DNA from: Flavobacterium sp. MDT1-60
GTDB lineage: Bacteria; Bacteroidota; Bacteroidia; Flavobacteriales; Flavobacteriaceae
Direction: 5' to 3'
Assembly (NCBI RefSeq): GCF_014844035.1
Contig: NZ_CP062159.1
Location: forward strand, 4,154,001 to 4,218,000
DNA: 64,000 nucleotides
Part shown: in pieces, positions 1 to 64,000 of the stretch
Layout: every line of letters starts with the position of its first letter
Position numbering within the stretch: position 1 is the first letter of the stretch
Made by a program: the position numbers and the translations under genes
Notes under the pieces: model-generated
Databases searched by the model: none
Told to the model about the DNA's origin: nothing
The model's input: only the letters and a program-made list of their open reading frames with translations

Positions 1-272
1 TTTTCATTTGAACCATTAACTATACAATGTGGTATATTCGCCGGAATGTGAAAACTCTCTCCTACTTTCACATTCTGGACAAGTTTGGGAGTGTAAACAA
101 TGGCTTCTCCATCTAAAACATATAGTGTTTCTGAATACTTTGTATGTACATGAAGTGGCGATTGTGCTCCTGGTGGAAACATGCCTTCCACCAGATCAAA
201 ATCAGAATTATTAATTTCTACATCAGAAAGAATGTGTACCTTCGTGCCAAATAACCAAAAATGATTGTTCAT
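1..272 (-). CDS. Cupin-domain protein (3' end beyond window)
   Basis: The frame opens with ATG at 272 and runs off the left edge, so only about 90 N-terminal residues are visible. It shows both cupin motifs: residues 35-56 fit G-x5-HxH-x3/4-E-x6-G (GAQSPLHVH, then E and G), and residues about 72-87 contain PANIPHCIVN. The HxH and E would bind a metal in a small beta-barrel. The ligand or substrate cannot be told. It is divergent from the Crp/Fnr-type regulator at 404, which may control it (inference from position only). Confidence 0.8.
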   Translation of the reverse strand, partial: MNNHFWLFGTKVHILSDVEINNSDFDLVEGMFPPGAQSPLHVHTKYSETLYVLDGEAIVYTPKLVQNVKVGESFHIPANIPHCIVNGSNE

Positions 273-403
273 ATTTTATCTGTTTTTATTTATACAAATA
301 ACCGAAAGAGTATTACGGTTAAACTTAACAATTGGTAAGAAAAGCTGATAAAAAAAATAAAATTTTTCAAAATAAAGCCTACAATTACTGCAAAATCATC
401 CTT

Positions 404-976
404 ATGTCTGCCTCACATGTCGAGTATCTTCAGCAATTTAAAATATTGAGCGCAGAAGAAAAGCAAATTTTACAGGAAAGTTTCCATGCTGTGCACTACA
501 AGGCAGGAGAAGTACTGTGCCACCATGGGAAAGTCACTCAAAATTTATTTTTTATTGTTCAGGGTATATTAAAAATTACCGTTCCCAGCGACCAGGATCG
601 CGATCACTCTTATTTCTTTATGGAGGAAAATCAATTCATGAGTTTTCTATATAGCTTGTATGATAATATTCCTGCCGAGCAGGGCTTAGAAGCTGCAAGC
701 GACGTTATTGTTATGGAGATTAACCGAAAGAATTTATTTATTTTATTTGAAAAGCTTCCTTTTTTTAGATCGCTTCTAGACAAGATAGCACATTTAACTA
801 TGGTTGAAATGATCAATATCAAGAACAGCTATCTGGGTGTAAAATCAAGCGAAAGGTACTCGAAGCTGCTAACGCTGCAGCCTGGTTTGGTACTCCATGT
901 TCCCCTTATTGATATTGCATCTTATCTAGGGATTACTGCCCAATCTTTGAGTCGTATCAGACGGTCAATTCGTTGA
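404..976 (+). CDS. Crp/Fnr-family transcriptional regulator
   Basis: 190 residues. Residues 1-120 form a cyclic-nucleotide-binding-type beta-roll (for example HYKAGEVLCHHGKVTQNLFF and the following FIVQGILKI). The C-terminal end, LIDIASYLGITAQSLSRIRR, is the recognition part of a helix-turn-helix. The protein is short, as in the many Bacteroidota Crp-like regulators. A longer frame from a TTG at 332 exists, but the added 24 residues are lysine-rich and not family-like, so ATG 404 was chosen. It is divergent from the cupin gene. The effector is unknown. Confidence 0.85.
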   Translation: MSASHVEYLQQFKILSAEEKQILQESFHAVHYKAGEVLCHHGKVTQNLFFIVQGILKITVPSDQDRDHSYFFMEENQFMSFLYSLYDNIPAEQGLEAASDVIVMEINRKNLFILFEKLPFFRSLLDKIAHLTMVEMINIKNSYLGVKSSERYSKLLTLQPGLVLHVPLIDIASYLGITAQSLSRIRRSIR

Positions 977-1161
977 ACCAACAGCAGTAATAAGTAGATA
1001 AATATTCATATTATAATAAACTCTCAGGAACTTAAAATAAGGATAGAATACATTTCTTTAACTTCTAATTAACGTAATACATTTCATTTTATGATATACT
1101 AACAAAGGAGGAAGCAAGGTTAAGTGACTAAAATATTCTAAAAAAATGATAGATTTATAAA

Positions 1162-1341
1162 TTAAAGATCCTTTATGGAGTTTGAACGATAACTCGAAGC
1201 ATAAGCGGTCAAGGCAACTGCTTCGATAATCTTCCTTATTTCCCTGTTGCGCGACCTCTTTTTGTTTCCATCCACTAATAATACATTTTGTATAATGGAA
1301 GCTTCGATACTTTTTTGAGAACTTCTAAAATAAATAAAAGC
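1162..1341 (-). pseudogene. Open frame without start, possible gene remnant
   Basis: The 441-bp gap between 976 and 1418 holds no complete gene. On the minus strand a 59-codon frame is open and protein-like: a basic run GNKKRSRNREIRKI followed by IEAVALTAYASSYRS. It has no ATG and is closed upstream by TAA. I do not recognise the family. The composition (basic patch plus amphipathic helix) could be the tail of a DNA-binding protein. It may be chance. Confidence 0.25.
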
Positions 1342-1417
1342 TTAATTTCATTTTAAAATGGTTCACTTCTAAATTATTAAAGCTTCAGATTTCTCCAAAG
1401 CTTTTTTTCTACAATGT

Positions 1418-2341
1418 CTAAGACTCATAAAACACCGCTAAGTTGTTTTGTCTTTTTACAACTTTTGGGTTAGTAAAAGGTTCATAGGTAAAAATGTCCA
1501 TTCCATCTTGTTTAATTACTATTTTGAAAGGCTGGTTCATTTTCTGTGTTAAATGATAAATAGTCAGCATTTCGGCGAGGTCTTCAGACCATGAAGCCAT
1601 ACTATACAAAGAACAGAATGGTGTTTCCTGAAGTGCTTTGTAAACATCTGGTGCAGATGAAATTGGCAAAACCTCACCACTTCTAAAACGTGTAGTTTCC
1701 AGCAATGAATTAGTTGCATCTCCCAAAGGTTCTGTTGGTTTATGCCAAATACCAACTGTAAAAGGAGTTTGAGCTGGCCAAACCTGCTTTGTGTCATCCA
1801 TTGGAGGGGTAGTATTTAAAACCATGTCTACAACATGAGTTGCTTCATGAAGTAAAACATATACAATGGCATCCATCTCACCAGCCTCAATAACAACCTG
1901 ATAATTATTGTTTTCAGCTTTACTATAACAGGTATTTTCTTTCCAGGTAGCCCATTTTGAAATTGTTTCGTTTAAAATTTCAGCACGAAAAGTTATATTA
2001 AAGGTTTTTGCAGGACCTGGATTTACAATCAAAGATGTAAGTGCTGTATTTGGCATATTATCCATAAAACTGATGCTGTGCAAATGGTCTTTTAAAACTT
2101 TTTGATGCAAGGGTGGCAATATAGAGATTGCCTTGTTGATTTTCTCCTTTTCAGTTTTTGTCAGTTCATGATTAACTGGCTTCATTCCAGCATCTCTAAA
2201 TTTCTTAAAAATATTTTCTGGAGCGGTTTGTGTTCTCTCGCTCAGCAGTATGGTTTGCAAACTTTCAGCACGCTGCGCCTGAAGCATTATTGTAACTAAA
2301 AAAAAACAAAGTCCTGTGTACGCAAATTTTTTATTTATCAT
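1418..2341 (-). CDS. Putative secreted zinc metalloprotease-like protein
   Basis: 307 residues. The N-terminus (KKFAYTGLCFFLVTIMLQAQ) is a Sec signal peptide ending AQ, as is common in Flavobacterium, so the product should be periplasmic or exported. Residues 165-169 read HEATH in the context VLLHEATHVVD, a zincin HExxH helix. A downstream acidic helix, WSEDLAEMLTIYH (about 251-263), could give the third ligand. I cannot assign a peptidase family and no substrate is evident. The gene is monocistronic, and a weak hairpin with AAAGCTT arms (about 1382-1410) lies just past its stop. Confidence 0.65.
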   Translation of the reverse strand: MINKKFAYTGLCFFLVTIMLQAQRAESLQTILLSERTQTAPENIFKKFRDAGMKPVNHELTKTEKEKINKAISILPPLHQKVLKDHLHSISFMDNMPNTALTSLIVNPGPAKTFNITFRAEILNETISKWATWKENTCYSKAENNNYQVVIEAGEMDAIVYVLLHEATHVVDMVLNTTPPMDDTKQVWPAQTPFTVGIWHKPTEPLGDATNSLLETTRFRSGEVLPISSAPDVYKALQETPFCSLYSMASWSEDLAEMLTIYHLTQKMNQPFKIVIKQDGMDIFTYEPFTNPKVVKRQNNLAVFYES

Positions 2342-2521
2342 TTTTTATTCTATTTATTGCAATTTTACTAATGCCTATACTTTTAAGTAATTCTGTTCAT
2401 GAGAACATAAAAACAAGAAACGTAATAGTTTGAAAACTAGATTAGAATTGGCTGTTTCATTTTATTAATCATCTTTACAATTTTAGTTAGTACTCACTAC
2501 AAACTACTACTTTGGTAAATC

Positions 2522-2553
2522 ATAAAAGCCTTTGGAAAACTAAAGGCTTTTAT
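2522..2553 (-). terminator. Hairpin terminator of the VOC gene
   Basis: Perfect 12-bp arms ATAAAAGCCTTT and AAAGGCTTTTAT around an 8-base loop, 14 bp after the stop of the minus-strand VOC gene. The U tract is short. Confidence 0.6.
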
Positions 2554-2566
2554 AGCAAATCTCAAC

Positions 2567-3151
2567 TTATTTTTTAACAATTTCTGAAAGTTCAATCATA
2601 TTTCCCCATGGATCCTGAAAGAACGCAAGTTTGCGGCTGATAGCAGGTAAATAAAAGATATCTCCTACAATGGTTACACCTCGCTTTTTCAATTCTGCTA
2701 CAGTTTTGTCAACACTTGTTACATCCATACAGATATGGTGAAACCCTGCTTTCTCTAGGCTTTTTCCTAAATCATTGTACACGATTGGTTCACTTAATTT
2801 ACCTCCTGCTAGAATTTCAATCCAAAAATCATTGCTATTGGCTGGTGCTAAATAAGCCAGTTTTTCATCGGCGTAAGGCCATTCGTGTATAATACGGAAG
2901 TCTAATTTTTCAGTATACCATTTAATGGCAGCGTCGTAATCAGGTACTCTGATACCTACGTGGTTCCCGTTCAATTCAGCCAAAGGGCTTTTCGGGTTTA
3001 AGGCAGGCATTTTAAATCCTGTGTCATGTTTGTGTTGTGCATTTGATACTAAAGCAATTAAAAGACTTAATGCTATTACTGTGTTTTTGATAAAGTTTTT
3101 ACTCACTAAGAATAAATTGTTTTTTGGGTGTTCGTGAATCTTCGATTTCAT
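2567..3151 (-). CDS. Exported VOC (glyoxalase/bleomycin-resistance fold) protein
   Basis: 194 residues. Residues about 1-38 are a basic leader plus signal peptide (TVIALSLLIALVSNAQ). Residues about 60-192 are a single VOC module: HVGIRVPDYDAAIKWY opens the first beta-alpha-beta-beta-beta unit, HHICMDV the second, and NMIELSEI ends it. The H, H and E at these places are the usual metal ligands. The substrate is unknown. The first 22 residues closely resemble those of the unrelated NTF2-like protein at 5430-5951. It sits alone behind its own copy of the 21-bp direct-repeat operator at 3196-3261. Confidence 0.85.
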   Translation of the reverse strand: MKSKIHEHPKNNLFLVSKNFIKNTVIALSLLIALVSNAQHKHDTGFKMPALNPKSPLAELNGNHVGIRVPDYDAAIKWYTEKLDFRIIHEWPYADEKLAYLAPANSNDFWIEILAGGKLSEPIVYNDLGKSLEKAGFHHICMDVTSVDKTVAELKKRGVTIVGDIFYLPAISRKLAFFQDPWGNMIELSEIVKK

Positions 3152-3195
3152 GATTTCTAATTTTAAAATTAATAATTGTTTGTTATTTGATACTC

Positions 3196-3261
3196 CAAAA
3201 TTCCGAATAAAACCTTAGGTAGATTATACCGATTGCAAAGGGTTTATTATGAATTTCAAAG
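3196..3261 (-). promoter_or_regulatory. AraC-type operator-promoter (family 1) of the VOC gene
   Basis: Half-sites at 3228-3240 (ACCGATTGCAAAG) and 3249-3261 (ATGAATTTCAAAG) start 21 bp apart. A -7-like element GAATTTTG (minus reading, 3196-3203) lies 25 bp from the near half-site. This is the same geometry as the sites at 7546, 10353, 14366 and 17620. The first half-site is the most degenerate of the set. Confidence 0.6.
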
Positions 3262-3370
3262 ATGAATTATAAGTGGTTTATAAGGAAAGATTATGACAAT
3301 GCTACAAGACTTACCAGATCAAGACAGACTTATTATTGAATTTCGCCAAAACCGCGTTTTGAAAAGTTGA

Positions 3371-4297
3371 TTATTCTTTTTCATTTTTTGCTAATGCTTT
3401 CACCAATGCATCTGCTATAGCATGATCGGATGCAGGATTTTGGCCGGTTATCAGTTCTCTGTCTTGTATAATAAAAGATTTCCAGTTTTCTCCGTGTACT
3501 GTTTTTCCTCCTGCAAATTTTAAGGCGTCTGCCACATAGAATGGTAATTTTGCCTTACTGTCTTTAAGCGCATTATCCTCTTCCGAATTCGAAAATATTG
3601 CCATTTCATAGCCGGAATAAATCCAGTCTTTACCGAATTTTGAAATGGCAGATTTGTCATTTTCGACAAGCGCTTTACGGTAATTTACGGGGTCAGCAAG
3701 TGCTGCAGTCAGCGCAACTGGTCCGTGACATAAAAATGCCGTGGTAATGTTCTGCTCATGAACGTAGCGAAGGATTTTTCCAAAATCAGTACTTTGCATA
3801 AGATCAGTCATTGGTGCGCGGCCACCCGGTACAAACAAAGCACTGTATTTATTAAGATCTGAATTGGCCACTTCTGACAGCTTTTTAGGTTTGCTGAAAG
3901 CAGGATAAGTCTTTACAAAATCGAGTGCTTTTTTATAGGCGGTCTGATCGTTGCTGAAATAAACCGCATCGTTTGAGTTTTTGTCCATTGTTGGAACCAC
4001 TCCATCCTGGGTAGCGAGTTCAAGAGTGTAACCTGCAGCTACCAATGCCTGTGCTGGAACTGCCAATTCATCTAAAAAGTAGCCTGTATGAATGGTTGAA
4101 TTGTCATTCATTCTCAATATGTTTTGTGCTGAAAGTACAATCAATACGTACTTTTCATTTTCTGTTTTTTTTGTATTTTCCATAGTGTCTGTCTGATTAG
4201 AATTAGTTGAAGTTTCTGAATTTTTACAGCCCCATAAGAGAGATGCTGCCATTACTAATAGAGGTAGTTTCAAGTGCTTTGATCTAAATATCTTCAT
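3371..4297 (-). CDS. DJ-1/PfpI-family lipoprotein
   Basis: 308 residues. A lipoprotein signal with lipobox LLWGC (Cys24) predicts membrane anchoring, followed by a low-complexity linker (NSETSTNSNQTDT). From residue 50 on it is a class I glutamine-amidotransferase-like DJ-1/PfpI domain: acidic residue in TGYFLDEL, then nucleophile Cys190 with His191 in TTAFLCHGPVALT. Family members include Hsp31-type glyoxalase/chaperones, but the activity here is not determinable. It is the last gene of the minus-strand run starting with the ABM gene. Its 5' leader resembles that of the bestrophin gene (ATGATTATAATTTTTTA on the plus strand at both starts). Confidence 0.85.
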   Translation of the reverse strand: MKIFRSKHLKLPLLVMAASLLWGCKNSETSTNSNQTDTMENTKKTENEKYVLIVLSAQNILRMNDNSTIHTGYFLDELAVPAQALVAAGYTLELATQDGVVPTMDKNSNDAVYFSNDQTAYKKALDFVKTYPAFSKPKKLSEVANSDLNKYSALFVPGGRAPMTDLMQSTDFGKILRYVHEQNITTAFLCHGPVALTAALADPVNYRKALVENDKSAISKFGKDWIYSGYEMAIFSNSEEDNALKDSKAKLPFYVADALKFAGGKTVHGENWKSFIIQDRELITGQNPASDHAIADALVKALAKNEKE

Positions 4298-4391
4298 GAT
4301 TATAATTTTTTAATGGTTATTAGAATTGTATATAGTGTCTTTACGAAAAGAATTTGATACGCGAACGATTTTTTTAATTTGATGCCGGCGG

Positions 4392-5393
4392 TTACATCAA
4401 AATATTATTTATCGGTTGTAATGGAAGAGGCACATCGGTTTCACCGATCATTTCACGTAAATCAATTTCTATAGTCCGGCTGATTGCGGTTATCGGAATA
4501 TCGTTTGCCCCTCCTTCGAATGGATTCTCAGTACTTTCACCTACACCTTCCAAGATCAGGAATATCCAGCCTATAATCATGCTGAATGGTATCGTAAGCC
4601 ATATACCATAAACCCCGAGGTTGTCGAATTCCTTGAGGATTCCGAATGGCGTCATTATAATAAAAAGGTGAATAAAAAAAAGGCTTATACTGGCAAATTG
4701 CCTTGGGTACGGAAAGTTTTTGATACGCTCGTTACGCCCCTGCTGATCATAAAATTCTTTTAACACAGCAACCATTTCGACGTATTTCAACGTCTCGATT
4801 TCGTTTTCGGAATTCAGCTGGCTAAGGTGCTCCGACTGCAGGCCTATTATCTGTGCAGCAGGATTGGCAGCATCAATGATTTTAGCGAGCTCATTTTTAG
4901 ACAAAAGGGGTTTTATAATATCAACTAAATCTTCATCCCATTCTGACACCCGATACTTTTTTGCATATTCCCTGTATCTTGACTGAACACGGACATTTTC
5001 CCATTTTCTTGGCTGGCGTAACTGAAACCGCAATGCCGTCAGCCATGCAATATGTCTGTAGATGAGGATTCTCCTCAGGTTCTGCAGATCGGGATTCTTT
5101 TTGTCGATAAAATCCTTTGCCATAATACCCCAGGAACGGCTGCTGTTAACAATTGCCCCATAGATTTGTCTGGCTTCCCACGAACGTGCATAAGTGGCAT
5201 TATTCCTGAAGCCTGCAATAAATACTGCTGCAGTTCCTATCAATGTTACGGGTGCCCAAGGAATGTACATCCATTGTAATCCACATAATTTATAGAGTAA
5301 AACCGGTACAGCCGATACTATAAATAAATAGTATATACCGCGTCGTGACCATATCAAAAATTCTGATAACGAATAACGTCTTCCTGCGTGCAT
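4392..5393 (-). CDS. Bestrophin-family anion channel
   Basis: 333 residues with four hydrophobic segments (about 18-38, 42-62, 228-250, 262-285). The family hallmark is clear near residues 55-90: AGFRNNATYARSWEARQIYG, then a conserved SRSWG. Bacterial bestrophins (formerly UPF0187) form pentameric inner-membrane anion channels. Length is normal. It lies 36 bp downstream of the NTF2-like gene and 94 bp upstream of the DJ-1 gene, in a probable five-gene operon driven from 7546-7611. Its role with redox enzymes is unexplained. Confidence 0.9.
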   Translation of the reverse strand: MHAGRRYSLSEFLIWSRRGIYYLFIVSAVPVLLYKLCGLQWMYIPWAPVTLIGTAAVFIAGFRNNATYARSWEARQIYGAIVNSSRSWGIMAKDFIDKKNPDLQNLRRILIYRHIAWLTALRFQLRQPRKWENVRVQSRYREYAKKYRVSEWDEDLVDIIKPLLSKNELAKIIDAANPAAQIIGLQSEHLSQLNSENEIETLKYVEMVAVLKEFYDQQGRNERIKNFPYPRQFASISLFFIHLFIIMTPFGILKEFDNLGVYGIWLTIPFSMIIGWIFLILEGVGESTENPFEGGANDIPITAISRTIEIDLREMIGETDVPLPLQPINNILM

Positions 5394-5429
5394 GATTATA
5401 ATTTTTTAGTGGTTGAATAGTTGATCTAA

Positions 5430-5951
5430 TTAGTTTCCTGCAGGAATCCTTTTCATTATGTCCGCAAATTGAATTCCATCCAGAAATGCTTCAACACGAA
5501 TAATTTTACCTTTTTCCATCTGCATAAACCAAGCATAAGACATATTGTAAGGCTGTCCATCTTTGGCAGTTGCTGTACCATCTATCAGTGCAATCACAAT
5601 ATCTTTCTCTGCATATAGTGCCCTCAGTGAAGGGACAATTTTTTTGGAAAGACGCTCATTAAGCGGATTGATGACTTCTTCCAAAAATTGTTGTTTGTCG
5701 TTATAGGTTTTGGAAAGTGGGGCACTTCCATTAATTGTCCAGACCATATCATCGGTAAGCAGGTCAAAGAAACTTCCTTCTCCTTTTGCCCAACGCTCAA
5801 AGCCGGCTTTAATGATCTTTTTGTTTTCAGCCTGCGTTTGTGCAGAGATGTTAAAACCCAGCAGGGCAATAAAAGCACATAATGTCATTTTTAAAGTTTT
5901 ACTCACACTGGAGAAATTGTTTTTTTTGTGTTTGTGAATCTGCGATTTCAT
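5430..5951 (-). CDS. Exported SnoaL/NTF2-like protein
   Basis: 173 residues. Basic leader and signal peptide (MTLCAFIALLGFNISAQ), then an NTF2/SnoaL-like cone-shaped domain from about residue 45: AGFERWAKGEGSFFDLL, DDMVWTINGSAP and AWFMQMEKGKIIRVEAFLD are typical ketosteroid-isomerase-like segments. No catalytic activity can be assigned. The first 22 residues match the leader of the VOC gene at 2567-3151 (MKSxIHxHxKNNxxxVSK). It follows the SDR gene by 21 bp. Confidence 0.8.
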   Translation of the reverse strand: MKSQIHKHKKNNFSSVSKTLKMTLCAFIALLGFNISAQTQAENKKIIKAGFERWAKGEGSFFDLLTDDMVWTINGSAPLSKTYNDKQQFLEEVINPLNERLSKKIVPSLRALYAEKDIVIALIDGTATAKDGQPYNMSYAWFMQMEKGKIIRVEAFLDGIQFADIMKRIPAGN

Positions 5952-5972
5952 GATGTTTTTATTTTTAGTTGA

Positions 5973-6812
5973 TTAATTAAGTGTGAAGCCCGATGCAAGG
6001 GTCATGTATTTAAATTGTTCTATTTCGGCCTGCATTTCGCTTATTTTTTTTGTTACCCGAGTGTATGCATCCTGTCCTAGCAGGAGGCGTAATGGCGGAT
6101 TTTTCATCTCGCTTATTTCAGCGATAATTCGTGCTGCTCTTTCTGGATCTCCCGGTTGATTACCATTGTTGTTTTTAAGTGTGTTCCTAAATTTGCCCGC
6201 AGTGGCATCGTAGTCCGAAATGGTATTTTGCGATACGGCCAGCGAGCTATCTAAAAAATTGGTACGGAAGGCGCCAGGCTCAATAATAGTAACTTTGATT
6301 CCTAAGTCTTTTACCTCATGATAAAGTGCTTCTGAGAATCCTTCAACTGCATATTTAGCTGCATTGTATATTCCGAATCCTGGCGAACTTACTAATCCTG
6401 ATGCAGAAGAAAGGTTAATAATATGACCGTTGCCTGCTTTGCGCATAATTGGCAAAACATATCGGGTTACCCTTATGGTAGCTTCAACATTAATAGCAAG
6501 AACATTGGCAATTTCTTTTTCACTTGCTTCTTCAATAGCTCCCGCAAATCCGTAACCGGCATTATTGATGAGCATATCGATTGTACCATATTTTTTGTGA
6601 ACAGCTGTAATGGCTGTTTTGACAGCATTTTCATCTGTTAAATCAAGACTGATTACTTCCAGTTTTGGATTGCTGCGAACGCTTTGATCAAACTTGCCAG
6701 CATCTCTTGTAGTTACTATAACTGTCTGATCTCTTGATAATAGGTATCTCACTGCAGCAAAACCTATTCCTTGGGAAGCTCCTGTAATCAACCATACTTT
6801 TTTATTTTTCAT
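5973..6812 (-). CDS. SDR-family NAD(P)-dependent oxidoreductase
   Basis: 279 residues, a classical SDR. The cofactor motif TGASQGIG is at residues 10-17, NNAG at 83-86, the catalytic Ser in NLSSASG near 136, and YNAAK at 149-153. The arginine at about 37 (TTRDAGKF) suggests NADPH preference (inference). Substrate unknown. The C-terminal part resembles the SDR at 17716-18567 (both with EDY/DYDATxG and QPGDPE blocks). It is the second gene of the operon, 29 bp after the ABM gene. Confidence 0.9.
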   Translation of the reverse strand: MKNKKVWLITGASQGIGFAAVRYLLSRDQTVIVTTRDAGKFDQSVRSNPKLEVISLDLTDENAVKTAITAVHKKYGTIDMLINNAGYGFAGAIEEASEKEIANVLAINVEATIRVTRYVLPIMRKAGNGHIINLSSASGLVSSPGFGIYNAAKYAVEGFSEALYHEVKDLGIKVTIIEPGAFRTNFLDSSLAVSQNTISDYDATAGKFRNTLKNNNGNQPGDPERAARIIAEISEMKNPPLRLLLGQDAYTRVTKKISEMQAEIEQFKYMTLASGFTLN

Positions 6813-6841
6813 GACTTAAAATTTTATATTGTTTTTGATTC

Positions 6842-7489
6842 TTATTTGCTGATGTCTGTTACGAAAAGTACCGAGCCCAAAACGGTTCCATTTACTAATT
6901 TCCCTACATTATCGACTAATTCAGCAGTTGTCTCAAGTTTATTGTGTGCTTCAAGATTTTGCTGAGTTTCCCAACGTTCGTACAGCACAAATAGATTATC
7001 ATTTCCTTTTACGCTGTGAAAACTGAATTCAACGTTCCCTTGCTCCTGTCTAACAAGAGGCACAAATTTTTCAAAGAGCTCTATAATTTGCGGGCCATTT
7101 CCATGTTTTACTTCAAAAGGAACTATGAGCGTTGTTAAGGCTCTGTGTTCTTCTTTTTTTAGGGTTTCGTTAACAGGCCAAAGATCTGTGAGGTAGTTCA
7201 TTTCTATAGGTGCCATTAAATCTGCTTTTTGAAGATCAAAAGCACCTTGAGTGTAGGGCTGTTCAAAGTGGTTTTCTAGCGCAGTTTGGTTTTTCCATCG
7301 CTCAAATAGGTAGAAAACATTTGGTTTTGCTGTGGCATCGTAAAGTTCCATTTTGTAATTACCTTCTTCGCTCCAGGCGCCATGCACATCTGCCAATAGC
7401 GCCTGTTTTGCTTTCTCATTACTTTCCGTTTTTACAAAAAGCTTCACGAATAAAGTAACTGTATCTGTATTTTGATTTTTTGTATTCAT
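6842..7489 (-). CDS. Tandem antibiotic-biosynthesis-monooxygenase (ABM) domain protein
   Basis: 215 residues with two dimeric alpha-beta barrel repeats. The first (about 10-100) contains VTLFVKLFVK and FYLFERWKNQTALENHFEQP; the second (about 110-205) contains LTTLIVPFEVK and LFVLYERWETQQNLEAHN. The repeated ERW..Q..LE(N/A)H signature is typical of ABM/YgiN-type proteins, some of which oxidise quinones or polyphenols. A longer frame starts at 7588, but that lies upstream of the predicted -7 element at 7546-7553, so ATG 7489 is preferred. First gene of the ABM-SDR-NTF2-bestrophin-DJ-1 operon. Confidence 0.85.
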   Translation of the reverse strand: MNTKNQNTDTVTLFVKLFVKTESNEKAKQALLADVHGAWSEEGNYKMELYDATAKPNVFYLFERWKNQTALENHFEQPYTQGAFDLQKADLMAPIEMNYLTDLWPVNETLKKEEHRALTTLIVPFEVKHGNGPQIIELFEKFVPLVRQEQGNVEFSFHSVKGNDNLFVLYERWETQQNLEAHNKLETTAELVDNVGKLVNGTVLGSVLFVTDISK

Positions 7490-7545
7490 AATCTTTATAT
7501 CTAAATTGTTATCGGTAAGGATATCGTTTATCCTATTTGATGATA

Positions 7546-7611
7546 CAAAGTTCAGTATAAACCCAAGCTTGTTCTGTACGAATAACAAAGCCTATATTAT
7601 GAATATCAAAG
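7546..7611 (-). promoter_or_regulatory. AraC-type operator-promoter (family 1) of the ABM operon
   Basis: Direct half-sites ACGAATAACAAAG (7578-7590) and ATGAATATCAAAG (7599-7611) start exactly 21 bp apart. The minus-strand -7 element GAACTTTG is at 7546-7553, 25 bp from the near half-site. Predicted transcription start about 7540, about 50 nt before the ABM ATG. Confidence 0.75.
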
Positions 7612-7634
7612 ATTTTAAATAATTGAAGGTGTAA

Positions 7635-7664
7635 TAAAAAAGCCCTCGTAAATCGAGGGCTTTG
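7635..7664 (-). terminator. Terminator of AraC gene
   Basis: Perfect 8-bp arms AGCCCTCG (7641-7648) and CGAGGGCT (7654-7661), followed in the minus direction by TTTTTT. It separates the AraC gene from the operator of the ABM operon. Confidence 0.85.
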
Positions 7665-7687
7665 CATATATAATGGGATATGGATTT

Positions 7688-8623
7688 TTAGAAACTGCGT
7701 CTGAATTCGGCAGGTGTAAAACCAGTATTTTTCTTGAAGAACTGGCTGAAATTAGGCTGTTCTGCGAAACCAACACTAAAACTTATATCCTGAAGGCTCC
7801 AGTCTGTCTGTACCAGTAAGGCTTTGGCTTCATCAAGAATTCTGTTTCTAATATGTGTGCTTGCATTCTGACCTGTATGTTTTTTAAGAACTGCATTGAG
7901 ATAATTAGGATGCATCTGCAGGTCATAAGCAAATTCCTTTGCGGTTTTGATACGGATTGGCTGATCGTAGTTGATACCTGAAGTTTCCTTTTCTAATAAA
8001 TCGAAGAAATGGTGTATGTGTGAATAGTCTTCGGTAACTTCATCTGGTTTCGGAAATCGGGCTACCTTCATGCTTTCTACCATTAATAACTGAAGAAATG
8101 CCTGTAGGGAGTCTTCTCTAAAATCAACATTAGCTTTATCCAGCTCTTCTTCCTGCATCCGCTCAAAATACTGAGTAATTCGGGGAAGTTCTTCCTGACT
8201 TAAGCGAATTACACTTTTTGGTTTGTCTGTAAACAATGCGAATTTATCTATTATAGCTTTTAACTGTAAATGATGGTTGACAAACGATTTTTTGAAAAGT
8301 ACATAATAGCCTCCAGATTCTCCTTCTTGAGAAATATTTTTCCAAGAAATGATATCATTTGGATGAATAAATAGCAAAGTAGGTTCTTCGACATAGTAGG
8401 TATTAAGCCCCATCGTAAACACCCCCTGCCCTTTTGTAATTAATAATATTTTGTAAAATTCCCTGCGGTTTGGAGAAAGGTAATTACGGCACTCGTGCTG
8501 TTCACGGTTAAATACCCTTATGGTCCAATCTTCAAAAAACTCACGAAAAACAGGAATCATATCCGGCAAATCACGAAGGGTATTAATCTCTTTACTATCA
8601 AGTGTTTCTCTTACCATTCTCAT
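7688..8623 (-). CDS. AraC-family transcriptional regulator
   Basis: 311 residues. The N-terminal part (about 30-150) is a cupin-like sensor barrel (FYKILLITKGQGVFTMG, then LLFIHPNDIISW). Two helix-turn-helix motifs fill about 205-311, the second reading LQDISFSVGFAEQPNFSQFF with the family end KKNTGFTPAEFRRSF. AraC proteins of this type bind direct repeats as dimers. It lies between the family 1 promoters at 10353 and 7546, so it is a candidate regulator of one or both. It has its own downstream terminator and follows the SDR pair after a hairpin. Confidence 0.9.
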   Translation of the reverse strand: MRMVRETLDSKEINTLRDLPDMIPVFREFFEDWTIRVFNREQHECRNYLSPNRREFYKILLITKGQGVFTMGLNTYYVEEPTLLFIHPNDIISWKNISQEGESGGYYVLFKKSFVNHHLQLKAIIDKFALFTDKPKSVIRLSQEELPRITQYFERMQEEELDKANVDFREDSLQAFLQLLMVESMKVARFPKPDEVTEDYSHIHHFFDLLEKETSGINYDQPIRIKTAKEFAYDLQMHPNYLNAVLKKHTGQNASTHIRNRILDEAKALLVQTDWSLQDISFSVGFAEQPNFSQFFKKNTGFTPAEFRRSF

Positions 8624-8644
8624 AATTATTAGTCTTGTAAAATT

Positions 8645-8684
8645 AATAAAAAAAGCACTAACCTTTAAAAAATTAGTACTTTAA
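8645..8684 (-). terminator. Terminator between SDR 8702 and AraC 7688
   Basis: Arms AAAGCACTAA (8652-8661) and TTAGTACTTT (8673-8682) pair with one G-U; a T-rich run follows in the minus direction. Confidence 0.55.
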
Positions 8685-8701
8685 ATTCTGCCCTTTTGGG
8701 A

Positions 8702-9382
8702 TTAAAGGCTTTTATAATGTGTGCTTTCGGCTGCGTGGTGTATTTCTACAATAGATCTGTCAAGATATAGCGCATAAAATAGTTTTGCCAGTTCTTCGGG
8801 AGAATGGGTCTTACTTGCCGGATCAATCAAACCATCCACGGTCAATAAGCCTACATGAATATTCTCTATCTTTAGACGACTGTGCAGCTGATAGGCCAGA
8901 CTTCGTAATGCTGCTTTACCAATCGATAGTGAACCATAATCTGCACTTGGCGTTAAAGCAAGACCACCTCCAGTTAGAAGTAATGCTCCCTGCTTCTGTT
9001 TTAAATCAGGGTAGGTAATTTGTAAGGTATGTAAAGTATTTGCAACGTTTACCGTAAATTCCTTTGTTAAAGATTCGGAACTTTCTGCGAGGATATCCTG
9101 AGCTTTTACAACGGCGGCATTGTAGTGTACAACGTCGAAACCTCCTAAATACTCACCTAAAGTTTGTATTGCATTGGTAAGGTCTTCAGCACTTCCGGCA
9201 TCACCTGCAGCAGTATAACTTTCAATTCCTTTTGCATCTAAATATTCTTTTAAGTTTTTTAACTTTTCGGGATTACGGCTGATCAGACCTACAGCAAATC
9301 CCTCATTACCGAATTGTTCGGCAACTGAAAGGCTCAAACCCGAGCCTGCACTAACTATTAATATTGATTTTTTTGTTGACAT
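8702..9382 (-). CDS. SDR-fold protein with an atypical active site
   Basis: 226 residues with a Rossmann SDR core: ILIVSAGSGLSLSVAEQF at the N-terminus and HYNAAVVKAQ where NNAG is normal. The expected YxxxK helix reads YGSLSIGKAALR: Lys is kept but the residue four before it is Leu, not Tyr, while a Tyr lies seven before. It may therefore be a non-classical SDR, a binding protein, or use a shifted Tyr. It follows the SDR at 9482 by 99 bp and is probably in the same transcript, although a small hairpin (9425-9448) lies between them. Confidence 0.75.
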   Translation of the reverse strand: MSTKKSILIVSAGSGLSLSVAEQFGNEGFAVGLISRNPEKLKNLKEYLDAKGIESYTAAGDAGSAEDLTNAIQTLGEYLGGFDVVHYNAAVVKAQDILAESSESLTKEFTVNVANTLHTLQITYPDLKQKQGALLLTGGGLALTPSADYGSLSIGKAALRSLAYQLHSRLKIENIHVGLLTVDGLIDPASKTHSPEELAKLFYALYLDRSIVEIHHAAESTHYKSL

Positions 9383-9424
9383 GATATTTAGTATTAGATT
9401 TTCTTAAACTATATTATTTTATTC

Positions 9425-9448
9425 GGGCATCCTATTATTGAGATGCCC
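9425..9448 (-). terminator. Possible intra-operon hairpin
   Basis: Perfect arms GGGCATC (9425-9431) and GATGCCC (9442-9448) between two SDR genes. The minus-strand downstream tract is only weakly U-rich, so it may attenuate or process rather than terminate. Confidence 0.4.
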
Positions 9449-9481
9449 TGCTGAAACCAGCATTATTATGAAAAGTGATCA

Positions 9482-10294
9482 TTAAATGGTATTTTCCCAA
9501 GCTTTTAACTGGTGGTCTTTTAACATGTCTTCCACGAATTGCGGTACCACGTTTCTGAATTTACCGTTATCTGACGGTACAATTTCGATAATTGCATCGA
9601 TCATTTCCTGTGGATCCAGTCTTCCTTCTGGTGTACCTAAAAGCGAATCGAAATTGGCTTTCATATCAGCACGTTTGGTAAAGTTTTTGTCGTCATCCAG
9701 CCAGCGGAAAGCATTTTCAGCCATCGTTTCGTTGTAACCAGTTAAGTAAGCTCCAGGATTAATGGTTTGGATTTTGATTCCGTAAGGATTCAATTCATCA
9801 GCCAATGCTTCTGCAACTGCTTCAAGAGCGTGTTTGGTTGAAACGTAGATTCCGTAACCAGATGGCGTGAATAATCCACCCATAGAAGAAGTAAAAACGA
9901 TTTTACCTTTTTTGCCTTCTGTGATCCATTTAGAAGCAAAGCCTTGTGACAATTGCAGCGGAGCAAAAACATTTGTTTCATAATTAGCACGAACCAAATC
10001 AAGCGGAATTTCAAATACCGGACCGCTTTCCCCGATTCCTGCATTACTAAAGAATACATCGATGTCACGTTTTAAAGCGTTGGCCACGTCATATTTATCA
10101 AGGATGTTCAGTTTTACCACTTCTATGTTGTTTTCAAGTCCTGCTTCGGCAACTTTTTTGCGTAAGGCAGTAACTTCCGGCAGGATTTGTACTCCTGCAA
10201 TAACTTTGTGTCCTAATTTAGCAAGACCAAATGCTGCTCCTTCTCCTAATCCGGAACCTGCTCCGGTGATCAAAATTGTTTTTGTTGTACTCAT
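9482..10294 (-). CDS. SDR-family oxidoreductase, copy 1 of a near-identical pair
   Basis: 270 residues, a classical SDR: TGAGSGLG at residues 10-17, SNAGIGESG near 84, SSMGGL near 136, and YVSTK as the YxxxK active site. It differs from the protein at 13057-13869 at a single residue I can find (Asn versus Asp in VVKLxILDKYD). At DNA level the centre is almost identical while both ends carry many silent differences. Substrate unknown. It is driven from the family 1 operator at 10353-10418 and precedes the SDR-like gene at 8702. Confidence 0.9.
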   Translation of the reverse strand: MSTTKTILITGAGSGLGEGAAFGLAKLGHKVIAGVQILPEVTALRKKVAEAGLENNIEVVKLNILDKYDVANALKRDIDVFFSNAGIGESGPVFEIPLDLVRANYETNVFAPLQLSQGFASKWITEGKKGKIVFTSSMGGLFTPSGYGIYVSTKHALEAVAEALADELNPYGIKIQTINPGAYLTGYNETMAENAFRWLDDDKNFTKRADMKANFDSLLGTPEGRLDPQEMIDAIIEIVPSDNGKFRNVVPQFVEDMLKDHQLKAWENTI

Positions 10295-10352
10295 GATTTC
10301 TAAGTTTTATTTATTGTTAATATGATTTAATAGATGTTGATTTTCTATGAAG

Positions 10353-10418
10353 CAAAGTTGCAACGAAACCAAGAGGCAGGCTGTACGAATAACAAAGTCT
10401 CTATTATGAATATCAAAG
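10353..10418 (-). promoter_or_regulatory. AraC-type operator-promoter (family 1) of SDR copy 1
   Basis: Half-sites ACGAATAACAAAG (10385-10397) and ATGAATATCAAAG (10406-10418), 21 bp apart; minus -7 element CAACTTTG at 10353-10360, 25 bp away. The stretch between -7 and half-site (with ACGAAACCAAGAGG) is also shared with the copy at 14366-14431, so the promoter was duplicated with the gene. Confidence 0.75.
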
Positions 10419-10496
10419 ATAGATTTCAACAAAAAATATTTTATTGAATTTTAAATATTTGCAAAATGCTATTTTTTCATTAAAATCATAAAACAA

Positions 10497-10523
10497 CAAA
10501 AGCCCACAGTTTGTGGGCTTTTG
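10497..10523 (-). terminator. Terminator of AraC gene
   Basis: Arms AGCCCACA (10501-10508) and TGTGGGCT (10512-10519) with T tracts on both sides, just past the stop of the AraC gene at 10549. Confidence 0.85.
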
Positions 10524-10548
10524 TTAAAACGAGTAGATTATGCTACTA

Positions 10549-11457
10549 TCAATTCAATGATTTTCTAAACTCGACGGGAGAGTTTTTTGTTTTTTGCTTG
10601 AAGAGTTTATTAAAAGACTGCGGATGCTCAAATCCCAGCTGATAGGCAATTTCTGCAACACTCAGGTCGCTGTTTGCCAGAATAGATTTTGCTTTTTCGA
10701 TCAGTCGGGAATGAATGTGCTGCTGAGTAGTCTGCCCGGTAAGCAAGCGAAGCATGTCACTCAGGTAGCGAGGTGAAACCTTTACATGATCGGCTACATC
10801 TTGTACCGTTGGCAATCCTCCAATGAGTGATTTATCAGTATCAAAATAAGAAGATAGAAACGCTTCAACTTCAGACAGCATATCGTTGTGTATCGGTTTT
10901 CGAGTAATGAACTGCCTATTGTAAAATCGGTTACTGTAATTGAGCAGCAATTCGATTTGGGAAATAATTACATCCTGACTGAAATGGTCGATGTTATTAT
11001 CGACTTCCAGGATGATATTCTCAAAAATTGAAAAAATAATCTGCTTTTCCTTATCAGAAAGATAGAGTGCTTCGGCAACTGAATAGGAGAAGAATCCATA
11101 ATTGGCAATATTTTTTGCCAAAGGATAATTTCTAAGAAACTCAGGGTGAAAAATTAAAGTATAACCACTATAGTCTGCTTCCTGATCTGAAGAATAAACA
11201 ATCTGATCGGGCGCAGTAAAGGACAGTCCGCCTTCTTCAAAATCATAATGTCCCTGACCGTATTTGATAGCTCCGGCAAAATGCTTTTTGAATGATATTT
11301 TATAGAACTTAAGAATAAATGCAGTATTAGGCTGTTCGGATATGTTAATATCTTTATAGTCTACAAGTGCAATCAAAGGATGTTTTGGCTTTGGAAGGCC
11401 TAACTGATCCATTGCATTTGAGATACTTGTATAGGTATAGGTTTTTAGCTTTTTCAT
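10549..11457 (-). CDS. AraC-family transcriptional regulator
   Basis: 302 residues. Sensor domain about 35-180 (FTAPDQIVYSSDQE, YSGYTLIFHPEFL), then the double helix-turn-helix: VQDVADHVKVSPRYLSDML and SVAEIAYQLGFEHPQSFNKL, with the end KKxKNSPVEFRKSLN-like. It is translated 8 bp after tag, so the two should share a transcript. The AraC remnant at 18811-18909 is closest to this protein (shared LGFEH-QSF-KLFK). Effector unknown. Confidence 0.9.
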   Translation of the reverse strand: MKKLKTYTYTSISNAMDQLGLPKPKHPLIALVDYKDINISEQPNTAFILKFYKISFKKHFAGAIKYGQGHYDFEEGGLSFTAPDQIVYSSDQEADYSGYTLIFHPEFLRNYPLAKNIANYGFFSYSVAEALYLSDKEKQIIFSIFENIILEVDNNIDHFSQDVIISQIELLLNYSNRFYNRQFITRKPIHNDMLSEVEAFLSSYFDTDKSLIGGLPTVQDVADHVKVSPRYLSDMLRLLTGQTTQQHIHSRLIEKAKSILANSDLSVAEIAYQLGFEHPQSFNKLFKQKTKNSPVEFRKSLN

Positions 11458-11465
11458 AATTTCCG

Positions 11466-12014
11466 TTATTTTCTGTTCCAGGCTGGTTTTGCTTCCAGCG
11501 TTTTATGGTAAATTTCACAATTGGTACTGTGTGCGCCTGGAAGATACCCGATACTCATGAGAAATTCATTGACAATTTCACCACCGGTAAATTTGAATGT
11601 CTTTTTAAAAAGTTTCATCCATTCTGCTAATGACTTTGGATGATGGCTGTCCAGCCATTTTTCGAACGAGCCAAATTCCTGCTGCATTTTTAGTATGGTT
11701 TTTGCGTTCTCAATCGCGGCATTGATTTTTAGCCGATTCCTGATAATACCGGGATCGTTCAACAATCTTTCCCTATCGTTTTCCTTATATTCTGCGACTT
11801 TTTTAATGCTGAAATTATCATACGCTGCTCGGAAAGTATCCTGCTTTTTTAAGATGGTTTCCCAGCTCAGTCCAGCCTGGTTTATTTCGAGTATCAGCCT
11901 TGCAAATAATTCGTCGTCATTGTGTATCGGAAAGCCGTACTGGTTATCGTGATACGATTTATGAAGTTCTTTTCTCGGACCCGACATACTATTTAAATAA
12001 CTGCAATATGACAT
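11466..12014 (-). CDS. tag: DNA-3-methyladenine glycosylase I
   Basis: 182 residues, close to the usual length. The protein begins MSYCSYLNS and ends with GAHSTNCEIYH; the early Cys and late His/Cys match the zinc ligands of Tag, and EYHDxxYG appears as SYHDNQYGFPIHND. The helix-hairpin-helix glycosylase core follows (QAGLSWETILKKQDTFRAAY, DPGIIRNRLKINAAIENA). It excises 3-methyladenine from alkylated DNA. Placement 8 bp ahead of an AraC gene suggests joint control with the SDR cluster. A TATATTTG -7-like element lies at 12045-12052. Confidence 0.9.
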   Translation of the reverse strand: MSYCSYLNSMSGPRKELHKSYHDNQYGFPIHNDDELFARLILEINQAGLSWETILKKQDTFRAAYDNFSIKKVAEYKENDRERLLNDPGIIRNRLKINAAIENAKTILKMQQEFGSFEKWLDSHHPKSLAEWMKLFKKTFKFTGGEIVNEFLMSIGYLPGAHSTNCEIYHKTLEAKPAWNRK

Positions 12015-12080
12015 TTTAAAGAAAATTGCTTAGTGAACGTTTTACAAATATAAGTATTCATTGTATTGTTTTGATGTAAT

Positions 12081-12899
12081 TTAATTGCCCGGAAATTCAA
12101 TGTTCAACAATCTTCCAACATGTTTTCTAAAATTTTCGCTTCCCATTTCGGTAAGCTGACCGGCTATCTTAACAGCATCCGCACCTGCCATGTATCTTAA
12201 CTGATTTTTACCATCTGTAGCGGCTTCAAAAACAACATCAGCTATTACTTCCGGTTCGCTAAAATCAAGCAGCGTATTATTGTTGAAAAAGAGATCTATC
12301 AATTTTTCCTGTATCGGATCGTACTCCGGATGCGCAAATGCCTTTACACCATTTACAAAACTGGATTTTATGCCGCCTGGTGCTACTGTTTTAATCGTAA
12401 TATTGAATGGCGCCAATTCGTAAGACAAGCTTTCGCTTAATCCTTCCAATGCCCATTTTGTCGCATTATAAACTGAAGCCAATGGACAGGATATTATGCC
12501 AAAAACCGATGTTGTAGTAATAAACATTCCCCTGCCTCTCTCTTTGAAATAAGGAGTAAAAGCCTTTACAACCTTAATTACTCCAGTAAGATTTGTGTTG
12601 ATCTGGTCTTCGATTGCTTCGATGGGACTGGCTTCCAAAGAGCCACTCAAGCCATAGCCCGCATTATTAAATACAACATCAATACTTTCATTGGCAGTCA
12701 GCTCGCTAATAGTTGTATCAATCTGTTCTTTCTGAGTAACATCGAGCCGAATTAATTTTACATTTTCCAGCGCGTTTAACTCCGTTTCCTTTTCAGGATT
12801 ACGCATCGTTGCAATTACCCTCCAGCCGCTGGCCTGAAATAATCTAGCGGTGGCTTTACCCAGACCAGCTGATGCACCCGTAATAAATATAGTCTTCAT
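12081..12899 (-). CDS. SDR-family oxidoreductase
   Basis: 272 residues, a classical SDR: TGASAGLG at residues 7-14, NNAGYG near 80, a TTTSVFG serine region, and YNATK active site. The Arg at about 33 (ATMRNPEKE) fits NADP(H). Substrate unknown. It is preceded by the terminator at 13009-13041 and by its own family 2 repeat promoter (12928-12987), so it forms a separate transcript. It differs clearly from the duplicated SDRs. Confidence 0.9.
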   Translation of the reverse strand: MKTIFITGASAGLGKATARLFQASGWRVIATMRNPEKETELNALENVKLIRLDVTQKEQIDTTISELTANESIDVVFNNAGYGLSGSLEASPIEAIEDQINTNLTGVIKVVKAFTPYFKERGRGMFITTTSVFGIISCPLASVYNATKWALEGLSESLSYELAPFNITIKTVAPGGIKSSFVNGVKAFAHPEYDPIQEKLIDLFFNNNTLLDFSEPEVIADVVFEAATDGKNQLRYMAGADAVKIAGQLTEMGSENFRKHVGRLLNIEFPGN

Positions 12900-12927
12900 T
12901 TTCTTTTGAATTTAAATTTTACAAGTG

Positions 12928-12987
12928 CAAATTTCCTTTCATTAACCCAGATTTTAGTATCCAAAACCGTAAATGATGTAGTCAAAA
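12928..12987 (-). promoter_or_regulatory. 21-bp direct-repeat operator (family 2) of SDR 12081
   Basis: GTATCCAAAA (12957-12966) and GTAGTCAAAA (12978-12987) start 21 bp apart and match at 8 of 10 positions. A minus -7 element GAAATTTG lies at 12928-12935. It resembles the perfect repeat at 17510-17541. Confidence 0.5.
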
Positions 12988-13008
12988 AAACGATTGGTCT
13001 TAGCGCAT

Positions 13009-13041
13009 AAAAAAAGCCGATGGTTAAATCGGCTTTTTTAT
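13009..13041 (-). terminator. Terminator of SDR copy 2
   Basis: Arms AAAAAAGCCGAT and ATCGGCTTTTTT around a short loop, 16 bp after the stop of the SDR at 13057. Confidence 0.85.
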
Positions 13042-13056
13042 AGTTCAGGTATGTTA

Positions 13057-13869
13057 TTAGATGGTATTTTCCCAAGCTTTTAATTGGTGATCTTTTAACA
13101 TGTCTTCTACAAACTGTGGCACCACGTTTCTGAATTTACCGTTATCTGACGGTACAATTTCGATAATTGCATCAATCATTTCCTGTGGATCCAGTCTTCC
13201 TTCTGGTGTACCTAAAAGCGAATCGAAATTGGCTTTCATATCAGCACGTTTGGTAAAGTTTTTGTCGTCATCCAGCCAGCGGAAAGCATTTTCAGCCATC
13301 GTTTCGTTGTAACCAGTTAAGTAAGCTCCAGGATTAATGGTTTGGATTTTGATTCCGTAAGGATTCAATTCATCAGCCAATGCTTCTGCAACTGCTTCAA
13401 GAGCGTGTTTGGTTGAAACGTAGATTCCATAACCAGATGGTGTGAATAATCCACCCATAGAAGAAGTAAAAACGATTTTACCTTTTTTGCCTTCTGTGAT
13501 CCATTTAGAAGCAAAGCCTTGTGACAATTGCAGCGGAGCAAAAACATTTGTTTCATAATTAGCACGAACCAAATCAAGCGGAATTTCAAATACCGGACCG
13601 CTTTCCCCGATTCCTGCATTACTAAAGAATACATCGATGTCACGTTTTAAGGCATTGGCAACGTCGTATTTGTCAAGAATGTCCAGTTTTACCACTTCTA
13701 TATTGTTTTCAAGTCCAGCTTCAGCAACTTTTTTGCGTAAGGCAGTAACTTCCGGCAGGATTTGTACTCCTGCAATAACTTTATGACCTAATTTAGCTAA
13801 ACCAAATGCTGCTCCTTCTCCTAATCCGGAACCTGCTCCGGTAATCAAAATTGTTTTTGTTGTACTCAT
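13057..13869 (-). CDS. SDR-family oxidoreductase, copy 2 of a near-identical pair
   Basis: 270 residues with the same motifs as the gene at 9482-10294: TGAGSGLG, SNAGIGESG, SSMGGL, YVSTK. Only one amino-acid difference is visible. About 520 bp in the middle differ at about three positions, whereas the last 75 bp and first 200 bp carry dense silent changes, a mosaic that suggests gene conversion between older paralogues. It is cotranscribed with the HbpS/GlcG-like gene 50 bp upstream and closed by a strong terminator. Confidence 0.9.
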   Translation of the reverse strand: MSTTKTILITGAGSGLGEGAAFGLAKLGHKVIAGVQILPEVTALRKKVAEAGLENNIEVVKLDILDKYDVANALKRDIDVFFSNAGIGESGPVFEIPLDLVRANYETNVFAPLQLSQGFASKWITEGKKGKIVFTSSMGGLFTPSGYGIYVSTKHALEAVAEALADELNPYGIKIQTINPGAYLTGYNETMAENAFRWLDDDKNFTKRADMKANFDSLLGTPEGRLDPQEMIDAIIEIVPSDNGKFRNVVPQFVEDMLKDHQLKAWENTI

Positions 13870-13919
13870 GATTTCTAAGTTTTAATGATTTTAATATGAT
13901 TATTTATTATTAATTGTTG

Positions 13920-14312
13920 TTATACTAAGCTGCCTGCCGTTGCGATTTCAAAATCCTGATCTGGACTGCCTCCGGATACTCCGATGTAGGCTACGATATC
14001 ATTTCCTGATTTTACTGGTACTCCGCCTTTAAAACCTACAAGACCTCCACTGGTGTTAACCATACCGTAAGTTTTGTTTTCAGGATTTAAGAATTCACCA
14101 ACCGCTTCAGAATTCATACGGAACAGCATGGCTGTTTTTGCTTTTCCCATTGAGATATCTATCGAGCCAAGAAATGCATCATCCATTCTTACAAATGCTT
14201 TCAAGTGTCCTGCAGGATCTAAAATTGTAATGTTGGCATTTACACCAATTTCGTTTGCTTTGTCAATCGCTTGATATAGGGATTTGAAAGCTTGTTTTTG
14301 ATTTGTTTCCAT
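13920..14312 (-). CDS. HbpS/GlcG-family (DUF336) protein
   Basis: 130 residues, full length for the family. It shows the usual order: an N-terminal helix (AFKSLYQAIDKANEIG), strand NANITILDPAGHLKAFVRMD, helix SIDISMGKAKTAMLF, and the glycine-rich end GGVPVKSGNDIVAYIGVSGG followed by PDQDFEIA. Relatives bind haem or other small molecules; some act as corrinoid adenosyltransferases. No signal peptide, so cytoplasmic. First gene of an operon with SDR copy 2, under the family 1 operator at 14366-14431. Confidence 0.9.
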   Translation of the reverse strand: METNQKQAFKSLYQAIDKANEIGVNANITILDPAGHLKAFVRMDDAFLGSIDISMGKAKTAMLFRMNSEAVGEFLNPENKTYGMVNTSGGLVGFKGGVPVKSGNDIVAYIGVSGGSPDQDFEIATAGSLV

Positions 14313-14365
14313 GATACTTATTTTTAAATTGTTACTGTGTGATTTAGTACTCGTTTTGTATGAAG

Positions 14366-14431
14366 CAAAGTTGCGACGAAACCAAGAGGTAGATTGTACG
14401 AATTACAAAGCCTTTATTATGAATATCAAAG
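14366..14431 (-). promoter_or_regulatory. AraC-type operator-promoter (family 1) of the HbpS-SDR operon
   Basis: Half-sites ACGAATTACAAAG (14398-14410) and ATGAATATCAAAG (14419-14431), 21 bp apart; minus -7 element CAACTTTG at 14366-14373, 25 bp away. Nearly identical over about 75 bp to the site at 10353-10418. Confidence 0.75.
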
Positions 14432-14512
14432 ATAGATGCAGAGCAATTATATAAATACCTAAAAAACAATACATTAAACTTAAATTAATTTAATACAGAT
14501 AAGTTTTAAATT

Positions 14513-14543
14513 AAAAGTCCGCGAAAGAAACGCGGACTTTTTA
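14513..14543 (-). terminator. Terminator of AraC gene
   Basis: Perfect 11-bp arms AAAAGTCCGCG (14513-14523) and CGCGGACTTTT (14531-14541), 20 bp past the stop of the AraC gene at 14563. Confidence 0.85.
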
Positions 14544-14562
14544 AACATGGTGCAATAAATCA

Positions 14563-15489
14563 CTAACCTATCTGTCTGTAAAGCACAGGAGTGTATTGGG
14601 TATGCTTTTTAAAATAAGTGCTAAAATGCTGGATTTCTGAAAAGCCAAGACGGTATGAAATTTCTTTTACGGGAATATTAGAATTTTTGAGCAAAGCTTT
14701 AGCTTCGGCGATTGTTTTTTCGGCTATCCAATTTCCCACAGATTTTCCTGTTTTACTTTTTATAACATTATTTAGATAATTGGGATGCAAATTTAGGATT
14801 TCTGCATACTCGGTTACCCTGTGTGCCTTTTCGTTACTGCCGTTGCCAAGGTCACGGTAATGCTGCTCAATAATAATCTTAAATTTGTTTACAATTTCTG
14901 AAGCACGGCAGCTTTCATATGAAGGTATAATATTGTCTGTTAGTAAATTATCTTTAATCTTGATTAGCAAGGCAACAAATAAATGAGCTATCAATTTATT
15001 GCGGTAAGGAGATGCTGAAAAAAAAGCCTTTTCTATCTGCATGTACAATTCTTCAAATTCTGAAAATTTTTCCGCAGGCACTACCTGAGGCAAAATACTC
15101 TCTGCCAAAAGAAAAGGAAATTCTTCAAATATCTGCGAATGCACATTTTCCTTTAAAAAGCACTCTGTAAAAGTAAGCAGATAAAGATCTCTGGTATCTT
15201 TAATACGGAATTTTTTAATATGCCCAGGTGTATTAAAAAATATGGTTTGGGGTGCTATGTCATATTGCTCATTATCGGATATGAATTTTCCCCTGGCATC
15301 CTTAACGAAGACAAATGAAAAGAAATTGCCCCGGTATACAGCCGATTCGTATGTCTTAGGATTATATAGGTTTCCCATATTGTATATGGTGAATTTCTGA
15401 GCAATGTCAATGTCGACAGCGATGCCCAAATGTTTATACAACTCCTGGATCCTGTCAAATATTAGTAAAGGTTCGATAACTGTTTTCAT
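14563..15489 (-). CDS. AraC-family transcriptional regulator
   Basis: 308 residues. The sensor half (about 50-170) includes FFSFVFVKDARGKF and PQTIFFNTPGHIKKF; the DNA-binding half ends with VKEISYRLGFSEIQHFSTYF and KKHTQYTPVLYRQ. It is a paralogue of the protein at 16170-17093: both share FVKDA, TIFFxxPGH and the block LLxKIK. It starts 10 bp after the stop of the degenerate SDR, so the two form an operon with the family 2 repeat at 16098-16158 in front. Autoregulation is likely (inference). Confidence 0.9.
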   Translation of the reverse strand: MKTVIEPLLIFDRIQELYKHLGIAVDIDIAQKFTIYNMGNLYNPKTYESAVYRGNFFSFVFVKDARGKFISDNEQYDIAPQTIFFNTPGHIKKFRIKDTRDLYLLTFTECFLKENVHSQIFEEFPFLLAESILPQVVPAEKFSEFEELYMQIEKAFFSASPYRNKLIAHLFVALLIKIKDNLLTDNIIPSYESCRASEIVNKFKIIIEQHYRDLGNGSNEKAHRVTEYAEILNLHPNYLNNVIKSKTGKSVGNWIAEKTIAEAKALLKNSNIPVKEISYRLGFSEIQHFSTYFKKHTQYTPVLYRQIG

Positions 15490-15499
15490 ACTGATTGGT

Positions 15500-16078
15500 T
15501 TATAGCTTTAGCCCGTTAATAATGATATATTGTCCTGATATAAGGTCTGAAAGATCGGAGGCAAAAAACTCAGCAGCGTCTGCGATATGTATACTTCCAG
15601 TCGGAATTTCAAACAAATCGTTTTTCGTTACAATCGCATTTAAGGTTATACCACGCTGCTGTACAAATGATGCCTGTTTTTTCATTTGTTCGATGAAGTC
15701 CGGAAAATTTTGTAGATCAGTTTTCGGCACTATATAAATCACCCGTCCTTTATCAGCAATATGCTTAACCGCAAACTGAATTAACTGCATGAGAGATTCA
15801 TCTTGTTCAGGATTCAATACTATTATGTCGGGTTTTCTTTTTTGCGGCAGAAAAAGCACTTCATAATTGGTTTGTTCTTTGAAATTTACTCTCACCTTAT
15901 AAACGCCAGTACCCATGGCTTTAATATCACTTACTAATTTATCGATCCCATAATTTTCCTTCTCTGAATAATGCAGGACCATTTTTGCTCCGAGTGAGGC
16001 AAACCTTTCAGCGATAGCTTTACCTGTTTCATTTAATGAATAGGTTATAATAGCTGTTTTGTGTTGGAATTTGAACAT
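15500..16078 (-). CDS. Degenerate SDR-like protein
   Basis: 192 residues with an SDR-like Rossmann start (KTAIITYSLNETGKAIAERF) and the typical end of enoyl-ACP-reductase-like SDRs (SDLISGQYIIINGLKL). The glycine motif, the NNAG motif and the YxxxK pair are missing: the catalytic helix region reads QMKKQASFVQQRG. It is therefore unlikely to be a normal oxidoreductase. The longer start at 16108 lies upstream of the predicted -7 element (16098-16105), so ATG 16078 was chosen. Cotranscribed with the AraC gene at 14563; it could be a sensor partner or a decaying enzyme. Confidence 0.7.
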   Translation of the reverse strand: MFKFQHKTAIITYSLNETGKAIAERFASLGAKMVLHYSEKENYGIDKLVSDIKAMGTGVYKVRVNFKEQTNYEVLFLPQKRKPDIIVLNPEQDESLMQLIQFAVKHIADKGRVIYIVPKTDLQNFPDFIEQMKKQASFVQQRGITLNAIVTKNDLFEIPTGSIHIADAAEFFASDLSDLISGQYIIINGLKL

Positions 16079-16097
16079 GTGTCTTGATTTTATAATA

Positions 16098-16158
16098 CAA
16101 ATTTGCATATAAAAACAAGTTTGGTTGTTGCGAGAAACCTATGATGTATTGCAAAAAT
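16098..16158 (-). promoter_or_regulatory. 21-bp direct-repeat operator (family 2-like) of the degenerate SDR-AraC operon
   Basis: TTGCGAGAAA (16128-16137) and TTGCAAAAAT (16149-16158) start 21 bp apart. A minus -7-like element CAAATTTG is at 16098-16105. Looser than the other family 2 sites. Confidence 0.4.
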
Positions 16159-16169
16159 CGAATATTAGA

Positions 16170-17093
16170 TTAAGAATATGCCTGACGGTATGCCAAAGGT
16201 GTTAATCCTGTGTGTTTTTTGAAGTAATTGCCGAAGTGTGCACTTTCTATAAAGCCTAACTTTATACTTATTTCTTTATTAGAAAGGCTGGTATGAAGCA
16301 AAAGGCTCTGTGCTTCAGTGATCATTTTTTCCGAAATCCAAACGCGTACTGATTTTCCGGTTTTGGTTTTTATAACCGTATTGAGGTAATTCTCATGAAG
16401 GCTTTGAATTTCTGCATAATCTGTTACACGAAATTGTATTTCAGTTTTACCTTCCACAAGATCCCTAAAATGGTTTTCTAGGCTGGCTTTGAAATTTTTA
16501 ACTATTTGCGAACTTTTATTGCCTTCGTATATAGGATTATAATCTTTCCAGAAAGCTTCTTTTATTTTAAATAACAAAATCATCAAATAATTTCCGATAA
16601 TCTTCTGCTTATATATCGAATTGGACTCAAAAGCTTTAAACAGCTGCAGACAGCTATCCTCAAAATGAGCAAACTCATCAGGCGCAAGTGTACGTGGGTT
16701 TACTGTTTCTGAAACCAAAAAAGGGAATTCCTGAAATACATCGCCATGAATGTTCTTCTTTAGGAAAGCTTCTGTAAAGGCTACCAGATAGACATCGTTC
16801 ATATCAAACCACTCAAATGATCTGTAATGGCCTGGATTTGTAAAAAAAATAGTTCCAGGTTCCATTGCAAAAGTGATGTTGTCGGTTGTGTAATCTGCAT
16901 GTGCATCTTTGACAAATAACATCGTGAAGTAATTTGGACGAAATACAATTGACTTAAATGGAAGCACTTTAAACAGATCTTTCAAATTGCTTAAGGAAAA
17001 TCCATCACCGTCATGCAGCATGTGAGAAACAGGAAGGTTCATTGCTGCAAATGTCTCTGTAAGATCTTTGAAGATAGCTGGATTCTCTTTCAT
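16170..17093 (-). CDS. AraC-family transcriptional regulator
   Basis: 307 residues. Sensor domain about 50-165 (FTMLFVKDAHADYTT, PGTIFFTNPGHYRSF), double helix-turn-helix at the C-terminus (LSNKEISIKLGFIESAHFGN, then KKHTGLTPLAYRQAYS). It is a paralogue of the regulator at 14563-15489. It begins 8 bp after the NTF2-like gene and shares its promoter, which carries the perfect TGTAGCCAAAA repeat at 17510-17541, so it may autoregulate through that site (inference). Confidence 0.9.
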   Translation of the reverse strand: MKENPAIFKDLTETFAAMNLPVSHMLHDGDGFSLSNLKDLFKVLPFKSIVFRPNYFTMLFVKDAHADYTTDNITFAMEPGTIFFTNPGHYRSFEWFDMNDVYLVAFTEAFLKKNIHGDVFQEFPFLVSETVNPRTLAPDEFAHFEDSCLQLFKAFESNSIYKQKIIGNYLMILLFKIKEAFWKDYNPIYEGNKSSQIVKNFKASLENHFRDLVEGKTEIQFRVTDYAEIQSLHENYLNTVIKTKTGKSVRVWISEKMITEAQSLLLHTSLSNKEISIKLGFIESAHFGNYFKKHTGLTPLAYRQAYS

Positions 17094-17101
17094 AGACTTT
17101 T

Positions 17102-17437
17102 CTATAGCAGATCTGCTTTTAGATGTATGATTTTATCTTTGTGAAAAGTAAAATCTAATGTACCGCCTATGCCTCTTTCCGAAAAATTTCCTGTAAAAAA
17201 GGCTTCTAAGTGAGCTGATCCCTTATCAACTATATCAATTTTAATAATTTTCGTTTGAGTATTATATCCAACGAAATAATCTTCGAAATATTTACGAATA
17301 CCAGAATGACCCCTAAATTTCTCGCCAACTGATGGATCATCTATAACTGCGCTCTCATCATAATATTTTACATAAGCTTCAGTGTCGAAAGTATTGCTGG
17401 TAACTAGCCAACTTTGTAAAAAGGCATTAATATCCAT
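17102..17437 (-). CDS. SnoaL/NTF2-like protein
   Basis: 111 residues, a compact SnoaL-like polyketide-cyclase fold: FLQSWLVTSNTFDTEAYVKY, then a DDPSVGEKFRGHSGIRKYF block typical of the family, and DFTFHKDKIIHLKADL as the last strands. No signal peptide, so cytoplasmic, unlike the exported NTF2-like protein at 5430. Ligand unknown. First gene of an operon with the AraC regulator at 16170. Confidence 0.85.
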   Translation of the reverse strand: MDINAFLQSWLVTSNTFDTEAYVKYYDESAVIDDPSVGEKFRGHSGIRKYFEDYFVGYNTQTKIIKIDIVDKGSAHLEAFFTGNFSERGIGGTLDFTFHKDKIIHLKADLL

Positions 17438-17481
17438 TGTGATTTAATTAATTGTTTGCGGAATTAAGTTTGTATTATCTA

Positions 17482-17541
17482 CAAAAATCAAGAAAATACT
17501 TTATTAGAATGTAGCCAAAATGTATTGGTTTGTAGCCAAAA
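17482..17541 (-). promoter_or_regulatory. Perfect 21-bp direct-repeat operator (family 2) of the NTF2-AraC operon
   Basis: TGTAGCCAAAA occurs at 17510-17520 and again at 17531-17541, identical and 21 bp apart. The minus -7-like element GATTTTTG is at 17482-17489. It lies in the divergent region shared with the SDR at 17716. Confidence 0.65.
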
Positions 17542-17619
17542 TTACGTTCCGTTATTTTAACACTAATTTCTAGTGAATAAGCTACTTTCAAAACGATCTC
17601 TATAAACTTATTTTCTAAA

Positions 17620-17685
17620 AGTTGATATTCATAATCATTGCTTTCCTTTTCATATAGAGTAACCTGAGTTTTTGAAGCAATTTTG
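17620..17685 (+). promoter_or_regulatory. AraC-type operator-promoter (family 1) of SDR 17716
   Basis: Plus-strand orientation of the same module: AGTTGATATTCAT (17620-17632) and CTTTCCTTTTCAT (17641-17653), 21 bp apart, then -7 element CAATTTTG at 17678-17685, 25 bp from the near half-site. The first half-site matches the consensus CTTTGATATTCAT at 11 of 13 positions, the second is weaker. Confidence 0.6.
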
Positions 17686-17715
17686 TATCAGTAATAATTT
17701 ATAAAATTTAAAATA

Positions 17716-18567
17716 ATGAAAACTAAAAAAACATGGTTCATTACCGGAGCAGGAAGAGGCTTTGGATTGAATATTACAGAAGCTGTTCTAAAATCAGGTG
17801 ATAATGTTGTAGCTACAGTACGAAAAAATCCGGAAGCCTTAGCTGATAGATTAGGCAACAACCCAAACCTTCATGTTGTTGTGCTTGACACCACCGATGA
17901 AATACAAGCTACCGAAGCAGCAGCGTCCGGAATTTCTAAATTTGGACAAATTGACGTATTAGTAAATAATGCTGGTTATGGGTTACTTTCAGCTGTAGAA
18001 GAGGCTACATCAAAAGAAGTATTTGATAATTTTAATGTTAACGTATTTGGTGTTCTTAATGTGACAAGAGCAATTCTTCCTTATATGCGCGAGAAACGTT
18101 CTGGTCATTTGATTAACATTTCCTCAATTGGTGGTTTGAGCGCGTACTTTGGGTGGGGTGTTTATGGTGCTTCTAAATTTGCAATAGAAGGAATTACGGA
18201 AGGACTTGCAATGGAACTTGCTCCTCTTGGAATTCATGCAACTGTTGTAGCACCTGGATTCTTCAGAACAGACTTTTTGGATCAATCTTCATTAACAAGA
18301 ACAGAAAATGTGATTGAAGATTATAGTGAAACAGTTGGTGAAATGAGAAAATTTGCAACTACAGCTAATAAAAAGCAACCAGGAGATCCTGAAAAACTTG
18401 CAGCTGCTTTTATAAAATTAGCAGCTTCTGAAAATCCTCCTGTTCACCTTCCACTTGGAACCGATACACTTCAAAGGTTTAGAGAGAAAACCAAAAAATT
18501 TGAAGACGACATTACAAATTGGTATGATACTATAGTAAGTACAGATCATGACGATACTAAAGAATAA
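17716..18567 (+). CDS. SDR-family oxidoreductase
   Basis: 283 residues, a classical SDR: TGAGRGFG at residues 10-17, NNAGYGLL near 85, SSIGGL near 136, YGASK active site. It shares with the SDR at 5973 the C-terminal pattern (EDY, then QPGDPEKLA). It is the only plus-strand gene of the cluster, divergent from the NTF2-AraC operon, with a plus-strand family 1 promoter 30 bp upstream. Substrate unknown. A terminator hairpin follows. Confidence 0.9.
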   Translation: MKTKKTWFITGAGRGFGLNITEAVLKSGDNVVATVRKNPEALADRLGNNPNLHVVVLDTTDEIQATEAAASGISKFGQIDVLVNNAGYGLLSAVEEATSKEVFDNFNVNVFGVLNVTRAILPYMREKRSGHLINISSIGGLSAYFGWGVYGASKFAIEGITEGLAMELAPLGIHATVVAPGFFRTDFLDQSSLTRTENVIEDYSETVGEMRKFATTANKKQPGDPEKLAAAFIKLAASENPPVHLPLGTDTLQRFREKTKKFEDDITNWYDTIVSTDHDDTKE

Positions 18568-18599
18568 TAAATAGCTAATGAATTAAAGACCAACTGCTA

Positions 18600-18636
18600 A
18601 GCAACCCATTTTTAAAAATGAGTTGCTTTTTTTATT
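18600..18636 (+). terminator. Terminator of SDR 17716
   Basis: Arms GCAACCCAT (18601-18609) and ATGAGTTGC (18618-18626) with one mismatch, followed by TTTTTTT. Confidence 0.7.
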
Positions 18637-18810
18637 CAACCTTCCAAAAAGAGCTCTGGAATGTTAAACTTAAAATCGCAAATTATGGAAAACCGTAAAA
18701 ACAAAATTTCTTTTAAGTCGAACTTTAGGCAAATAATTAAAGATGCAAATTTAGATAGAACAAACTGTGATTATAATTTTAAATTAAATTTATGCTAAGA
18801 AAAACTATTT

Positions 18811-18909
18811 GCTTACGAATTAGGTTTTGAACATTCGCAAAGTTTCAGCAAATTATTCAAGACTAAAACTAAACTAAGTCCGTTAGAATTTAGAGCAAGT
18901 TTTAACTAA
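18811..18909 (+). pseudogene. Remnant of an AraC-family regulator (C-terminal helix-turn-helix)
   Basis: The plus strand reads in frame to TAA at 18907 as AYELGFEHSQSFSKLFKTKT and then a KLSPLEFRASFN end, which is the last helix-turn-helix and tail of an AraC protein. It is closest to the regulator at 10549 (LGFEHPQSFNKLFK). No sensor domain or start remains; upstream, only a 37-codon frame from ATG 18685 is present, which may be further debris. It lies beside the broken integrase. Confidence 0.75.
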
Positions 18910-18985
18910 CCAATAAAATGGAGCTGGTACCTTTTTTGCCACAAAAAGTTAAGGCAATCTCTTTTTGCATTGAGTAAATAATTAA

Positions 18986-19240
18986 AATTTATCCGATTAC
19001 ATTTTCTGGCAAAATTATATATTAAGACTAGATCCATTTCATCTAATTACTCATCATTCACTACTACTTTTTGGAGCTGCTTTAATAATAATTTGTATTT
19101 TTACATTTGAAACAATAAAGAATTACACATCTCATTTTAACCAAGTTATCAGCTTTAAAATTGACAATTTGAAATTTGTGGCATATTCGTGGAACAGCAG
19201 AAAAAAAATATTAGAAATGCAGTATAAAAGCGGGATGTGA
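18986..19240 (+). other. Gap content: start-less open frame with one membrane-like segment
   Basis: Between the AraC remnant and the integrase (18910-19367) there is no complete gene. One plus-strand frame of 84 codons is open, with a hydrophobic run HHSLLLFGAALIIICIFTF, but it has no early ATG. It could be the end of a lost membrane protein. A short stretch at 19245-19257 (TTGTTCGAATCCC) looks like a tRNA T-loop but its stem does not pair. Confidence 0.3.
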
Positions 19241-19367
19241 CGGTTTTGTTCGAATCCCTTTTTGATCAGCATCTTTTTCCAGTAGAACCAGTCTTCCGAT
19301 TATGCCGACAAAAACGCAGACTAAAAAACAGACCGGTAAACTGCAATATATTCGAAGTACTTTATTT

Positions 19368-20627
19368 TCATTGCGCTTTTTTCTTTAAAGATTCCAATTG
19401 TATAGCTTCTGATGCTTTGTTTTTCTTCTCATCTATTATTTTTGCATAGATTTCAGTAGTTTTTACGTTGCTATGACCCAGCATTTTACTGACTGTATAA
19501 ATGTCTGTCCCGCTCGACAGCTGCAATGTTGCAAATGTATGGCGGAAGCAATGGAAGGTAATATCTTTTTTGATGTCTGCGGATTCAACCCATTTTTTTA
19601 GAGGGCGTGAAATCCACGATATGTCCGTAAAATACTCAAAAACAAGCTACTGCGGAAGCCTCGGTTCTCCGCAGAGCTGGAAAGCCTGCTGGGAAATAGG
19701 CATATATTCAACACCCTTTGTCTTTTTCTGTGTGAAATGAAGTCTGGCAATACCCTCTTCCAAACTTATCTCTTTCCAGCGGAGCTTCTGAATGTCGGAA
19801 TGTCTCAGTCCTGTAAACGCTGAGAAAAGTGCCGCTCTTTTAAGGACGTCTTTTTCACACGCTGTTGATGCCAGTACATTCAATTCTTCAATGGTCAGAT
19901 ATTCACGTCTTGATTCCTGTTTCGGGATGCCTTTTATTTTTGAAGATAAGTCAACTGTTAAATATCCGTCGATAAAAGCCTGTTTCAAAGCCGCTTTAAA
20001 TATGGAAAAATAGGCTCCCGCAGTGTTGCTGGAAATGGTTCCTTTTCTATTTCCTTCTAGCGGAGCAGCTAATAAAAACAGTTTAAAATCCTGTGCCATT
20101 CTGTAGTCAATCTGAGAAAATATCAGGCTGTCTCCTGAATAGCTTTTTAAAAATTCTTTGGTCCGCTTCCAATTGATCTGTACAGATTTTGAACTTCGAG
20201 CGTGTCTTTTAGCCGCCAAAGCTACAATGTATTTAATAAAATCCTCCTGCCCTTTTTCTTTCTGTTCAACTAATATATTCTCAGCATCACTGTATAGATC
20301 TCTATTATCATATTCTTTCTGCCGAACTTTACGGATTCCGTCAGCATACAGCATTATTTCACGGTCGCTATCGCTTCTACACATTATTATTCCGTTATCG
20401 CTGCGCTTTGGTTTGTAGGATTTTGTTCCCTCTGCATCCGTTCGGGCGGTTCTTTTTTTGTCCCACTCCACTGTTGTTACGGATCTGTTTATATATTCAC
20501 GGATTCTTTGGGGAGTTTTCTTTCCGGAAACCTCAACAGGATAGCTTTCTATGTAAACATACCATTCTTTTTTGTTTTCTGCTTGTCGAAGACGCACAGT
20601 TGCCTTGGTTTTCAGTAATTGTTTCAT
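19368..20627 (-). pseudogene. Tyrosine recombinase/integrase interrupted by one in-frame TAG
   Basis: The full frame is 419 codons, typical of Bacteroidota integrases with an N-terminal Arm-type domain (about 1-110), SAM-like core-binding domain (about 125-225) and catalytic domain. The catalytic Arg is in AFTGLRHSDIQKL. Codon 327 (19647-19649) is TAG, directly after GEPRLPQ. Past it the same frame continues as LVFEYFTDISWISRPLKKW, then FHCFRHTFATLQ (HxxR) and TTEIYAKI (nucleophile Tyr), ending TGA at 19368. An AAG-to-TAG change would explain it. Without readthrough the protein lacks HxxR, the late His and Tyr and should be inactive. It marks the boundary between the SDR cluster and dnaK. Confidence 0.9.
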
Positions 20628-20739
20628 ATAAAATCATTTCCGTTATACAAGTTATCAATTTCCATTTTGGAGCATATACATACTTTCCGCTCTATCTGGT
20701 CGAGATTGAATATTTCCTGATATGGCTGTAGACAGAACC

Positions 20740-20907
20740 TTAATATATTTGAAATCTCTCAGCTATTTCGCTTAGGGAATAGCAGTCTTCTTTTTCAAGT
20801 CTGTATAATTTTTTCTTCAATGTATTTTCAGATTCCGGCAGGCTGTGGAAAATGACAAACATCTCGGCCATGATTTTCCGGTCAATCCCGACAAGACGGG
20901 TTCCCAT
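20740..20907 (-). CDS. Small hypothetical protein beside the integrase
   Basis: 55 residues from ATG 20907 (a TTG 27 bp earlier is also possible). Sequence features: GTRLVGIDRKIMAEMFVIF, then KKKLYRLEKEDCYSLSEIAERF, whose end looks like one helix-turn-helix arm. I do not recognise it. It lies 112 bp upstream of the integrase start on the same strand, where excisionase-like genes often sit, but there is no direct evidence for that role. Confidence 0.4.
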   Translation of the reverse strand: MGTRLVGIDRKIMAEMFVIFHSLPESENTLKKKLYRLEKEDCYSLSEIAERFQIY

Positions 20908-21047
20908 CGTCCATTTCCATTCATTAAGGTACAATAAGTATACATAAGTGCCACTTTATTTCCTTTTAAGTGCCGGTGCAAATGTGGTACAAATATATGA
21001 TGAAAAAAGATTAAAAAAGAGCAGAAACAATAAAAAAGAAAAAAGAA

Positions 21048-21080
21048 AAACCGCTGTAAACATTAAGTTTACAGCGGTTT
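21048..21080 (-). terminator. Terminator of dnaK
   Basis: Perfect 14-bp arms AAACCGCTGTAAAC and GTTTACAGCGGTTT around a 5-base loop, with a T-rich run following in the minus direction, 31 bp past the dnaK stop. Confidence 0.9.
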
Positions 21081-21111
21081 AGCACTTATTATTAGCCGAT
21101 GTTAATCAGAC

Positions 21112-22997
<1,886 letters not shown>

Positions 22998-23044
22998 TTA
23001 TATATTTAATTTTGATATACATTTTATAACTCAGGTGGCATAAG

Positions 23045-23144
23045 TCAATCTTTGTGCCAATATAAAAAACCAAAGTAAATTGTCAGTTTTCATGTCGGCA
23101 CATCAAAAATCATCTGACAACATGACATTTTCAAAACCTGACAG
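23045..23144 (-). promoter_or_regulatory. Sigma-54-like promoter with repeated TGACA boxes upstream of dnaK
   Basis: On the minus strand TTGGCAC (23054-23060) and TTGA (23045-23048) sit in the -24/-12 arrangement of sigma-54 promoters, except that -12 ends GA instead of GC. Upstream are CTGACAG/TGACA or TGTCA-type boxes at 23081-23086, 23091-23096, 23114-23119, 23123-23127 and 23138-23144. The predicted start, about 23034, gives a 40-nt leader. Confidence 0.4.
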
Positions 23145-23193
23145 TTGTGGCATATCAGTACTTTAGGTGTCATTACAAAGAGCTTTTGTTGTT

Positions 23194-23297
23194 TTATAAG
23201 GAGCTATTTCCTGCTGTCCACTATATCTTTTGTGTCCGCCGCGGCGGACACAAAAGGATGCCGTTCCCATCAGGGCTAGGGCACCCGCTTTCAAAAG
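23194..23297. repeat. Intergenic palindromic repeat, family A copy 1
   Basis: About 104 bp starting TTATAAGGAGCTATTTCC and ending GGGCTAGGGCACCCGCTTTC. In the middle CTATATCTTTT and AAAAGGATGCCG flank the hairpin TGTCCGCCGCGGCGGACA. A second copy with the same flanks but another stem is at 41725-41830. Confidence 0.75.
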
Positions 23298-23369
23298 AAA
23301 ATTCATTCAAATTAAAATCAGAATCTTTTTTATAAATTCGCTATTCCTAAAATTCACTAAATCTATTTA

Positions 23370-24635
23370 ATGGAAAACTACACCATCATCATTTTTATTC
23401 TGGCCATTGTCATTGGTCTTTCTGCATTTGCTGACAAATCAAAAATTCCTTACCCTATTCTTTTAGTTATTGTCGGAATCGGAATTGGTTTTATCCCAAC
23501 AATGGCTGAAATCGAAATAAATCCGGAGATTATTTTTCTGATATTTCTGCCTCCTTTATTATATGATGCTTCGTTTAATATTTCTCCAAAACATTTCAAA
23601 ACGAATCTTAGCACAATAAGTACATTAGCAATACCACTTGTTTTTTTAACGACATTTTGGATTGCCGTAGTTTCCCATTATATGATTCCTGGTATGACCT
23701 GGCCTTTGGCCTTTGTACTCGGAGCCATACTTTCGGCAACAGATGCCGTGGCCGCCGTAAACGTAACAAAAGGTCTCGGAATACCTGAAAAAACAATTAC
23801 AATACTCGAAGGCGAAAGTTTAATTAATGATGCTTCAGCATTAGTTGCTTATCGCTTTGCCGTGGCGACCGCAATGGGTTCTGCTTTTATAATCTGGAAA
23901 GCAACATTGGAGTTTGTGCTCTTATTAGGTGGTGGATTCCTGGTTGGTTTTATAATGGCTAAAATTCTGGCTTTCATTCTAACCAAAGTTCGTAAAAACA
24001 TAAATGTTACGGTTAGTTTCATGCTTTTAATGCCTTTCGTTACTTACCTAATTGCAGAACACCTGCATGTTTCCGGAGTAATTGCAGTGGTCTGTTTAGG
24101 TTTAGCAATATCACGTTTCAGTAATAAAATCTTTCCTGAAAGTTTGAAAAACAATTCCAAAAACCTTTGGGATGTAATTATTTTTATTCTAAACGGATTA
24201 ATTTTTATCCTAATCGGACTCAATTTTAGATACATTCTAAAGGACATTGATGACAATATGATTCTGCCTTATATTGGTTATGCTGCTATTATTACTATTG
24301 TAGCGTTATTGACCAGAATGGTGAGGGTGTTTTTTCAAAAAATTAACCTCCAAAAAGCTTTTCAAAAGAATGATAAAAAGAAGCGAAAAGTCAGTGAACA
24401 TGCCTTACTCGATTCTAAAAATAGTTTTATTATCAGCTGGTCCGGAATGCGTGGTATTGTTTCGCTTGCCATTGCCTTGGGTTTACCAAAACATCTCCCG
24501 GACGGAACCCCATTTCCTGAAAGAAATGCGATACTATTCATTTCTGTTGCAGTTGTTCTTTTAACCATTGTAGGACAAGGACTTTCACTTCCCTGGATAG
24601 TCAAAAAATTAAATTTAAAAGAGGACGAAAAATAA
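23370..24635 (+). CDS. Na+/H+ antiporter, CPA1 family
   Basis: 421 residues with about 12 membrane segments. The core signatures of CPA1 exchangers are present: LIFLPPLLYDASFNI near 60-75, LGAILSATDAVAAVNV near 115-130 and LEGESLINDASALVAY near 147-162 (the ND pair of the ion site). No large cytosolic C-terminal domain. Inner membrane; exchanges Na+ or K+ for protons in pH or salt homeostasis. It stands alone after a palindromic repeat. Confidence 0.9.
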   Translation: MENYTIIIFILAIVIGLSAFADKSKIPYPILLVIVGIGIGFIPTMAEIEINPEIIFLIFLPPLLYDASFNISPKHFKTNLSTISTLAIPLVFLTTFWIAVVSHYMIPGMTWPLAFVLGAILSATDAVAAVNVTKGLGIPEKTITILEGESLINDASALVAYRFAVATAMGSAFIIWKATLEFVLLLGGGFLVGFIMAKILAFILTKVRKNINVTVSFMLLMPFVTYLIAEHLHVSGVIAVVCLGLAISRFSNKIFPESLKNNSKNLWDVIIFILNGLIFILIGLNFRYILKDIDDNMILPYIGYAAIITIVALLTRMVRVFFQKINLQKAFQKNDKKKRKVSEHALLDSKNSFIISWSGMRGIVSLAIALGLPKHLPDGTPFPERNAILFISVAVVLLTIVGQGLSLPWIVKKLNLKEDEK

Positions 24636-24727
24636 TTTTCAAAAAAAAATAAAATAATTTGTCCAATTCTGAAAGTTCGATTGTTATTCCATTATAACAA
24701 CATTTATAAATATAAAATTTAAACAAA

Positions 24728-25180
24728 ATGGAAAATCGAATTAACATTCACGAAAAAGGACAAAACGCATTAAAAACACTTTATCCAATTGGCGGATATT
24801 TGAAAAAATCTCCACTAGAGCAATCACTTATAGAATTAATTCTTTTTAGAGTTTCTCAAATCAATCAATGTGCTTATTGCCTTGACATGCATTATAAAGA
24901 TGCACGTGACAAAGGCGAAACAGAACAAAGATTATACGGATTAAGCGCATGGAGAGAGACTTCTTATTACACAAATCGCGAAAGAGCTGCATTTGCATGG
25001 GCAGAAGCTCTAACTAAATGTGATGTAACAGATTCAGTATATAATGAAGCTGCAAAAGAATTTTCAGAAGAAGAATTAATTGATTTAACTTTAGCTATCA
25101 CAAACATTAATACCTGGAACCGTATTAATCTTGCTTTTCCTAACGAACCCGGAACTTACAAAGTGGGACAATTTGGTTAA
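24728..25180 (+). CDS. Carboxymuconolactone decarboxylase-family (AhpD-like) protein
   Basis: 150 residues. The helical fold carries the redox motif C48-AY-C51 followed by LDMH55, the pattern of AhpD-type peroxidase partners rather than true decarboxylases. A start at 24728 keeps the complete fold (INIHEKGQNALKTLYPIGGY). It is the first of three genes with a DGPF protein and an ECF sigma factor, an arrangement known from ECF sigma groups with C-terminal extensions, and probably works in a stress response. Confidence 0.9.
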   Translation: MENRINIHEKGQNALKTLYPIGGYLKKSPLEQSLIELILFRVSQINQCAYCLDMHYKDARDKGETEQRLYGLSAWRETSYYTNRERAAFAWAEALTKCDVTDSVYNEAAKEFSEEELIDLTLAITNINTWNRINLAFPNEPGTYKVGQFG

Positions 25181-25226
25181 TTAAACGTAAAAAGAAAACT
25201 GATTTACAACATCAAAAAATAACATT

Positions 25227-25577
25227 ATGAACGAATTTGTATTAATATTTCGCAGAGATTTTAGCACTAAAGAAACCCAACCTTCACCACAGGAATTACA
25301 AGAATCATTAAAATTGTGGCAGGACTGGCTGGGTGGAATTGCAGCTCAGGACAAACTGGCAAAACCTTTGCAACGCTGGGATGGCGAAGGAAAAATCGTA
25401 ACTACAAATAAAAACGTCATCAATGGCCCTTACGTTGAAATCAAAGAGTCAATTGGCGGATTAATTATGATAAAAGCAGCCGATTACGACGAAGCTGTTG
25501 CTATCGCAAATGGGTGTCCGATATTAGATTTAGGCGGCAATGTTGAAATACGTATGGCTGTTACAGGAACCTATTAA
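25227..25577 (+). CDS. YCII/DGPF-domain protein
   Basis: 116 residues. A YCII-like ferredoxin fold: MNEFVLIFRRDF strand, WLGGIAAQDKLA helix, then GKIVTTNKNVINGPYVEIKE where NGPYVEIK corresponds to the DGPF-type signature (DGPFxExKE), and a closing helix AADYDEAVAIANGCPIL. DGPF proteins are typical neighbours of extended ECF sigma factors. Biochemical role unknown. Located 46 bp after the AhpD-like gene and 37 bp before the sigma gene. Confidence 0.9.
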   Translation: MNEFVLIFRRDFSTKETQPSPQELQESLKLWQDWLGGIAAQDKLAKPLQRWDGEGKIVTTNKNVINGPYVEIKESIGGLIMIKAADYDEAVAIANGCPILDLGGNVEIRMAVTGTY

Positions 25578-25614
25578 TTTTTAATTTTATTCCTGATTGC
25601 ACTTTATTAAAATT

Positions 25615-26847
25615 ATGGAAGAAAGTCAGCTTTTACCCAATTTATTCAGAACAGAGTATCGAAAAATAGTTTCGGTACTCTGTTATTTGTTTGGAATCGA
25701 TAATATTGAAATTGCCGAAGATATTACAAGTGATACCTTTTTGGCTGCAACCGAAACATGGAGTATAAAAGGAATTCCTGAAAACCCGACAGCCTGGCTC
25801 TATACAGTAGCTAAAAACAAAACCAAAAATTATCTGAAAAGAAATGCTCTTTTCGAACAAAAACTTTCTGTTGAGATAAAACATACAGCAAATAAATCAG
25901 AAGAAATTGAAATTGATTTATCAAACAAAAATATTAATGACAGCCAATTGGCCATGATATTTACGGTTTGTAATCCTATAAATTCAGGTGAGGCCCAAAT
26001 TGCACTCGCTTTAAATTTATTGTGCGGATTTGGAATTCAGGAAATATCAGATGCTTTTTTAACCAACAAAGAAGTCATTTACAAAAGAATTAATCGGGCC
26101 AAAGAAAAACTTAAAGAAGCCAATATTAAAATTGAACAACCCACAATTTATGAAATCAACAATCGTCTGGAAACCGTTTTAACAACCTTGTATTTATTGT
26201 TTTCTGAAGGTTATTATTCGACTTCGCAAAATACCATTCTCAGAAAAAATCTATGTGCCGAAGCCATGCGATTGACTTTTTTATTAATTGAAAATCCAAC
26301 AACTAATCTTCCGGCAGTAAACGCCTTACTTTCTTTAATGTGTTTTCATAGCTCAAGATTTGACGCCAGAACAAACGAAAATGGCGAAACGATCTTGTAT
26401 CAGGACCAGGATGAATCATTATGGAATCAGGAATTAATTGAAAAAGGCCAATATTACCTCGTTCAGGCTTCAACAGGAAACAAACTTTCAAAATATCATC
26501 TGGAAGCCAGCATTGCTTATTGGCATACGCAAAAGGAAGATACTGCCGAAAAATGGCAAAATATCCTGCAACTTTATAACCATTTGCTCATTTTAGAATA
26601 TTCTCCTATCGCTGCCTTAAACAGAACTTTTGCCTTGGCTAAAACAAATGGCAAATACGAAGCTATTATCGAAGCTGAAAAACTAAATCTTATTGAAAAT
26701 CCTTTTTATTATTCGTTATTAGGGAATCTTTATACTGATATTGACAATAAGAAAGCCATAGAAAATTTCGAAAAAGCACTAAGAATTACCAGTTCTCCAG
26801 CAGATAAGGCAACTATAATTAAAAATATTAGTTTGATTAAAATATAG
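25615..26847 (+). CDS. ECF RNA polymerase sigma factor with long C-terminal extension
   Basis: 410 residues. Region 2 is at about 10-75 (FRTEYRKIVSVLCYLFGI, then TSDTFLAATETW, NPTAWLYTVAKNK) and region 4 at about 125-180 (IALALNLLCGFGIQEISDAF, then INRAKEKLKEA). The remaining about 220 residues are helical and TPR-like (FYYSLLGNLYTDIDNKKAIE, then FEKALRIT). This size and the DGPF neighbour match the ECF42-like group, where the extension replaces an anti-sigma factor. Start ATG 25615 is preferred over TTG 25597. Confidence 0.9.
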   Translation: MEESQLLPNLFRTEYRKIVSVLCYLFGIDNIEIAEDITSDTFLAATETWSIKGIPENPTAWLYTVAKNKTKNYLKRNALFEQKLSVEIKHTANKSEEIEIDLSNKNINDSQLAMIFTVCNPINSGEAQIALALNLLCGFGIQEISDAFLTNKEVIYKRINRAKEKLKEANIKIEQPTIYEINNRLETVLTTLYLLFSEGYYSTSQNTILRKNLCAEAMRLTFLLIENPTTNLPAVNALLSLMCFHSSRFDARTNENGETILYQDQDESLWNQELIEKGQYYLVQASTGNKLSKYHLEASIAYWHTQKEDTAEKWQNILQLYNHLLILEYSPIAALNRTFALAKTNGKYEAIIEAEKLNLIENPFYYSLLGNLYTDIDNKKAIENFEKALRITSSPADKATIIKNISLIKI

Positions 26848-26939
26848 AATCCTAATAGTAAAAAAAAAAATGATCCTCAAAATTAAACTTTGACAAATAC
26901 ATCTTAATTTTAGATATTTCTAACAAACTCATTTTTTTT

Positions 26940-27965
26940 ATGGAAGATACTATTGCAGTTTATGGTGCTTACGGACATACCGGGAAATTTATTGTTGCTG
27001 CCCTAAGCAAACAAGGATATAATCTACTTCTCTCCGGAAGAGATCAGGAAAAATTAATTCTGTTGAATAAAGAATATCCCCAGTTTAAAATAAAACTAGC
27101 TGATATTAATAATCCAAAAACATTAGATGAAGCATTTTCAGGAGCAAAAATTATTATAAATTGTGCAGGACCTTATCTGGATACAGCTGAACCAATCATT
27201 CAATCTGCATTAAGATTAAAGGCTCATTATATTGATTTAAGTGCTGAGCAAAAAGCGGTATTAGATGTTTTTGAACAGTTTTCTGAACAGGCAAAACTGG
27301 CCAAAACCTTAATCATACCAGCTGCTGCTTTCTATGGTGGATTAGGTGACTTGTTAAGTACTGCCATAACGCAGAATTGGAATCAAATTGATGAGATAAA
27401 TATTTACATCGGTCTGGATTCCTGGCACCCAACAAAAGGAACAAGATTGACAGGGGATAGAAATCACTACACAAGATTGACTTTAAAAGATAATAGTTTG
27501 CAAGATCTACAACCTGGTCTTCCAATAAACTGGGATTTTAAGAACCCTATTGGGATTAAAGAAGTTGTGGCTCTGCCTCTATCCGAAATCATTACTATTT
27601 CCCGCCATTTAAATGTAAATACAATCAATACCTATCTAAGTCAAAATTCTTTAGATGATCTCCGAAATAAAGAAACACCTGAACCAAAACCTGTGGACGA
27701 AAAAAACAGATCTTCTCAAAATTTTTGTATAGAAGTCGTAGCGACCAAAAATAATAACAAAAGGACAATAATAGCTCAGGGACAGGATATCTATGCTGTT
27801 ACCGCTCCTTTAGTTGTTGAAACTGTTAATCGAATTGTATCAGGTAAAACAAAAAAAACAGGAGTAACTACAATAGGAGAAGTGTTTGATGCGGTTGACT
27901 TTTTGCAATCTTTAAATGAAGATGACATAACTGTTTCAACAGTTCAGGAAACTGAATTAACTTAA
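26940..27965 (+). CDS. Saccharopine dehydrogenase-like NAD(P)-binding protein
   Basis: 341 residues. An N-terminal Rossmann fold starts at residue 4 with VYGAYGHTGKFIVAALSKQG, followed by SGRDQEKL and IIINCAGPYLDTAEPII, the usual signature of saccharopine-dehydrogenase-like proteins acting as trans-acting reductases or unknown oxidoreductases. The lysine pathway role is unlikely since no other lysine genes are near. No signal peptide. Monocistronic as far as seen. Confidence 0.8.
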   Translation: MEDTIAVYGAYGHTGKFIVAALSKQGYNLLLSGRDQEKLILLNKEYPQFKIKLADINNPKTLDEAFSGAKIIINCAGPYLDTAEPIIQSALRLKAHYIDLSAEQKAVLDVFEQFSEQAKLAKTLIIPAAAFYGGLGDLLSTAITQNWNQIDEINIYIGLDSWHPTKGTRLTGDRNHYTRLTLKDNSLQDLQPGLPINWDFKNPIGIKEVVALPLSEIITISRHLNVNTINTYLSQNSLDDLRNKETPEPKPVDEKNRSSQNFCIEVVATKNNNKRTIIAQGQDIYAVTAPLVVETVNRIVSGKTKKTGVTTIGEVFDAVDFLQSLNEDDITVSTVQETELT

Positions 27966-28087
27966 TATTTCAACCAATTATTCCTTTTATAATAAACCGA
28001 TAGGGTTTTATTTGTAATTTCGATTTCCAAAAAAAGTGATTGTTTTGTTCAATAACAATCTTTATAATATTAAAATACAATACTAAA

Positions 28088-28525
28088 ATGGCTTCATTTA
28101 TTAAAGAAATTTCTTTTCGCTGGTCAGATCTTGACCCTAATTTTCACGTTCGTCATAGTGCTTATTACGATTTTGGTGCACAACATCGTATCGAAATCCT
28201 GGAAGAACTGGGTTTAACTTTAAGAGTGATGCAAACACAAGGTTTTGGTCCTGTTTTATTTAGAGAAGAATGCGTTTTTAGAAAAGAATTAAAACTTTCA
28301 GACAAGATATTTATTCACACCAAAACATCCAAAATGAAAGCCGATGCTTCTCGCTGGTCGATCATTCACGAATTCAGAAGAGAAGATGATACACTCTGTG
28401 CTGTCATTACGGTTGATGGCGCCTGGATGGATACTAAACTTCGTAAATTAGCTTCTCCAACTCCTGAAATTGCGATTGAGGCTTTAAGTATTTTCCCGAA
28501 AAGTGATGACTTTGTCGGACTTTAA
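28088..28525 (+). CDS. Acyl-CoA thioesterase (4HBT hotdog fold)
   Basis: 145 residues from ATG 28088; a longer frame from 28040 adds 16 hydrophobic, unlike residues. The hallmark is at the N-terminus: SFRWSDLDPNFHVRHSAYYD, with the Asp of the 4-hydroxybenzoyl-CoA thioesterase family and the later FGPVLFREECVFRKEL strand. Likely hydrolyses acyl-CoA in the cytoplasm; chain length unknown. It is convergent with the lyase gene and separated by a bidirectional terminator. Confidence 0.85.
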   Translation: MASFIKEISFRWSDLDPNFHVRHSAYYDFGAQHRIEILEELGLTLRVMQTQGFGPVLFREECVFRKELKLSDKIFIHTKTSKMKADASRWSIIHEFRREDDTLCAVITVDGAWMDTKLRKLASPTPEIAIEALSIFPKSDDFVGL

Positions 28526-28548
28526 AATTAAAGTCATTTTTTTAATTA

Positions 28549-28593
28549 TAAAACCAAAAGCAGCTAAGTATTTAGCTGCTTTTGGTTTTATAA
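28549..28593. terminator. Bidirectional terminator
   Basis: Nearly perfect 19-bp arms, ATAAAACCAAAAGCAGCTA and its complement, around AGTAT, between the convergent thioesterase and pectate-lyase genes. Confidence 0.9.
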
Positions 28594-28606
28594 TTAATTG
28601 AAATAA

Positions 28607-31600
28607 TTATTCTGTTACAATCTTAAAGTTGCTGTTTAAATTTTCTCCCGAAACATTTAAAATGTAAACTCCTGATATATTTTTATTTGCAACGTTTAAT
28701 GCAAAAATTCCATTTCCATTTGAAGCAATTTTTTCTTTGAGAATAATTCTTCCTGATATATCTACCAAAGTCGCTGTCAAATCGAATAAATTATAATCCG
28801 GAATCTGGATAAAAATTTGATCTTTTACAGGATTTGGATATATAATAGTAGTACTGTTATTTTGGCTGAATTTTTCAGTATCCAAAAACTCTTGCGTAAA
28901 TAAGGCAGTAACTTCAGTAGCATTTAATGGATAATTAAAAAGTTGAAGTTCATCAAACTGCCCTTTATAAGGTGCTGGAGCAGTACCAGAAGACAATTCA
29001 ATTTCGCCAATATTTCCAATTATTAAATCACTTGTTTCACCAATACCCGTAACAGCAGTCTCATCAAGCTCTGCCGAAAAAACACCATTAGTATATATTC
29101 TCATTTTATGAGCGATTACATCTCTCATAATAACAACATTTACCCAGTCTCCTGTAAAGTATTTGGCTGCTGCTGTAGTTACTTCTTTTTTAGTGATATC
29201 ATCATCTATGGCAAAACGCAAAAGACCACCTTTAATCTCTATGTTGTATCTTTTACCAGTTGCACCCGTTGTCGTATTTTTTGTAAACGAGCCTTTACAT
29301 AATACATAAATACTCGTTGAAGAGGAACTTGGCAATGATTCAGGTGCGGCTTTCATCCAGAATGATAACGTAAACGAATTTCTGTCAAATAATAAGTGGT
29401 CCTGATTTGGAATACTAACCATCGGCTTATTATTTGGTGAGGTTGAAAAATCTATTGCTTTGTTTGCCTTTCCGGTAACTCTTACAGTGGCATTATCAAA
29501 AGCCGGATCTAATACTCCATGATTTGCATAACTTGTTAAGTCAATAATTTGCTCTCCTGCTAATGGCGCTTCTTTAAATGGCCAATGACCTACAAGAGCC
29601 TGTGTCAATGCTCTGAAACTCCATACATCGCCCGTTGCTGTTCCTTTATCATTTATAGCATCAATTCGCCAATAGTAATTTATAGCCGGACTTAAACCAG
29701 TAACCAGATAAGATGGATTTGCTGAGTAAGCAACATCTCCTAATTTGGTTAAATTTGAAGAAGAAGTACCAAAATATACAGCATAAGTTACCGTATTTGA
29801 ACTCCCGCTCCATTTTAAAGTTAAGTTACCACTTGTCAGTTCTGCATTATTAAATCCTGAAGCCGGAACCGGAGTACTTGCTTTAGATGGTGGCAACGGA
29901 ATAGGTGGCGTAGTTATCGTTGCCGTTTCATATACCGAAGACTCTGTACTATTTATTGCTTTAATCCGATAATAGTAAAGCGTGTTTGGAAGTAAACCTG
30001 TATCATTATAGCTTGTAGTATTCGCTGCCTGTGTACTAATTACCGTAAAATCGGTACCATTTGCAGAACGTTCTATTACATAGTTGTTTTCATTTGTTGC
30101 ACTATCAATCCAGTTAATTGTCAACGAACTAGATGGCAGAGCCTCCATTGAAGCCACATTAGTAAAATTTATATTTGATGGTGGAATAATGAAATTTGGA
30201 GGAGTTACATTTGCCAATCCATTAATATATACTTCAATGTTTAGATATGGTGCATGTGATGTACTAACTACCAGGGCATCGGCACTATTTTTATTCAAGC
30301 CATTGGCATCTTCCCAGGCATCTGGCATACCATCATTATCTGTATCTAATGGAGCTGGCGCACCGTAAACATGTCCGGCACCTCCGTTTATAAAACCAAA
30401 CTGTGTCGTTAAATCTGTCTGAACATAAACATATGTAGCTATTGTTCCTTTAGACATCAGGTCTGAAATCATTAAGTTATCTACCTGATCTCGTCTAGGG
30501 TAAGAAGCTCCTACACCGGAAACAATTTTAGTATAGGCATCCTGAGCAGTTAAAGTGGGGGTTTTCATCGGATAATCATAGGGAGTTGACAGAATCGTTG
30601 CTGCATCTCCGGTAGGATATCCGGTTAAATCTGAAGGAACTAAAGTGCCATTTAATACCCCATCTTTATTATTGTCAAAATAATTCCCAGCGCCATATAA
30701 AGAGAAATTGTCATTTCCTCTGTTAAAAGGTGTAGAAATTGAAGTGCTTGTATTTGGACCTCCAATAAAATAATTATTGATAATATTTACATCAGAACTT
30801 CCGGCAGAATCTCCACCCATAATGTAGGCATCCCCAGATTTTGTATGTCCATAGGTATTGCCGTAATTCCCCCAATTATAAACAACATTGTTTACAAACT
30901 CATTAATACCTTTTATTTTATTATTACGTGTTTTATTGCAGATATATAAATTTCCAATTAAACTGATCTTACCACCTGAAGGCTGAATTAATCCACCTGC
31001 AGAATGATTATGACGATGCATACCCTGACCAATAATAGAATTCTGAATTGTTATATTATCCGGACTTATACCTTTATTATCCCAGTTGATAGAAAAAACT
31101 TCATCTGTACCCCAGGTAAAAGTCATGTGGTCAAAAATCATATTGGCTCCATTGGCAAGTCCGGATGCATCCTGATTTTGGGCAGTACCTCCATAACGAA
31201 TACGCAGATATCTCGCTATAGTATTGTTGGCTCCCGTAAATGTTACTCTTGGTCCTAAAAATACGATTCCTTCTCCAGTGGCAGTTTGTCCTGCAATAGT
31301 GGTATTACTTGCTACAACGACCTGAGAAAGTAAATTAACAATGCCTCCTACCCGAAATATCACAAATCTTCCTTCCTGACTAACGGCATCACGAAATGAA
31401 CCCGGACCGCTGTCATTTAAATTGGTCACTAAATAAATTTGAGGATTTGTGGAACCTCTTGCGCCTGTAGTATATCGTCCAAAACCGGTTGCTTCCGGAA
31501 ATGCTAATGTTTGTGCATTTAAATTACCAAGATGGGCAAATAAGCCACAAATCATAAAAATTTTAAACACATGGTTAAATGTCAAAGTACTTTTTTTCAT
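28607..31600 (-). CDS. Secreted pectate-lyase-like protein with FN3, LamG-like and T9SS sorting domains
   Basis: 997 residues. Signal peptide about 1-29 (ending LNAQ). Residues about 30-380 are a right-handed beta-helix lyase start: FPEATGFGRYTTGARG, FRDAVSQEGRFVIFRVGGIV and IFDHMTFTWGTDEVFS, typical of PL1-type pectate lyases. Then a DxDxDG calcium-like linker (TDNDGMPDAWEDANGLN), two fibronectin type III modules (about 490-700), a LamG/concanavalin-like domain (about 715-905), and a type A T9SS sorting domain starting IIYPNPVKDQIFIQ. It should be exported through the outer membrane by T9SS and act on pectin-like glycans. No SusCD pair is adjacent. Confidence 0.9.
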   Translation of the reverse strand: MKKSTLTFNHVFKIFMICGLFAHLGNLNAQTLAFPEATGFGRYTTGARGSTNPQIYLVTNLNDSGPGSFRDAVSQEGRFVIFRVGGIVNLLSQVVVASNTTIAGQTATGEGIVFLGPRVTFTGANNTIARYLRIRYGGTAQNQDASGLANGANMIFDHMTFTWGTDEVFSINWDNKGISPDNITIQNSIIGQGMHRHNHSAGGLIQPSGGKISLIGNLYICNKTRNNKIKGINEFVNNVVYNWGNYGNTYGHTKSGDAYIMGGDSAGSSDVNIINNYFIGGPNTSTSISTPFNRGNDNFSLYGAGNYFDNNKDGVLNGTLVPSDLTGYPTGDAATILSTPYDYPMKTPTLTAQDAYTKIVSGVGASYPRRDQVDNLMISDLMSKGTIATYVYVQTDLTTQFGFINGGAGHVYGAPAPLDTDNDGMPDAWEDANGLNKNSADALVVSTSHAPYLNIEVYINGLANVTPPNFIIPPSNINFTNVASMEALPSSSLTINWIDSATNENNYVIERSANGTDFTVISTQAANTTSYNDTGLLPNTLYYYRIKAINSTESSVYETATITTPPIPLPPSKASTPVPASGFNNAELTSGNLTLKWSGSSNTVTYAVYFGTSSSNLTKLGDVAYSANPSYLVTGLSPAINYYWRIDAINDKGTATGDVWSFRALTQALVGHWPFKEAPLAGEQIIDLTSYANHGVLDPAFDNATVRVTGKANKAIDFSTSPNNKPMVSIPNQDHLLFDRNSFTLSFWMKAAPESLPSSSSTSIYVLCKGSFTKNTTTGATGKRYNIEIKGGLLRFAIDDDITKKEVTTAAAKYFTGDWVNVVIMRDVIAHKMRIYTNGVFSAELDETAVTGIGETSDLIIGNIGEIELSSGTAPAPYKGQFDELQLFNYPLNATEVTALFTQEFLDTEKFSQNNSTTIIYPNPVKDQIFIQIPDYNLFDLTATLVDISGRIILKEKIASNGNGIFALNVANKNISGVYILNVSGENLNSNFKIVTE

Positions 31601-31615
31601 AATAAACGAGGTTAG

Positions 31616-31632
31616 ATTGGTTATAAACCAAT
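31616..31632. promoter_or_regulatory. Short palindrome upstream of the lyase gene
   Basis: ATTGGTT-ATA-AACCAAT, perfect 7-bp arms, 15 bp before the lyase ATG on the minus strand. It could be an operator or a leader hairpin. The remaining 31633-31870 shows nothing recognisable. Confidence 0.3.
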
Positions 31633-31871
31633 TTACCTATAAGAAAAAGAGCTACTATCCTGTCCTATCCTGCATTTACAATTCTAATTATCAATATATT
31701 AAATATTTCGAAATAAAAGAGATGTGTTTGTCGCATTGGAAAAAATAAAAACACAAAATCAATTATTTTCTTACATTTCCTTTAACAAATAAGATGAAAA
31801 AAAATTACGGCATACATAGTATCATACAATTATGAATGAATAATCTTTTATAATATTAAAAAGGGAATTGA

Positions 31872-31959
31872 TAACTTTGTTTCTCTGTAGTTCCAAACTC
31901 ATTTTGTTATAAATTATGAAATCCAAAAAGTAGTGATAACTGTTTTTGGATTTTTTTCC
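31872..31959 (+). ncRNA. Candidate short leader or small RNA ending in a terminator
   Basis: A -7 element TAACTTTG (31872-31879) is followed about 40 bp later by a hairpin with 11-bp arms AAATCCAAAAA (31919-31929) and TTTTTGGATTT (31943-31953) and a T run. No gene lies between, and the next gene (MscS) starts at 31975. This would give a terminated RNA of about 70-75 nt, either independent or an attenuator for the channel gene. Confidence 0.4.
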
Positions 31960-31974
31960 TCAAAATAAAAACTT

Positions 31975-32835
31975 ATGATCGATTACTTAAAAGATTTTAG
32001 AATCCTTATTTTTATCGCTATTATTGCTGTTACTACAATTATTTTAGGCGCCACAACAGATAAACTACTTCGGTATCTTTTATACCGAAAACAAAACAAT
32101 AAAGATTATGATGCAACTGGATTCAAATTTTTAAAACATCTCATCATAACTGTAATTTACCTTTTAGGATTTGCCTTTGCTTTAATACAAATTCCCGAGT
32201 TTAAAATCATTGGTCATTCCGTTTTAGCCGGAGCCGGTATGATTTCTTTAGTTGCCGGTTTGGCTTCTCAACAAGCATTGAGTAATATTGTTAGTGGTAT
32301 TTTTCTGGTCATTTTTAAACCATTCCGAATCAATGATAAAATTACCATCAATAATTTTGTTGGTACTGTAGAAGACATAAATTTGAGGCAAGTAGTTTTG
32401 AAAGATGCCGAAAATAACCGAATCATAATTCCGAATGCAGTCATAAGTAATCAGATTATTGTAAACACCAATATGCATGATACCAAATCCTGCAAAATCA
32501 TCGAAATTGGAATTGGTTACAATTCTGATATCGAAAAAGCATTAGAAATCATGAAAGCCGAAATTGCTAAACATCCTCTTTTTATTGATACCAGAACTGC
32601 CGAAACCAAGAAACAAAAAGCACCTTTAGTTGTGGCACGTGTTGTCGCATTGGCAGATTCAAGCGTAACTTTAAAAGCGTGGGCGTGGGCAAAAAATTCG
32701 ACAGATGGTTTTGTAATGTATTGCGATTTACTGCAAAGCATCAAAAAGCGTTTTGATGAAGCAAATATTGATATTCCGTATCCACAAAGAGTTGTGACTT
32801 TGAAAAACGAATCAAAAGATTCAAAAAACAAATAA
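31975..32835 (+). CDS. MscS-family mechanosensitive ion channel
   Basis: 286 residues. Three membrane segments (about 8-28, 55-75, 82-105), the third a Gly/Ala-rich pore helix: LAGAGMISLVAGLASQQALS, then NIVSGIFLVIFKPF. The beta domain follows (GTVEDINLRQVVLKDAENNR, IIPNAVISN). Inner-membrane tension-gated release channel. ATG 31975 follows a terminator-like hairpin by 16 bp. It is 7 bp ahead of the maleylpyruvate-isomerase-like gene. Confidence 0.9.
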   Translation: MIDYLKDFRILIFIAIIAVTTIILGATTDKLLRYLLYRKQNNKDYDATGFKFLKHLIITVIYLLGFAFALIQIPEFKIIGHSVLAGAGMISLVAGLASQQALSNIVSGIFLVIFKPFRINDKITINNFVGTVEDINLRQVVLKDAENNRIIIPNAVISNQIIVNTNMHDTKSCKIIEIGIGYNSDIEKALEIMKAEIAKHPLFIDTRTAETKKQKAPLVVARVVALADSSVTLKAWAWAKNSTDGFVMYCDLLQSIKKRFDEANIDIPYPQRVVTLKNESKDSKNK

Positions 32836-32842
32836 TGATGCT

Positions 32843-33685
32843 ATGAAAGCTCCAGAAATTGTACCTATTGAAACTTTACATTTATTTCCAATTTTGGATG
32901 AATTGTTAATCGAACTTTTAAAATCATTAACAGAGGAAGAATGGAATGCAAAAACAGTCTGTAAAAAATGGACGGTAAAAGATATTGCTTCTCATTTATT
33001 AGATGGAAATTTAAGAGGATTGTCGATTTCCAGAGATCATTTCTTTGGAGAAAATCCAGAAGACATAAACTCGTACGATGATTTGGTTGCTTTTTTAAAT
33101 CAATTGAATATGACGTGGACAAATGCGACTAAAAGACTTAGTCCAACCGTTTTAATTAATTTATTAGAAACTACAGGAAAGCAATATTCTGAGCATTTGC
33201 AAACTTTAAACCCTTTTGAAAACGCGATATTTTCAGTTGCATGGGCGGGCGAAGTAACTTCATTAAACTGGTTTCATATTGCCCGGGAATACACAGAAAA
33301 ATTTCTGCATCAACAGCAAATTAGAGATGCTATTGGTAAACAGGCACTTTTAACTACAACTTTGTTCTATCCTTTCATTCATACTTTTATGCAGGCCTTA
33401 CCTCATGTTTACGCAAACGTAAAGGCTGAAAAAGGCACAATCGTTTCCATAATTGTAACTACCGAAATTGGTAGCCAATGGAGTATTATTAAAGAAGATG
33501 AAAATTGGAAACTTATCACTTCTTTTGAGGCAGATCCAACTGCAATTGTAAAAATTAGTCCTGAAGACGCCTGGCTTTTATTTTCAAAAGGAATAACTCC
33601 TTCTGAAGCAAAAGAAAAAGTTGAAATTATTGGAGACAAAAAATTAGGTGAAATTGCCTTGAATATGGTTTCGGTTATGGCATAA
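32843..33685 (+). CDS. Maleylpyruvate isomerase N-terminal/DinB-like protein
   Basis: 280 residues. The N-terminal four-helix bundle shows WTVKDIASHLLDGNLRGLSI, typical of mycothiol-dependent maleylpyruvate isomerase/DinB folds, with the metal His in ASHLL and HIAREYTEKFLHQQQ. The last about 100 residues look like the small SCP2-like domain (PTAIVKISPEDAWLLFSKG). Bacteroidota do not make mycothiol, so the thiol cofactor, if any, is unknown. It overlaps in transcription with the outer-membrane protein gene, whose stop codon is 1 bp away on the other strand. Confidence 0.8.
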   Translation: MKAPEIVPIETLHLFPILDELLIELLKSLTEEEWNAKTVCKKWTVKDIASHLLDGNLRGLSISRDHFFGENPEDINSYDDLVAFLNQLNMTWTNATKRLSPTVLINLLETTGKQYSEHLQTLNPFENAIFSVAWAGEVTSLNWFHIAREYTEKFLHQQQIRDAIGKQALLTTTLFYPFIHTFMQALPHVYANVKAEKGTIVSIIVTTEIGSQWSIIKEDENWKLITSFEADPTAIVKISPEDAWLLFSKGITPSEAKEKVEIIGDKKLGEIALNMVSVMA

Positions 33686-33686
33686 T

Positions 33687-34379
33687 TTACTGAAACTTCA
33701 ATCCAAAGTTTACTTTATCAAAAGTCGTACTGCAGGAAATGGCAAATCGGCCCAAATTAACGGTTCCAAAAACACCTTCTACTCCATGTCCGGAATAAAA
33801 TCCGCCAGCTGAAAAACGACGAACCTGATATTTTAAAGCAATATCATTTACTCTGCTGCTTAACTGCCCAAAGACAATAACATTTGGAATAACTTCATAA
33901 CTTGCAAAAACCTTCGGTACTAGTTTTTTATAGTAATAAAAACTTTCATCCGTTTCGTAATCGACACTTGTTGAATGCAGGTTTTCAAGGTTTCCTCCAA
34001 TATAAGTGTTTTCAGAAAAATGCCAGGAAACACTAAAACCGGTAAAGGTTCCGTCATAACCGCTTCGGGATTCGAGATAACCAATACCAATCGTAGCTCT
34101 GAACTTACCACAAATTTTCCCGATATAACCAATATAAGTTCGGTCAATTTCCGACTTATCTATTCCGGCACCAAAAATAATATCGTCATCACACATATTA
34201 AATGCGTACTGAAAATAGGCCGAATATTGATTTTCATTGGCCGCGACAACGCTCCGGCCTTTATCGAGGTCGATATTTGCAGATATTAATGTAGAGTTTA
34301 TAACGGCGAAATCAAATGTGTTGATTTCCTGGGCAAATGTGGGGACTGTGAGCAAGAGTAATAGTATTGTTTTTTTCAT
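33687..34379 (-). CDS. Exported beta-rich protein, probably outer membrane
   Basis: 230 residues from ATG 34379, giving a clean signal peptide (KKTILLLLLTVPTFAQ). The mature part alternates in strands (IGIGYLESRSGYDGTFTGFS, NTYIGGNLENLHS, VFGQLSSRVNDIALKYQVRR) and ends with aromatic FGLKFQ, as in small beta-barrels. No family recognised. It is convergent with the preceding gene, with a 1-bp gap and no terminator. Confidence 0.7.
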   Translation of the reverse strand: MKKTILLLLLTVPTFAQEINTFDFAVINSTLISANIDLDKGRSVVAANENQYSAYFQYAFNMCDDDIIFGAGIDKSEIDRTYIGYIGKICGKFRATIGIGYLESRSGYDGTFTGFSVSWHFSENTYIGGNLENLHSTSVDYETDESFYYYKKLVPKVFASYEVIPNVIVFGQLSSRVNDIALKYQVRRFSAGGFYSGHGVEGVFGTVNLGRFAISCSTTFDKVNFGLKFQ

Positions 34380-34646
34380 AATACCAAATTTAGAAGACAA
34401 CATTCTTACTCTAATTTACGGATATTTTTCTTGTTAATAAAAGAAGTCCTTCAAATTACCACATTACTCGATTAAGTGTAATATTTTAGCAATCAACTTC
34501 TTATATTCAATTAAAACCCAAAATAAATATTCAACCTATGGAATCATTTTTCATTTTAATTTTCTGATAACTTTAAGACTTTAATTTTTGCATTTCAAAA
34601 TGGTTAACGGTAATTTTATAGTTCATAATCCTAAATCTGCCTAAAA

Positions 34647-35639
34647 ATGAAAATTATAAAACTGTTTTTTCTGTTTTTTTCTGTTTTTTGTTTTTCTCAA
34701 GAAGGAAATATTAAGTCATTAGACATTAACTTAACCAATTACGAATATCCTTTTCCTGTAAAATTTGTAGAGCTAAGCAACCAACGCCAATCTTTAAAAA
34801 TGGCTTATATGGATATAATTCCTGAAAATTACAACAAGAAAAATATCGTACTGCTTCATGGTAAAAACTTCAACGGTGCTTATTGGGAATCAACTATAAA
34901 AGCTCTAACCAAAGAAGGCTTCCGTGTCATCGTTCCGGATCAGATTGGTTTCGGAAAATCATCAAAACCAGATAATTTTCAATATACTTTTCAACAATTA
35001 GCCGAGAATACCAAAAAATTATTAGATCATTTAGGAGTTGAAAAAACAACTATTCTCGGACATTCGATGGGCGGAATGCTCGCGACAAGATTTGCTCTAA
35101 TGTATCCTGAAACTACAGAAAAATTAGTTCTGGAAAACCCGATTGGTTTAGAAGACTGGAAATTGGTTGTTCCGTATAAACCGGTAGACTGGTGGTACGA
35201 ATCGGAGCTAAAGCAAAATTATCAAGCCATCAAAAAATACCAAATGGAGAATTATTATGATGGAAAATGGAATGCCGATTTTCAAAAATGGGCTGAACTT
35301 AGCGCCGGTTGGACAACTGCTGCAGATTATAATCATGTCGCCTGGAATTCGGCACTTTTGTACGACATGATTTTTACGCAGCCTGTCGTTTATGAATTCA
35401 AAAACATCAAAAGCCCAACGCTTTTAATCATCGGAACAAGAGATAAGACGGCTTTAGGAAAAAATCTGGTTTCTGAAGAAGTCAAAAAAACAATGGGAAA
35501 CTATGCCGAATTAGGTAAAAAAACACAAAAAGCGATTCCGGATTCAAAATTAGTTGAAGTTCCAAACACAGGGCATTTACCACATATTGAATCTTTCGAT
35601 CAATTTATAAAACCATTAATTGTATTTTTGAAACAATAA
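34647..35639 (+). CDS. Exported alpha/beta-fold hydrolase
   Basis: 330 residues. Signal peptide (IIKLFFLFFSVFCFSQ). Classic alpha/beta hydrolase: LLHGKNFNGAYWE oxyanion loop near 70, nucleophile Ser140 in TTILGHSMGGML, acid Asp in IIGTRDKTA and catalytic His in PNTGHLPHIE. Likely periplasmic esterase or haloalkane-dehalogenase-like enzyme; the substrate cannot be told. The 242-bp gap before it contains no recognised feature. Confidence 0.85.
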   Translation: MKIIKLFFLFFSVFCFSQEGNIKSLDINLTNYEYPFPVKFVELSNQRQSLKMAYMDIIPENYNKKNIVLLHGKNFNGAYWESTIKALTKEGFRVIVPDQIGFGKSSKPDNFQYTFQQLAENTKKLLDHLGVEKTTILGHSMGGMLATRFALMYPETTEKLVLENPIGLEDWKLVVPYKPVDWWYESELKQNYQAIKKYQMENYYDGKWNADFQKWAELSAGWTTAADYNHVAWNSALLYDMIFTQPVVYEFKNIKSPTLLIIGTRDKTALGKNLVSEEVKKTMGNYAELGKKTQKAIPDSKLVEVPNTGHLPHIESFDQFIKPLIVFLKQ

Positions 35640-35657
35640 TTTTTTTCGCCACAAACT

Positions 35658-35777
35658 ATTTTTTGCCACGACCCGAGCGGTAGCGAACAGGCGAAGCAAT
35701 TACACGAATTTACACGAATTAATTCTATGCATCACAATAAAAAATTAGTGTTAATTCGTGTAATTCGTGGCAACCTT
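35658..35777. repeat. Imperfect inverted repeat (TTCGTGGCAA type) with a nested insert
   Basis: The right arm GTTAATTCGTGTAATTCGTGGCAA mirrors TTGCCACG (35666-35673) and ATTACACGAATTTACACGAATT on the left, which are separated by the insert ACCCGAGCGGTAGCGAA followed by CAGGCGAAGCA. A similar insert occurs at 46459-46490. Confidence 0.7.
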
Positions 35778-35803
35778 TTTAAATAACCTTAAAACTAAAA
35801 CAT

Positions 35804-36193
35804 ATGTTTACAATAGAACAAATCAAAGAAGCGCATGCTAAAGTAAAAAGCGGAGCAGATTTTCCAAATTACATACAAGACTTAATCATTTTAGGCGTAA
35901 AAGGTTATGATACATTTGTAAATGACGGACATACTGAATATTATGGTGTAAACAATTATACTGCTGCTTCTGATGAAAAATATGATTTAATACCTATTTC
36001 AACAACCGTCAATAAAGAACGTTTTATCGAATTTTTAGTTGCTCATCAGGACGGACAGTCTGATTATATCACTTTTTGCAATCATTGCGGACAATGTGGA
36101 ATAGCAAAATGGAGAGTTGATATTATCGAAATGACCTGTACTTATTTTGACTTGGCTCAAAACGAAATATTGATCGAAAAAATCCCTGGCTAA
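35804..36193 (+). CDS. DUF1398-family protein
   Basis: 129 residues, full length for this family of small cytoplasmic proteins. Recognised by MFTIEQIKEAHAKVKSGADF, the GVKGYDTFVNDGHTEYYG block and the closing YITFCNHCGQCGIAKW, which contains clustered Cys/His (CNHCGQC) that could bind metal. Function unknown. It precedes the ThuA gene by 18 bp. Confidence 0.9.
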   Translation: MFTIEQIKEAHAKVKSGADFPNYIQDLIILGVKGYDTFVNDGHTEYYGVNNYTAASDEKYDLIPISTTVNKERFIEFLVAHQDGQSDYITFCNHCGQCGIAKWRVDIIEMTCTYFDLAQNEILIEKIPG

Positions 36194-36211
36194 TTCCATT
36201 AAAAAAATTAT

Positions 36212-37036
36212 ATGCGTAAAAAATATATTCTGATTGTTCTTTTTTCTATCTGCTTTCTGGGATTTTCACAAGCTAAAAAAACAAGTTCAAAATTTAAAGT
36301 CATTGCTTTTTATACTGCAAAAAATGATCAGGCACACATCAGTTTTGTACACGAAGCCAATAAATGGTTTCCAAAAATTGCCGAAGAAAATTATTTTGAA
36401 TACGATTCAACGAGCAATTGGGACAATCTGAATGCTAAGTTTTTGGCGCAATATAAAGTGGTGGTGTTTTTAGACACAAGACCAGAAACTCCTGGTCAGC
36501 GTGAAGCTTTTCAAAAATATATGGAAAACGGCGGCGCTTTTATTGGATTTCATTTTTCGGCCTTTGCTTTAAATGATTCTTCTTATCCGCAAAACTGGGA
36601 TTGGTATCATAATACTTTCTTAGGTTCCGGCGAATACGGAAGCAATACCTGGCGACCAACATCGGCTGTTTTAAGAGTTGAAAATCAGGACCCGATAACA
36701 AAAGGACTTCCTAAAACTTTTTCGTCACAGCCTAACGAATGGTACCGATGGAGCAACGATTTGACAAAAAATCCAGACATCAAAATTCTACTGGCAATTG
36801 ACGAAAGCAGTTTTCCGCTCGGTACCGGGCCAAAAACTCATGAAATTTGGCACAGCGGTTATTATCCAGTCGTTTGGACAAATAAAAAGTATAAAATGCT
36901 TTATGTAAACATGGGGCATAATGATATTGATTACGAACACGGAACGAATAAAACGCTTTCAAATACTTTTGAAAATGAGAATCAAAATAAATTAATCCTG
37001 AATGCCTTACAATTATTCGGAAATTCAAAAAAATAA
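36212..37036 (+). CDS. ThuA-domain protein, exported
   Basis: 274 residues. Signal peptide (KKYILIVLFSICFLGFSQA), then a ThuA/glutamine-amidotransferase-like fold: FKVIAFYTAKNDQAHISF, GGAFIGFHFSAFAL and the end HNDIDYEHGTNKTLSNTF. ThuA proteins are linked to trehalose or other sugar use; many Bacteroidota versions are of unknown function. The gap to the sulfurtransferase gene is 11 bp, so an operon is likely. Confidence 0.85.
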   Translation: MRKKYILIVLFSICFLGFSQAKKTSSKFKVIAFYTAKNDQAHISFVHEANKWFPKIAEENYFEYDSTSNWDNLNAKFLAQYKVVVFLDTRPETPGQREAFQKYMENGGAFIGFHFSAFALNDSSYPQNWDWYHNTFLGSGEYGSNTWRPTSAVLRVENQDPITKGLPKTFSSQPNEWYRWSNDLTKNPDIKILLAIDESSFPLGTGPKTHEIWHSGYYPVVWTNKKYKMLYVNMGHNDIDYEHGTNKTLSNTFENENQNKLILNALQLFGNSKK

Positions 37037-37047
37037 ATGATTTCAAA

Positions 37048-37902
37048 ATGTCACACAAACTTTCTCCTATTATAAATCCCGAAGGTTTATTGCAATTAAA
37101 AGATTCATCAGAAATTGTTTTAATCGATGCCAGAGCCGGGGCCAATGCCGAAGAAAACTATAAAAAGGAACATTTAAAAGATGCTCGTTACGTCGATTTA
37201 AATAGGGATTTAGCAACTGTCGAAAAAGATCCTGCAAATGGCGGCAGACATCCGTTGCCTTCTTTAGAAAAATTCTCCGAAGTACTTTCTAAACTCGGAA
37301 TTTCTCCAAAAAGTCACGTCATTATTTATGATGACAAAAACGGCTCAAACGCCGCAGCAAGATTCTGGTGGATGCTAAGATCAATTGGTCATGAAAAAGT
37401 TCAGGTTTTAAATGGTGGTTTGCAGGAAGCAATAAAAGCTGGTTTTCCTTTAAGTTCAGAAATGGAAGATTTCACTCCAACTGATTATAAAGTTTCAAAT
37501 TGGAAATTGGCTGTAGCGGATATTGAAGAAGTCGAAAAAGCACGAAATAATAGCGAAAACATAGTAATTGATGTTAGAGACAAGAATCGTTTTGATGGCC
37601 TCACAGAGCCGCTGGATTTGATTGCCGGACATATTCCTGGCGCTATCAATGTTCCGTTTAGTGAAAATTTAAATGAAGATGGATTTTATAAAACCGCTGA
37701 AGATTTAAATAAAAAATACACTACCCTTTTAGGCGATACAAAACCTGAGAATGTAATTATCCATTGTGGTTCAGGTGTTACAGCCTGCCATACTTTATTG
37801 GCAATAGATTATGCCGGAATTGAAATTCCGAAACTTTATGTGGGGTCCTGGAGCGAATGGTCGAGAAACGATCGAGAAATGTTTACAAAAGAAACAGAAT
37901 AA
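37048..37902 (+). CDS. Two-domain sulfurtransferase (3-mercaptopyruvate/thiosulfate type)
   Basis: 284 residues, two rhodanese domains. The first has Asp95 in IIYDDKNGSNAAR where the Cys would be, as is normal for the structural domain. The second has the active loop HCGSGVTAC with Cys240; CGSGVTA is the loop of mercaptopyruvate sulfurtransferases. Length matches SseA-like enzymes. It transfers sulfane sulfur to thiols or cyanide in the cytoplasm. Located between the ThuA and ABC ATPase genes. Confidence 0.9.
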   Translation: MSHKLSPIINPEGLLQLKDSSEIVLIDARAGANAEENYKKEHLKDARYVDLNRDLATVEKDPANGGRHPLPSLEKFSEVLSKLGISPKSHVIIYDDKNGSNAAARFWWMLRSIGHEKVQVLNGGLQEAIKAGFPLSSEMEDFTPTDYKVSNWKLAVADIEEVEKARNNSENIVIDVRDKNRFDGLTEPLDLIAGHIPGAINVPFSENLNEDGFYKTAEDLNKKYTTLLGDTKPENVIIHCGSGVTACHTLLAIDYAGIEIPKLYVGSWSEWSRNDREMFTKETE

Positions 37903-37921
37903 TTATTTTTAAAATACAGAA

Positions 37922-39166
37922 ATGCAACATTGGGATATACTTTTATCAAACTTAGTAAATAAAAAAGCTTTTATAGATCTACTACTTTCCGGCAACGCCA
38001 AAGGAGAATTAGCCGTTTTTAACAACCAAAAAGGAATTCTGTTTTCAGACATTGCAATTGAGAAATTCATCGAAAAAGAATATCAATACGATTCGGTAGA
38101 AGCTTCTCCGGAATCACACAGACAACTTCGAACTTTTTCATCGGGCGAACGTAAAAAAGAATTTTTAAAATACTGTATCAATCAAAAACCCGATTTTATC
38201 ATTTTTGACAATCCTTTTGATCATTTAGACCAGGCTTCAAGAGTAATCTTAGCAGAATCTCTAAAGGACTTAGCAAATATTATTGCTATTATTCAAATCG
38301 TAAACCGTGTTGTTGATATTCTTCCTTTTGTTCCAAACAAAGCGCAGATCAAAGACAATTCGTTTGATTTACATCCAATTTCAAAAGTAGAAGATCATCA
38401 TTTTAAAACTTTAAATACAGCCGCAATTCCAAAAGCGATTGAACCGCATACTTTCCAGGAAAGTGTATTAATTAAAATGGAAAATGTCTCAGTAAGTTAC
38501 GATGACAGAAAAATCATAGACAACATTTCATGGACAATCAAACAAGGAGAATTCTGGCAATTGATCGGTCCAAATGGTTCAGGGAAAAGCACTATTTTAT
38601 CTTTGATAACAGGAGATAATCCAAAAGGATTTGGTCAGGATTTATATTTATTCGGAAGAAAAAAAGGAACCGGAGAAAGCGTTTGGGACATCAAAAAGCA
38701 AATCGGAATCTTCACCACTTCCATGACCGATTTATTTCAAAAAGGACATACTTTAGAAGAAATGATTCTTTCCGGATTCTTCGACTCGATAGGACTTTAT
38801 ATAGAACCAACCACGCACCAAAAACAAATCGTTTCGCAATGGCTTGAAGTAATCGAGATGACGCATTTAAGAAAAAAACGTTTTATAGATCTTTCCATCG
38901 GCCAACAAAGAGTTGGATTGATTGTTCGTGCCGTTTTAAAACATCCGCCATTATTAATTTTAGATGAACCAGTAGAAGGTTTAGACGACGAAAATGTAGA
39001 TATGGTAATTCAGCTTATCAATACCATAAAACAAGAAACGAATGTGAGTATTTTATATGTTTCGCACCGAATAGAATCCGGCCTCGCTCCTACTTCGGTT
39101 TTTGAATTATTGCCAGCATCTACTGGGTCAATCGGCAAAATAAAATACCATTCGGAACTGAACTAA
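37922..39166 (+). CDS. Tandem ABC ATPase with degenerate first half (ModF/PhrA-like)
   Basis: 414 residues, soluble. The second half is complete: Walker A IGPNGSGKST near 218, signature LSIGQQRVGL and Walker B LLILDEPVEGLDD, then the switch His in YVSHRIESG. The first half keeps a signature-like TFSSGERKKE and FIIFDNPFDHLDQA but has no Walker A (SGNAKGELAVF instead), so it should not bind ATP normally. Resembles ModF-type photorepair ATPases. No membrane partner is adjacent. It ends 9 bp before the next gene. Confidence 0.8.
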   Translation: MQHWDILLSNLVNKKAFIDLLLSGNAKGELAVFNNQKGILFSDIAIEKFIEKEYQYDSVEASPESHRQLRTFSSGERKKEFLKYCINQKPDFIIFDNPFDHLDQASRVILAESLKDLANIIAIIQIVNRVVDILPFVPNKAQIKDNSFDLHPISKVEDHHFKTLNTAAIPKAIEPHTFQESVLIKMENVSVSYDDRKIIDNISWTIKQGEFWQLIGPNGSGKSTILSLITGDNPKGFGQDLYLFGRKKGTGESVWDIKKQIGIFTTSMTDLFQKGHTLEEMILSGFFDSIGLYIEPTTHQKQIVSQWLEVIEMTHLRKKRFIDLSIGQQRVGLIVRAVLKHPPLLILDEPVEGLDDENVDMVIQLINTIKQETNVSILYVSHRIESGLAPTSVFELLPASTGSIGKIKYHSELN

Positions 39167-39175
39167 AAACCAAAA

Positions 39176-39790
39176 ATGAAAATCAAATCAATAGCTGTTT
39201 TAATAATAGCATTAATAACAATTTCGTGTTCCACCACAATTTCGACAGCAAATAAAGAATACAAAATAACCAAAGTTTCTAAGTTCAAATCAGATTGGAA
39301 TTTTAATTCAAAGGAATGGTTGCTGCAAAAAGACACCTTAATTGGAAATGGAGGTCCAATGCATTGGGGAGTTATAGAATCTAAAAAGCAGCTTCCTAAA
39401 AATTATGAAATCGATTTTAAAGTAAACATCACCAAAGAATCTTTATTTGAGGTAATGTTAAACATAGATAAAGAAAAATACATCAGAACTTATCTGTATC
39501 AAATTGATCAAAATATCGTGATTGGAAAAGGTGTTTACAATAAAAACAGTGATGAATATGGTAAACATGGTGGCCCAACTTTATTCAAAAAACCAATCAA
39601 GTTAGAAAATAACAAATGGTACTCTGTGAAAATTAGAGTTGCTAATAATCAACTGTACTTTTCAGTCAATAACGAAACTTTCCTGGAATGTTCTATTGAA
39701 AAAAGTAATCTAAGCGAACAAGGAAAGTTAGGTTTCCTCACCAACGGCGAAGCCAAAATAATGGATTTGACCATTAAAAAAATTCAGTAA
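39176..39790 (+). CDS. Lipoprotein with jelly-roll (DUF1080-like) domain
   Basis: 204 residues. Lipobox in ALITISCSTTIST (Cys near residue 18), so anchored in a membrane. The mature part is beta-rich with the feel of a DUF1080/LamG-type sandwich: YEIDFKVNITKESLFEVML, KPIKLENNKWYSVKIRV, LYFSVNNETFLECSI, GKLGFLTNGEAKIMDLTI. A carbohydrate-binding role is possible but unproven. Fourth member of a same-strand series. Confidence 0.6.
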   Translation: MKIKSIAVLIIALITISCSTTISTANKEYKITKVSKFKSDWNFNSKEWLLQKDTLIGNGGPMHWGVIESKKQLPKNYEIDFKVNITKESLFEVMLNIDKEKYIRTYLYQIDQNIVIGKGVYNKNSDEYGKHGGPTLFKKPIKLENNKWYSVKIRVANNQLYFSVNNETFLECSIEKSNLSEQGKLGFLTNGEAKIMDLTIKKIQ

Positions 39791-39820
39791 ACAGTAATAT
39801 GAATCTACTGAACTAAGTTA

Positions 39821-39881
39821 AAACACAAATTCCACTAATTTACAAGAAATTAATCTGTGTAAATTAGTGGAATTCGTGTTT
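39821..39881. repeat. Inverted repeat in the gap before rluD
   Basis: 24-bp arms at 39821-39844 and 39858-39881 (AAACACAAATTCCACTAATT... and complement) with one mismatch and a 13-base loop. Can act as a terminator-like structure between convergent genes, but its sequence belongs to the ATTCGTGT-type repeats of this window. Confidence 0.75.
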
Positions 39882-39921
39882 ATAAAAAATTATCTAATTT
39901 TTTAATTGACAAATTATCTAA

Positions 39922-40965
39922 TTAATTCTCCTCATCTTCAATATTATGCGTCTTTCCATAGTTACGCCATTTCTCAATACAATCCTGAAAATCCTGAGGC
40001 AATTCTGTATCAAAACGCATCATTTCGCCTGTGTTTGGATGCACAAAACCAAGTGTTTTGGCATGCAGCGCCTGACGTGGCAATGCTTTAAAACAATTCT
40101 CTATAAACTGTTTGTATTTGGTAAACGTAGTTCCTTTCAAAATCAAATGACCTCCGTAACGTTCGTCATTAAACAACGGATGCCCAATATGCTTCATGTG
40201 CGCACGAATCTGGTGTGTTCTTCCTGTTTCTAATTTACAGGAAATCAAAGTTACATATCCAAAACGCTCCAAAACTTTATAATGTGTAATTGCTGGTTTT
40301 CCTATTTCAGGATCAGCAAAAACAGCCATTTGCATGCGGTCTTTTAAGTGTCTGGCAAGGTTTCCTTCAATAGTTCCTTCTTCTTCAACTACATTCCCCC
40401 AAACAAGAGCAATATATTCACGTTCAGACGTTTTAGCTTCAAATTGTTTCGCTAAATGTGTCATGGCTGCTTCGGTTTTAGCTACAACCAAAAGTCCGGA
40501 CGTATCTTTATCAATTCGGTGTACCAATCCCGGACGCTCACTGCTGTTCATTGGCAAATTATCAAAATGATGTGCCAAAGCATTTACCAGGGTTCCGGTG
40601 TAATTTCCGTGACCCGGATGTACCACCATACCCGGTTCTTTGTTAATCAATAAAAGCGCATCATCTTCATACACAATATTCAACGGAAGATCTTCCGGCA
40701 GAATATGGTTTTCAAACGGCGGATGTGATAACATAACCGTCACAACATCAAACGGTTTTACTTTATAATTTGATTTTACCGGAATATCATTTACAAAAAT
40801 ATTTCCTTCAGTTGCGGCATTCTGAATCTTATTTCGAGTCGCATTCTGAATCAAATTCATTAAATATTTGTCAATACGCAAAAACGCCTGACCTTTAGGG
40901 ACTTCAAATCTGAAATGTTCGAATAATTCGTCTTCCAGATCTAAATTTTCAATAGTATTATTCAT
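39922..40965 (-). CDS. rluD: Ribosomal large-subunit pseudouridine synthase, RluD type
   Basis: 347 residues. N-terminal S4 domain (about 25-85: FLRIDKYLMNLIQNATRNKI) and the RluA-family catalytic core with PGLVHRIDKDTSGLLVVAK near 145-163, Asp152 being the nucleophile. It should modify uridines of 23S rRNA helix 69. The start overlaps the end of the PASTA gene by 8 bp, so they are translationally coupled. This rluD-PASTA-ddl order is common in flavobacteria. Confidence 0.9.
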   Translation of the reverse strand: MNNTIENLDLEDELFEHFRFEVPKGQAFLRIDKYLMNLIQNATRNKIQNAATEGNIFVNDIPVKSNYKVKPFDVVTVMLSHPPFENHILPEDLPLNIVYEDDALLLINKEPGMVVHPGHGNYTGTLVNALAHHFDNLPMNSSERPGLVHRIDKDTSGLLVVAKTEAAMTHLAKQFEAKTSEREYIALVWGNVVEEEGTIEGNLARHLKDRMQMAVFADPEIGKPAITHYKVLERFGYVTLISCKLETGRTHQIRAHMKHIGHPLFNDERYGGHLILKGTTFTKYKQFIENCFKALPRQALHAKTLGFVHPNTGEMMRFDTELPQDFQDCIEKWRNYGKTHNIEDEEN

Positions 40966-41578
40966 CTTTTGGGGTTTCTGTCTCCGGCACAGCTAAACTA
41001 TCTGTTGCCTGACTATCATCTACATACGTTGCTTTTCCATCTCCTAAAACCAGGTCGATTTTAGAAGCTTTCAGCACACGATCTCCTACTTTTAAGTTTC
41101 TTCCTTTATAACGCATCTCCAAAACCATATCTTTTCCAAGGTTCGGAATATAAGTAATTGTTCCTGCTTCAAGACCTAAAGCCTTCAATGTTGGAACCGC
41201 TTCACGATACGTTTTCTCAATTAAATCAGGGATTTTAACCGATGAAAATCCTGAAGAATTAATTTTAATATATATTTTTCTTCCCACTTTTACTTTCGTT
41301 CCCGGCAACGGATCTTGCTCAACAACACTGTATTTTGGGAATTGACTTCTATAATCAACACTATCCAAAAGCACGTAATCTAAGTCTAAATCATCCAATT
41401 TCTCCTCGACTTGTTCTTCAGTTAATTTTGCTAAATTCGGTACCTCAATTTCATGTCCGTGATCAGTCGTAAAAGTCAACCAATGCATAAACAAATAACC
41501 TAAAACAGCAATAATAGCAAACGCTATTAAAATTTGCACGAAAAAAACCCGGCTTGTTAAATACTGACGTAAACTCAT
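40958..41578 (-). CDS. PASTA-domain membrane protein
   Basis: 206 residues from ATG 41578 (a longer frame to 41650 is less likely). One N-terminal membrane segment (VFFVQILIAFAIIAVLGYLF), then PASTA repeats outside: VPNLAKLTEEQVEEKLDDLD, DPLPGTKVKVGRKIYIKIN, IPDLIEKTYREAVPTLKALG. No kinase domain, as usual in Bacteroidota. Likely periplasmic, binding peptidoglycan; fits its place beside ddl. Confidence 0.85.
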   Translation of the reverse strand: MSLRQYLTSRVFFVQILIAFAIIAVLGYLFMHWLTFTTDHGHEIEVPNLAKLTEEQVEEKLDDLDLDYVLLDSVDYRSQFPKYSVVEQDPLPGTKVKVGRKIYIKINSSGFSSVKIPDLIEKTYREAVPTLKALGLEAGTITYIPNLGKDMVLEMRYKGRNLKVGDRVLKASKIDLVLGDGKATYVDDSQATDSLAVPETETPKDE

Positions 41579-41692
41579 AAATTTATTTTTATTAGTCGCA
41601 AAGATAAAGCTATTTCGTTTCAAAAAAAATGATAATTTTGTTTTAGACAAGAAAGTATCAAATTGGCATCCCTATTGAAAACGTAGATTTTT

Positions 41693-41723
41693 GGAATTTG
41701 GAATTTCTAAATTTGGAATTTCA
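41693..41723. repeat. TTGGAATTTGGAATTT tandem motif
   Basis: Three GGAATTT units. The same wording occurs at 54770-54800, again in a gap. Confidence 0.55.
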
Positions 41724-41724
41724 A

Positions 41725-41830
41725 TTATAAGGAGCTATTTCCCGCTTTCGGCTATATCTTTTTATAGGCGAAAAATCGCCTCAAAAAAGGATACCGCCTC
41801 TATCGGGGCTAGGGCACTCAGTTTCAAAAG
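41725..41830. repeat. Intergenic palindromic repeat, family A copy 2
   Basis: Same flanks as 23194-23297 (TTATAAGGAGCTATTTCC, CTATATCTTTT, AAAGGATACCG, GGGGCTAGGGCAC) but the inner hairpin is AGGCGA-AAAA-TCGCCT instead of the other copy's TGTCCGCC stem. Confidence 0.75.
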
Positions 41831-41910
41831 CACATTTCGATTAAACGATTTAACAAATCAACGATTAAACAATTAAACAACATTTCGATTAAACAAATAA
41901 ACAGTAAAAC

Positions 41911-42882
41911 ATGAAAAATATTGCCATTATCATGGGCGGGTATTCAAGCGAATATAAAATCTCTCTTATCAGCGGAAACGTCGTTCATCAATATCTTGAC
42001 AAAACAAAATACAACGGATTCCGCATTCATATTTTTAAGGAAAAATGGGTTTATGTAGACGAAAACAATGCTGAATATGCTATTGATAAAAATGATTTTT
42101 CTGTAACTGTAAACGATCAAAAAATCACTTTTGACTGTGTTTTCAACGCAATCCACGGAACTCCGGGCGAAGATGGATTAATGCAGGCGTATTTTGAATT
42201 GTTAGGAATTCCGCAATCCTCTTGCGATTATTACCAATCGGCATTGACATTCAATAAACGTGATTTATTATCGGTTTTAAAACCATACGGAATCAAAACC
42301 GCAATCTCCTATTACCTAAACAAAGGTGATGCAATCAATACCGCAGAAATCGTTAAAAAAGTTGGTTTACCATGTTTCGTAAAACCAAATAAAGCCGGTT
42401 CAAGTTTCGGAATTTCAAAAGTAAAATCAGAGGCTGAATTACCAATCGCTATTGAAGTTGCCTACAAAGAAGACAACGAAATCATCATCGAAAGTTTCCT
42501 TGACGGAACTGAAGTTTCTGTCGGCGTAATCAATTACAAAGGCGAAATTAAAGTATTGCCAATCACAGAAATTGTTTCAGACAATGATTTCTTCGATTAC
42601 GAGGCGAAATACGAAGGAAAATCACAAGAAATTACACCAGCCAGAATCTCAGACGAATTAACACAGAAAGTTGGAGAAACTGCAAAACGTGCATACGAAG
42701 TCTTAAAAATGAAAGGCTTCTCAAGAAGCGAATTCATCATCGTAGACAACGAACCCTATATGCTTGAAATGAACACCATTCCAGGTTTAACAACCGAAAG
42801 TTTAATTCCGCAACAAGCCAAAGCAGCCGGAATTTCTCTGGAAGATTTGTTCACAAATGCAATCGAATTAGCTTTGGCGTAG
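41911..42882 (+). CDS. ddl: D-alanine--D-alanine ligase
   Basis: 323 residues with ATP-grasp fold. N-terminal MGGYSSEYKISLISG, then NAIHGTPGEDGLMQAYFEL, the Lys-containing PCFVKPNKAGSSFGISKVKS and C-terminal RSEFIIVDNEPYMLEMNTIP followed by GLT. Cytoplasmic; makes D-Ala-D-Ala for peptidoglycan. It follows a palindromic repeat and a run of GATTAAAC motifs (41840-41900). A hairpin terminator lies right behind it. Confidence 0.95.
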   Translation: MKNIAIIMGGYSSEYKISLISGNVVHQYLDKTKYNGFRIHIFKEKWVYVDENNAEYAIDKNDFSVTVNDQKITFDCVFNAIHGTPGEDGLMQAYFELLGIPQSSCDYYQSALTFNKRDLLSVLKPYGIKTAISYYLNKGDAINTAEIVKKVGLPCFVKPNKAGSSFGISKVKSEAELPIAIEVAYKEDNEIIIESFLDGTEVSVGVINYKGEIKVLPITEIVSDNDFFDYEAKYEGKSQEITPARISDELTQKVGETAKRAYEVLKMKGFSRSEFIIVDNEPYMLEMNTIPGLTTESLIPQQAKAAGISLEDLFTNAIELALA

Positions 42883-42892
42883 CCAAGATATT

Positions 42893-42930
42893 AAGGTTCT
42901 GAGATGATAAGATCTCAGAACCTTTTTTAC
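42893..42930 (+). terminator. Terminator of ddl
   Basis: Perfect 12-bp arms AAGGTTCTGAGA (42893-42904) and TCTCAGAACCTT (42913-42924) followed by TTTTT. An ATG at 42904 lies in this hairpin, so the next gene more likely starts at 42982. Confidence 0.9.
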
Positions 42931-42981
42931 ATAAAAACAATTTATCTGGTTTCTAAAAAAACCTTTGAACCTCAAAAAGAA

Positions 42982-43674
42982 ATGAAAGAAATCTTCGAAT
43001 GGAATAGATTATTTTACAATGATTTGCCGGCAAATTTTGCCTTAGAAGTTGTATTTCGTTCTACCGTTATGTTCATCATTTTATTGCTGACATTAAAATT
43101 AGCAGGAAAACGAGGTGTAAAACAATTGTCAATTTTCGAAACGGTAATTATCATCGCATTAGGTTCTGCAGCCGGTGATCCAATGTTTTATGAAGATGTC
43201 GGTATTGTACCTGCAGCAATTGTATTTTTAGTTATCATCATTCTTTATCGTTCTGTAACCTGGTTGACAGGAAAAAGCAAAAAATTTGAAGAATTTATTG
43301 AAGGCAAAACAGAATGTCTTATTCAGGATGGTAAATTTTCTATAGCCACTTTTAAAAAAGAAAGTCTAGCGCAGGACGAATTTTTCTCTGAACTTCGCAT
43401 AAAATCTATTGAACATTTAGGACAGATAAAACATGCTTTTATAGAAACCAGCGGAGAAATTAGCGTATTTTACTATGAAGATAAAGAGGTGAAATACGGT
43501 TTACCAATTCTACCGGGACTATTTAATGACAAAAGTAAAAACATTTTAAATGAAGGTGTGCACGCCTGCACTTTTTGCGGACATACTGAAGAACAAAAAC
43601 CCGGAACCGCAAAATGCAAAGTTTGCCAAAAAGACGAATGGGTTCCGGCAATCAAAACATTGAGAATAACCTAA
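42982..43674 (+). CDS. DUF421/YetF-like membrane protein with C-terminal zinc ribbon
   Basis: 230 residues from ATG 42982. Three membrane segments (about 25-45, 55-75, 80-100), then the YetF domain: LKLAGKRGVKQLSIFETVII and EFFSELRIKSIEHLGQIKHA. The last 35 residues carry CTFCGHTEEQK and CKVCQKDEW, two CxxC knuckles of a rubredoxin-like zinc ribbon that is an addition to the usual DUF421 protein. Function unknown. Confidence 0.85.
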   Translation: MKEIFEWNRLFYNDLPANFALEVVFRSTVMFIILLLTLKLAGKRGVKQLSIFETVIIIALGSAAGDPMFYEDVGIVPAAIVFLVIIILYRSVTWLTGKSKKFEEFIEGKTECLIQDGKFSIATFKKESLAQDEFFSELRIKSIEHLGQIKHAFIETSGEISVFYYEDKEVKYGLPILPGLFNDKSKNILNEGVHACTFCGHTEEQKPGTAKCKVCQKDEWVPAIKTLRIT

Positions 43675-43691
43675 AACAAATTCCAAAATTT

Positions 43692-43766
43692 ATCCCGAAG
43701 CATCGGGACCAAATTACAAAATAAAAAAGCCTTTGCGCCTTTGTGCCTTTGCAGCTTTGAACCTTA
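43692..43766. repeat. Small hairpin and CCTTTGNGCC-type repeats upstream of coaD
   Basis: TCCCGAAGCATCGGGA (43692-43707) forms a short hairpin, followed by repeated CCTTTG units (GCCTTTGCGCCTTTGTGCC) of the same kind as those at 48704-48867, 54820-54840 and 56200-56230. Confidence 0.5.
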
Positions 43767-43777
43767 AAAGAAAAAAA

Positions 43778-44236
43778 ATGCGAAAAGCCATATTCCCGGG
43801 ATCATTTGACCCAATCACACTCGGTCACGAAGATATTATCAAAAGAGGAATTTCTCTTTTTGACGAAATCGTAATTGCCATTGGTGTTAATGCCGAAAAA
43901 AAATACATGTTTTCACTTGAAGAAAGAAAACGTTTTATTGAAGAAACTTTCAAAGATGAACCTAAAATTTCGGTTATCACGTATGAAGGATTGACAATAG
44001 ATTTGGCACACAAGGAAAAAGCGCATTTCATATTAAGAGGTCTGCGCAACCCAGCCGATTTCGAATTCGAAAAAGCCATCGCACATACTAACAGACGACT
44101 TTCTAAAATTGAAACGGTATTTTTATTAACCGCAGCAAAAACTTCGTACATCAGTTCAAGTATAGTTCGAGATGTATTGCGAAATGGCGGTGAATATGAA
44201 ATGCTTGTTCCAGATGCCGTTAGGGTGCAGAAATAA
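43778..44236 (+). CDS. coaD: Phosphopantetheine adenylyltransferase
   Basis: 152 residues from ATG 43778 (an upstream start at 43733 would translate the repeat). The nucleotidyltransferase motif TLGH is at 14-17 in FPGSFDPITLGHEDII, ILRGLRNPADFEFE is the central helix, and SYISSSIVRDVLRNGG carries the second ISSS-type motif. It catalyses the penultimate step of coenzyme A synthesis. Confidence 0.95.
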   Translation: MRKAIFPGSFDPITLGHEDIIKRGISLFDEIVIAIGVNAEKKYMFSLEERKRFIEETFKDEPKISVITYEGLTIDLAHKEKAHFILRGLRNPADFEFEKAIAHTNRRLSKIETVFLLTAAKTSYISSSIVRDVLRNGGEYEMLVPDAVRVQK

Positions 44237-44400
44237 AAGAAATCGTGACCAGATTTTAAATATTTTTTTACACTAAAAATATTACAAAAAAAATTGGTTA
44301 GCAATATTATTATAGATACTTTCGCAAAAAAAACTGGACCACGAAAGAATTTATACAATCTCCTTTCCTTCCCAAAATTTTAAACCTACCATATTAAACT

Positions 44401-45624
44401 ATGAAAAAATTATTACGCTTCTCATTTTTGATTTCCTTTTTTCTTTTATTGTTTAGTTGCGCAAGTGACAGTGAAACTCCCGTAGTCAAATCTTCCTCAA
44501 AAGATTTAATTACTTTCGAAATTTCAAACATTAAGACAAGCATTGATCAGGTAAATAATAAAATTACTGTTGTCTTGCCTCCCACTTCCGGTGTTCAGCT
44601 AGAAGTTTTTATCAAGACTTCAGAAAAATCAAAATTAAACGTACCCGATCATAGCACTATTAATTTAAGTATTCCCACGGAATATATAGTTACAGCTGAA
44701 GATGGAACAACCAAAAAATATATTGTTGAAGTTATTAAAGAAGAGGGTATAAAATCCTTTACAATAAAATTAGGGAAACCTCTTGGTGGTGAAATAAGCG
44801 GGAAAATTGATGTAGCAAATAAAACTATAACCGTTGAACTTTCTAAAGATATGCTTCGTTCTTTTCCATCAGCCATTCAAACAGCTGTTTTTGAAACTAC
44901 ACCAGGAATTACAACTAATTTAGTAAGCGGAAATCCTTATGATACTACCAATCCGACAGATTTAATAATAACAAAAAGCAATGGTGCTTTTGAAATTTAT
45001 CATGTCCTGGTAAAAGGTACAGATAACAACGTAAGTATTATTAGTTTTCCTACTTCCTATGTCACTTTAGATGTCAAAATATATGACTATACTGCTTCAA
45101 ACTTTCCTGCAAAACTGACAGCCGGATTACAGCCGACAGATAGAATTATAAGAACATTAGATACGGAAAACATTTCAAATGTAGTTCTTAGATCATTTTC
45201 AGCCTCAGTTAGTGCTACGGTTAGTCCAGATCCTTCTTTACCACAAAATTTTAATCAGGATATCACTTACACTATCACATCTGAAACAGGATTAAAAAGA
45301 GAGGTAAAACTAAGAGTCCTTAAAGATAAAATACTTATCTCGGGAGAAGGCGATTCACGCAGTTATCAATATTCAACTGGAGGAAGTTTTTTTCGTTATA
45401 TAGCAAACAGTAAAATTACCGCTATCAAATTTATTAACGAAACATCATTAGAAGAAGGTACAGCCAAAATAGGAGAACATGTGTCGTATGATAATACAAA
45501 AGATCGTTATATTTCTTTTAGCTTTCCAGAAACAACAAAACCAGGCAAATATATTATAAAAGTAGTTTTAGAAACTGGAGACGAAATAACTACTTATTAT
45601 AAAATAAGCTTAAAAGAATTTTAA
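44401..45624 (+). CDS. Lipoprotein with DUF5018-like beta-sandwich repeats
   Basis: 407 residues. Signal and lipobox LLLFSCASD (Cys near 20). The mature protein repeats short Ig-like blocks: ITFEISNIKTSIDQVNNKIT with YIVTAEDGTTKKYIVEVIKE, then KSFTIKLGKPLGGEISGKID and SITYTITSETGLKREV-like ends. Cell surface or periplasmic, function unknown. 165 bp after coaD; the gap contains no obvious terminator. Confidence 0.65.
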   Translation: MKKLLRFSFLISFFLLLFSCASDSETPVVKSSSKDLITFEISNIKTSIDQVNNKITVVLPPTSGVQLEVFIKTSEKSKLNVPDHSTINLSIPTEYIVTAEDGTTKKYIVEVIKEEGIKSFTIKLGKPLGGEISGKIDVANKTITVELSKDMLRSFPSAIQTAVFETTPGITTNLVSGNPYDTTNPTDLIITKSNGAFEIYHVLVKGTDNNVSIISFPTSYVTLDVKIYDYTASNFPAKLTAGLQPTDRIIRTLDTENISNVVLRSFSASVSATVSPDPSLPQNFNQDITYTITSETGLKREVKLRVLKDKILISGEGDSRSYQYSTGGSFFRYIANSKITAIKFINETSLEEGTAKIGEHVSYDNTKDRYISFSFPETTKPGKYIIKVVLETGDEITTYYKISLKEF

Positions 45625-45664
45625 ACTAATACATAGAATTATCTGTTAAATGCAATACGCATGA

Positions 45665-45696
45665 TTTTGGGTCTATGCAGATTTTCAGTAATTTCG
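45665..45696 (+). promoter_or_regulatory. Bacteroidota-type promoter of the PhnA gene
   Basis: TTTG (45665-45668) and TAATTTCG (45689-45696), 20 bp apart, match the -33 TTTG and -7 TAnnTTTG pattern apart from one base. Gene start 45719. Confidence 0.45.
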
Positions 45697-45718
45697 CATT
45701 TTTAAACAAACAGAAATA

Positions 45719-46297
45719 ATGAGCATCGAAAGAGAATTGAACAAACGAAGCGGATCTAAATGTGAACTTTGTGGCGCCGAAGAAAATCTAAAAGTATATC
45801 AGGTACTGCCAACCAAAAAAGGCGGACTTGACGAAAGCATATTAGCTTGTACTACTTGTATTGACCAAATTGAAAATCCGGATAATGTAGATTTAAATCA
45901 CTGGAGAGCGCTAAATGACAGCATGTGGAATGAGAATGTTGCCGTACAAGTAGTTGCCTGGAGAATGTTAAGCCGTATGCGTGCTGCAGGATGGCCACAG
46001 GAACTGCTAGATATGATGTATTTAGACGAGGATACTTTAGCTTGGGCGCAAGCAACTGGCGAAGGCGAAGACGACGAAAATAAATTAGTTCACCGTGACA
46101 GCAATGGAGTAATTTTAGAACACGGAGATTCTGTAGTTTTAATTAAAGACTTAAAAGTAAAAGGTTCAAGTATGGTGGCAAAACAAGGAACGGCAGTTAG
46201 AAACATCCGTTTAGACCACGAAAATGCCGAATATATTGAAGGAAAAGTTGATGGTCAGCAAATTGTGATTATTACGCAGTACGTGAAAAAAATCTAA
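45719..46297 (+). CDS. PhnA-domain zinc-ribbon protein
   Basis: 192 residues. The zinc ribbon is at the N-terminus (KCELCGAEE and LACTTCIDQI), followed by a helical part (LNHWRALNDSMWNENVAVQV) and the PhnA SH3-like end: VHRDSNGVILEHGDSVVLIK, then KGSSMVAKQGTAVRNIRL. YjdM/PhnA proteins are misnamed phosphonate proteins of unknown job; this one is longer at the N-terminal side as in other Bacteroidota. Cytoplasmic. Confidence 0.9.
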   Translation: MSIERELNKRSGSKCELCGAEENLKVYQVLPTKKGGLDESILACTTCIDQIENPDNVDLNHWRALNDSMWNENVAVQVVAWRMLSRMRAAGWPQELLDMMYLDEDTLAWAQATGEGEDDENKLVHRDSNGVILEHGDSVVLIKDLKVKGSSMVAKQGTAVRNIRLDHENAEYIEGKVDGQQIVIITQYVKKI

Positions 46298-46304
46298 GTA
46301 TTCA

Positions 46305-46360
46305 GTGACAGTCACAGTATCCAGTTCAAACTGTAAACTGTGACCGAAAACTGTAAACTA
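46305..46360. repeat. AACTGTAAACTGTGAC-type repeat
   Basis: Repeats of ACTGTAAACT and GTGACNG units (GTGACAGTCACAGT, AACTGTAAACTGTGACCG). It sits directly ahead of the terminator of the PhnA gene. Confidence 0.45.
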
Positions 46361-46361
46361 T

Positions 46362-46398
46362 AAAAAAAGGCTATTCAAATTTGAATAGCCTTTTTTAT
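46362..46398. terminator. Bidirectional terminator
   Basis: Perfect arms AAAAAAGGCTATTCAAA and complement with almost no loop, T run on both sides, between the convergent PhnA and 46500 genes. Confidence 0.85.
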
Positions 46399-46419
46399 TA
46401 TTGTATTAAATTTTCATGA

Positions 46420-46495
46420 CAAAGGTTTAACCTGAAACAAATAAAACCTGAAACCTGACCCGAGGCTTTAGCCGAATGGGCGAAGCAAACTAAAA
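46420..46495. repeat. ACCTGAAAC motifs and CCGAGGCTTTAGCCGAA repeat
   Basis: ACCTGAAAC repeated three times, then ACCCGAGGCTTTAGCCGAAT and GGGCGAAGCAAAC, related to the insert at 35673-35700. Confidence 0.5.
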
Positions 46496-46499
46496 AAAA

Positions 46500-46946
46500 T
46501 TATTTTTGGAATAATTTGCTAATCTGATCTTTTACGAATGGCTCAGAAATACTGCTAGTTGCTGCAGAAGCTTCTTTGCTTGAAACCATAAACTGAACTG
46601 TTGCTTTTTCAGGAATAACACTTCCTGTGTAATGCAACCAAATATAATTGTTTGGCAATTCTAATTTGATATCATACAAAGGATTTGCACCAAAACCATT
46701 CATGATAATACTGTAAAGACTTGCATAATCATTATTAACGTTTTTAAACGTAAATTTTCTCAAAGTTGAACCTTCATCATCGTTTTGAATACTTGTGTAA
46801 TACACTGTATACTCATCTCCGATTTTTTGAATGTAGTTGTTATTTACTTTTCCTAATTTCTCAACCGGAACAGTTTCAAGAACTTTAATTTGTGCAAAAG
46901 AGACAACACTCATCAACAAAACGGCAATCGTAATAATTCTTTTCAT
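46500..46946 (-). CDS. Small exported protein of unknown function
   Basis: 148 residues. Signal peptide (KRIITIAVLLMSVVSFAQ). The mature part alternates charged and aromatic strands (YIQKIGDEYTVYYTSIQ, STLRKFTFKNVNNDYASLYS, YIWLHYTGSVIPEKATVQF), a small beta-rich fold in the periplasm. No family recognised. The gap behind its start, 46947-47291, is AT-rich with no feature I can identify. Confidence 0.7.
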   Translation of the reverse strand: MKRIITIAVLLMSVVSFAQIKVLETVPVEKLGKVNNNYIQKIGDEYTVYYTSIQNDDEGSTLRKFTFKNVNNDYASLYSIIMNGFGANPLYDIKLELPNNYIWLHYTGSVIPEKATVQFMVSSKEASAATSSISEPFVKDQISKLFQK

Positions 46947-47291
46947 AATTAATTTGGGGTTTATTATTTACTAGCACAATAAACGCAGAAATTATGATAA
47001 AATAAAGCGTTACTGGTTAATTTATTAACAAAAGATTAAGATTGTTGTTTAAAATTGATTTAACGCGAGCACAATAACAAATTAAAACATTGAAAATCAA
47101 TAAATTAATCGACATATAATCATCTAAAAGAGCAAAGAAATCACTTTAAAATATCAAATTTAAAAGCCATAAAAGCATATAAAAAAGAAAAAAAATTACT
47201 ACAAAAACAACTAAAAATCCGAGCTCACGTTTTGCATTTTATGCCAAATTAACTTCAAAAAAGCCTGAAAACGGATACTTGAAACAAAAAA

Positions 47292-48641
47292 CTATCTTTC
47301 TTCTTCCTTCTTCACTACTTTTCTGGCAACTTCAATTTTAAATTTCTTGCCTTTCATTTTTTCATCTTTAACGTTTTTCAACAAGTCATTTACTTTATTG
47401 TATTTAACAGCTGCAAACGAAATGAAATCTTTTACTTCAATTAAACCTAAATCGCCTTTTTCTAATTTTCCTTTTTGAGAAAAGAAACCAACGATATCAA
47501 TTTTATTCAGTTTTGTTTTCTTTCCACCACTAATATAAATGGTTTGATATTCCGGTGGTTTTGGCAATGTTGTAGTATTTTCGACTTTTAGAACTTCCAT
47601 TCCGTAGTCGATATAATCTAATTTTTTTTCACTTTCATGGATGATAATGTAAGCCGTTCCAGAAGCCTGCATACGTGCGGTACGACCGTTACGGTGTGTA
47701 AATTCGTCTTCTTTTAAAGGTAAATGATAATGAATTACGTGTTTCATTTCAGGAATATCCAATCCACGTGCTGCTAAATCAGTTGTGATTAAATAACTCA
47801 TACTTCCATTTCTGAACTGAATCAAAGCACGCTCACGCTCGTCCTGATCCATTCCGCCATGATAATAGGTGGCGTAAATTCCTTTTTCATTTAAAGTATC
47901 ACTGATACGCTCAGCAGCATCTCGGTGATTACAAAATATAATAGCTGATTGCGATTTCAACGAACAAATCAAGTTGAATAAACTTTCTAATTTATCTTTT
48001 GCTGGCGAAACCACCATTTTCATGGATAGATTTGCTTTTTCTTCTTCTTCCGGAATAAAATCCAAAACTGTCGGATTTACCACTCTTGTATATCTCGGAA
48101 TCTCAATATCTGAAGTAGCCGAAACCAATACACGTTTGTTCAGTTTCGTTAATTTTCCAATGATATAGGACATTTGCTCGTGGAAGCCCAATTGCAATGA
48201 TTTGTCAAATTCATCTAAAATCAATGTCTGGATTTTATCCGTACGGAAAGTATCCCTGTCAATATGATCGGCTATTCGCCCCGGAGTTCCAATTAAAACT
48301 GCTGGCGGATTGCTTAAATTCTTAATTTCAGTATCTATGGAATGTCCTCCGTAGCAAATATTTACTTTGTATTGCGTTCCCATTTTCTTCCAAACCTGCT
48401 CAATTTGCAAACCTAATTCGCGAGAAGGCACTAAAATTAAACATTGAACCGAAAGAATTTCAGGTTGTAATAATTCTAAAACAGGAAGCAAAAAAGCCAA
48501 TGTTTTTCCTGATCCTGTTGGAGAAAGTAATAAAACATTGTTATCGTTTAAAATTGCGTCTTGAGCAACTTCCTGCATTTCGTTTAGGCTTTCAATTCCT
48601 AAATTCGAAAGTATGTTGTTGGAATGGTGATTTTTATTCAT
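47292..48641 (-). CDS. DbpA-type DEAD-box RNA helicase (motif II DEFD)
   Basis: 449 residues. RecA-like helicase core: Walker A SPTGSGKT at 40-47, PSRELGLQIE, TPGRIADHID, motif II LDEFD (DEFD at 143-146 instead of DEAD), SAT near 174-176, and HRNGRTAR motif VI. The last about 75 residues form a DbpA-like RNA-binding domain (KIDIVGFFSQKGKLEKGDLG, then EVKDFISFAAV). It should act on rRNA in 50S assembly. The second Ala to Phe change in motif II is unusual but seen in some homologues (from memory). Confidence 0.85.
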   Translation of the reverse strand: MNKNHHSNNILSNLGIESLNEMQEVAQDAILNDNNVLLLSPTGSGKTLAFLLPVLELLQPEILSVQCLILVPSRELGLQIEQVWKKMGTQYKVNICYGGHSIDTEIKNLSNPPAVLIGTPGRIADHIDRDTFRTDKIQTLILDEFDKSLQLGFHEQMSYIIGKLTKLNKRVLVSATSDIEIPRYTRVVNPTVLDFIPEEEEKANLSMKMVVSPAKDKLESLFNLICSLKSQSAIIFCNHRDAAERISDTLNEKGIYATYYHGGMDQDERERALIQFRNGSMSYLITTDLAARGLDIPEMKHVIHYHLPLKEDEFTHRNGRTARMQASGTAYIIIHESEKKLDYIDYGMEVLKVENTTTLPKPPEYQTIYISGGKKTKLNKIDIVGFFSQKGKLEKGDLGLIEVKDFISFAAVKYNKVNDLLKNVKDEKMKGKKFKIEVARKVVKKEEER

Positions 48642-48667
48642 TTTGCAAAAGTAGGTAAAAAAAATTG

Positions 48668-48922
48668 TTTCAGGTTTCAGGTTTCAAGTGTAATAAAAAT
48701 TTAACCGCAAAGAGCGCAAAGGTTTTTATATAGATTGTGTTTAGAATGTGTTGACAACGCAAAGTTCGCAAAGCTGTTTCTATTTAATCTCGCAAAGTCG
48801 CGAAGTCGCAAAGTTATATTTATAAAGCTTTGCGAACTTTGCGTAAACCTTTGCGCTCATTGCGGTAAAATGTAAAAGTTGCTCTATTCTCATTTCAAAC
48901 TTGAAACCTGAAACCTGAAACT
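48668..48922. repeat. Three-layer nested inverted repeat
   Basis: The 318-bp gap is one large folded structure. Outer arms (GTTTCAGGTTTCAGGTTTCA...) are 22 bp and perfect. The next layer, ACCGCAAAGAGCGCAAAGG (48703-48721) and its mirror ending at 48866, matches 21 of 22. The inner layer, AACGCAAAGTTCGCAAAGC (48756-48774) and mirror near 48826-48845, matches 19 of 20. In the centre lies CTCGCAAAGTCGCGAAGTCG. Over 60 paired bases in all. Confidence 0.85.
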
Positions 48923-48960
48923 ATTTTTTTATATTTGATTCCTATTAAAAACCCAAATTC

Positions 48961-50688
48961 ATGAAATTTTTTACCATTGTCATTTCACTTTTCACACTTA
49001 CCACTTTCGCTCAAAACAATAAAAAATACGATACTTTTTTTGAAAAAGGCAATGGAAATCAATCTGCATCTTATCCCGAAACTATTGCTTATTTTAAGCT
49101 TTTAGCCAATGATTTTCCGACGATTCAAATAAAAGAAATGGGTTTGACAGATTCTGGTGAGCCATTACATATGGTAACTTTTAATCCGGATAAGGACTTT
49201 GATTTTGATAAAATTCAGAAAACTAAAGCCGTTCTTTTTATCAATAACGGAATCCACGCCGGCGAACCTGACGGAATCGATGCAACTATGCAATTCTACA
49301 GAGATTTAGCCATTGGAAAAATAAAAGCACCTAAAAATACTGTTTTGGTTTGTATTCCGGTTTATAATATTGGCGGAGCTTTAAATAGAAACTCAACTAC
49401 AAGAGCAAATCAGGACGGACCGGAAGTGTATGGGTTTAGAGGAAATGCCCGAAACTATGATTTGAACCGCGATTTAATGAAATCAGATACGCGAAATACA
49501 AAAAGTTTTGTTGCCATTTTCCAAAAAATAAATGCTGATGTTTTTATTGACAATCACGTGAGCAATGGCTCAGATTATCAATACAAACTAACCTATATTA
49601 TGACACAGCATAATAAATTAGGAACTGTTTTGGGTGATTTTATGAATGATGTAATGATGCCGGCTTTGGTGAAAGATTTACAACAAAAGAAAATCGAAAC
49701 AACACCTTATGTAGATTCTTTTAAAGATACTCCGGACAAAGGTTTTGGGCAGTTTGTTGATAGTCCGCGATATACTACGGGTTATACTTCTTTGTTTAAC
49801 ACGATTGGATTTGTAGTTGAGACACATATGCTTAAAAAATATACGGAGCGTGTAAAAATGACGTACGAATACATGAAATCGACTATGGATTTTACCGATG
49901 CCAATTATCAAAAAATCAAAGAATTGCGTGTAAAAAACCTGGAACAATATCAGCCTAAAAAAACCTATACTTTAAAATGGGAACTGGACAGCACAAAAGC
50001 AACGACTTTTTCTTTTTTAGGATACGAAGCCGGATACAAAAAAAGTGATGCGACAACGGGAAACCGTTTGTATTACGACCGAACCAAACCGTATAAAAAA
50101 GACGTTCCTTATATAAAAGAATTCAAATCGCTAAAAGATGTTGTTATACCATCTGCTTATATCATTTCACATGGGTATTGGAATATTATTGAGCTTTTGA
50201 AAAACAATAACATCTTCTTTACCCAACTTAAAAACGATACTATTATTGAAGTCGAAAGCTATAAAATTGCTGATTTTAAAACATTTTCAAATGCTTACGA
50301 AGGGCATTATCCACATTACAATACAACAATAAATTCTAAAATTGTAAAAATGGCTTTTGCCAAAGGAGATTATCTCGTTTCAACAAAACAGAAAGGTGTT
50401 AAATATTTAGTGGAAGCTTTTGAACCGGAAGGTGTTGATTCCTTTTTCAATTGGAATTTCTTTGATCCTATTTTACAGCAAAAAGAGCATTATTCAGAAT
50501 ATATTTTTGAAGATACAGCTGCCAAATTGCTGAAAGATAATCCACAATTAAAAGCAGAATTAGAAACCAAAAAACAAAACGATCGTGAATTTGCAAAAAG
50601 CTCCGAAGCGCAGTTAAACTGGATTTATAAAAATTCTGTACATTATGAAAAGGCTCATATGCAGTATCCTGTTTATCGAGTGCTTTAG
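48961..50688 (+). CDS. M14-family zinc carboxypeptidase-like protein, exported
   Basis: 575 residues. Signal peptide (FFTIVISLFTLTTFAQ). Zinc site His99-xx-Glu102 in NNGIHAGEPDG and His199 in DVFIDNHVSNGSDYQ. Residues ARNYDLNRD (about 162-170) hold the substrate-binding Arg/Asn, and VVETHM supplies the catalytic Glu. The C-terminal about 200 residues are an extra beta domain. Cuts C-terminal residues of peptides in the periplasm; specificity unknown. A TATATTTG -7-like element is at 48930-48937. Confidence 0.85.
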   Translation: MKFFTIVISLFTLTTFAQNNKKYDTFFEKGNGNQSASYPETIAYFKLLANDFPTIQIKEMGLTDSGEPLHMVTFNPDKDFDFDKIQKTKAVLFINNGIHAGEPDGIDATMQFYRDLAIGKIKAPKNTVLVCIPVYNIGGALNRNSTTRANQDGPEVYGFRGNARNYDLNRDLMKSDTRNTKSFVAIFQKINADVFIDNHVSNGSDYQYKLTYIMTQHNKLGTVLGDFMNDVMMPALVKDLQQKKIETTPYVDSFKDTPDKGFGQFVDSPRYTTGYTSLFNTIGFVVETHMLKKYTERVKMTYEYMKSTMDFTDANYQKIKELRVKNLEQYQPKKTYTLKWELDSTKATTFSFLGYEAGYKKSDATTGNRLYYDRTKPYKKDVPYIKEFKSLKDVVIPSAYIISHGYWNIIELLKNNNIFFTQLKNDTIIEVESYKIADFKTFSNAYEGHYPHYNTTINSKIVKMAFAKGDYLVSTKQKGVKYLVEAFEPEGVDSFFNWNFFDPILQQKEHYSEYIFEDTAAKLLKDNPQLKAELETKKQNDREFAKSSEAQLNWIYKNSVHYEKAHMQYPVYRVL

Positions 50689-50992
50689 TTTTTTAACCGC
50701 AAAGTTCGCTAAGATTTTTTTACTTTTGGTACTATATGTAAAGGTTAAGATCGCAAAGTTGTTCGTGAAGATCTTAGTCAAAATTTACAATTTCGACTAA
50801 GATTATTAAAACAACGTATACACATTTTTTACAATATTCGAGATTTTGTATTTTGACATAAACACAATAACCTATGGTTAGTCTCGAAAAACAAAGGAAA
50901 TTTATTAACCATTTTCAATTAAATTAATTATTAAGCACATGAAATATTTAATCGTTATTTGTAACTAAAATTTTATTCCGAAAACTAATATT

Positions 50993-52261
50993 ATGGCAAA
51001 TTTTGAATCAGCATTTCAAAATATAAAAAAAACACAAGGCTTATATCCCTATTTTTCTGATACAATTAGAGATGATCAAAAATATGTACTTTGTTCAGAT
51101 TGTTTTCACGATGAGGGACTTCGTTTAGATGCAATTCAAATAGGCTTAGAACGTGAACTTAAATGTCCCAACTGCTCATCTGAACATGGAAGAAAACTAA
51201 CTAAACAAATTGTGCGGGAATTATGTTATAGTTTTTTTGTTCGTGGAACCATTGAACGTTTTGAATATGGTGGATTTCCATTAGTTCAAATGAACGAGGA
51301 AAGACATGGAGATTCCGAAATTAAAGTATCCTCTTGGTTAAACGATGATGTTAAATTGATAGAACAAATTGGAGAGATCGGATTATTTTATTACAGCCCT
51401 AGATTTTGGATGTTTGGAGAAATTGAACCTCTAAAAACTCTTCATGATGAGTTACAAATTAATAATGTAATAAAACGAATTTTAGAACTTTATCCCAAAC
51501 ATATACTGAACGCTGAGCATCCATTTTATAGAATTCGTATCAATCCCAAAATACCTCATGAATTTCCGGAATATGATAGTCCTCCAGAGGGGATTGGAGG
51601 CGGAAATAGACTTAACTGGAATGGAGAAGCAGTTTTATATGCTTCTCCAGATCTCGAATTATGTATACATGAATGCCGAGCAAGTGTAGAAGACGATCTT
51701 TATGTAGCAAAACTGATTCCTACTCAACCCTTAAAAATGCTAAACCTTGCAGCATTAATTATAGAGGAAGATGTTGATGAATTCAATAGTCTCGATTTAG
51801 CTATTCATTTCTTATTCTTAGCAGGAAAACACTCTTATTCTATATGTTCAAAAATCGCTCAATCTATAAAAAAAGAAGGCTTCGATGGAATTATTTATCC
51901 ATCATATTTCAGTAATATTAGGACTGGAAATGTGCCTTTTGAAACCATACATGGAATGTCTATTAGACATATCTCAAATTTAAAAGATTATGCCGAGTCA
52001 CAAAGTGTTCCTAATATAGTTTTATTTGGATGGCCAATAAAAGAAAACAAAGTCAAAGTACATTCTATAAATAAAATTACTATCAATAGTATTAAGTATG
52101 ATTTGACTTTTGGTCCAGCTTATAATGAAGCATTACTTGATAAATCACAAAAAGAAAAATTTATAGAAAAAAAGATTGAAGATCAACTAGAAAAATTGCT
52201 TACAGCTTTTAATGAAAATTCAGATGAACACGATTTAGATAAATTACAAAATGAAAAGTAA
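50993..52261 (+). CDS. RES-domain protein with N-terminal zinc-ribbon/HEPN-RES-type domain
   Basis: 422 residues. N-terminal part (1-160) has two CxxC knuckles (C34SDC37, C58PNC61) followed by a helical stretch RELCYSFFVRGTIERFEYGG; this fits the HEPN/RES N-terminal domain type. The RES domain starts near 178: FYRIRINP, then LNWNGEAVLYASPDLELCIH followed by ECR. The Arg, Tyr/Ser and Glu are the active residues of RES ADP-ribosyltransferase-like toxins that destroy NAD+. No Xre/DUF2384 antitoxin lies upstream on this strand. The 303-bp gap before it holds CCGCAAAG-type fragments (50697-50715) and no gene. Confidence 0.75.
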   Translation: MANFESAFQNIKKTQGLYPYFSDTIRDDQKYVLCSDCFHDEGLRLDAIQIGLERELKCPNCSSEHGRKLTKQIVRELCYSFFVRGTIERFEYGGFPLVQMNEERHGDSEIKVSSWLNDDVKLIEQIGEIGLFYYSPRFWMFGEIEPLKTLHDELQINNVIKRILELYPKHILNAEHPFYRIRINPKIPHEFPEYDSPPEGIGGGNRLNWNGEAVLYASPDLELCIHECRASVEDDLYVAKLIPTQPLKMLNLAALIIEEDVDEFNSLDLAIHFLFLAGKHSYSICSKIAQSIKKEGFDGIIYPSYFSNIRTGNVPFETIHGMSIRHISNLKDYAESQSVPNIVLFGWPIKENKVKVHSINKITINSIKYDLTFGPAYNEALLDKSQKEKFIEKKIEDQLEKLLTAFNENSDEHDLDKLQNEK

Positions 52262-52318
52262 CCAAATCTTTTCTTTTCCTAATAATTAAAATATATTAGT
52301 TAATAAATAATCTTAATC

Positions 52319-52353
52319 AGATAGCGTGGGTTTGCAATCCGCACTATCGCATG
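52319..52353. repeat. Imperfect palindrome, possible terminator of the RES gene
   Basis: GATAGCGTGGGTTTGC and GCAATCCGCACTATC pair with a few mismatches around TTGC, followed by T8 on the plus strand. It resembles REP-like elements rather than a simple terminator. Confidence 0.5.
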
Positions 52354-52377
52354 TAGTTTTTTTTATAATGTCAAGAA

Positions 52378-52794
52378 CTATTTATCTTTTAACATTTTTT
52401 CTAAAAACTCAACTTTATCTTTTTCAGCCTGAAGTAAACGTTCGTAAAGTTTTTTATTTTCCTCATAAGACTCAAGTAATTTGTCTAATGGATTAAAAGT
52501 GAATAGTGGTCCATGCGCAAATGCACCATTACTTCCACTATTATCATAGAAATTATTAAAATAATTAATAGCAGCTTCTTCTGAAAAATTTTTAAGAGCT
52601 TCAACATTTACGCCCAAAGCCTTTGCTACATCAATAAGTTTTTCATCGCTTATAGTTTCACTGTTTTCAAGAGCAGATATAGCTTGTTGGTTTGTCCCTA
52701 AAGCCTGTGCTAATGCTTCTTGTTTCATGTCTCTAAGTTCACGAATTCGGCTAATTTTTCGTCCTATATGGTTTGGTTTTGCAAATGTGCTCAT
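52378..52794 (-). CDS. XRE-family helix-turn-helix regulator with C-terminal coiled coil
   Basis: 138 residues. The helix-turn-helix covers about 12-68: ISRIRELRDMKQEALAQALG, TNQQAISALENSETISDEKL. After a flexible middle (NNFYDNSGSNGAFAHG) the end is charged and helical (LLESYEENKKLYERLLQAEK), a likely coiled-coil dimerisation part. Convergent with the RES gene. It lacks the DUF2384 domain of RES antitoxins, so a TA pairing is only a guess. Confidence 0.85.
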   Translation of the reverse strand: MSTFAKPNHIGRKISRIRELRDMKQEALAQALGTNQQAISALENSETISDEKLIDVAKALGVNVEALKNFSEEAAINYFNNFYDNSGSNGAFAHGPLFTFNPLDKLLESYEENKKLYERLLQAEKDKVEFLEKMLKDK

Positions 52795-52910
52795 AATTCA
52801 AAGATAATGTATTGCTTACTTAAGAAACAAAAGTACGATTTTTGAGACAGGAAATAGTTATTTTAAATCTCAATTTTCAAATTCCAAATTAAACTTAAAA
52901 CCAAAGCTAT

Positions 52911-53045
52911 TCTCAAAGTGTAGCTCCGCGTGAGGGATAGAGCTAAGCTACCGCAGTAGCAGCGAAAGCCCGACAGCATCACGATAAGAGGGCGTATATG
53001 TGCAAAGTAATGTTGCCCTCTTATCGGGATGGTGGCACGCCCTAA
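52911..53045. repeat. Intergenic palindromic repeat, family B
   Basis: Outer arms GCGTG (52929-52933) and CACGC (53036-53040), GCTACCGCAGTAGC mini-hairpin, and an 11-bp perfect stem GATAAGAGGGC (52983-52993) with GCCCTCTTATC (53015-53025). Contains GAGGGATAG and GAAAGCCCGAC, wording that recurs in flavobacterial repeats (from memory). Confidence 0.6.
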
Positions 53046-53077
53046 TTATGTATCCGATAAATAATAAATTGAATTAA

Positions 53078-53308
53078 TTACTGGCTATTCTCGTCCTTTA
53101 TGCCTTTAAGCAGTGCGTAAATTGCCATTGCATGTCCCTGACCTAAATCAAAATCTTCCTTAAGCCAGTTGACGATATCTCCAGCTTTCACTTCAGGTTT
53201 GAGTTTTCCGTCTTCTGTGAAGTTTTTTTGTTCTGCTAAAGTTCTAAATTCAGCAGGACCATTACCCGTCTTTTCTTTAATTGTTTTTAAATATCCTTGA
53301 AATGACAT
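53078..53308 (-). CDS. DUF4287-family small protein
   Basis: 76 residues, full length. FQGYLKTIKEKTGNGPAEFR then KPEVKAGDIVNWLKEDFDLG and QGHAMAIYALLKGIKD define DUF4287, a small helical domain often fused to or beside DUF5655/transport-like proteins. Cytoplasmic. Function unknown. Confidence 0.85.
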   Translation of the reverse strand: MSFQGYLKTIKEKTGNGPAEFRTLAEQKNFTEDGKLKPEVKAGDIVNWLKEDFDLGQGHAMAIYALLKGIKDENSQ

Positions 53309-53462
53309 AACAATATCTATTAGTTGGTTAATCTATATGTACGAAAATACAAATAAAAATTTAGATTTACTAAACAACTAATATTCTGCCTCGAAGCGTT
53401 GCAATAAAGTCTTATCTTGCCTCTTGTCTCTTCCTTCTTGATTCTAGCTTCTTGCCTCTATT

Positions 53463-54074
53463 CTACTCTTCAACAGAAATCTTACTCTCCTCTTCAAACA
53501 ATAATTTAATGTTTTCATACGAGTTTTTCAGCGCTTCTTTGATTTGTTCGGGATTTAGCCAGGCTACTTTTTCGATTCCTTCTTCGATTTGACCTTGCGG
53601 AGTTCCTTCAAAATCAGAAAACATTTCGAACCAATGTGTGATTTTAAGTTTGTATTTTCCGTTTCGTTTAAAAACGTGATAGGTTTTTTGGAGTTTATTT
53701 ATGATTCGGAGCTGGCCTACACCGGTTTCTTCTTCAACTTCGCGCATCGCAGTGTTTTCAATTTCCTCGCCTTTTTCGATTCCGCCTTTAGGCAAATCCC
53801 ATTTTCCGTTTCTGAAAATGAATAAAACTTCTCCGTTTTTATTGTATACAAAGCCTCCACCCGCTTTACTAACAGGGATTTTAGCTTTGAGAGTCTTCAT
53901 GATCTCTCTTTCGTCGGGATGATATAAGTAGGCCTTTTGAATTTTATTTTGAAAAATTTTAACTATAAGCTGCTCAATATCAATACTCTCCAACAGGAAC
54001 AATTGAAAATTAGTCTCTTTTGAGATTTCATTTGTCAAAAAAAGTGGTTTGTCGTTCACAAAAACTTTATACAT
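53463..54074 (-). CDS. Nudix hydrolase
   Basis: 203 residues. The Nudix box is complete at 97-119: GGIEKGEEIENTAMREVEEE followed by TGV. An N-terminal part of about 70 residues (FVNDKPLFLTNEISKETNFQ) is an extension seen in flavobacterial homologues. Hydrolyses a nucleoside diphosphate linked to some group; substrate unknown. The ATG is 7 bp from the divergent pyrE ATG, so each promoter must lie inside the other gene. Confidence 0.9.
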   Translation of the reverse strand: MYKVFVNDKPLFLTNEISKETNFQLFLLESIDIEQLIVKIFQNKIQKAYLYHPDEREIMKTLKAKIPVSKAGGGFVYNKNGEVLFIFRNGKWDLPKGGIEKGEEIENTAMREVEEETGVGQLRIINKLQKTYHVFKRNGKYKLKITHWFEMFSDFEGTPQGQIEEGIEKVAWLNPEQIKEALKNSYENIKLLFEEESKISVEE

Positions 54075-54077
54075 TTG
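54048..54077 (+). promoter_or_regulatory. Promoter of pyrE inside the Nudix coding start
   Basis: TTTG (54048-54051) and TACATTTG (54070-54077) are 18 bp apart and match the Bacteroidota -33/-7 consensus exactly. The predicted transcription start falls at or within a few bases of the pyrE ATG (54082), suggesting a leaderless mRNA. Confidence 0.65.
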
Positions 54078-54081
54078 TATT

Positions 54082-54726
54082 ATGATTTTTAATAAAGATA
54101 CTGCCGAAAAAACAGCCGAATTGCTTTTGCAAATAAATGCAATTAAATTGAATCCAGAAAATCCTTTTACATGGGCTTCTGGATGGAAATCGCCTATTTA
54201 TTGTGATAATAGGTTAATTCTTTCATTTCCGATCATCCGAAATTATGTTCGTGATGAATTTGCGAAGAACATTGAAAAACAATTTGGAAAACCAGATGTA
54301 ATTGCCGGAGTAGCCACTGGAGCTATTGGAATTGGAATTCTTGTTGCTGAAAGCCTTGGATTACCATTTGTATATGTGCGTCCGGAAGCTAAAAAACACG
54401 GAAGACAAAATCAGGTTGAAGGCTTTTTACAAAAAGGCCAGAATGTGGTTGTCGTTGAAGATTTAATTAGTACCGGAAACAGCAGTTTAATGGCTGTGGA
54501 AGCTTTACGCAACGAAGGGGCTAATATTAAAGGGATGGCAGCAATTTTCACCTACGGTTTTGGTGTTGCCGAAGAGAACTTCAAAAATGCAAACATCGAT
54601 TTATACACGTTGAGCAACTACGAAAACTTATTAGAATTAGCGGTTCAGAAACAATATATTACAGAAGAGCAGCAGTCTACTTTGCAGGAATGGAACGCAA
54701 TTCCATCAACTTGGGGACAGGACTAG
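54082..54726 (+). CDS. pyrE: Orotate phosphoribosyltransferase
   Basis: 214 residues from ATG 54082. PRPP-binding motif VVVVEDLISTGNSSLMAVEA near 128-147, N-terminal AWASGWKSPIYCDNR-like block (FTWASGWKSPIYCDNRLILS). Converts orotate to OMP in pyrimidine synthesis. A longer frame to 54049 would overlap the promoter and the Nudix gene. Cytoplasmic. Confidence 0.95.
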   Translation: MIFNKDTAEKTAELLLQINAIKLNPENPFTWASGWKSPIYCDNRLILSFPIIRNYVRDEFAKNIEKQFGKPDVIAGVATGAIGIGILVAESLGLPFVYVRPEAKKHGRQNQVEGFLQKGQNVVVVEDLISTGNSSLMAVEALRNEGANIKGMAAIFTYGFGVAEENFKNANIDLYTLSNYENLLELAVQKQYITEEQQSTLQEWNAIPSTWGQD

Positions 54727-54769
54727 TAATTTTAGATTTTGGATTTTAGATTGCTGTTTCGATAGAAAT

Positions 54770-54800
54770 TGGAATTTGGAATTTAAAAATTGGAATTTAT
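54770..54800. repeat. TTGGAATTTGGAATTT tandem motif
   Basis: Second copy of the GGAATTT repeat seen at 41693-41723, followed by a CCTTTGCGGTT-type end at 54820-54840. Confidence 0.5.
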
Positions 54801-54863
54801 TTTAGCTACAACATAAAAAAACCTTTACACCCTTTGCGGTTAAAAAAAATAAAAAAATAAAAT

Positions 54864-55256
54864 ATGAACTTAGAAAGTCCAAAAGTTACTGTTCAGAAAT
54901 CAGCTCAAGATCTATTTGATCAATTATCTGATGTAAAGAATTTTGAAAAATTAATGCCGGATAATATCGCTAAATTTGAAGTGATTGGTGAAGATGCTTT
55001 TATTTTTGGATTGAAAGGTATGCCGGAAATAAAATTAAAAATGAAGGAAAAAACAGCACCAAACAAAATTGTTTTAGGGGCTGCAAGTGATAAACTTCCT
55101 TTTACCCTGACTTCAAATATTGACAGCGTTTCTGATTCAGAAAGTGCTGTACAATTATTCTTTGAAGGAGAATTCAATGCCATGATGGCGATGATGATCA
55201 AAGGGCCAATCAGTAAATTCATTGAAACTTTAGCCAACAATATGACTAAACTTTAA
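54864..55256 (+). CDS. SRPBCC/START-like protein
   Basis: 130 residues. A small START/SRPBCC (Bet v1-like) fold: KVTVQKSAQDLFDQLSDVKN, FEKLMPDNIAKFEVIGEDA, then VQLFFEGEFNAMMAMMIKGP and an amphipathic end helix. This orphan is regularly beside pyrE in flavobacteria (from memory). Ligand unknown; cytoplasmic. Confidence 0.8.
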   Translation: MNLESPKVTVQKSAQDLFDQLSDVKNFEKLMPDNIAKFEVIGEDAFIFGLKGMPEIKLKMKEKTAPNKIVLGAASDKLPFTLTSNIDSVSDSESAVQLFFEGEFNAMMAMMIKGPISKFIETLANNMTKL

Positions 55257-55299
55257 TTGTGAATTATTAATTGTTAATTCGCTATTTACATAAAATTCT

Positions 55300-55331
55300 A
55301 AAGCCTGATTTAATTATCAGGCTTTTTTTTT
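55300..55331 (+). terminator. Terminator of the SRPBCC gene
   Basis: Arms AAAGCCTGAT (55300-55309) and ATCAGGCTTT (55316-55325), then T6. Confidence 0.85.
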
Positions 55332-55332
55332 G

Positions 55333-55394
55333 TTGCCACAAAGACACTAAGACACTAAGAAAATTAAACTTTGTGCCTTAGTGCCTTCGTGGCA
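55333..55394. repeat. Inverted repeat (CTTAGTGCCTTCGTGGCAA type)
   Basis: TTGCCACAAAGACACTAAGA (55333-55352) mirrors the end CTTAGTGCCTTCGTGGCAA (55377-55395) with few mismatches. A related half, TGCCACGAAGGCACTAAGGC, occurs at 56157-56176. Confidence 0.65.
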
Positions 55395-55497
55395 AAACCC
55401 ACACTTCATCCTCAAAAAACAACAGTTGGGAATTATAAATTATAGCAGAAAAAATAATTAATCGAAGTTTGATCCATAAAACTAACACAAACTAAAA

Positions 55498-56154
55498 ATG
55501 GAAACAACGATTAAGATTTTAATTTACATTCACGCATTTTTTGGAGGCATCGGTTTAATGACCGGAATTGGAAGCGTTTTGGTAAAAAAAGGAAGTGCAT
55601 TGCATACAAAAATGGGAAAATTATTCTCTATCGGAATGATTACGAGCTGTCTAATTTCTCTTCCTATTTGCTGGCTTCCTGGTCATCAAAACATATTTTT
55701 ATTCCTAATTGGATTATTTACCATTTATCTTGTGATCTCAGGAAACAGGGCTTCGTCTTTCAAATACAAATCGGAAGCTGATTTTATGGATAAATTAATT
55801 TCCGGAAGTATGTTTTTCTTTTCTGTAATAATGATTTCCATCGGATTATACTGCCAGTTAAACGCAATTGAAAATGGTATCTTATTTACTTTCTTCGGAG
55901 GATTTGGCCTTTTTATGACCACAAAAGATTTTATTTTTTACAAGAATGCCTCGGAATTTAAGAAGAAGTGGCTTTCTAAACATATCGGAAAAATGGTTGG
56001 TGCATTAATAGCCTCGATTACAGCTTTTATTGTTGCCGGAATGGGAATTGGGAACTTAATTTCCTGGATGATGCCTTCTGTTTTAGGGACAATTTATATC
56101 GTTTACTGGAGTAGAAAAATAGCACCGAAAAAAGAAAATCTAGTAAAAGTTTAA
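55498..56154 (+). CDS. DUF2306-like membrane protein
   Basis: 218 residues, about 7 membrane segments. Starts IHAFFGGIGLMTGIGSVLVK and KMGKLFSIGMITSCLISLP, characteristic of the DUF2306 group of polytopic proteins whose His residues suggest metal or haem, although no function is known. Inner membrane. It stands between two copies of palindromic repeats and is convergent with birA. Confidence 0.75.
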   Translation: METTIKILIYIHAFFGGIGLMTGIGSVLVKKGSALHTKMGKLFSIGMITSCLISLPICWLPGHQNIFLFLIGLFTIYLVISGNRASSFKYKSEADFMDKLISGSMFFFSVIMISIGLYCQLNAIENGILFTFFGGFGLFMTTKDFIFYKNASEFKKKWLSKHIGKMVGALIASITAFIVAGMGIGNLISWMMPSVLGTIYIVYWSRKIAPKKENLVKV

Positions 56155-56227
56155 TCTGCCACGAAGGCACTAAGGCACAAAGTTTTTAAAACCTCTGAAC
56201 CTTTGTAACTCTACACCTTTGAACCTC

Positions 56228-56968
56228 TCAATAAAGCATTTGAACTTCCTTAATATCAAACTCTGAAACAGAATCATCTTCAAGCATAATTTGTATTTTT
56301 CCGACTGAAGAAACACCTTGAATTATTCCCATGAAGTTTTGTCCAAATGCTTCCGTATTAAGGTTTTTAAAAGGCATTGGAACACCTTTACGGAATAAAG
56401 TATTAAAATATTCTTTCCAGAAAATAGCCGAGTTTGATTCCCATGATTCTATATTCTGCTGCATTTTTTCAATAATTAAAGCCGGTAATAACTCTTTATC
56501 AAAAGTATGACCTGAAATGACTGCCAGAGAAGAAGCATTTGGCAATTCTTCAAAATTTGTTTGATTGACATTTAGTCCTAAACCGACTACTGACACGATT
56601 CTGCCATCACTTTTGATGGTGTTTTCGATTAATATGCCACCAATCTTTTTATTGTATGACATAATGTCGTTTGGCCATTTTATACTTAAATCAGGAATAT
56701 TTAATGATTTTAAAGACTCAATCACTGACAAGGAAACGATTAAACTTAAATTAAAAACCTGTTCATTATCATATAGAAAATCCTTTACCAAGGCACTCAT
56801 AATTAAGTTTTTACCCGATTCAGATTCCCACTTCGCCCCCATTTGCCCCTTGCCTTTTGTCTGATTTTCAGCAGTTACCACAGTAAAATTATCAAGTTCA
56901 TCCTGGCTTGATAATGCCTTAAGAAAGTCGTTTGTAGAATCTATGGCATCGAGTTTGATTAGTTTCAT
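56228..56968 (-). CDS. birA: Biotin--[acetyl-CoA-carboxylase] ligase
   Basis: 246 residues, the short form without an N-terminal DNA-binding domain, so enzyme only. Catalytic motifs: DAIDSTNDFLKAL, then QTKGKGQMGAKWESESGKNL (the GRGRxGRxW biotin/AMP loop as GKGQMGAKW) and SIKWPNDIM. Attaches biotin to carboxylase carrier proteins. Divergent from rsfS; its minus -7-like element TATTTTTG is at 57011-57018. Confidence 0.9.
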   Translation of the reverse strand: MKLIKLDAIDSTNDFLKALSSQDELDNFTVVTAENQTKGKGQMGAKWESESGKNLIMSALVKDFLYDNEQVFNLSLIVSLSVIESLKSLNIPDLSIKWPNDIMSYNKKIGGILIENTIKSDGRIVSVVGLGLNVNQTNFEELPNASSLAVISGHTFDKELLPALIIEKMQQNIESWESNSAIFWKEYFNTLFRKGVPMPFKNLNTEAFGQNFMGIIQGVSSVGKIQIMLEDDSVSEFDIKEVQMLY

Positions 56969-57061
56969 TCAAGTAATTTAAATAACTTAATTTAATATTT
57001 TGTTAAGGTTCAAAAATAATCACAAATTTTGGTAACTTTACAAATTCATATAAAATAATTC

Positions 57062-57433
57062 ATGGCGAAAAAGACTATTAATAATGATGTTCTACTGGCG
57101 AACATAATCAAAGGGATTGAAGAAGTAAAAGGAAATGATATTGATATTCTTGACTTAAGAGAAATAGACACGGCTGTTTGTGACTATTTTGTTATTTGCA
57201 ACGGAAGTTCTAACACTCAAGTTAACGCCATTGTGAACTCAATCCAAAAAACAGTATCTAAAGATTTAAAAGATAAACCATGGCACGTAGAAGGAACCGA
57301 TAACGCGGAATGGGTTCTTATGGATTATGTGCACATCGTGGTACATGTTTTCCAAAAACACATTCGTGAATACTATAATATCGAAAGCCTTTGGGGTGAC
57401 GCCAAAATAACTACAATCGAAAACAAATACTAA
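57062..57433 (+). CDS. rsfS: Ribosomal silencing factor
   Basis: 123 residues, complete RsfS/Iojap domain: LLANIIKGIEEVKGNDIDIL, TAVCDYFVICNGSSNTQVNA and DYVHIVVHVFQKHIREYYNI. Binds L14 of the 50S subunit and blocks subunit joining in starvation. 15 bp ahead of ftsH, a typical flavobacterial pair. Confidence 0.95.
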   Translation: MAKKTINNDVLLANIIKGIEEVKGNDIDILDLREIDTAVCDYFVICNGSSNTQVNAIVNSIQKTVSKDLKDKPWHVEGTDNAEWVLMDYVHIVVHVFQKHIREYYNIESLWGDAKITTIENKY

Positions 57434-57448
57434 AGAAAATTTTTTCTA

Positions 57449-59374
<1,926 letters not shown>

Positions 59375-59402
59375 ATTATTCAGAAATATGTAATATTTTT
59401 TA

Positions 59403-59444
59403 AAATCTTAATTCAAAACAGGCTTTTGAATTAAGATTTTTTTA
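59403..59444 (+). terminator. Terminator of ftsH
   Basis: Perfect 16-bp arms AAATCTTAATTCAAAA (59403-59418) and TTTTGAATTAAGATTT (59424-59439) followed by T run. Confidence 0.9.
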
Positions 59445-59450
59445 TCTTTG
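59443..59450 (+). promoter_or_regulatory. -7 element of the LUD-cdsA operon
   Basis: TATCTTTG fits TAnnTTTG exactly and overlaps the U tract of the ftsH terminator. No clear -33 at normal distance. Gene start 59488. Confidence 0.45.
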
Positions 59451-59487
59451 AACGTTTTCAATTAACATGTAAAGTATTTCATATAAA

Positions 59488-60096
59488 ATGAATTTTTTCA
59501 AAAAAATATTTGGTTCTAGCGACGCCGCATCTGACGAAGAACATGAAAGCGAATATGGAGGAGGTAATCCAATTCCGAACAGTCATTTATCTATCGACGA
59601 ACAATTCATTTTCAATTTTAAGAAAAATGGCGGTAAATTTTTGTATTGTGAGAACAAACAAGAAGTTGCAGAACAATTTGAAAATATTTTAGAAGAAAAC
59701 GACTGGTTTGAAAATGAAGTTTTATGTTATGAACCAGGTCTTTTTCATTTATTAGAAGAGAACAAACTTATTTATATCTCACCAAAAGCTCCTAAATTTT
59801 TATTAGCTTCTTGTGAAAACCTTATTGCTGATGAAGGCTCTATTTTGTTTTCCTCAAAACAAATCAGACAAGACAAACCAAACGAGTTACCTGCAAATAT
59901 TGTTATAATAGCCACAACAAGTCAAATACTACCAATGAAAAGTGATGGTTTGAGCGCTATTAAACGAAAATACGAAAGAGACTATCCAACTAACATTACC
60001 ACTATAAAATATTTCGAAAAAGCAAAAGAGGAAGATTTTACACAATACGGAAGCGTTGCAAAAAATCTCTATTTATTGCTTTTAGAAGACCTTTAA
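59488..60096 (+). CDS. LUD-domain (LutC/YkgG-like) protein
   Basis: 202 residues. Starts with an acidic low-complexity segment (SDAASDEEHESEYGGGN) followed by a LUD fold: FKKNGGKFLYCENKQEVAEQ, ENLIADEGSILFSSKQIRQD and ELPANIVIIATTSQILPMKS. LUD proteins serve lactate oxidation, but here no LutA/B is near; the link with cdsA and psd is typical for flavobacteria (from memory). 1 bp before cdsA. Confidence 0.85.
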   Translation: MNFFKKIFGSSDAASDEEHESEYGGGNPIPNSHLSIDEQFIFNFKKNGGKFLYCENKQEVAEQFENILEENDWFENEVLCYEPGLFHLLEENKLIYISPKAPKFLLASCENLIADEGSILFSSKQIRQDKPNELPANIVIIATTSQILPMKSDGLSAIKRKYERDYPTNITTIKYFEKAKEEDFTQYGSVAKNLYLLLLEDL

Positions 60097-60097
60097 G

Positions 60098-60988
60098 ATG
60101 AACGAAACACTCAAGAGAACCATTTCTGGTGCTGTTTATATCGCTTTATTATTAACCGCAATTCTGTTTTCTACTGAAAGCTTTATTATCCTTTTTGGTC
60201 TTTTCTTAATAATTACAATTTACGAATTTTGCAATTTAGTTAACCTTAGCAAAGTCTTTTCCATTCTTTTTGGAATTCTGTTGTACACCACTATTTTGTT
60301 AATTAGTCATTATAACAAACAGACTACCTCGTTTTTAAACACCACATTCGATTCAGACATAATTCTAAATCCCAATATTCAGCAATTAGATCTTGTATTG
60401 CTGGCTGTAACATTGGTTATCTCCATAAAATGCATTTTATTTTTGTTTTATGACAATATTCAAAACGTTAGTACATCCTCAAAATATTTATATTTACTAG
60501 GATACATTACACTTCCCTTTATATTTATTGTTAAAATTTCTTTTGGTGCGAATGATTACAATCCAAAAATCATTCTTGGGTTATTTATCTTAATCTGGAC
60601 CAATGATACTTTTGCCTATTTGGTTGGAAAATCAATTGGAAAACATAAATTATTTGAACGTGTTTCTCCTAAAAAAACTATCGAAGGATTTCTTGGTGGA
60701 GTTGTTTTTGCTGCTTTTGCCGGATTTTTAATTTCCAAATTATACATTCAGCCAAAACCTGAGTTTAGCGGTAAATCAATCCTTATCTGGACAATAATCG
60801 CTTTAATTGTAAGCATTTTTGGAACGATTGGAGATTTGATTGAATCAAAATTTAAAAGAATTGCCGGCGTAAAAGACAGCGGCGCCATAATGCCTGGCCA
60901 CGGAGGTATTCTAGATCGATTAGATAGTGTTATATTTGTAGCACCAATTATATTTTTATTTTATCAAATTTTATATTATGTTTCATAA
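60098..60988 (+). CDS. cdsA: Phosphatidate cytidylyltransferase
   Basis: 296 residues, about 8 membrane segments. The CDP-diglyceride synthase signature is complete near the end: SKFKRIAGVKDSGAIMPGHG followed by GILDRLDS. It makes CDP-diacylglycerol from phosphatidate and CTP in the inner membrane, the precursor for the phosphatidylserine used by the next gene. Overlaps psd by 11 bp. Confidence 0.95.
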   Translation: MNETLKRTISGAVYIALLLTAILFSTESFIILFGLFLIITIYEFCNLVNLSKVFSILFGILLYTTILLISHYNKQTTSFLNTTFDSDIILNPNIQQLDLVLLAVTLVISIKCILFLFYDNIQNVSTSSKYLYLLGYITLPFIFIVKISFGANDYNPKIILGLFILIWTNDTFAYLVGKSIGKHKLFERVSPKKTIEGFLGGVVFAAFAGFLISKLYIQPKPEFSGKSILIWTIIALIVSIFGTIGDLIESKFKRIAGVKDSGAIMPGHGGILDRLDSVIFVAPIIFLFYQILYYVS

Positions 60989-61631
60989 AGAAGGAGGCCC
61001 ATCCATTTTATTAGGTACTGTTTTTGCTGTTGCCGTACTTTTAATTGCTGACAAATTCATTGATATCAGTTGGTTAAGAATTCTGGTACAAATTGCTGGT
61101 GTAGTAATTTTGATTATTATTCTGCAATTTTTCAGAAATCCAAAAAGAATCGCAATCAGAAACAGTGATCACATTCTTGCTCCGGTTGACGGAAAAGTTG
61201 TGGTTATTGAAGAAGTTTATGAAGGTGAATTTTTTAAAGACAAACGTTTACAGGTTTCTATTTTTATGTCACCAATAAACGTACATGTAACTCGTTATGC
61301 GATGGACGGAATTATCAAATTCAGTAAATACCATCCTGGTAAATTTTTGGTAGCCTGGCATCCAAAAGCGAGCGAAGAAAACGAAAGAACTACTGTTGTT
61401 ATTGAAAACGAGACCTTTGGTCAGATATTATACAGACAAATTGCTGGTGCTTTAGCACGCAGAATTGTAAACTATGCACAAGAAGGAATGCAGGTTGTTC
61501 AGGGTACTGATGCTGGTTTCATAAAATTTGGTTCAAGAGTAGATTTATTTTTACCTTTAGGTACCGAAATTAACGTAGAGTTGAATCAAAAAGCAGTTGG
61601 AGGAAAAACCATCATTGCGACAAAAGCTTAA
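60978..61631 (+). CDS. psd: Phosphatidylserine decarboxylase (short, pyruvoyl type)
   Basis: 217 residues, the short archaeal/Bacteroidota form. A membrane segment pair near 10-50, LAPVDGKVVVIEEVYEGEFF in the middle, INVHVTRYAMDGIIK, and self-cleavage site FGSRVD near 185 (the Ser becomes pyruvoyl). It converts phosphatidylserine to phosphatidylethanolamine. Overlap with cdsA and immediate junction to the acyl-CoA-binding gene mark one lipid operon. Confidence 0.9.
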   Translation: MFHKEGGPSILLGTVFAVAVLLIADKFIDISWLRILVQIAGVVILIIILQFFRNPKRIAIRNSDHILAPVDGKVVVIEEVYEGEFFKDKRLQVSIFMSPINVHVTRYAMDGIIKFSKYHPGKFLVAWHPKASEENERTTVVIENETFGQILYRQIAGALARRIVNYAQEGMQVVQGTDAGFIKFGSRVDLFLPLGTEINVELNQKAVGGKTIIATKA

Positions 61632-61901
61632 ATGACCGAAAAAGATTTAGATACTCGTTTTTCAGAGGCTGTAGAAATCGCTTTAAAAATGACTCAGTCC
61701 TCACTGCCACAAGATGTGCAGTTAAGGCTGTATGCTTATTACAAACAGGCTACTTTTGGAACGGCTGTATACAATCAATCTGAGAATTTTGATTTACGCG
61801 ATGCGTTTAAAACAAATGCGTGGATGCAAATTAGTCATATATCAATTGACGAAGCAAAAGAAAACTATATCGAAATTATAAATTCTCTAACATCAAAATA
61901 A
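61632..61901 (+). CDS. Acyl-CoA-binding protein
   Basis: 89 residues, a full four-helix ACBP fold: TRFSEAVEIALKMTQSSLPQ, DVQLRLYAYYKQATFGTAVY (the LYAYYKQAT motif) and AWMQISHISIDEAKENYIEI. The conserved Tyr and Lys bind acyl-CoA. Mostly a eukaryotic family but recurrent in Bacteroidota. It starts directly after psd without gap, so acyl-CoA supply and phospholipid synthesis are expressed together. Confidence 0.9.
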   Translation: MTEKDLDTRFSEAVEIALKMTQSSLPQDVQLRLYAYYKQATFGTAVYNQSENFDLRDAFKTNAWMQISHISIDEAKENYIEIINSLTSK

Positions 61902-61909
61902 ATTACATT

Positions 61910-62692
61910 ATGAAGAAAAAATTTATTCGTTTTAGTATTTTAACTTCATTCTTCGTATTATTTTCTTGTAATGATAGCAATAAACTAACCGAAGTTGTTG
62001 AGGTTCCACTGCCAACAAAAGAAGAAAAAATAACGATCGGCACACCTGATGATATAAAAGCAGATCCCGGTTCGTTTGAACTTACCAAATTGACGTTTAC
62101 TTATGATGGACTAGCTCCTGATATACGTTCTCTTACTTTAGAAACACATTATTCAAAACATTATTTATCCTATACGAATAATTTAAATAAAGAGATTGTT
62201 TCGACGGAATTTGAAAACATGCCGATTGAAGATATCCTGAAAAAAATGGATCTTAGTAACGCTAAACTTCGTCAAAATGCGGGAGGTTATTACAACCATA
62301 CCATGTATTTTAATCTTTTGACACCAAAAGAGCAAACTCCAAAAGACACTTTAGCAGGTTCTATAAATAAAGAATTTGGTTCTTTTAATAATCTAACGAA
62401 CCAATTTAAAGCTATGGCTACAAAACAATTTGGATCGGGATGGGTTTGGCTAGTCGTTGACAGGTATGGAAAACTTCAGGTAAGTCTTACAGGGGATCAG
62501 GATAATCCATTAATGAAAAACGCTTTGATACCCGGAACTCCAATAATGGGAATTGATTTATGGGAACACGCTTATTATCTCGATTATCAAAATAGAAAAG
62601 GAAGTTATATTGATGCTTTTTACAAACATATTAATTGGGAAAAAGTAAATGAAAATTATAAAGAGGCTTTGAAGAAAGTCAAAAAAGTATAA
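61910..62692 (+). CDS. Fe/Mn superoxide dismutase with lipoprotein signal
   Basis: 260 residues. Begins with a lipoprotein signal FFVLFSCNDSNK (Cys near 20), so anchored outside the cytoplasm rather than cytosolic. The enzyme domain shows LETHYSKHYLSYTNNL, NAGGYYNHTMYF (metal His) and PIMGIDLWEHAYYLDYQNRK (Asp and His ligands), the Fe/Mn family set. Converts superoxide to peroxide. Follows the ACBP gene by 8 bp. Confidence 0.9.
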   Translation: MKKKFIRFSILTSFFVLFSCNDSNKLTEVVEVPLPTKEEKITIGTPDDIKADPGSFELTKLTFTYDGLAPDIRSLTLETHYSKHYLSYTNNLNKEIVSTEFENMPIEDILKKMDLSNAKLRQNAGGYYNHTMYFNLLTPKEQTPKDTLAGSINKEFGSFNNLTNQFKAMATKQFGSGWVWLVVDRYGKLQVSLTGDQDNPLMKNALIPGTPIMGIDLWEHAYYLDYQNRKGSYIDAFYKHINWEKVNENYKEALKKVKKV

Positions 62693-62695
62693 AAC

Positions 62696-62733
62696 AAAAA
62701 AAGCTGATATATTATATGTATCAGCTTTTTTTA
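62696..62733. terminator. Bidirectional terminator
   Basis: AAAAAGCTGATA and TATCAGCTTTTT arms with T runs on both sides, between the convergent SOD and amylase genes. Confidence 0.85.
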
Positions 62734-62750
62734 TGTCTCCAGATAAAGAA

Positions 62751-64000
62751 TTATTTCAACTCAAAAATAAATGATTCTGAAGGTGCAATTTTTACTTTTG
62801 TAATTCCCTCTCCATTAATTACTTTCAGCTGAACTGTATTCTTTTGATATAATTGATCTGTTAATTTATATTCCCCATCCTTTAAATTCCATTTTGAAAT
62901 AATATCAGATGGGACTTTTAAATCAAACTCACTTGTTTTTTCAGAAGAAAAATTAGCAACAATTATTAACTTCTGATTTTCAGACCAACGAACATACGAA
63001 TAAAGTAATTGATCATAGCCGGCATTATTCTGACGATTTACAGATTGAATTTCCTGGAAACTTCCCATCAAGGCAGAGCTATTAACTGAAAAATTCAATA
63101 ATCGTTTGTAAAAATCACGCAAATTTTTCTCTGAATCAGAAAGCTGTCCTCCATCAAACTTTCCTTCATTCATCCAACGCTGATGATTTGGAACTCCAAT
63201 ATAATCAAAAATAGAAGTTCTGGAATGCGTTCCGAAACCCGCATTTTCATTTCCGGCCTCTCCTACTTCCTGTCCAAAATAAACCATTGTTGGTGACGTA
63301 CTAATTGTAGTCGAAACAACCATCAAAGGTTTTCCGCGTTCAGCATTTCCTGCAAATTCAGGACTTGCCAGACGTTGTTCATCATGATTATCTAAAAAAT
63401 GAAGCATATGATGTTCGATATCCGACATCCCTTTTTGAATATCTGACAAACCATCCGGAGACGATTTCCCCTTAATAATATCTTTCAACTTATCGTAAGT
63501 TTCTACTTTATCATATAAATAATCCATTTTTCCTAAACGAATATAATTGCGATATTCATTTGGATTGTAAACTTCAGCCAATAAGAAAGCTTTTGGATTT
63601 TTCATTTTGATTGCCGAGTTCATATAACTCCAAAATTCGTACGGAACCATTTCAGCCATATCATATCTAAAACCATCAACTCCTTTGGCTGTCCAGTATA
63701 AGGCAATAGATTTGAATTTCTTCCACGAATCCGGAACGTCCTTATCTTGCCAAAAAACAAAATGTTCCTCATAAGACTTTTGATCAAATCCGGCCGGAAG
63801 TTCAGGAAAATCTTTAGAACCATCCGGACGAATTCCGTAATTAACCTTTACCGTTTCATACCAATCGTTTTGATCCGGCTTTACTTTTCGTGAACCATTT
63901 CCCGTCCATTTTGCAGGATTTTCATCAAATACACCATCAATCATCAGATTTTTTTCTCCATTTAATGGAATATCACCATCTGGAATTTCAAAATGGTTTT
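62751..64000 (-). CDS. GH13 alpha-amylase family protein (5' end beyond window)
   Basis: Minus-strand frame open to the right edge; an ATG at 63944 is internal. About 416 C-terminal residues. GH13 motifs in order: VDGFRYDMAEMVPYEFW (Asp nucleophile), AFLLAEVYNP (Glu acid/base), HFLDNHDEQRLAS (transition-state Asp), and a C-terminal beta domain (ITKVKIAPSESFIFELK). Cleaves alpha-1,4-glucans. The N-terminus, with any signal peptide, is missing. Confidence 0.9.
   Translation of the reverse strand, partial: NHFEIPDGDIPLNGEKNLMIDGVFDENPAKWTGNGSRKVKPDQNDWYETVKVNYGIRPDGSKDFPELPAGFDQKSYEEHFVFWQDKDVPDSWKKFKSIALYWTAKGVDGFRYDMAEMVPYEFWSYMNSAIKMKNPKAFLLAEVYNPNEYRNYIRLGKMDYLYDKVETYDKLKDIIKGKSSPDGLSDIQKGMSDIEHHMLHFLDNHDEQRLASPEFAGNAERGKPLMVVSTTISTSPTMVYFGQEVGEAGNENAGFGTHSRTSIFDYIGVPNHQRWMNEGKFDGGQLSDSEKNLRDFYKRLLNFSVNSSALMGSFQEIQSVNRQNNAGYDQLLYSYVRWSENQKLIIVANFSSEKTSEFDLKVPSDIISKWNLKDGEYKLTDQLYQKNTVQLKVINGEGITKVKIAPSESFIFELK

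Follow-up and report, generated by a model that had tools for sequence, protein, structure and literature searches.

Five promoters in the window, a 64,000-nucleotide stretch of the Flavobacterium sp. MDT1-60 genome, carry one module of fixed geometry. Through this module, a sequence code would connect five promoters with a single regulator, and a second regulator family keeps a nearly equal register. We propose class-II-type activation at all five sites by R1, an AraC-family protein (7688..8623, minus strand) that would bind as a tandem dimer, respond to a ligand and induce five transcription units together. Based on sequence comparison, we give this reading a probability of about three in four.

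Architecture and specificity of the module

Each site consists of two direct 16-base half-sites (CTTTGATATTCATAAT, CTTTGTTATTCGTACA) whose starts lie 21 bp apart, and the -7 element (NAANTTTG) begins 37 bp past the start of the near half-site in all five. Module 1 (3196..3261, minus strand; far half-site 3261-3246, near half-site 3240-3225, -7 element 3203-3196) precedes a gene for a VOC/glyoxalase-like protein (2567..3151, minus; Pfam Glyoxalase). Module 2 (7546..7611, minus; 7611-7596, 7590-7575 and 7553-7546, in the same order) precedes the ABM, SDR, SnoaL/NTF2-like, bestrophin and DJ-1/PfpI genes (3371..7489, minus), assigned by Pfam with a SnoaL_2 match slightly below cut-off. A possible start of the ABM gene is ATG 7489; the listed start, TTG 7588, falls within the module. 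Module 3 (10353..10418, minus; 10418-10403, 10397-10382 and 10360-10353) precedes SDRa, of the PRK09291 family, and SDRd (8702..10294, minus). Module 4 (14366..14431, minus; 14431-14416, 14410-14395 and 14373-14366) precedes an HbpS-like gene and SDRb (13057..14312, minus). Module 5, the weakest (17620..17685, plus; 17620-17635, 17641-17656 and 17678-17685), precedes SDRf, of the PRK06180 family (17716..18567, plus).

The first-pass annotation had placed the five modules at these coordinates, which hold position by position. The 21-bp spacing and constant distance to the -7 element that it described recur in 5/5 sites, and its plus-strand copy keeps the same spacing in the opposite orientation. 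The common half-site that it proposed is present in the five sites, except that the near half-site before SDRf is poor (CTTTCCTTTTCATATA).

The genome-wide search that it had called for was run on the single contig of 5,563,897 bases. The complete module, combining far half-site, near half-site and -7 element, matches the five sites and no other place in the genome. Its parts are less selective. The half-site pattern TTTGATATTCATAATN5CTTTG gave 9 matches with up to three mismatches (reversed control, 6). The five sites differ from it at 0, 0, 0, 1 and 2 positions, and the four further matches lie at 963647, 5039626, 3965597 and 4347073; that at 5039626 equals the weakest site, with two mismatches. 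At 963647 and 5039626, whose sequences we inspected for a wider R1 regulon, no -7 box was found at the right distance. With up to two mismatches the pattern has matches in 34/150 genomes of the genus, and so this short pattern is not specific by itself. The near half-site and -7 element alone, with up to three mismatches, recovered 3/5 sites and no other place in the genome. When each site was scored with a matrix trained without it and without its close copies, the five sites reached 35.2-57.5 bits, against background maxima of 10.1-14.8 (927,190 positions per matrix); the values for module 5 were 35.2 and 10.1.

R1, its distribution and the boxes of a second regulator

R1 is assigned to the AraC/XylS family by Pfam matches to HTH_18 (3.4e-20), HTH_AraC (4.3e-10) and AraC_binding (3.4e-07), the last covering an AraC_binding-like N-domain. 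Its PDB relatives across the DNA-binding domain are AraC (2k9s) and SoxS (7w5w). R1 is present in 2/299 genomes of the genus, this one and G486. In an equal-sized draw from the genus, the module matched 10 times across 4 genomes. The two genomes with R1 account for 8 of these matches; those elsewhere were single matches with three mismatches, and the reversed pattern had none among the matches listed.

Loci of close R1 orthologs were compared between these two genomes. The three G486 modules precede units orthologous to the VOC, HbpS-SDRb and SDRd-ABM-...-DJ-1 genes (modules 1, 4 and 2). The 21-bp period of a tandem operator is thereby found in 5/5 sites here and in the three G486 modules, and the 37 bp of class II geometry, from near half-site start to -7 start, in 8/8. 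The -33 TTTG, judged by eye, is absent from all eight promoters, and the base at -12 is G or C instead of the consensus T in 8/8. The spacer of these R1-type promoters also contains G.TTT, around -22 to -18.

An alignment shows full identity between R1 and its G486 ortholog in both stretches that we take to be the recognition helices, and those of R2 differ. R1 proteins with 80-90% identity are recorded for Chryseobacterium (C. ginsenosidimutans among them), Flavobacterium zepuense, Dyadobacter, Spirosoma and Pedobacter. One record places R1 on a plasmid, and none was found in IMG/VR. Of three more distant relatives scored (51-55% identity), one has a module: on a Spirosoma plasmid, a variant of the same geometry lies between the stop of an R1-like gene (51%) and the next gene, scoring 12.2, a value reached by 1 of 3,048,406 background positions. 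The 15 kb scored around the relative in genome G936 contain no module, and the paralog in G486 likewise lacks a module of its own. As R1 and the modules sit in one cluster that seemingly travels whole, their co-occurrence alone does not single R1 out.

A second AraC regulator, R2 (10549..11457, minus), has its own type of box. TTYGGCTACA half-sites follow the same 21-bp period as in the R1 module, with the -7 element exactly 20 bp on. Two strong modules of this type and a weak one belong to the cluster of the five R1-type modules. One (12928..12986, minus; half-sites 12986-12977 and 12965-12956, -7 element 12935-12928; score 36.5) precedes SDRc, a TagA-like gene and R2. Another, a perfect TTTGGCTACA pair (17482..17540, minus; 17540-17531, 17519-17510 and 17489-17482; score 47.9), precedes a SnoaL-like gene and R4. 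A weak third (16098..16156, minus), before SDRg-R3, scores 14.1, which is within the reach of chance. The register of this box type is strict: the -7 element stands at +20 in 21/21 strict pairs and, where sites were chosen by half-sites alone, in 49 of the 54 passing loci (of 80). The T at -12 is missing from 41/49 of these promoters, where it gives way to G or C in 40 and to A in 1.

Proposed activation and its alternatives

In this model, two R1 subunits would sit head-to-tail on one face of the DNA, separated by two turns and covering about -70 to -55 and -49 to -34; these positions take the -7 box as -12 to -5 (PMC9723704). The near subunit would replace the absent -33 box, and the -7 box to which it would recruit RNA polymerase is weak ([GC]AANTTTG). 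The upstream gap of R1 itself lacks the module box, and R1 would be produced from this box-less promoter. R1 is probably responsive to a small ligand, and with targets that are SDR-, VOC-, ABM- and DJ-1-like, our guess is a reactive carbonyl, quinone or aromatic compound. Ligand-bound R1 would then induce all five transcription units jointly.

Two alternatives concern what the sites do. R1 could be a repressor, or the repeats could be bound by another type of factor; the near half-site does span the -33 region, and a protein bound there could obstruct polymerase. We hold this to be quite improbable. An activator needs its site locked at a constant distance from the -7 box and a repressor does not, and promoters without a -33 TTTG and with a non-consensus -12 base, as are all eight, should need help. 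Still less probable, to the point of being very hard to credit, is that the five sites resemble one another merely because promoters were duplicated and spread along with SDR genes, without sharing any regulator. Duplication has left traces. SDRb is by its sequence a recent copy of SDRa (96.6% identical DNA across 847 bp), their promoter regions match at 79% across 153 bp, the SDRa and HbpS promoters are partly mutual copies, and other module pairs align at 73-78% over 68-145 bp. However, mean pairwise identity among the five modules is 0.93 in the far half-site, 0.76 in the near half-site and 0.85 in the -7 element, against 0.30-0.32 in the upstream and 0.41 in the downstream flanks; flanks so unrelated mean that the modules are not merely a copied intergenic block. 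Between this genome and G486, the -7 element is 100% identical in 3/3 promoters and the flanks are 26-47% identical. Moreover, the genes downstream of the five promoters are not all paralogous.

The remaining alternative concerns which protein binds: the nearest AraC gene (R1, R2 or R3) might control each promoter, or several paralogs might share boxes. This seems unlikely to us, although the gene order invites it. Close upstream of modules 3, 4 and 2 lie R2, R3 (14563..15489, minus) and R1, respectively; about 130 bp separate the ends of R2 and R3 from their modules, and about 80 bp the end of R1 from module 2. The first recognition-helix stretches are alike in R1, R3 and R4 (H-P/E-NYLN), and downstream of an R3-like gene in genome G370 lies a module of 21/37 geometry in which TTTGA is present and the second half differs. 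Against this, G486 keeps three modules, yet a search there for an R3 homolog gave nothing above 27% identity, and a comparison of R4 (16170..17093, minus; 44% identical to R3) with the 39 kb surrounding the modules gave nothing at E 1e-30; R3 and R4 are thus not needed, and both were rejected as the common regulator. R2, which has a homolog in G486 (58%), was rejected because its subfamily has its own box. In leave-locus-out scoring of TTYGGCTACA boxes, 74/80 loci of R2 relatives score at least 12 and 69/80 at least 18, whereas the R1 module occurs in 0/80 (best match there, 16.7). The single AraC regulator for all five promoters that the first-pass annotation had suggested is thus supported by comparative evidence (G486, co-occurrence and R2's own box); R1 is likely to be this regulator, as the best-supported candidate and the one of the four AraC proteins that appears to fit best.

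Known systems and a possible general rule

To our knowledge, few AraC targets are known in Bacteroidota outside sugar use. AraC at araBAD I1-I2 and XylS at Pm, both from Proteobacteria, resemble the present case in offering tandem direct repeats to an AraC-type double HTH, with a 21-bp period; the XylS repeats reportedly overlap the polymerase site. araBAD and Pm are -35/-10 promoters, whereas the promoters here have a Bacteroidota -7 box without a -33 element. The XylS site is given as two 15-bp direct repeats in an excerpt of PMC5481539. Within the phylum, excerpts of PMC3870299 and PMC3878776 describe predicted direct repeats with 21-bp periodicity for the AraC-type RhaR of Bacteroides, and for hybrid two-component regulators 16-bp sites with a 5-bp spacer, 12-bp with 9-bp and 14-bp with 6-bp (period 20). 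Those are sugar and polysaccharide regulons with their own motifs, and the excerpts give no fixed distance to the -7 box, in contrast to the fixed one here. Flavobacterium psychrophilum sigmaA promoters carry TAnnTTTG as the -7 box at -12 to -5, according to an excerpt of PMC9723704. The R1-type box shares its TTTG, but has G or C in place of the T at -12 in 8/8. While 21-bp AraC repeats are already known, Bacteroides included, the fixed register and the G or C at -12 look new; neither the regulon nor its exact positional rule appears to have been described, within an overall design of known kind.

R1 and R2 may be independent examples, in one horizontally spread oxidoreductase cluster, of a phylum-wide rule: tandem half-sites with a 21-bp period, a register-locked -7 box with G or C for the -12 T, and no -33 element. 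We regard such a rule as possible, at somewhat less than even odds. The half-site would vary by regulator and the geometry hardly at all, which would make the rule usable for assigning AraC regulons from sequence alone. Uses could include predicting such regulons and making inducible promoters for Bacteroidota. The 21-bp rule is firm for the R1 and R2 types. At the 80 loci of R2 relatives, period 21 gave 272 hits, which overlap and are not independent, against 17-106 at other periods. Across AraC genes the excess is weak. The genome has 80 matches to the HTH_18 (AraC-type) domain, 79 above the curated cut-off, and in 57 regions around matches outside the window (365,556 bases) period 21 accounts for 15 direct repeats that have a -7 box, compared with 0-10 at other periods (9 at 22, 10 at 24) and 3 in the reversed control at period 21. 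Given this weak excess, and with two of the 15 being the R2-type module of locus L152 and its antisense shadow, the rule is not established beyond the R1 and R2 types.

Generic scans of the window stayed near their shuffled controls, with 51 sigma70-type promoters against 54.0, this being the wrong promoter type here, and 12 terminator-like sites against 12.1. No tRNA that could serve as an integration site was found within the window. SDRb occurs on plasmids in 20 records, by name from Sinorhizobium, Rhizobium, Paraburkholderia and Pararhizobium.

A rigid module at five promoters

The oxidoreductase cluster, in a host genome of one contig (5,563,897 bases), spans 2567–18567 of the window and contains four AraC-family genes, R1 (7688–8623), R2 (10549–11457), R3 (14563–15489) and R4 (16170–17093). 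It further encodes six SDR genes and one weak SDR-like gene, together with TagA-like, VOC, DJ-1-like, bestrophin, SnoaL/NTF2-like, ABM and HbpS-like genes. Its −7 boxes and the relatives of its AraC proteins indicate a host from the Bacteroidota, presumably a Flavobacterium. The first-pass annotation had proposed that five of its promoters share a rigid module of two half-sites 21 bp apart and a −7 box, and our analysis bears this out. In all five, a far half-site close to CTTTGATATTCATAAT and a near half-site close to CTTTGTTATTCGTACA start 21 bp apart, and the −7 box NAANTTTG begins 37 bp past the start of the near half (21/37 spacing). Conservation is confined to these elements, and the flanks are not conserved. 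Scored with left-out matrices, the five window sites reached 35.2–57.5 and three sites in a second genome of the genus, G486, reached 43.6–53.3, above background maxima of 10.1–14.8 (927,190 positions per matrix). A matrix of the near half and −7 box only placed all eight sites, window and G486, above the entire background; a plain-pattern search with these two elements recovered three of the five. The fifth site, before the SDR gene at 17716–18567, has a poor near half, yet its near half and −7 box score 19.2 versus 13.9 for background, so it is real, although probably weaker. In a simple pattern search of this genome, it tied with one unrelated place.

With the −7 box taken as −12 to −5, the position given in PMC9723704, the R1 half-sites are predicted to occupy −70 to −55 and −49 to −34. 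As read from sequence, this layout matches class II activation by an AraC protein. TTTG at −33 was absent, by eye, from all eight R1-type promoters, and none has T at −12. Within the spacer, at about −22 to −18, each position of G.TTT is kept in at least seven of the eight promoters across both genomes, and we found no explanation for this conservation. The spacer of the HbpS promoter is 95% identical between the two species over its whole length.

Earlier reports describe a 21-base periodicity of AraC sites in Bacteroides (PMC3870299), spacings there that add up to 21, in one case 20 (PMC3878776), and binding of XylS to two 15-bp direct repeats (PMC5481539). Among the papers listed in PMC searches on AraC sites and promoters of the phylum, the gene set and AraC site geometry (subscription papers excluded), none describes this regulon or a fixed AraC-to-minus-7 register. 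The finding is real, and the predicted regulon is new and of a known kind. What is of wider interest is the more general rule of register that R1- and R2-type promoters follow; our data do not yet extend it to the remaining AraC genes of this genome.

R1 as the likely regulator

The interpretation that one AraC protein controls all five promoters holds, and the sequence comparisons make R1 the likely regulator. Searches with R1 hit this genome and G486 among 299 of the genus (E ≤1e-80), this genome alone among 397 of the family (E ≤1e-60), and this genome and G936 among 395 of the phylum (E ≤1e-70). The genome-wide search with fixed spacing that the annotation had suggested, allowing up to three mismatches in the full module, returned five matches in this genome; across the 299 genus genomes it also gave three in G486 and one each in G516 and G057. 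The latter two carry three mismatches each, and that in G057 overlaps a hairpin-like sequence (by eye). The G486 modules stand before VOC, HbpS–SDRb and SDRd–ABM–SDR–NTF2–bestrophin–DJ-1. This co-occurrence supports R1 without proving its role, because R1 and its putative targets lie in one cluster that seemingly moves as a whole.

G486 also encodes a homolog of R2 (58%) and a paralog of R1 (53%); a search for R3 there (E ≤1e-20) gave a single match of 27% identity. On a Spirosoma plasmid, a gene 51% identical to R1 is followed by a module (CTTCGATTTTCGTATA / CTTCGAAACGGATATA) and an MFS transporter gene. This module retains the 21/37 spacing and scores 12.2, a value reached by 1 of 3,048,406 background positions. 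Two cases speak against R1: the R1-like gene of G936 (55%), divergent to HbpS–SDRb–NTF2 genes, showed no module in the 15 kb around it, and the R1 paralog of G486 showed no module of its own. Because no box was found in the SDRd–R1 gap, R1 is probably not autoregulated through an R1-type box. The gap contains an AT-rich inverted repeat and then a T-run (by eye), unlisted by the terminator scan.

The R2-type code

Among R2 relatives, we searched the best 80 of 315 loci with the half-site query TT[TC]GGC[TA]ACA (at most one mismatch per half, pair distance 11 to 45 bp). The 80 loci yielded 21 pairs at distance 21 (19 loci) and one each at 25, 38 and 45, and a −7 box lies exactly 20 bp downstream in 21/21 distance-21 pairs. 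With leave-locus-out matrices, 74 of the 80 loci score ≥12 and 69 score ≥18; in the own-genome background, whose base composition differs from that of many of the loci, 4 of 851,564 positions reach ≥12 and 1 reaches ≥18. Since a score of ≥12 would arise by chance in roughly one in five loci of ~40,000 positions, the strong support comes from the 69. When sites were picked by half-sites alone (≥14), 54 of 80 loci passed and 49 of these had the −7 box exactly at +20 (chance rate 0.0019 per position), a test not wholly independent, because a −7 at +20 had already served to select the sites used for training. The −12 base is G or C in 40/49 sites, T in 8/49 and A in 1/49 (background G+C 0.44; nominal p 6e-8, inflated by locus kinship).

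In the window, R2-type modules precede SDRc–TagA-like–R2 (12986) and SnoaL–R4 (17540), and a third, at 16156, is weak; just outside the window another stands ahead of an SDR gene and an R2-like one, and G486 has two (loci L131 and L132). Judged by these sites, the R2 box code differs from that of R1. R2 is probably autoregulated, because its own box heads its operon. In G370, a 21/37 module (CTTTGAAATTGGTCAT / GTTTGATAATGGTCGT with CAACTTTG; L136 9459, minus strand) directly follows an R3-like gene and is a possible R3-type box; the N-terminus of the downstream ORF appears aldo/keto-reductase-like by eye.

Possible horizontal spread and surroundings of the cluster

A tyrosine recombinase with Phage_int_SAM_5 adjoins the cluster (19647–20627); its catalytic domain matched only 3–78 of 172, and it is perhaps cut short. 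Such recombinases also lie beside the cluster in G486 (L131 9200–10435) and near the G936 R1-like locus (L221 10261–11382). R1 proteins 80–90% identical occur in other genera, which belong to several orders. Together with the presence of R1 in so few genus genomes, these observations suggest that the cluster spread horizontally.

Upstream of the window, in the locus analysed at contig positions 4141000–4158000, the AraC/SDR cluster continues with three further AraC genes, two SDR genes and an R2-type module. SDRa (9481–10327) and SDRb (13056–13901) are 96.6% identical in DNA over 847 bp and thus a recent duplication. A leader region common to the VOC (3091–3177) and NTF2-like (5892–5978) genes, 79.5% identical over 88 bp, encodes their similar N-termini (MKSKIHEHPKNN / MKSQIHKHKKNN). 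Beyond the cluster, dnaK (21112–22994, minus strand) reads as two overlapping ORFs of 120 and 507 aa, each Hsp70 by Pfam, with the frame break at an A-run; the break stems either from an error in sequencing or from a genuine frameshift of this major chaperone gene. SDRb (13057–13869) shows up to 69% identity to relatives on Sinorhizobium and Rhizobium plasmids, unexpectedly close across phyla.
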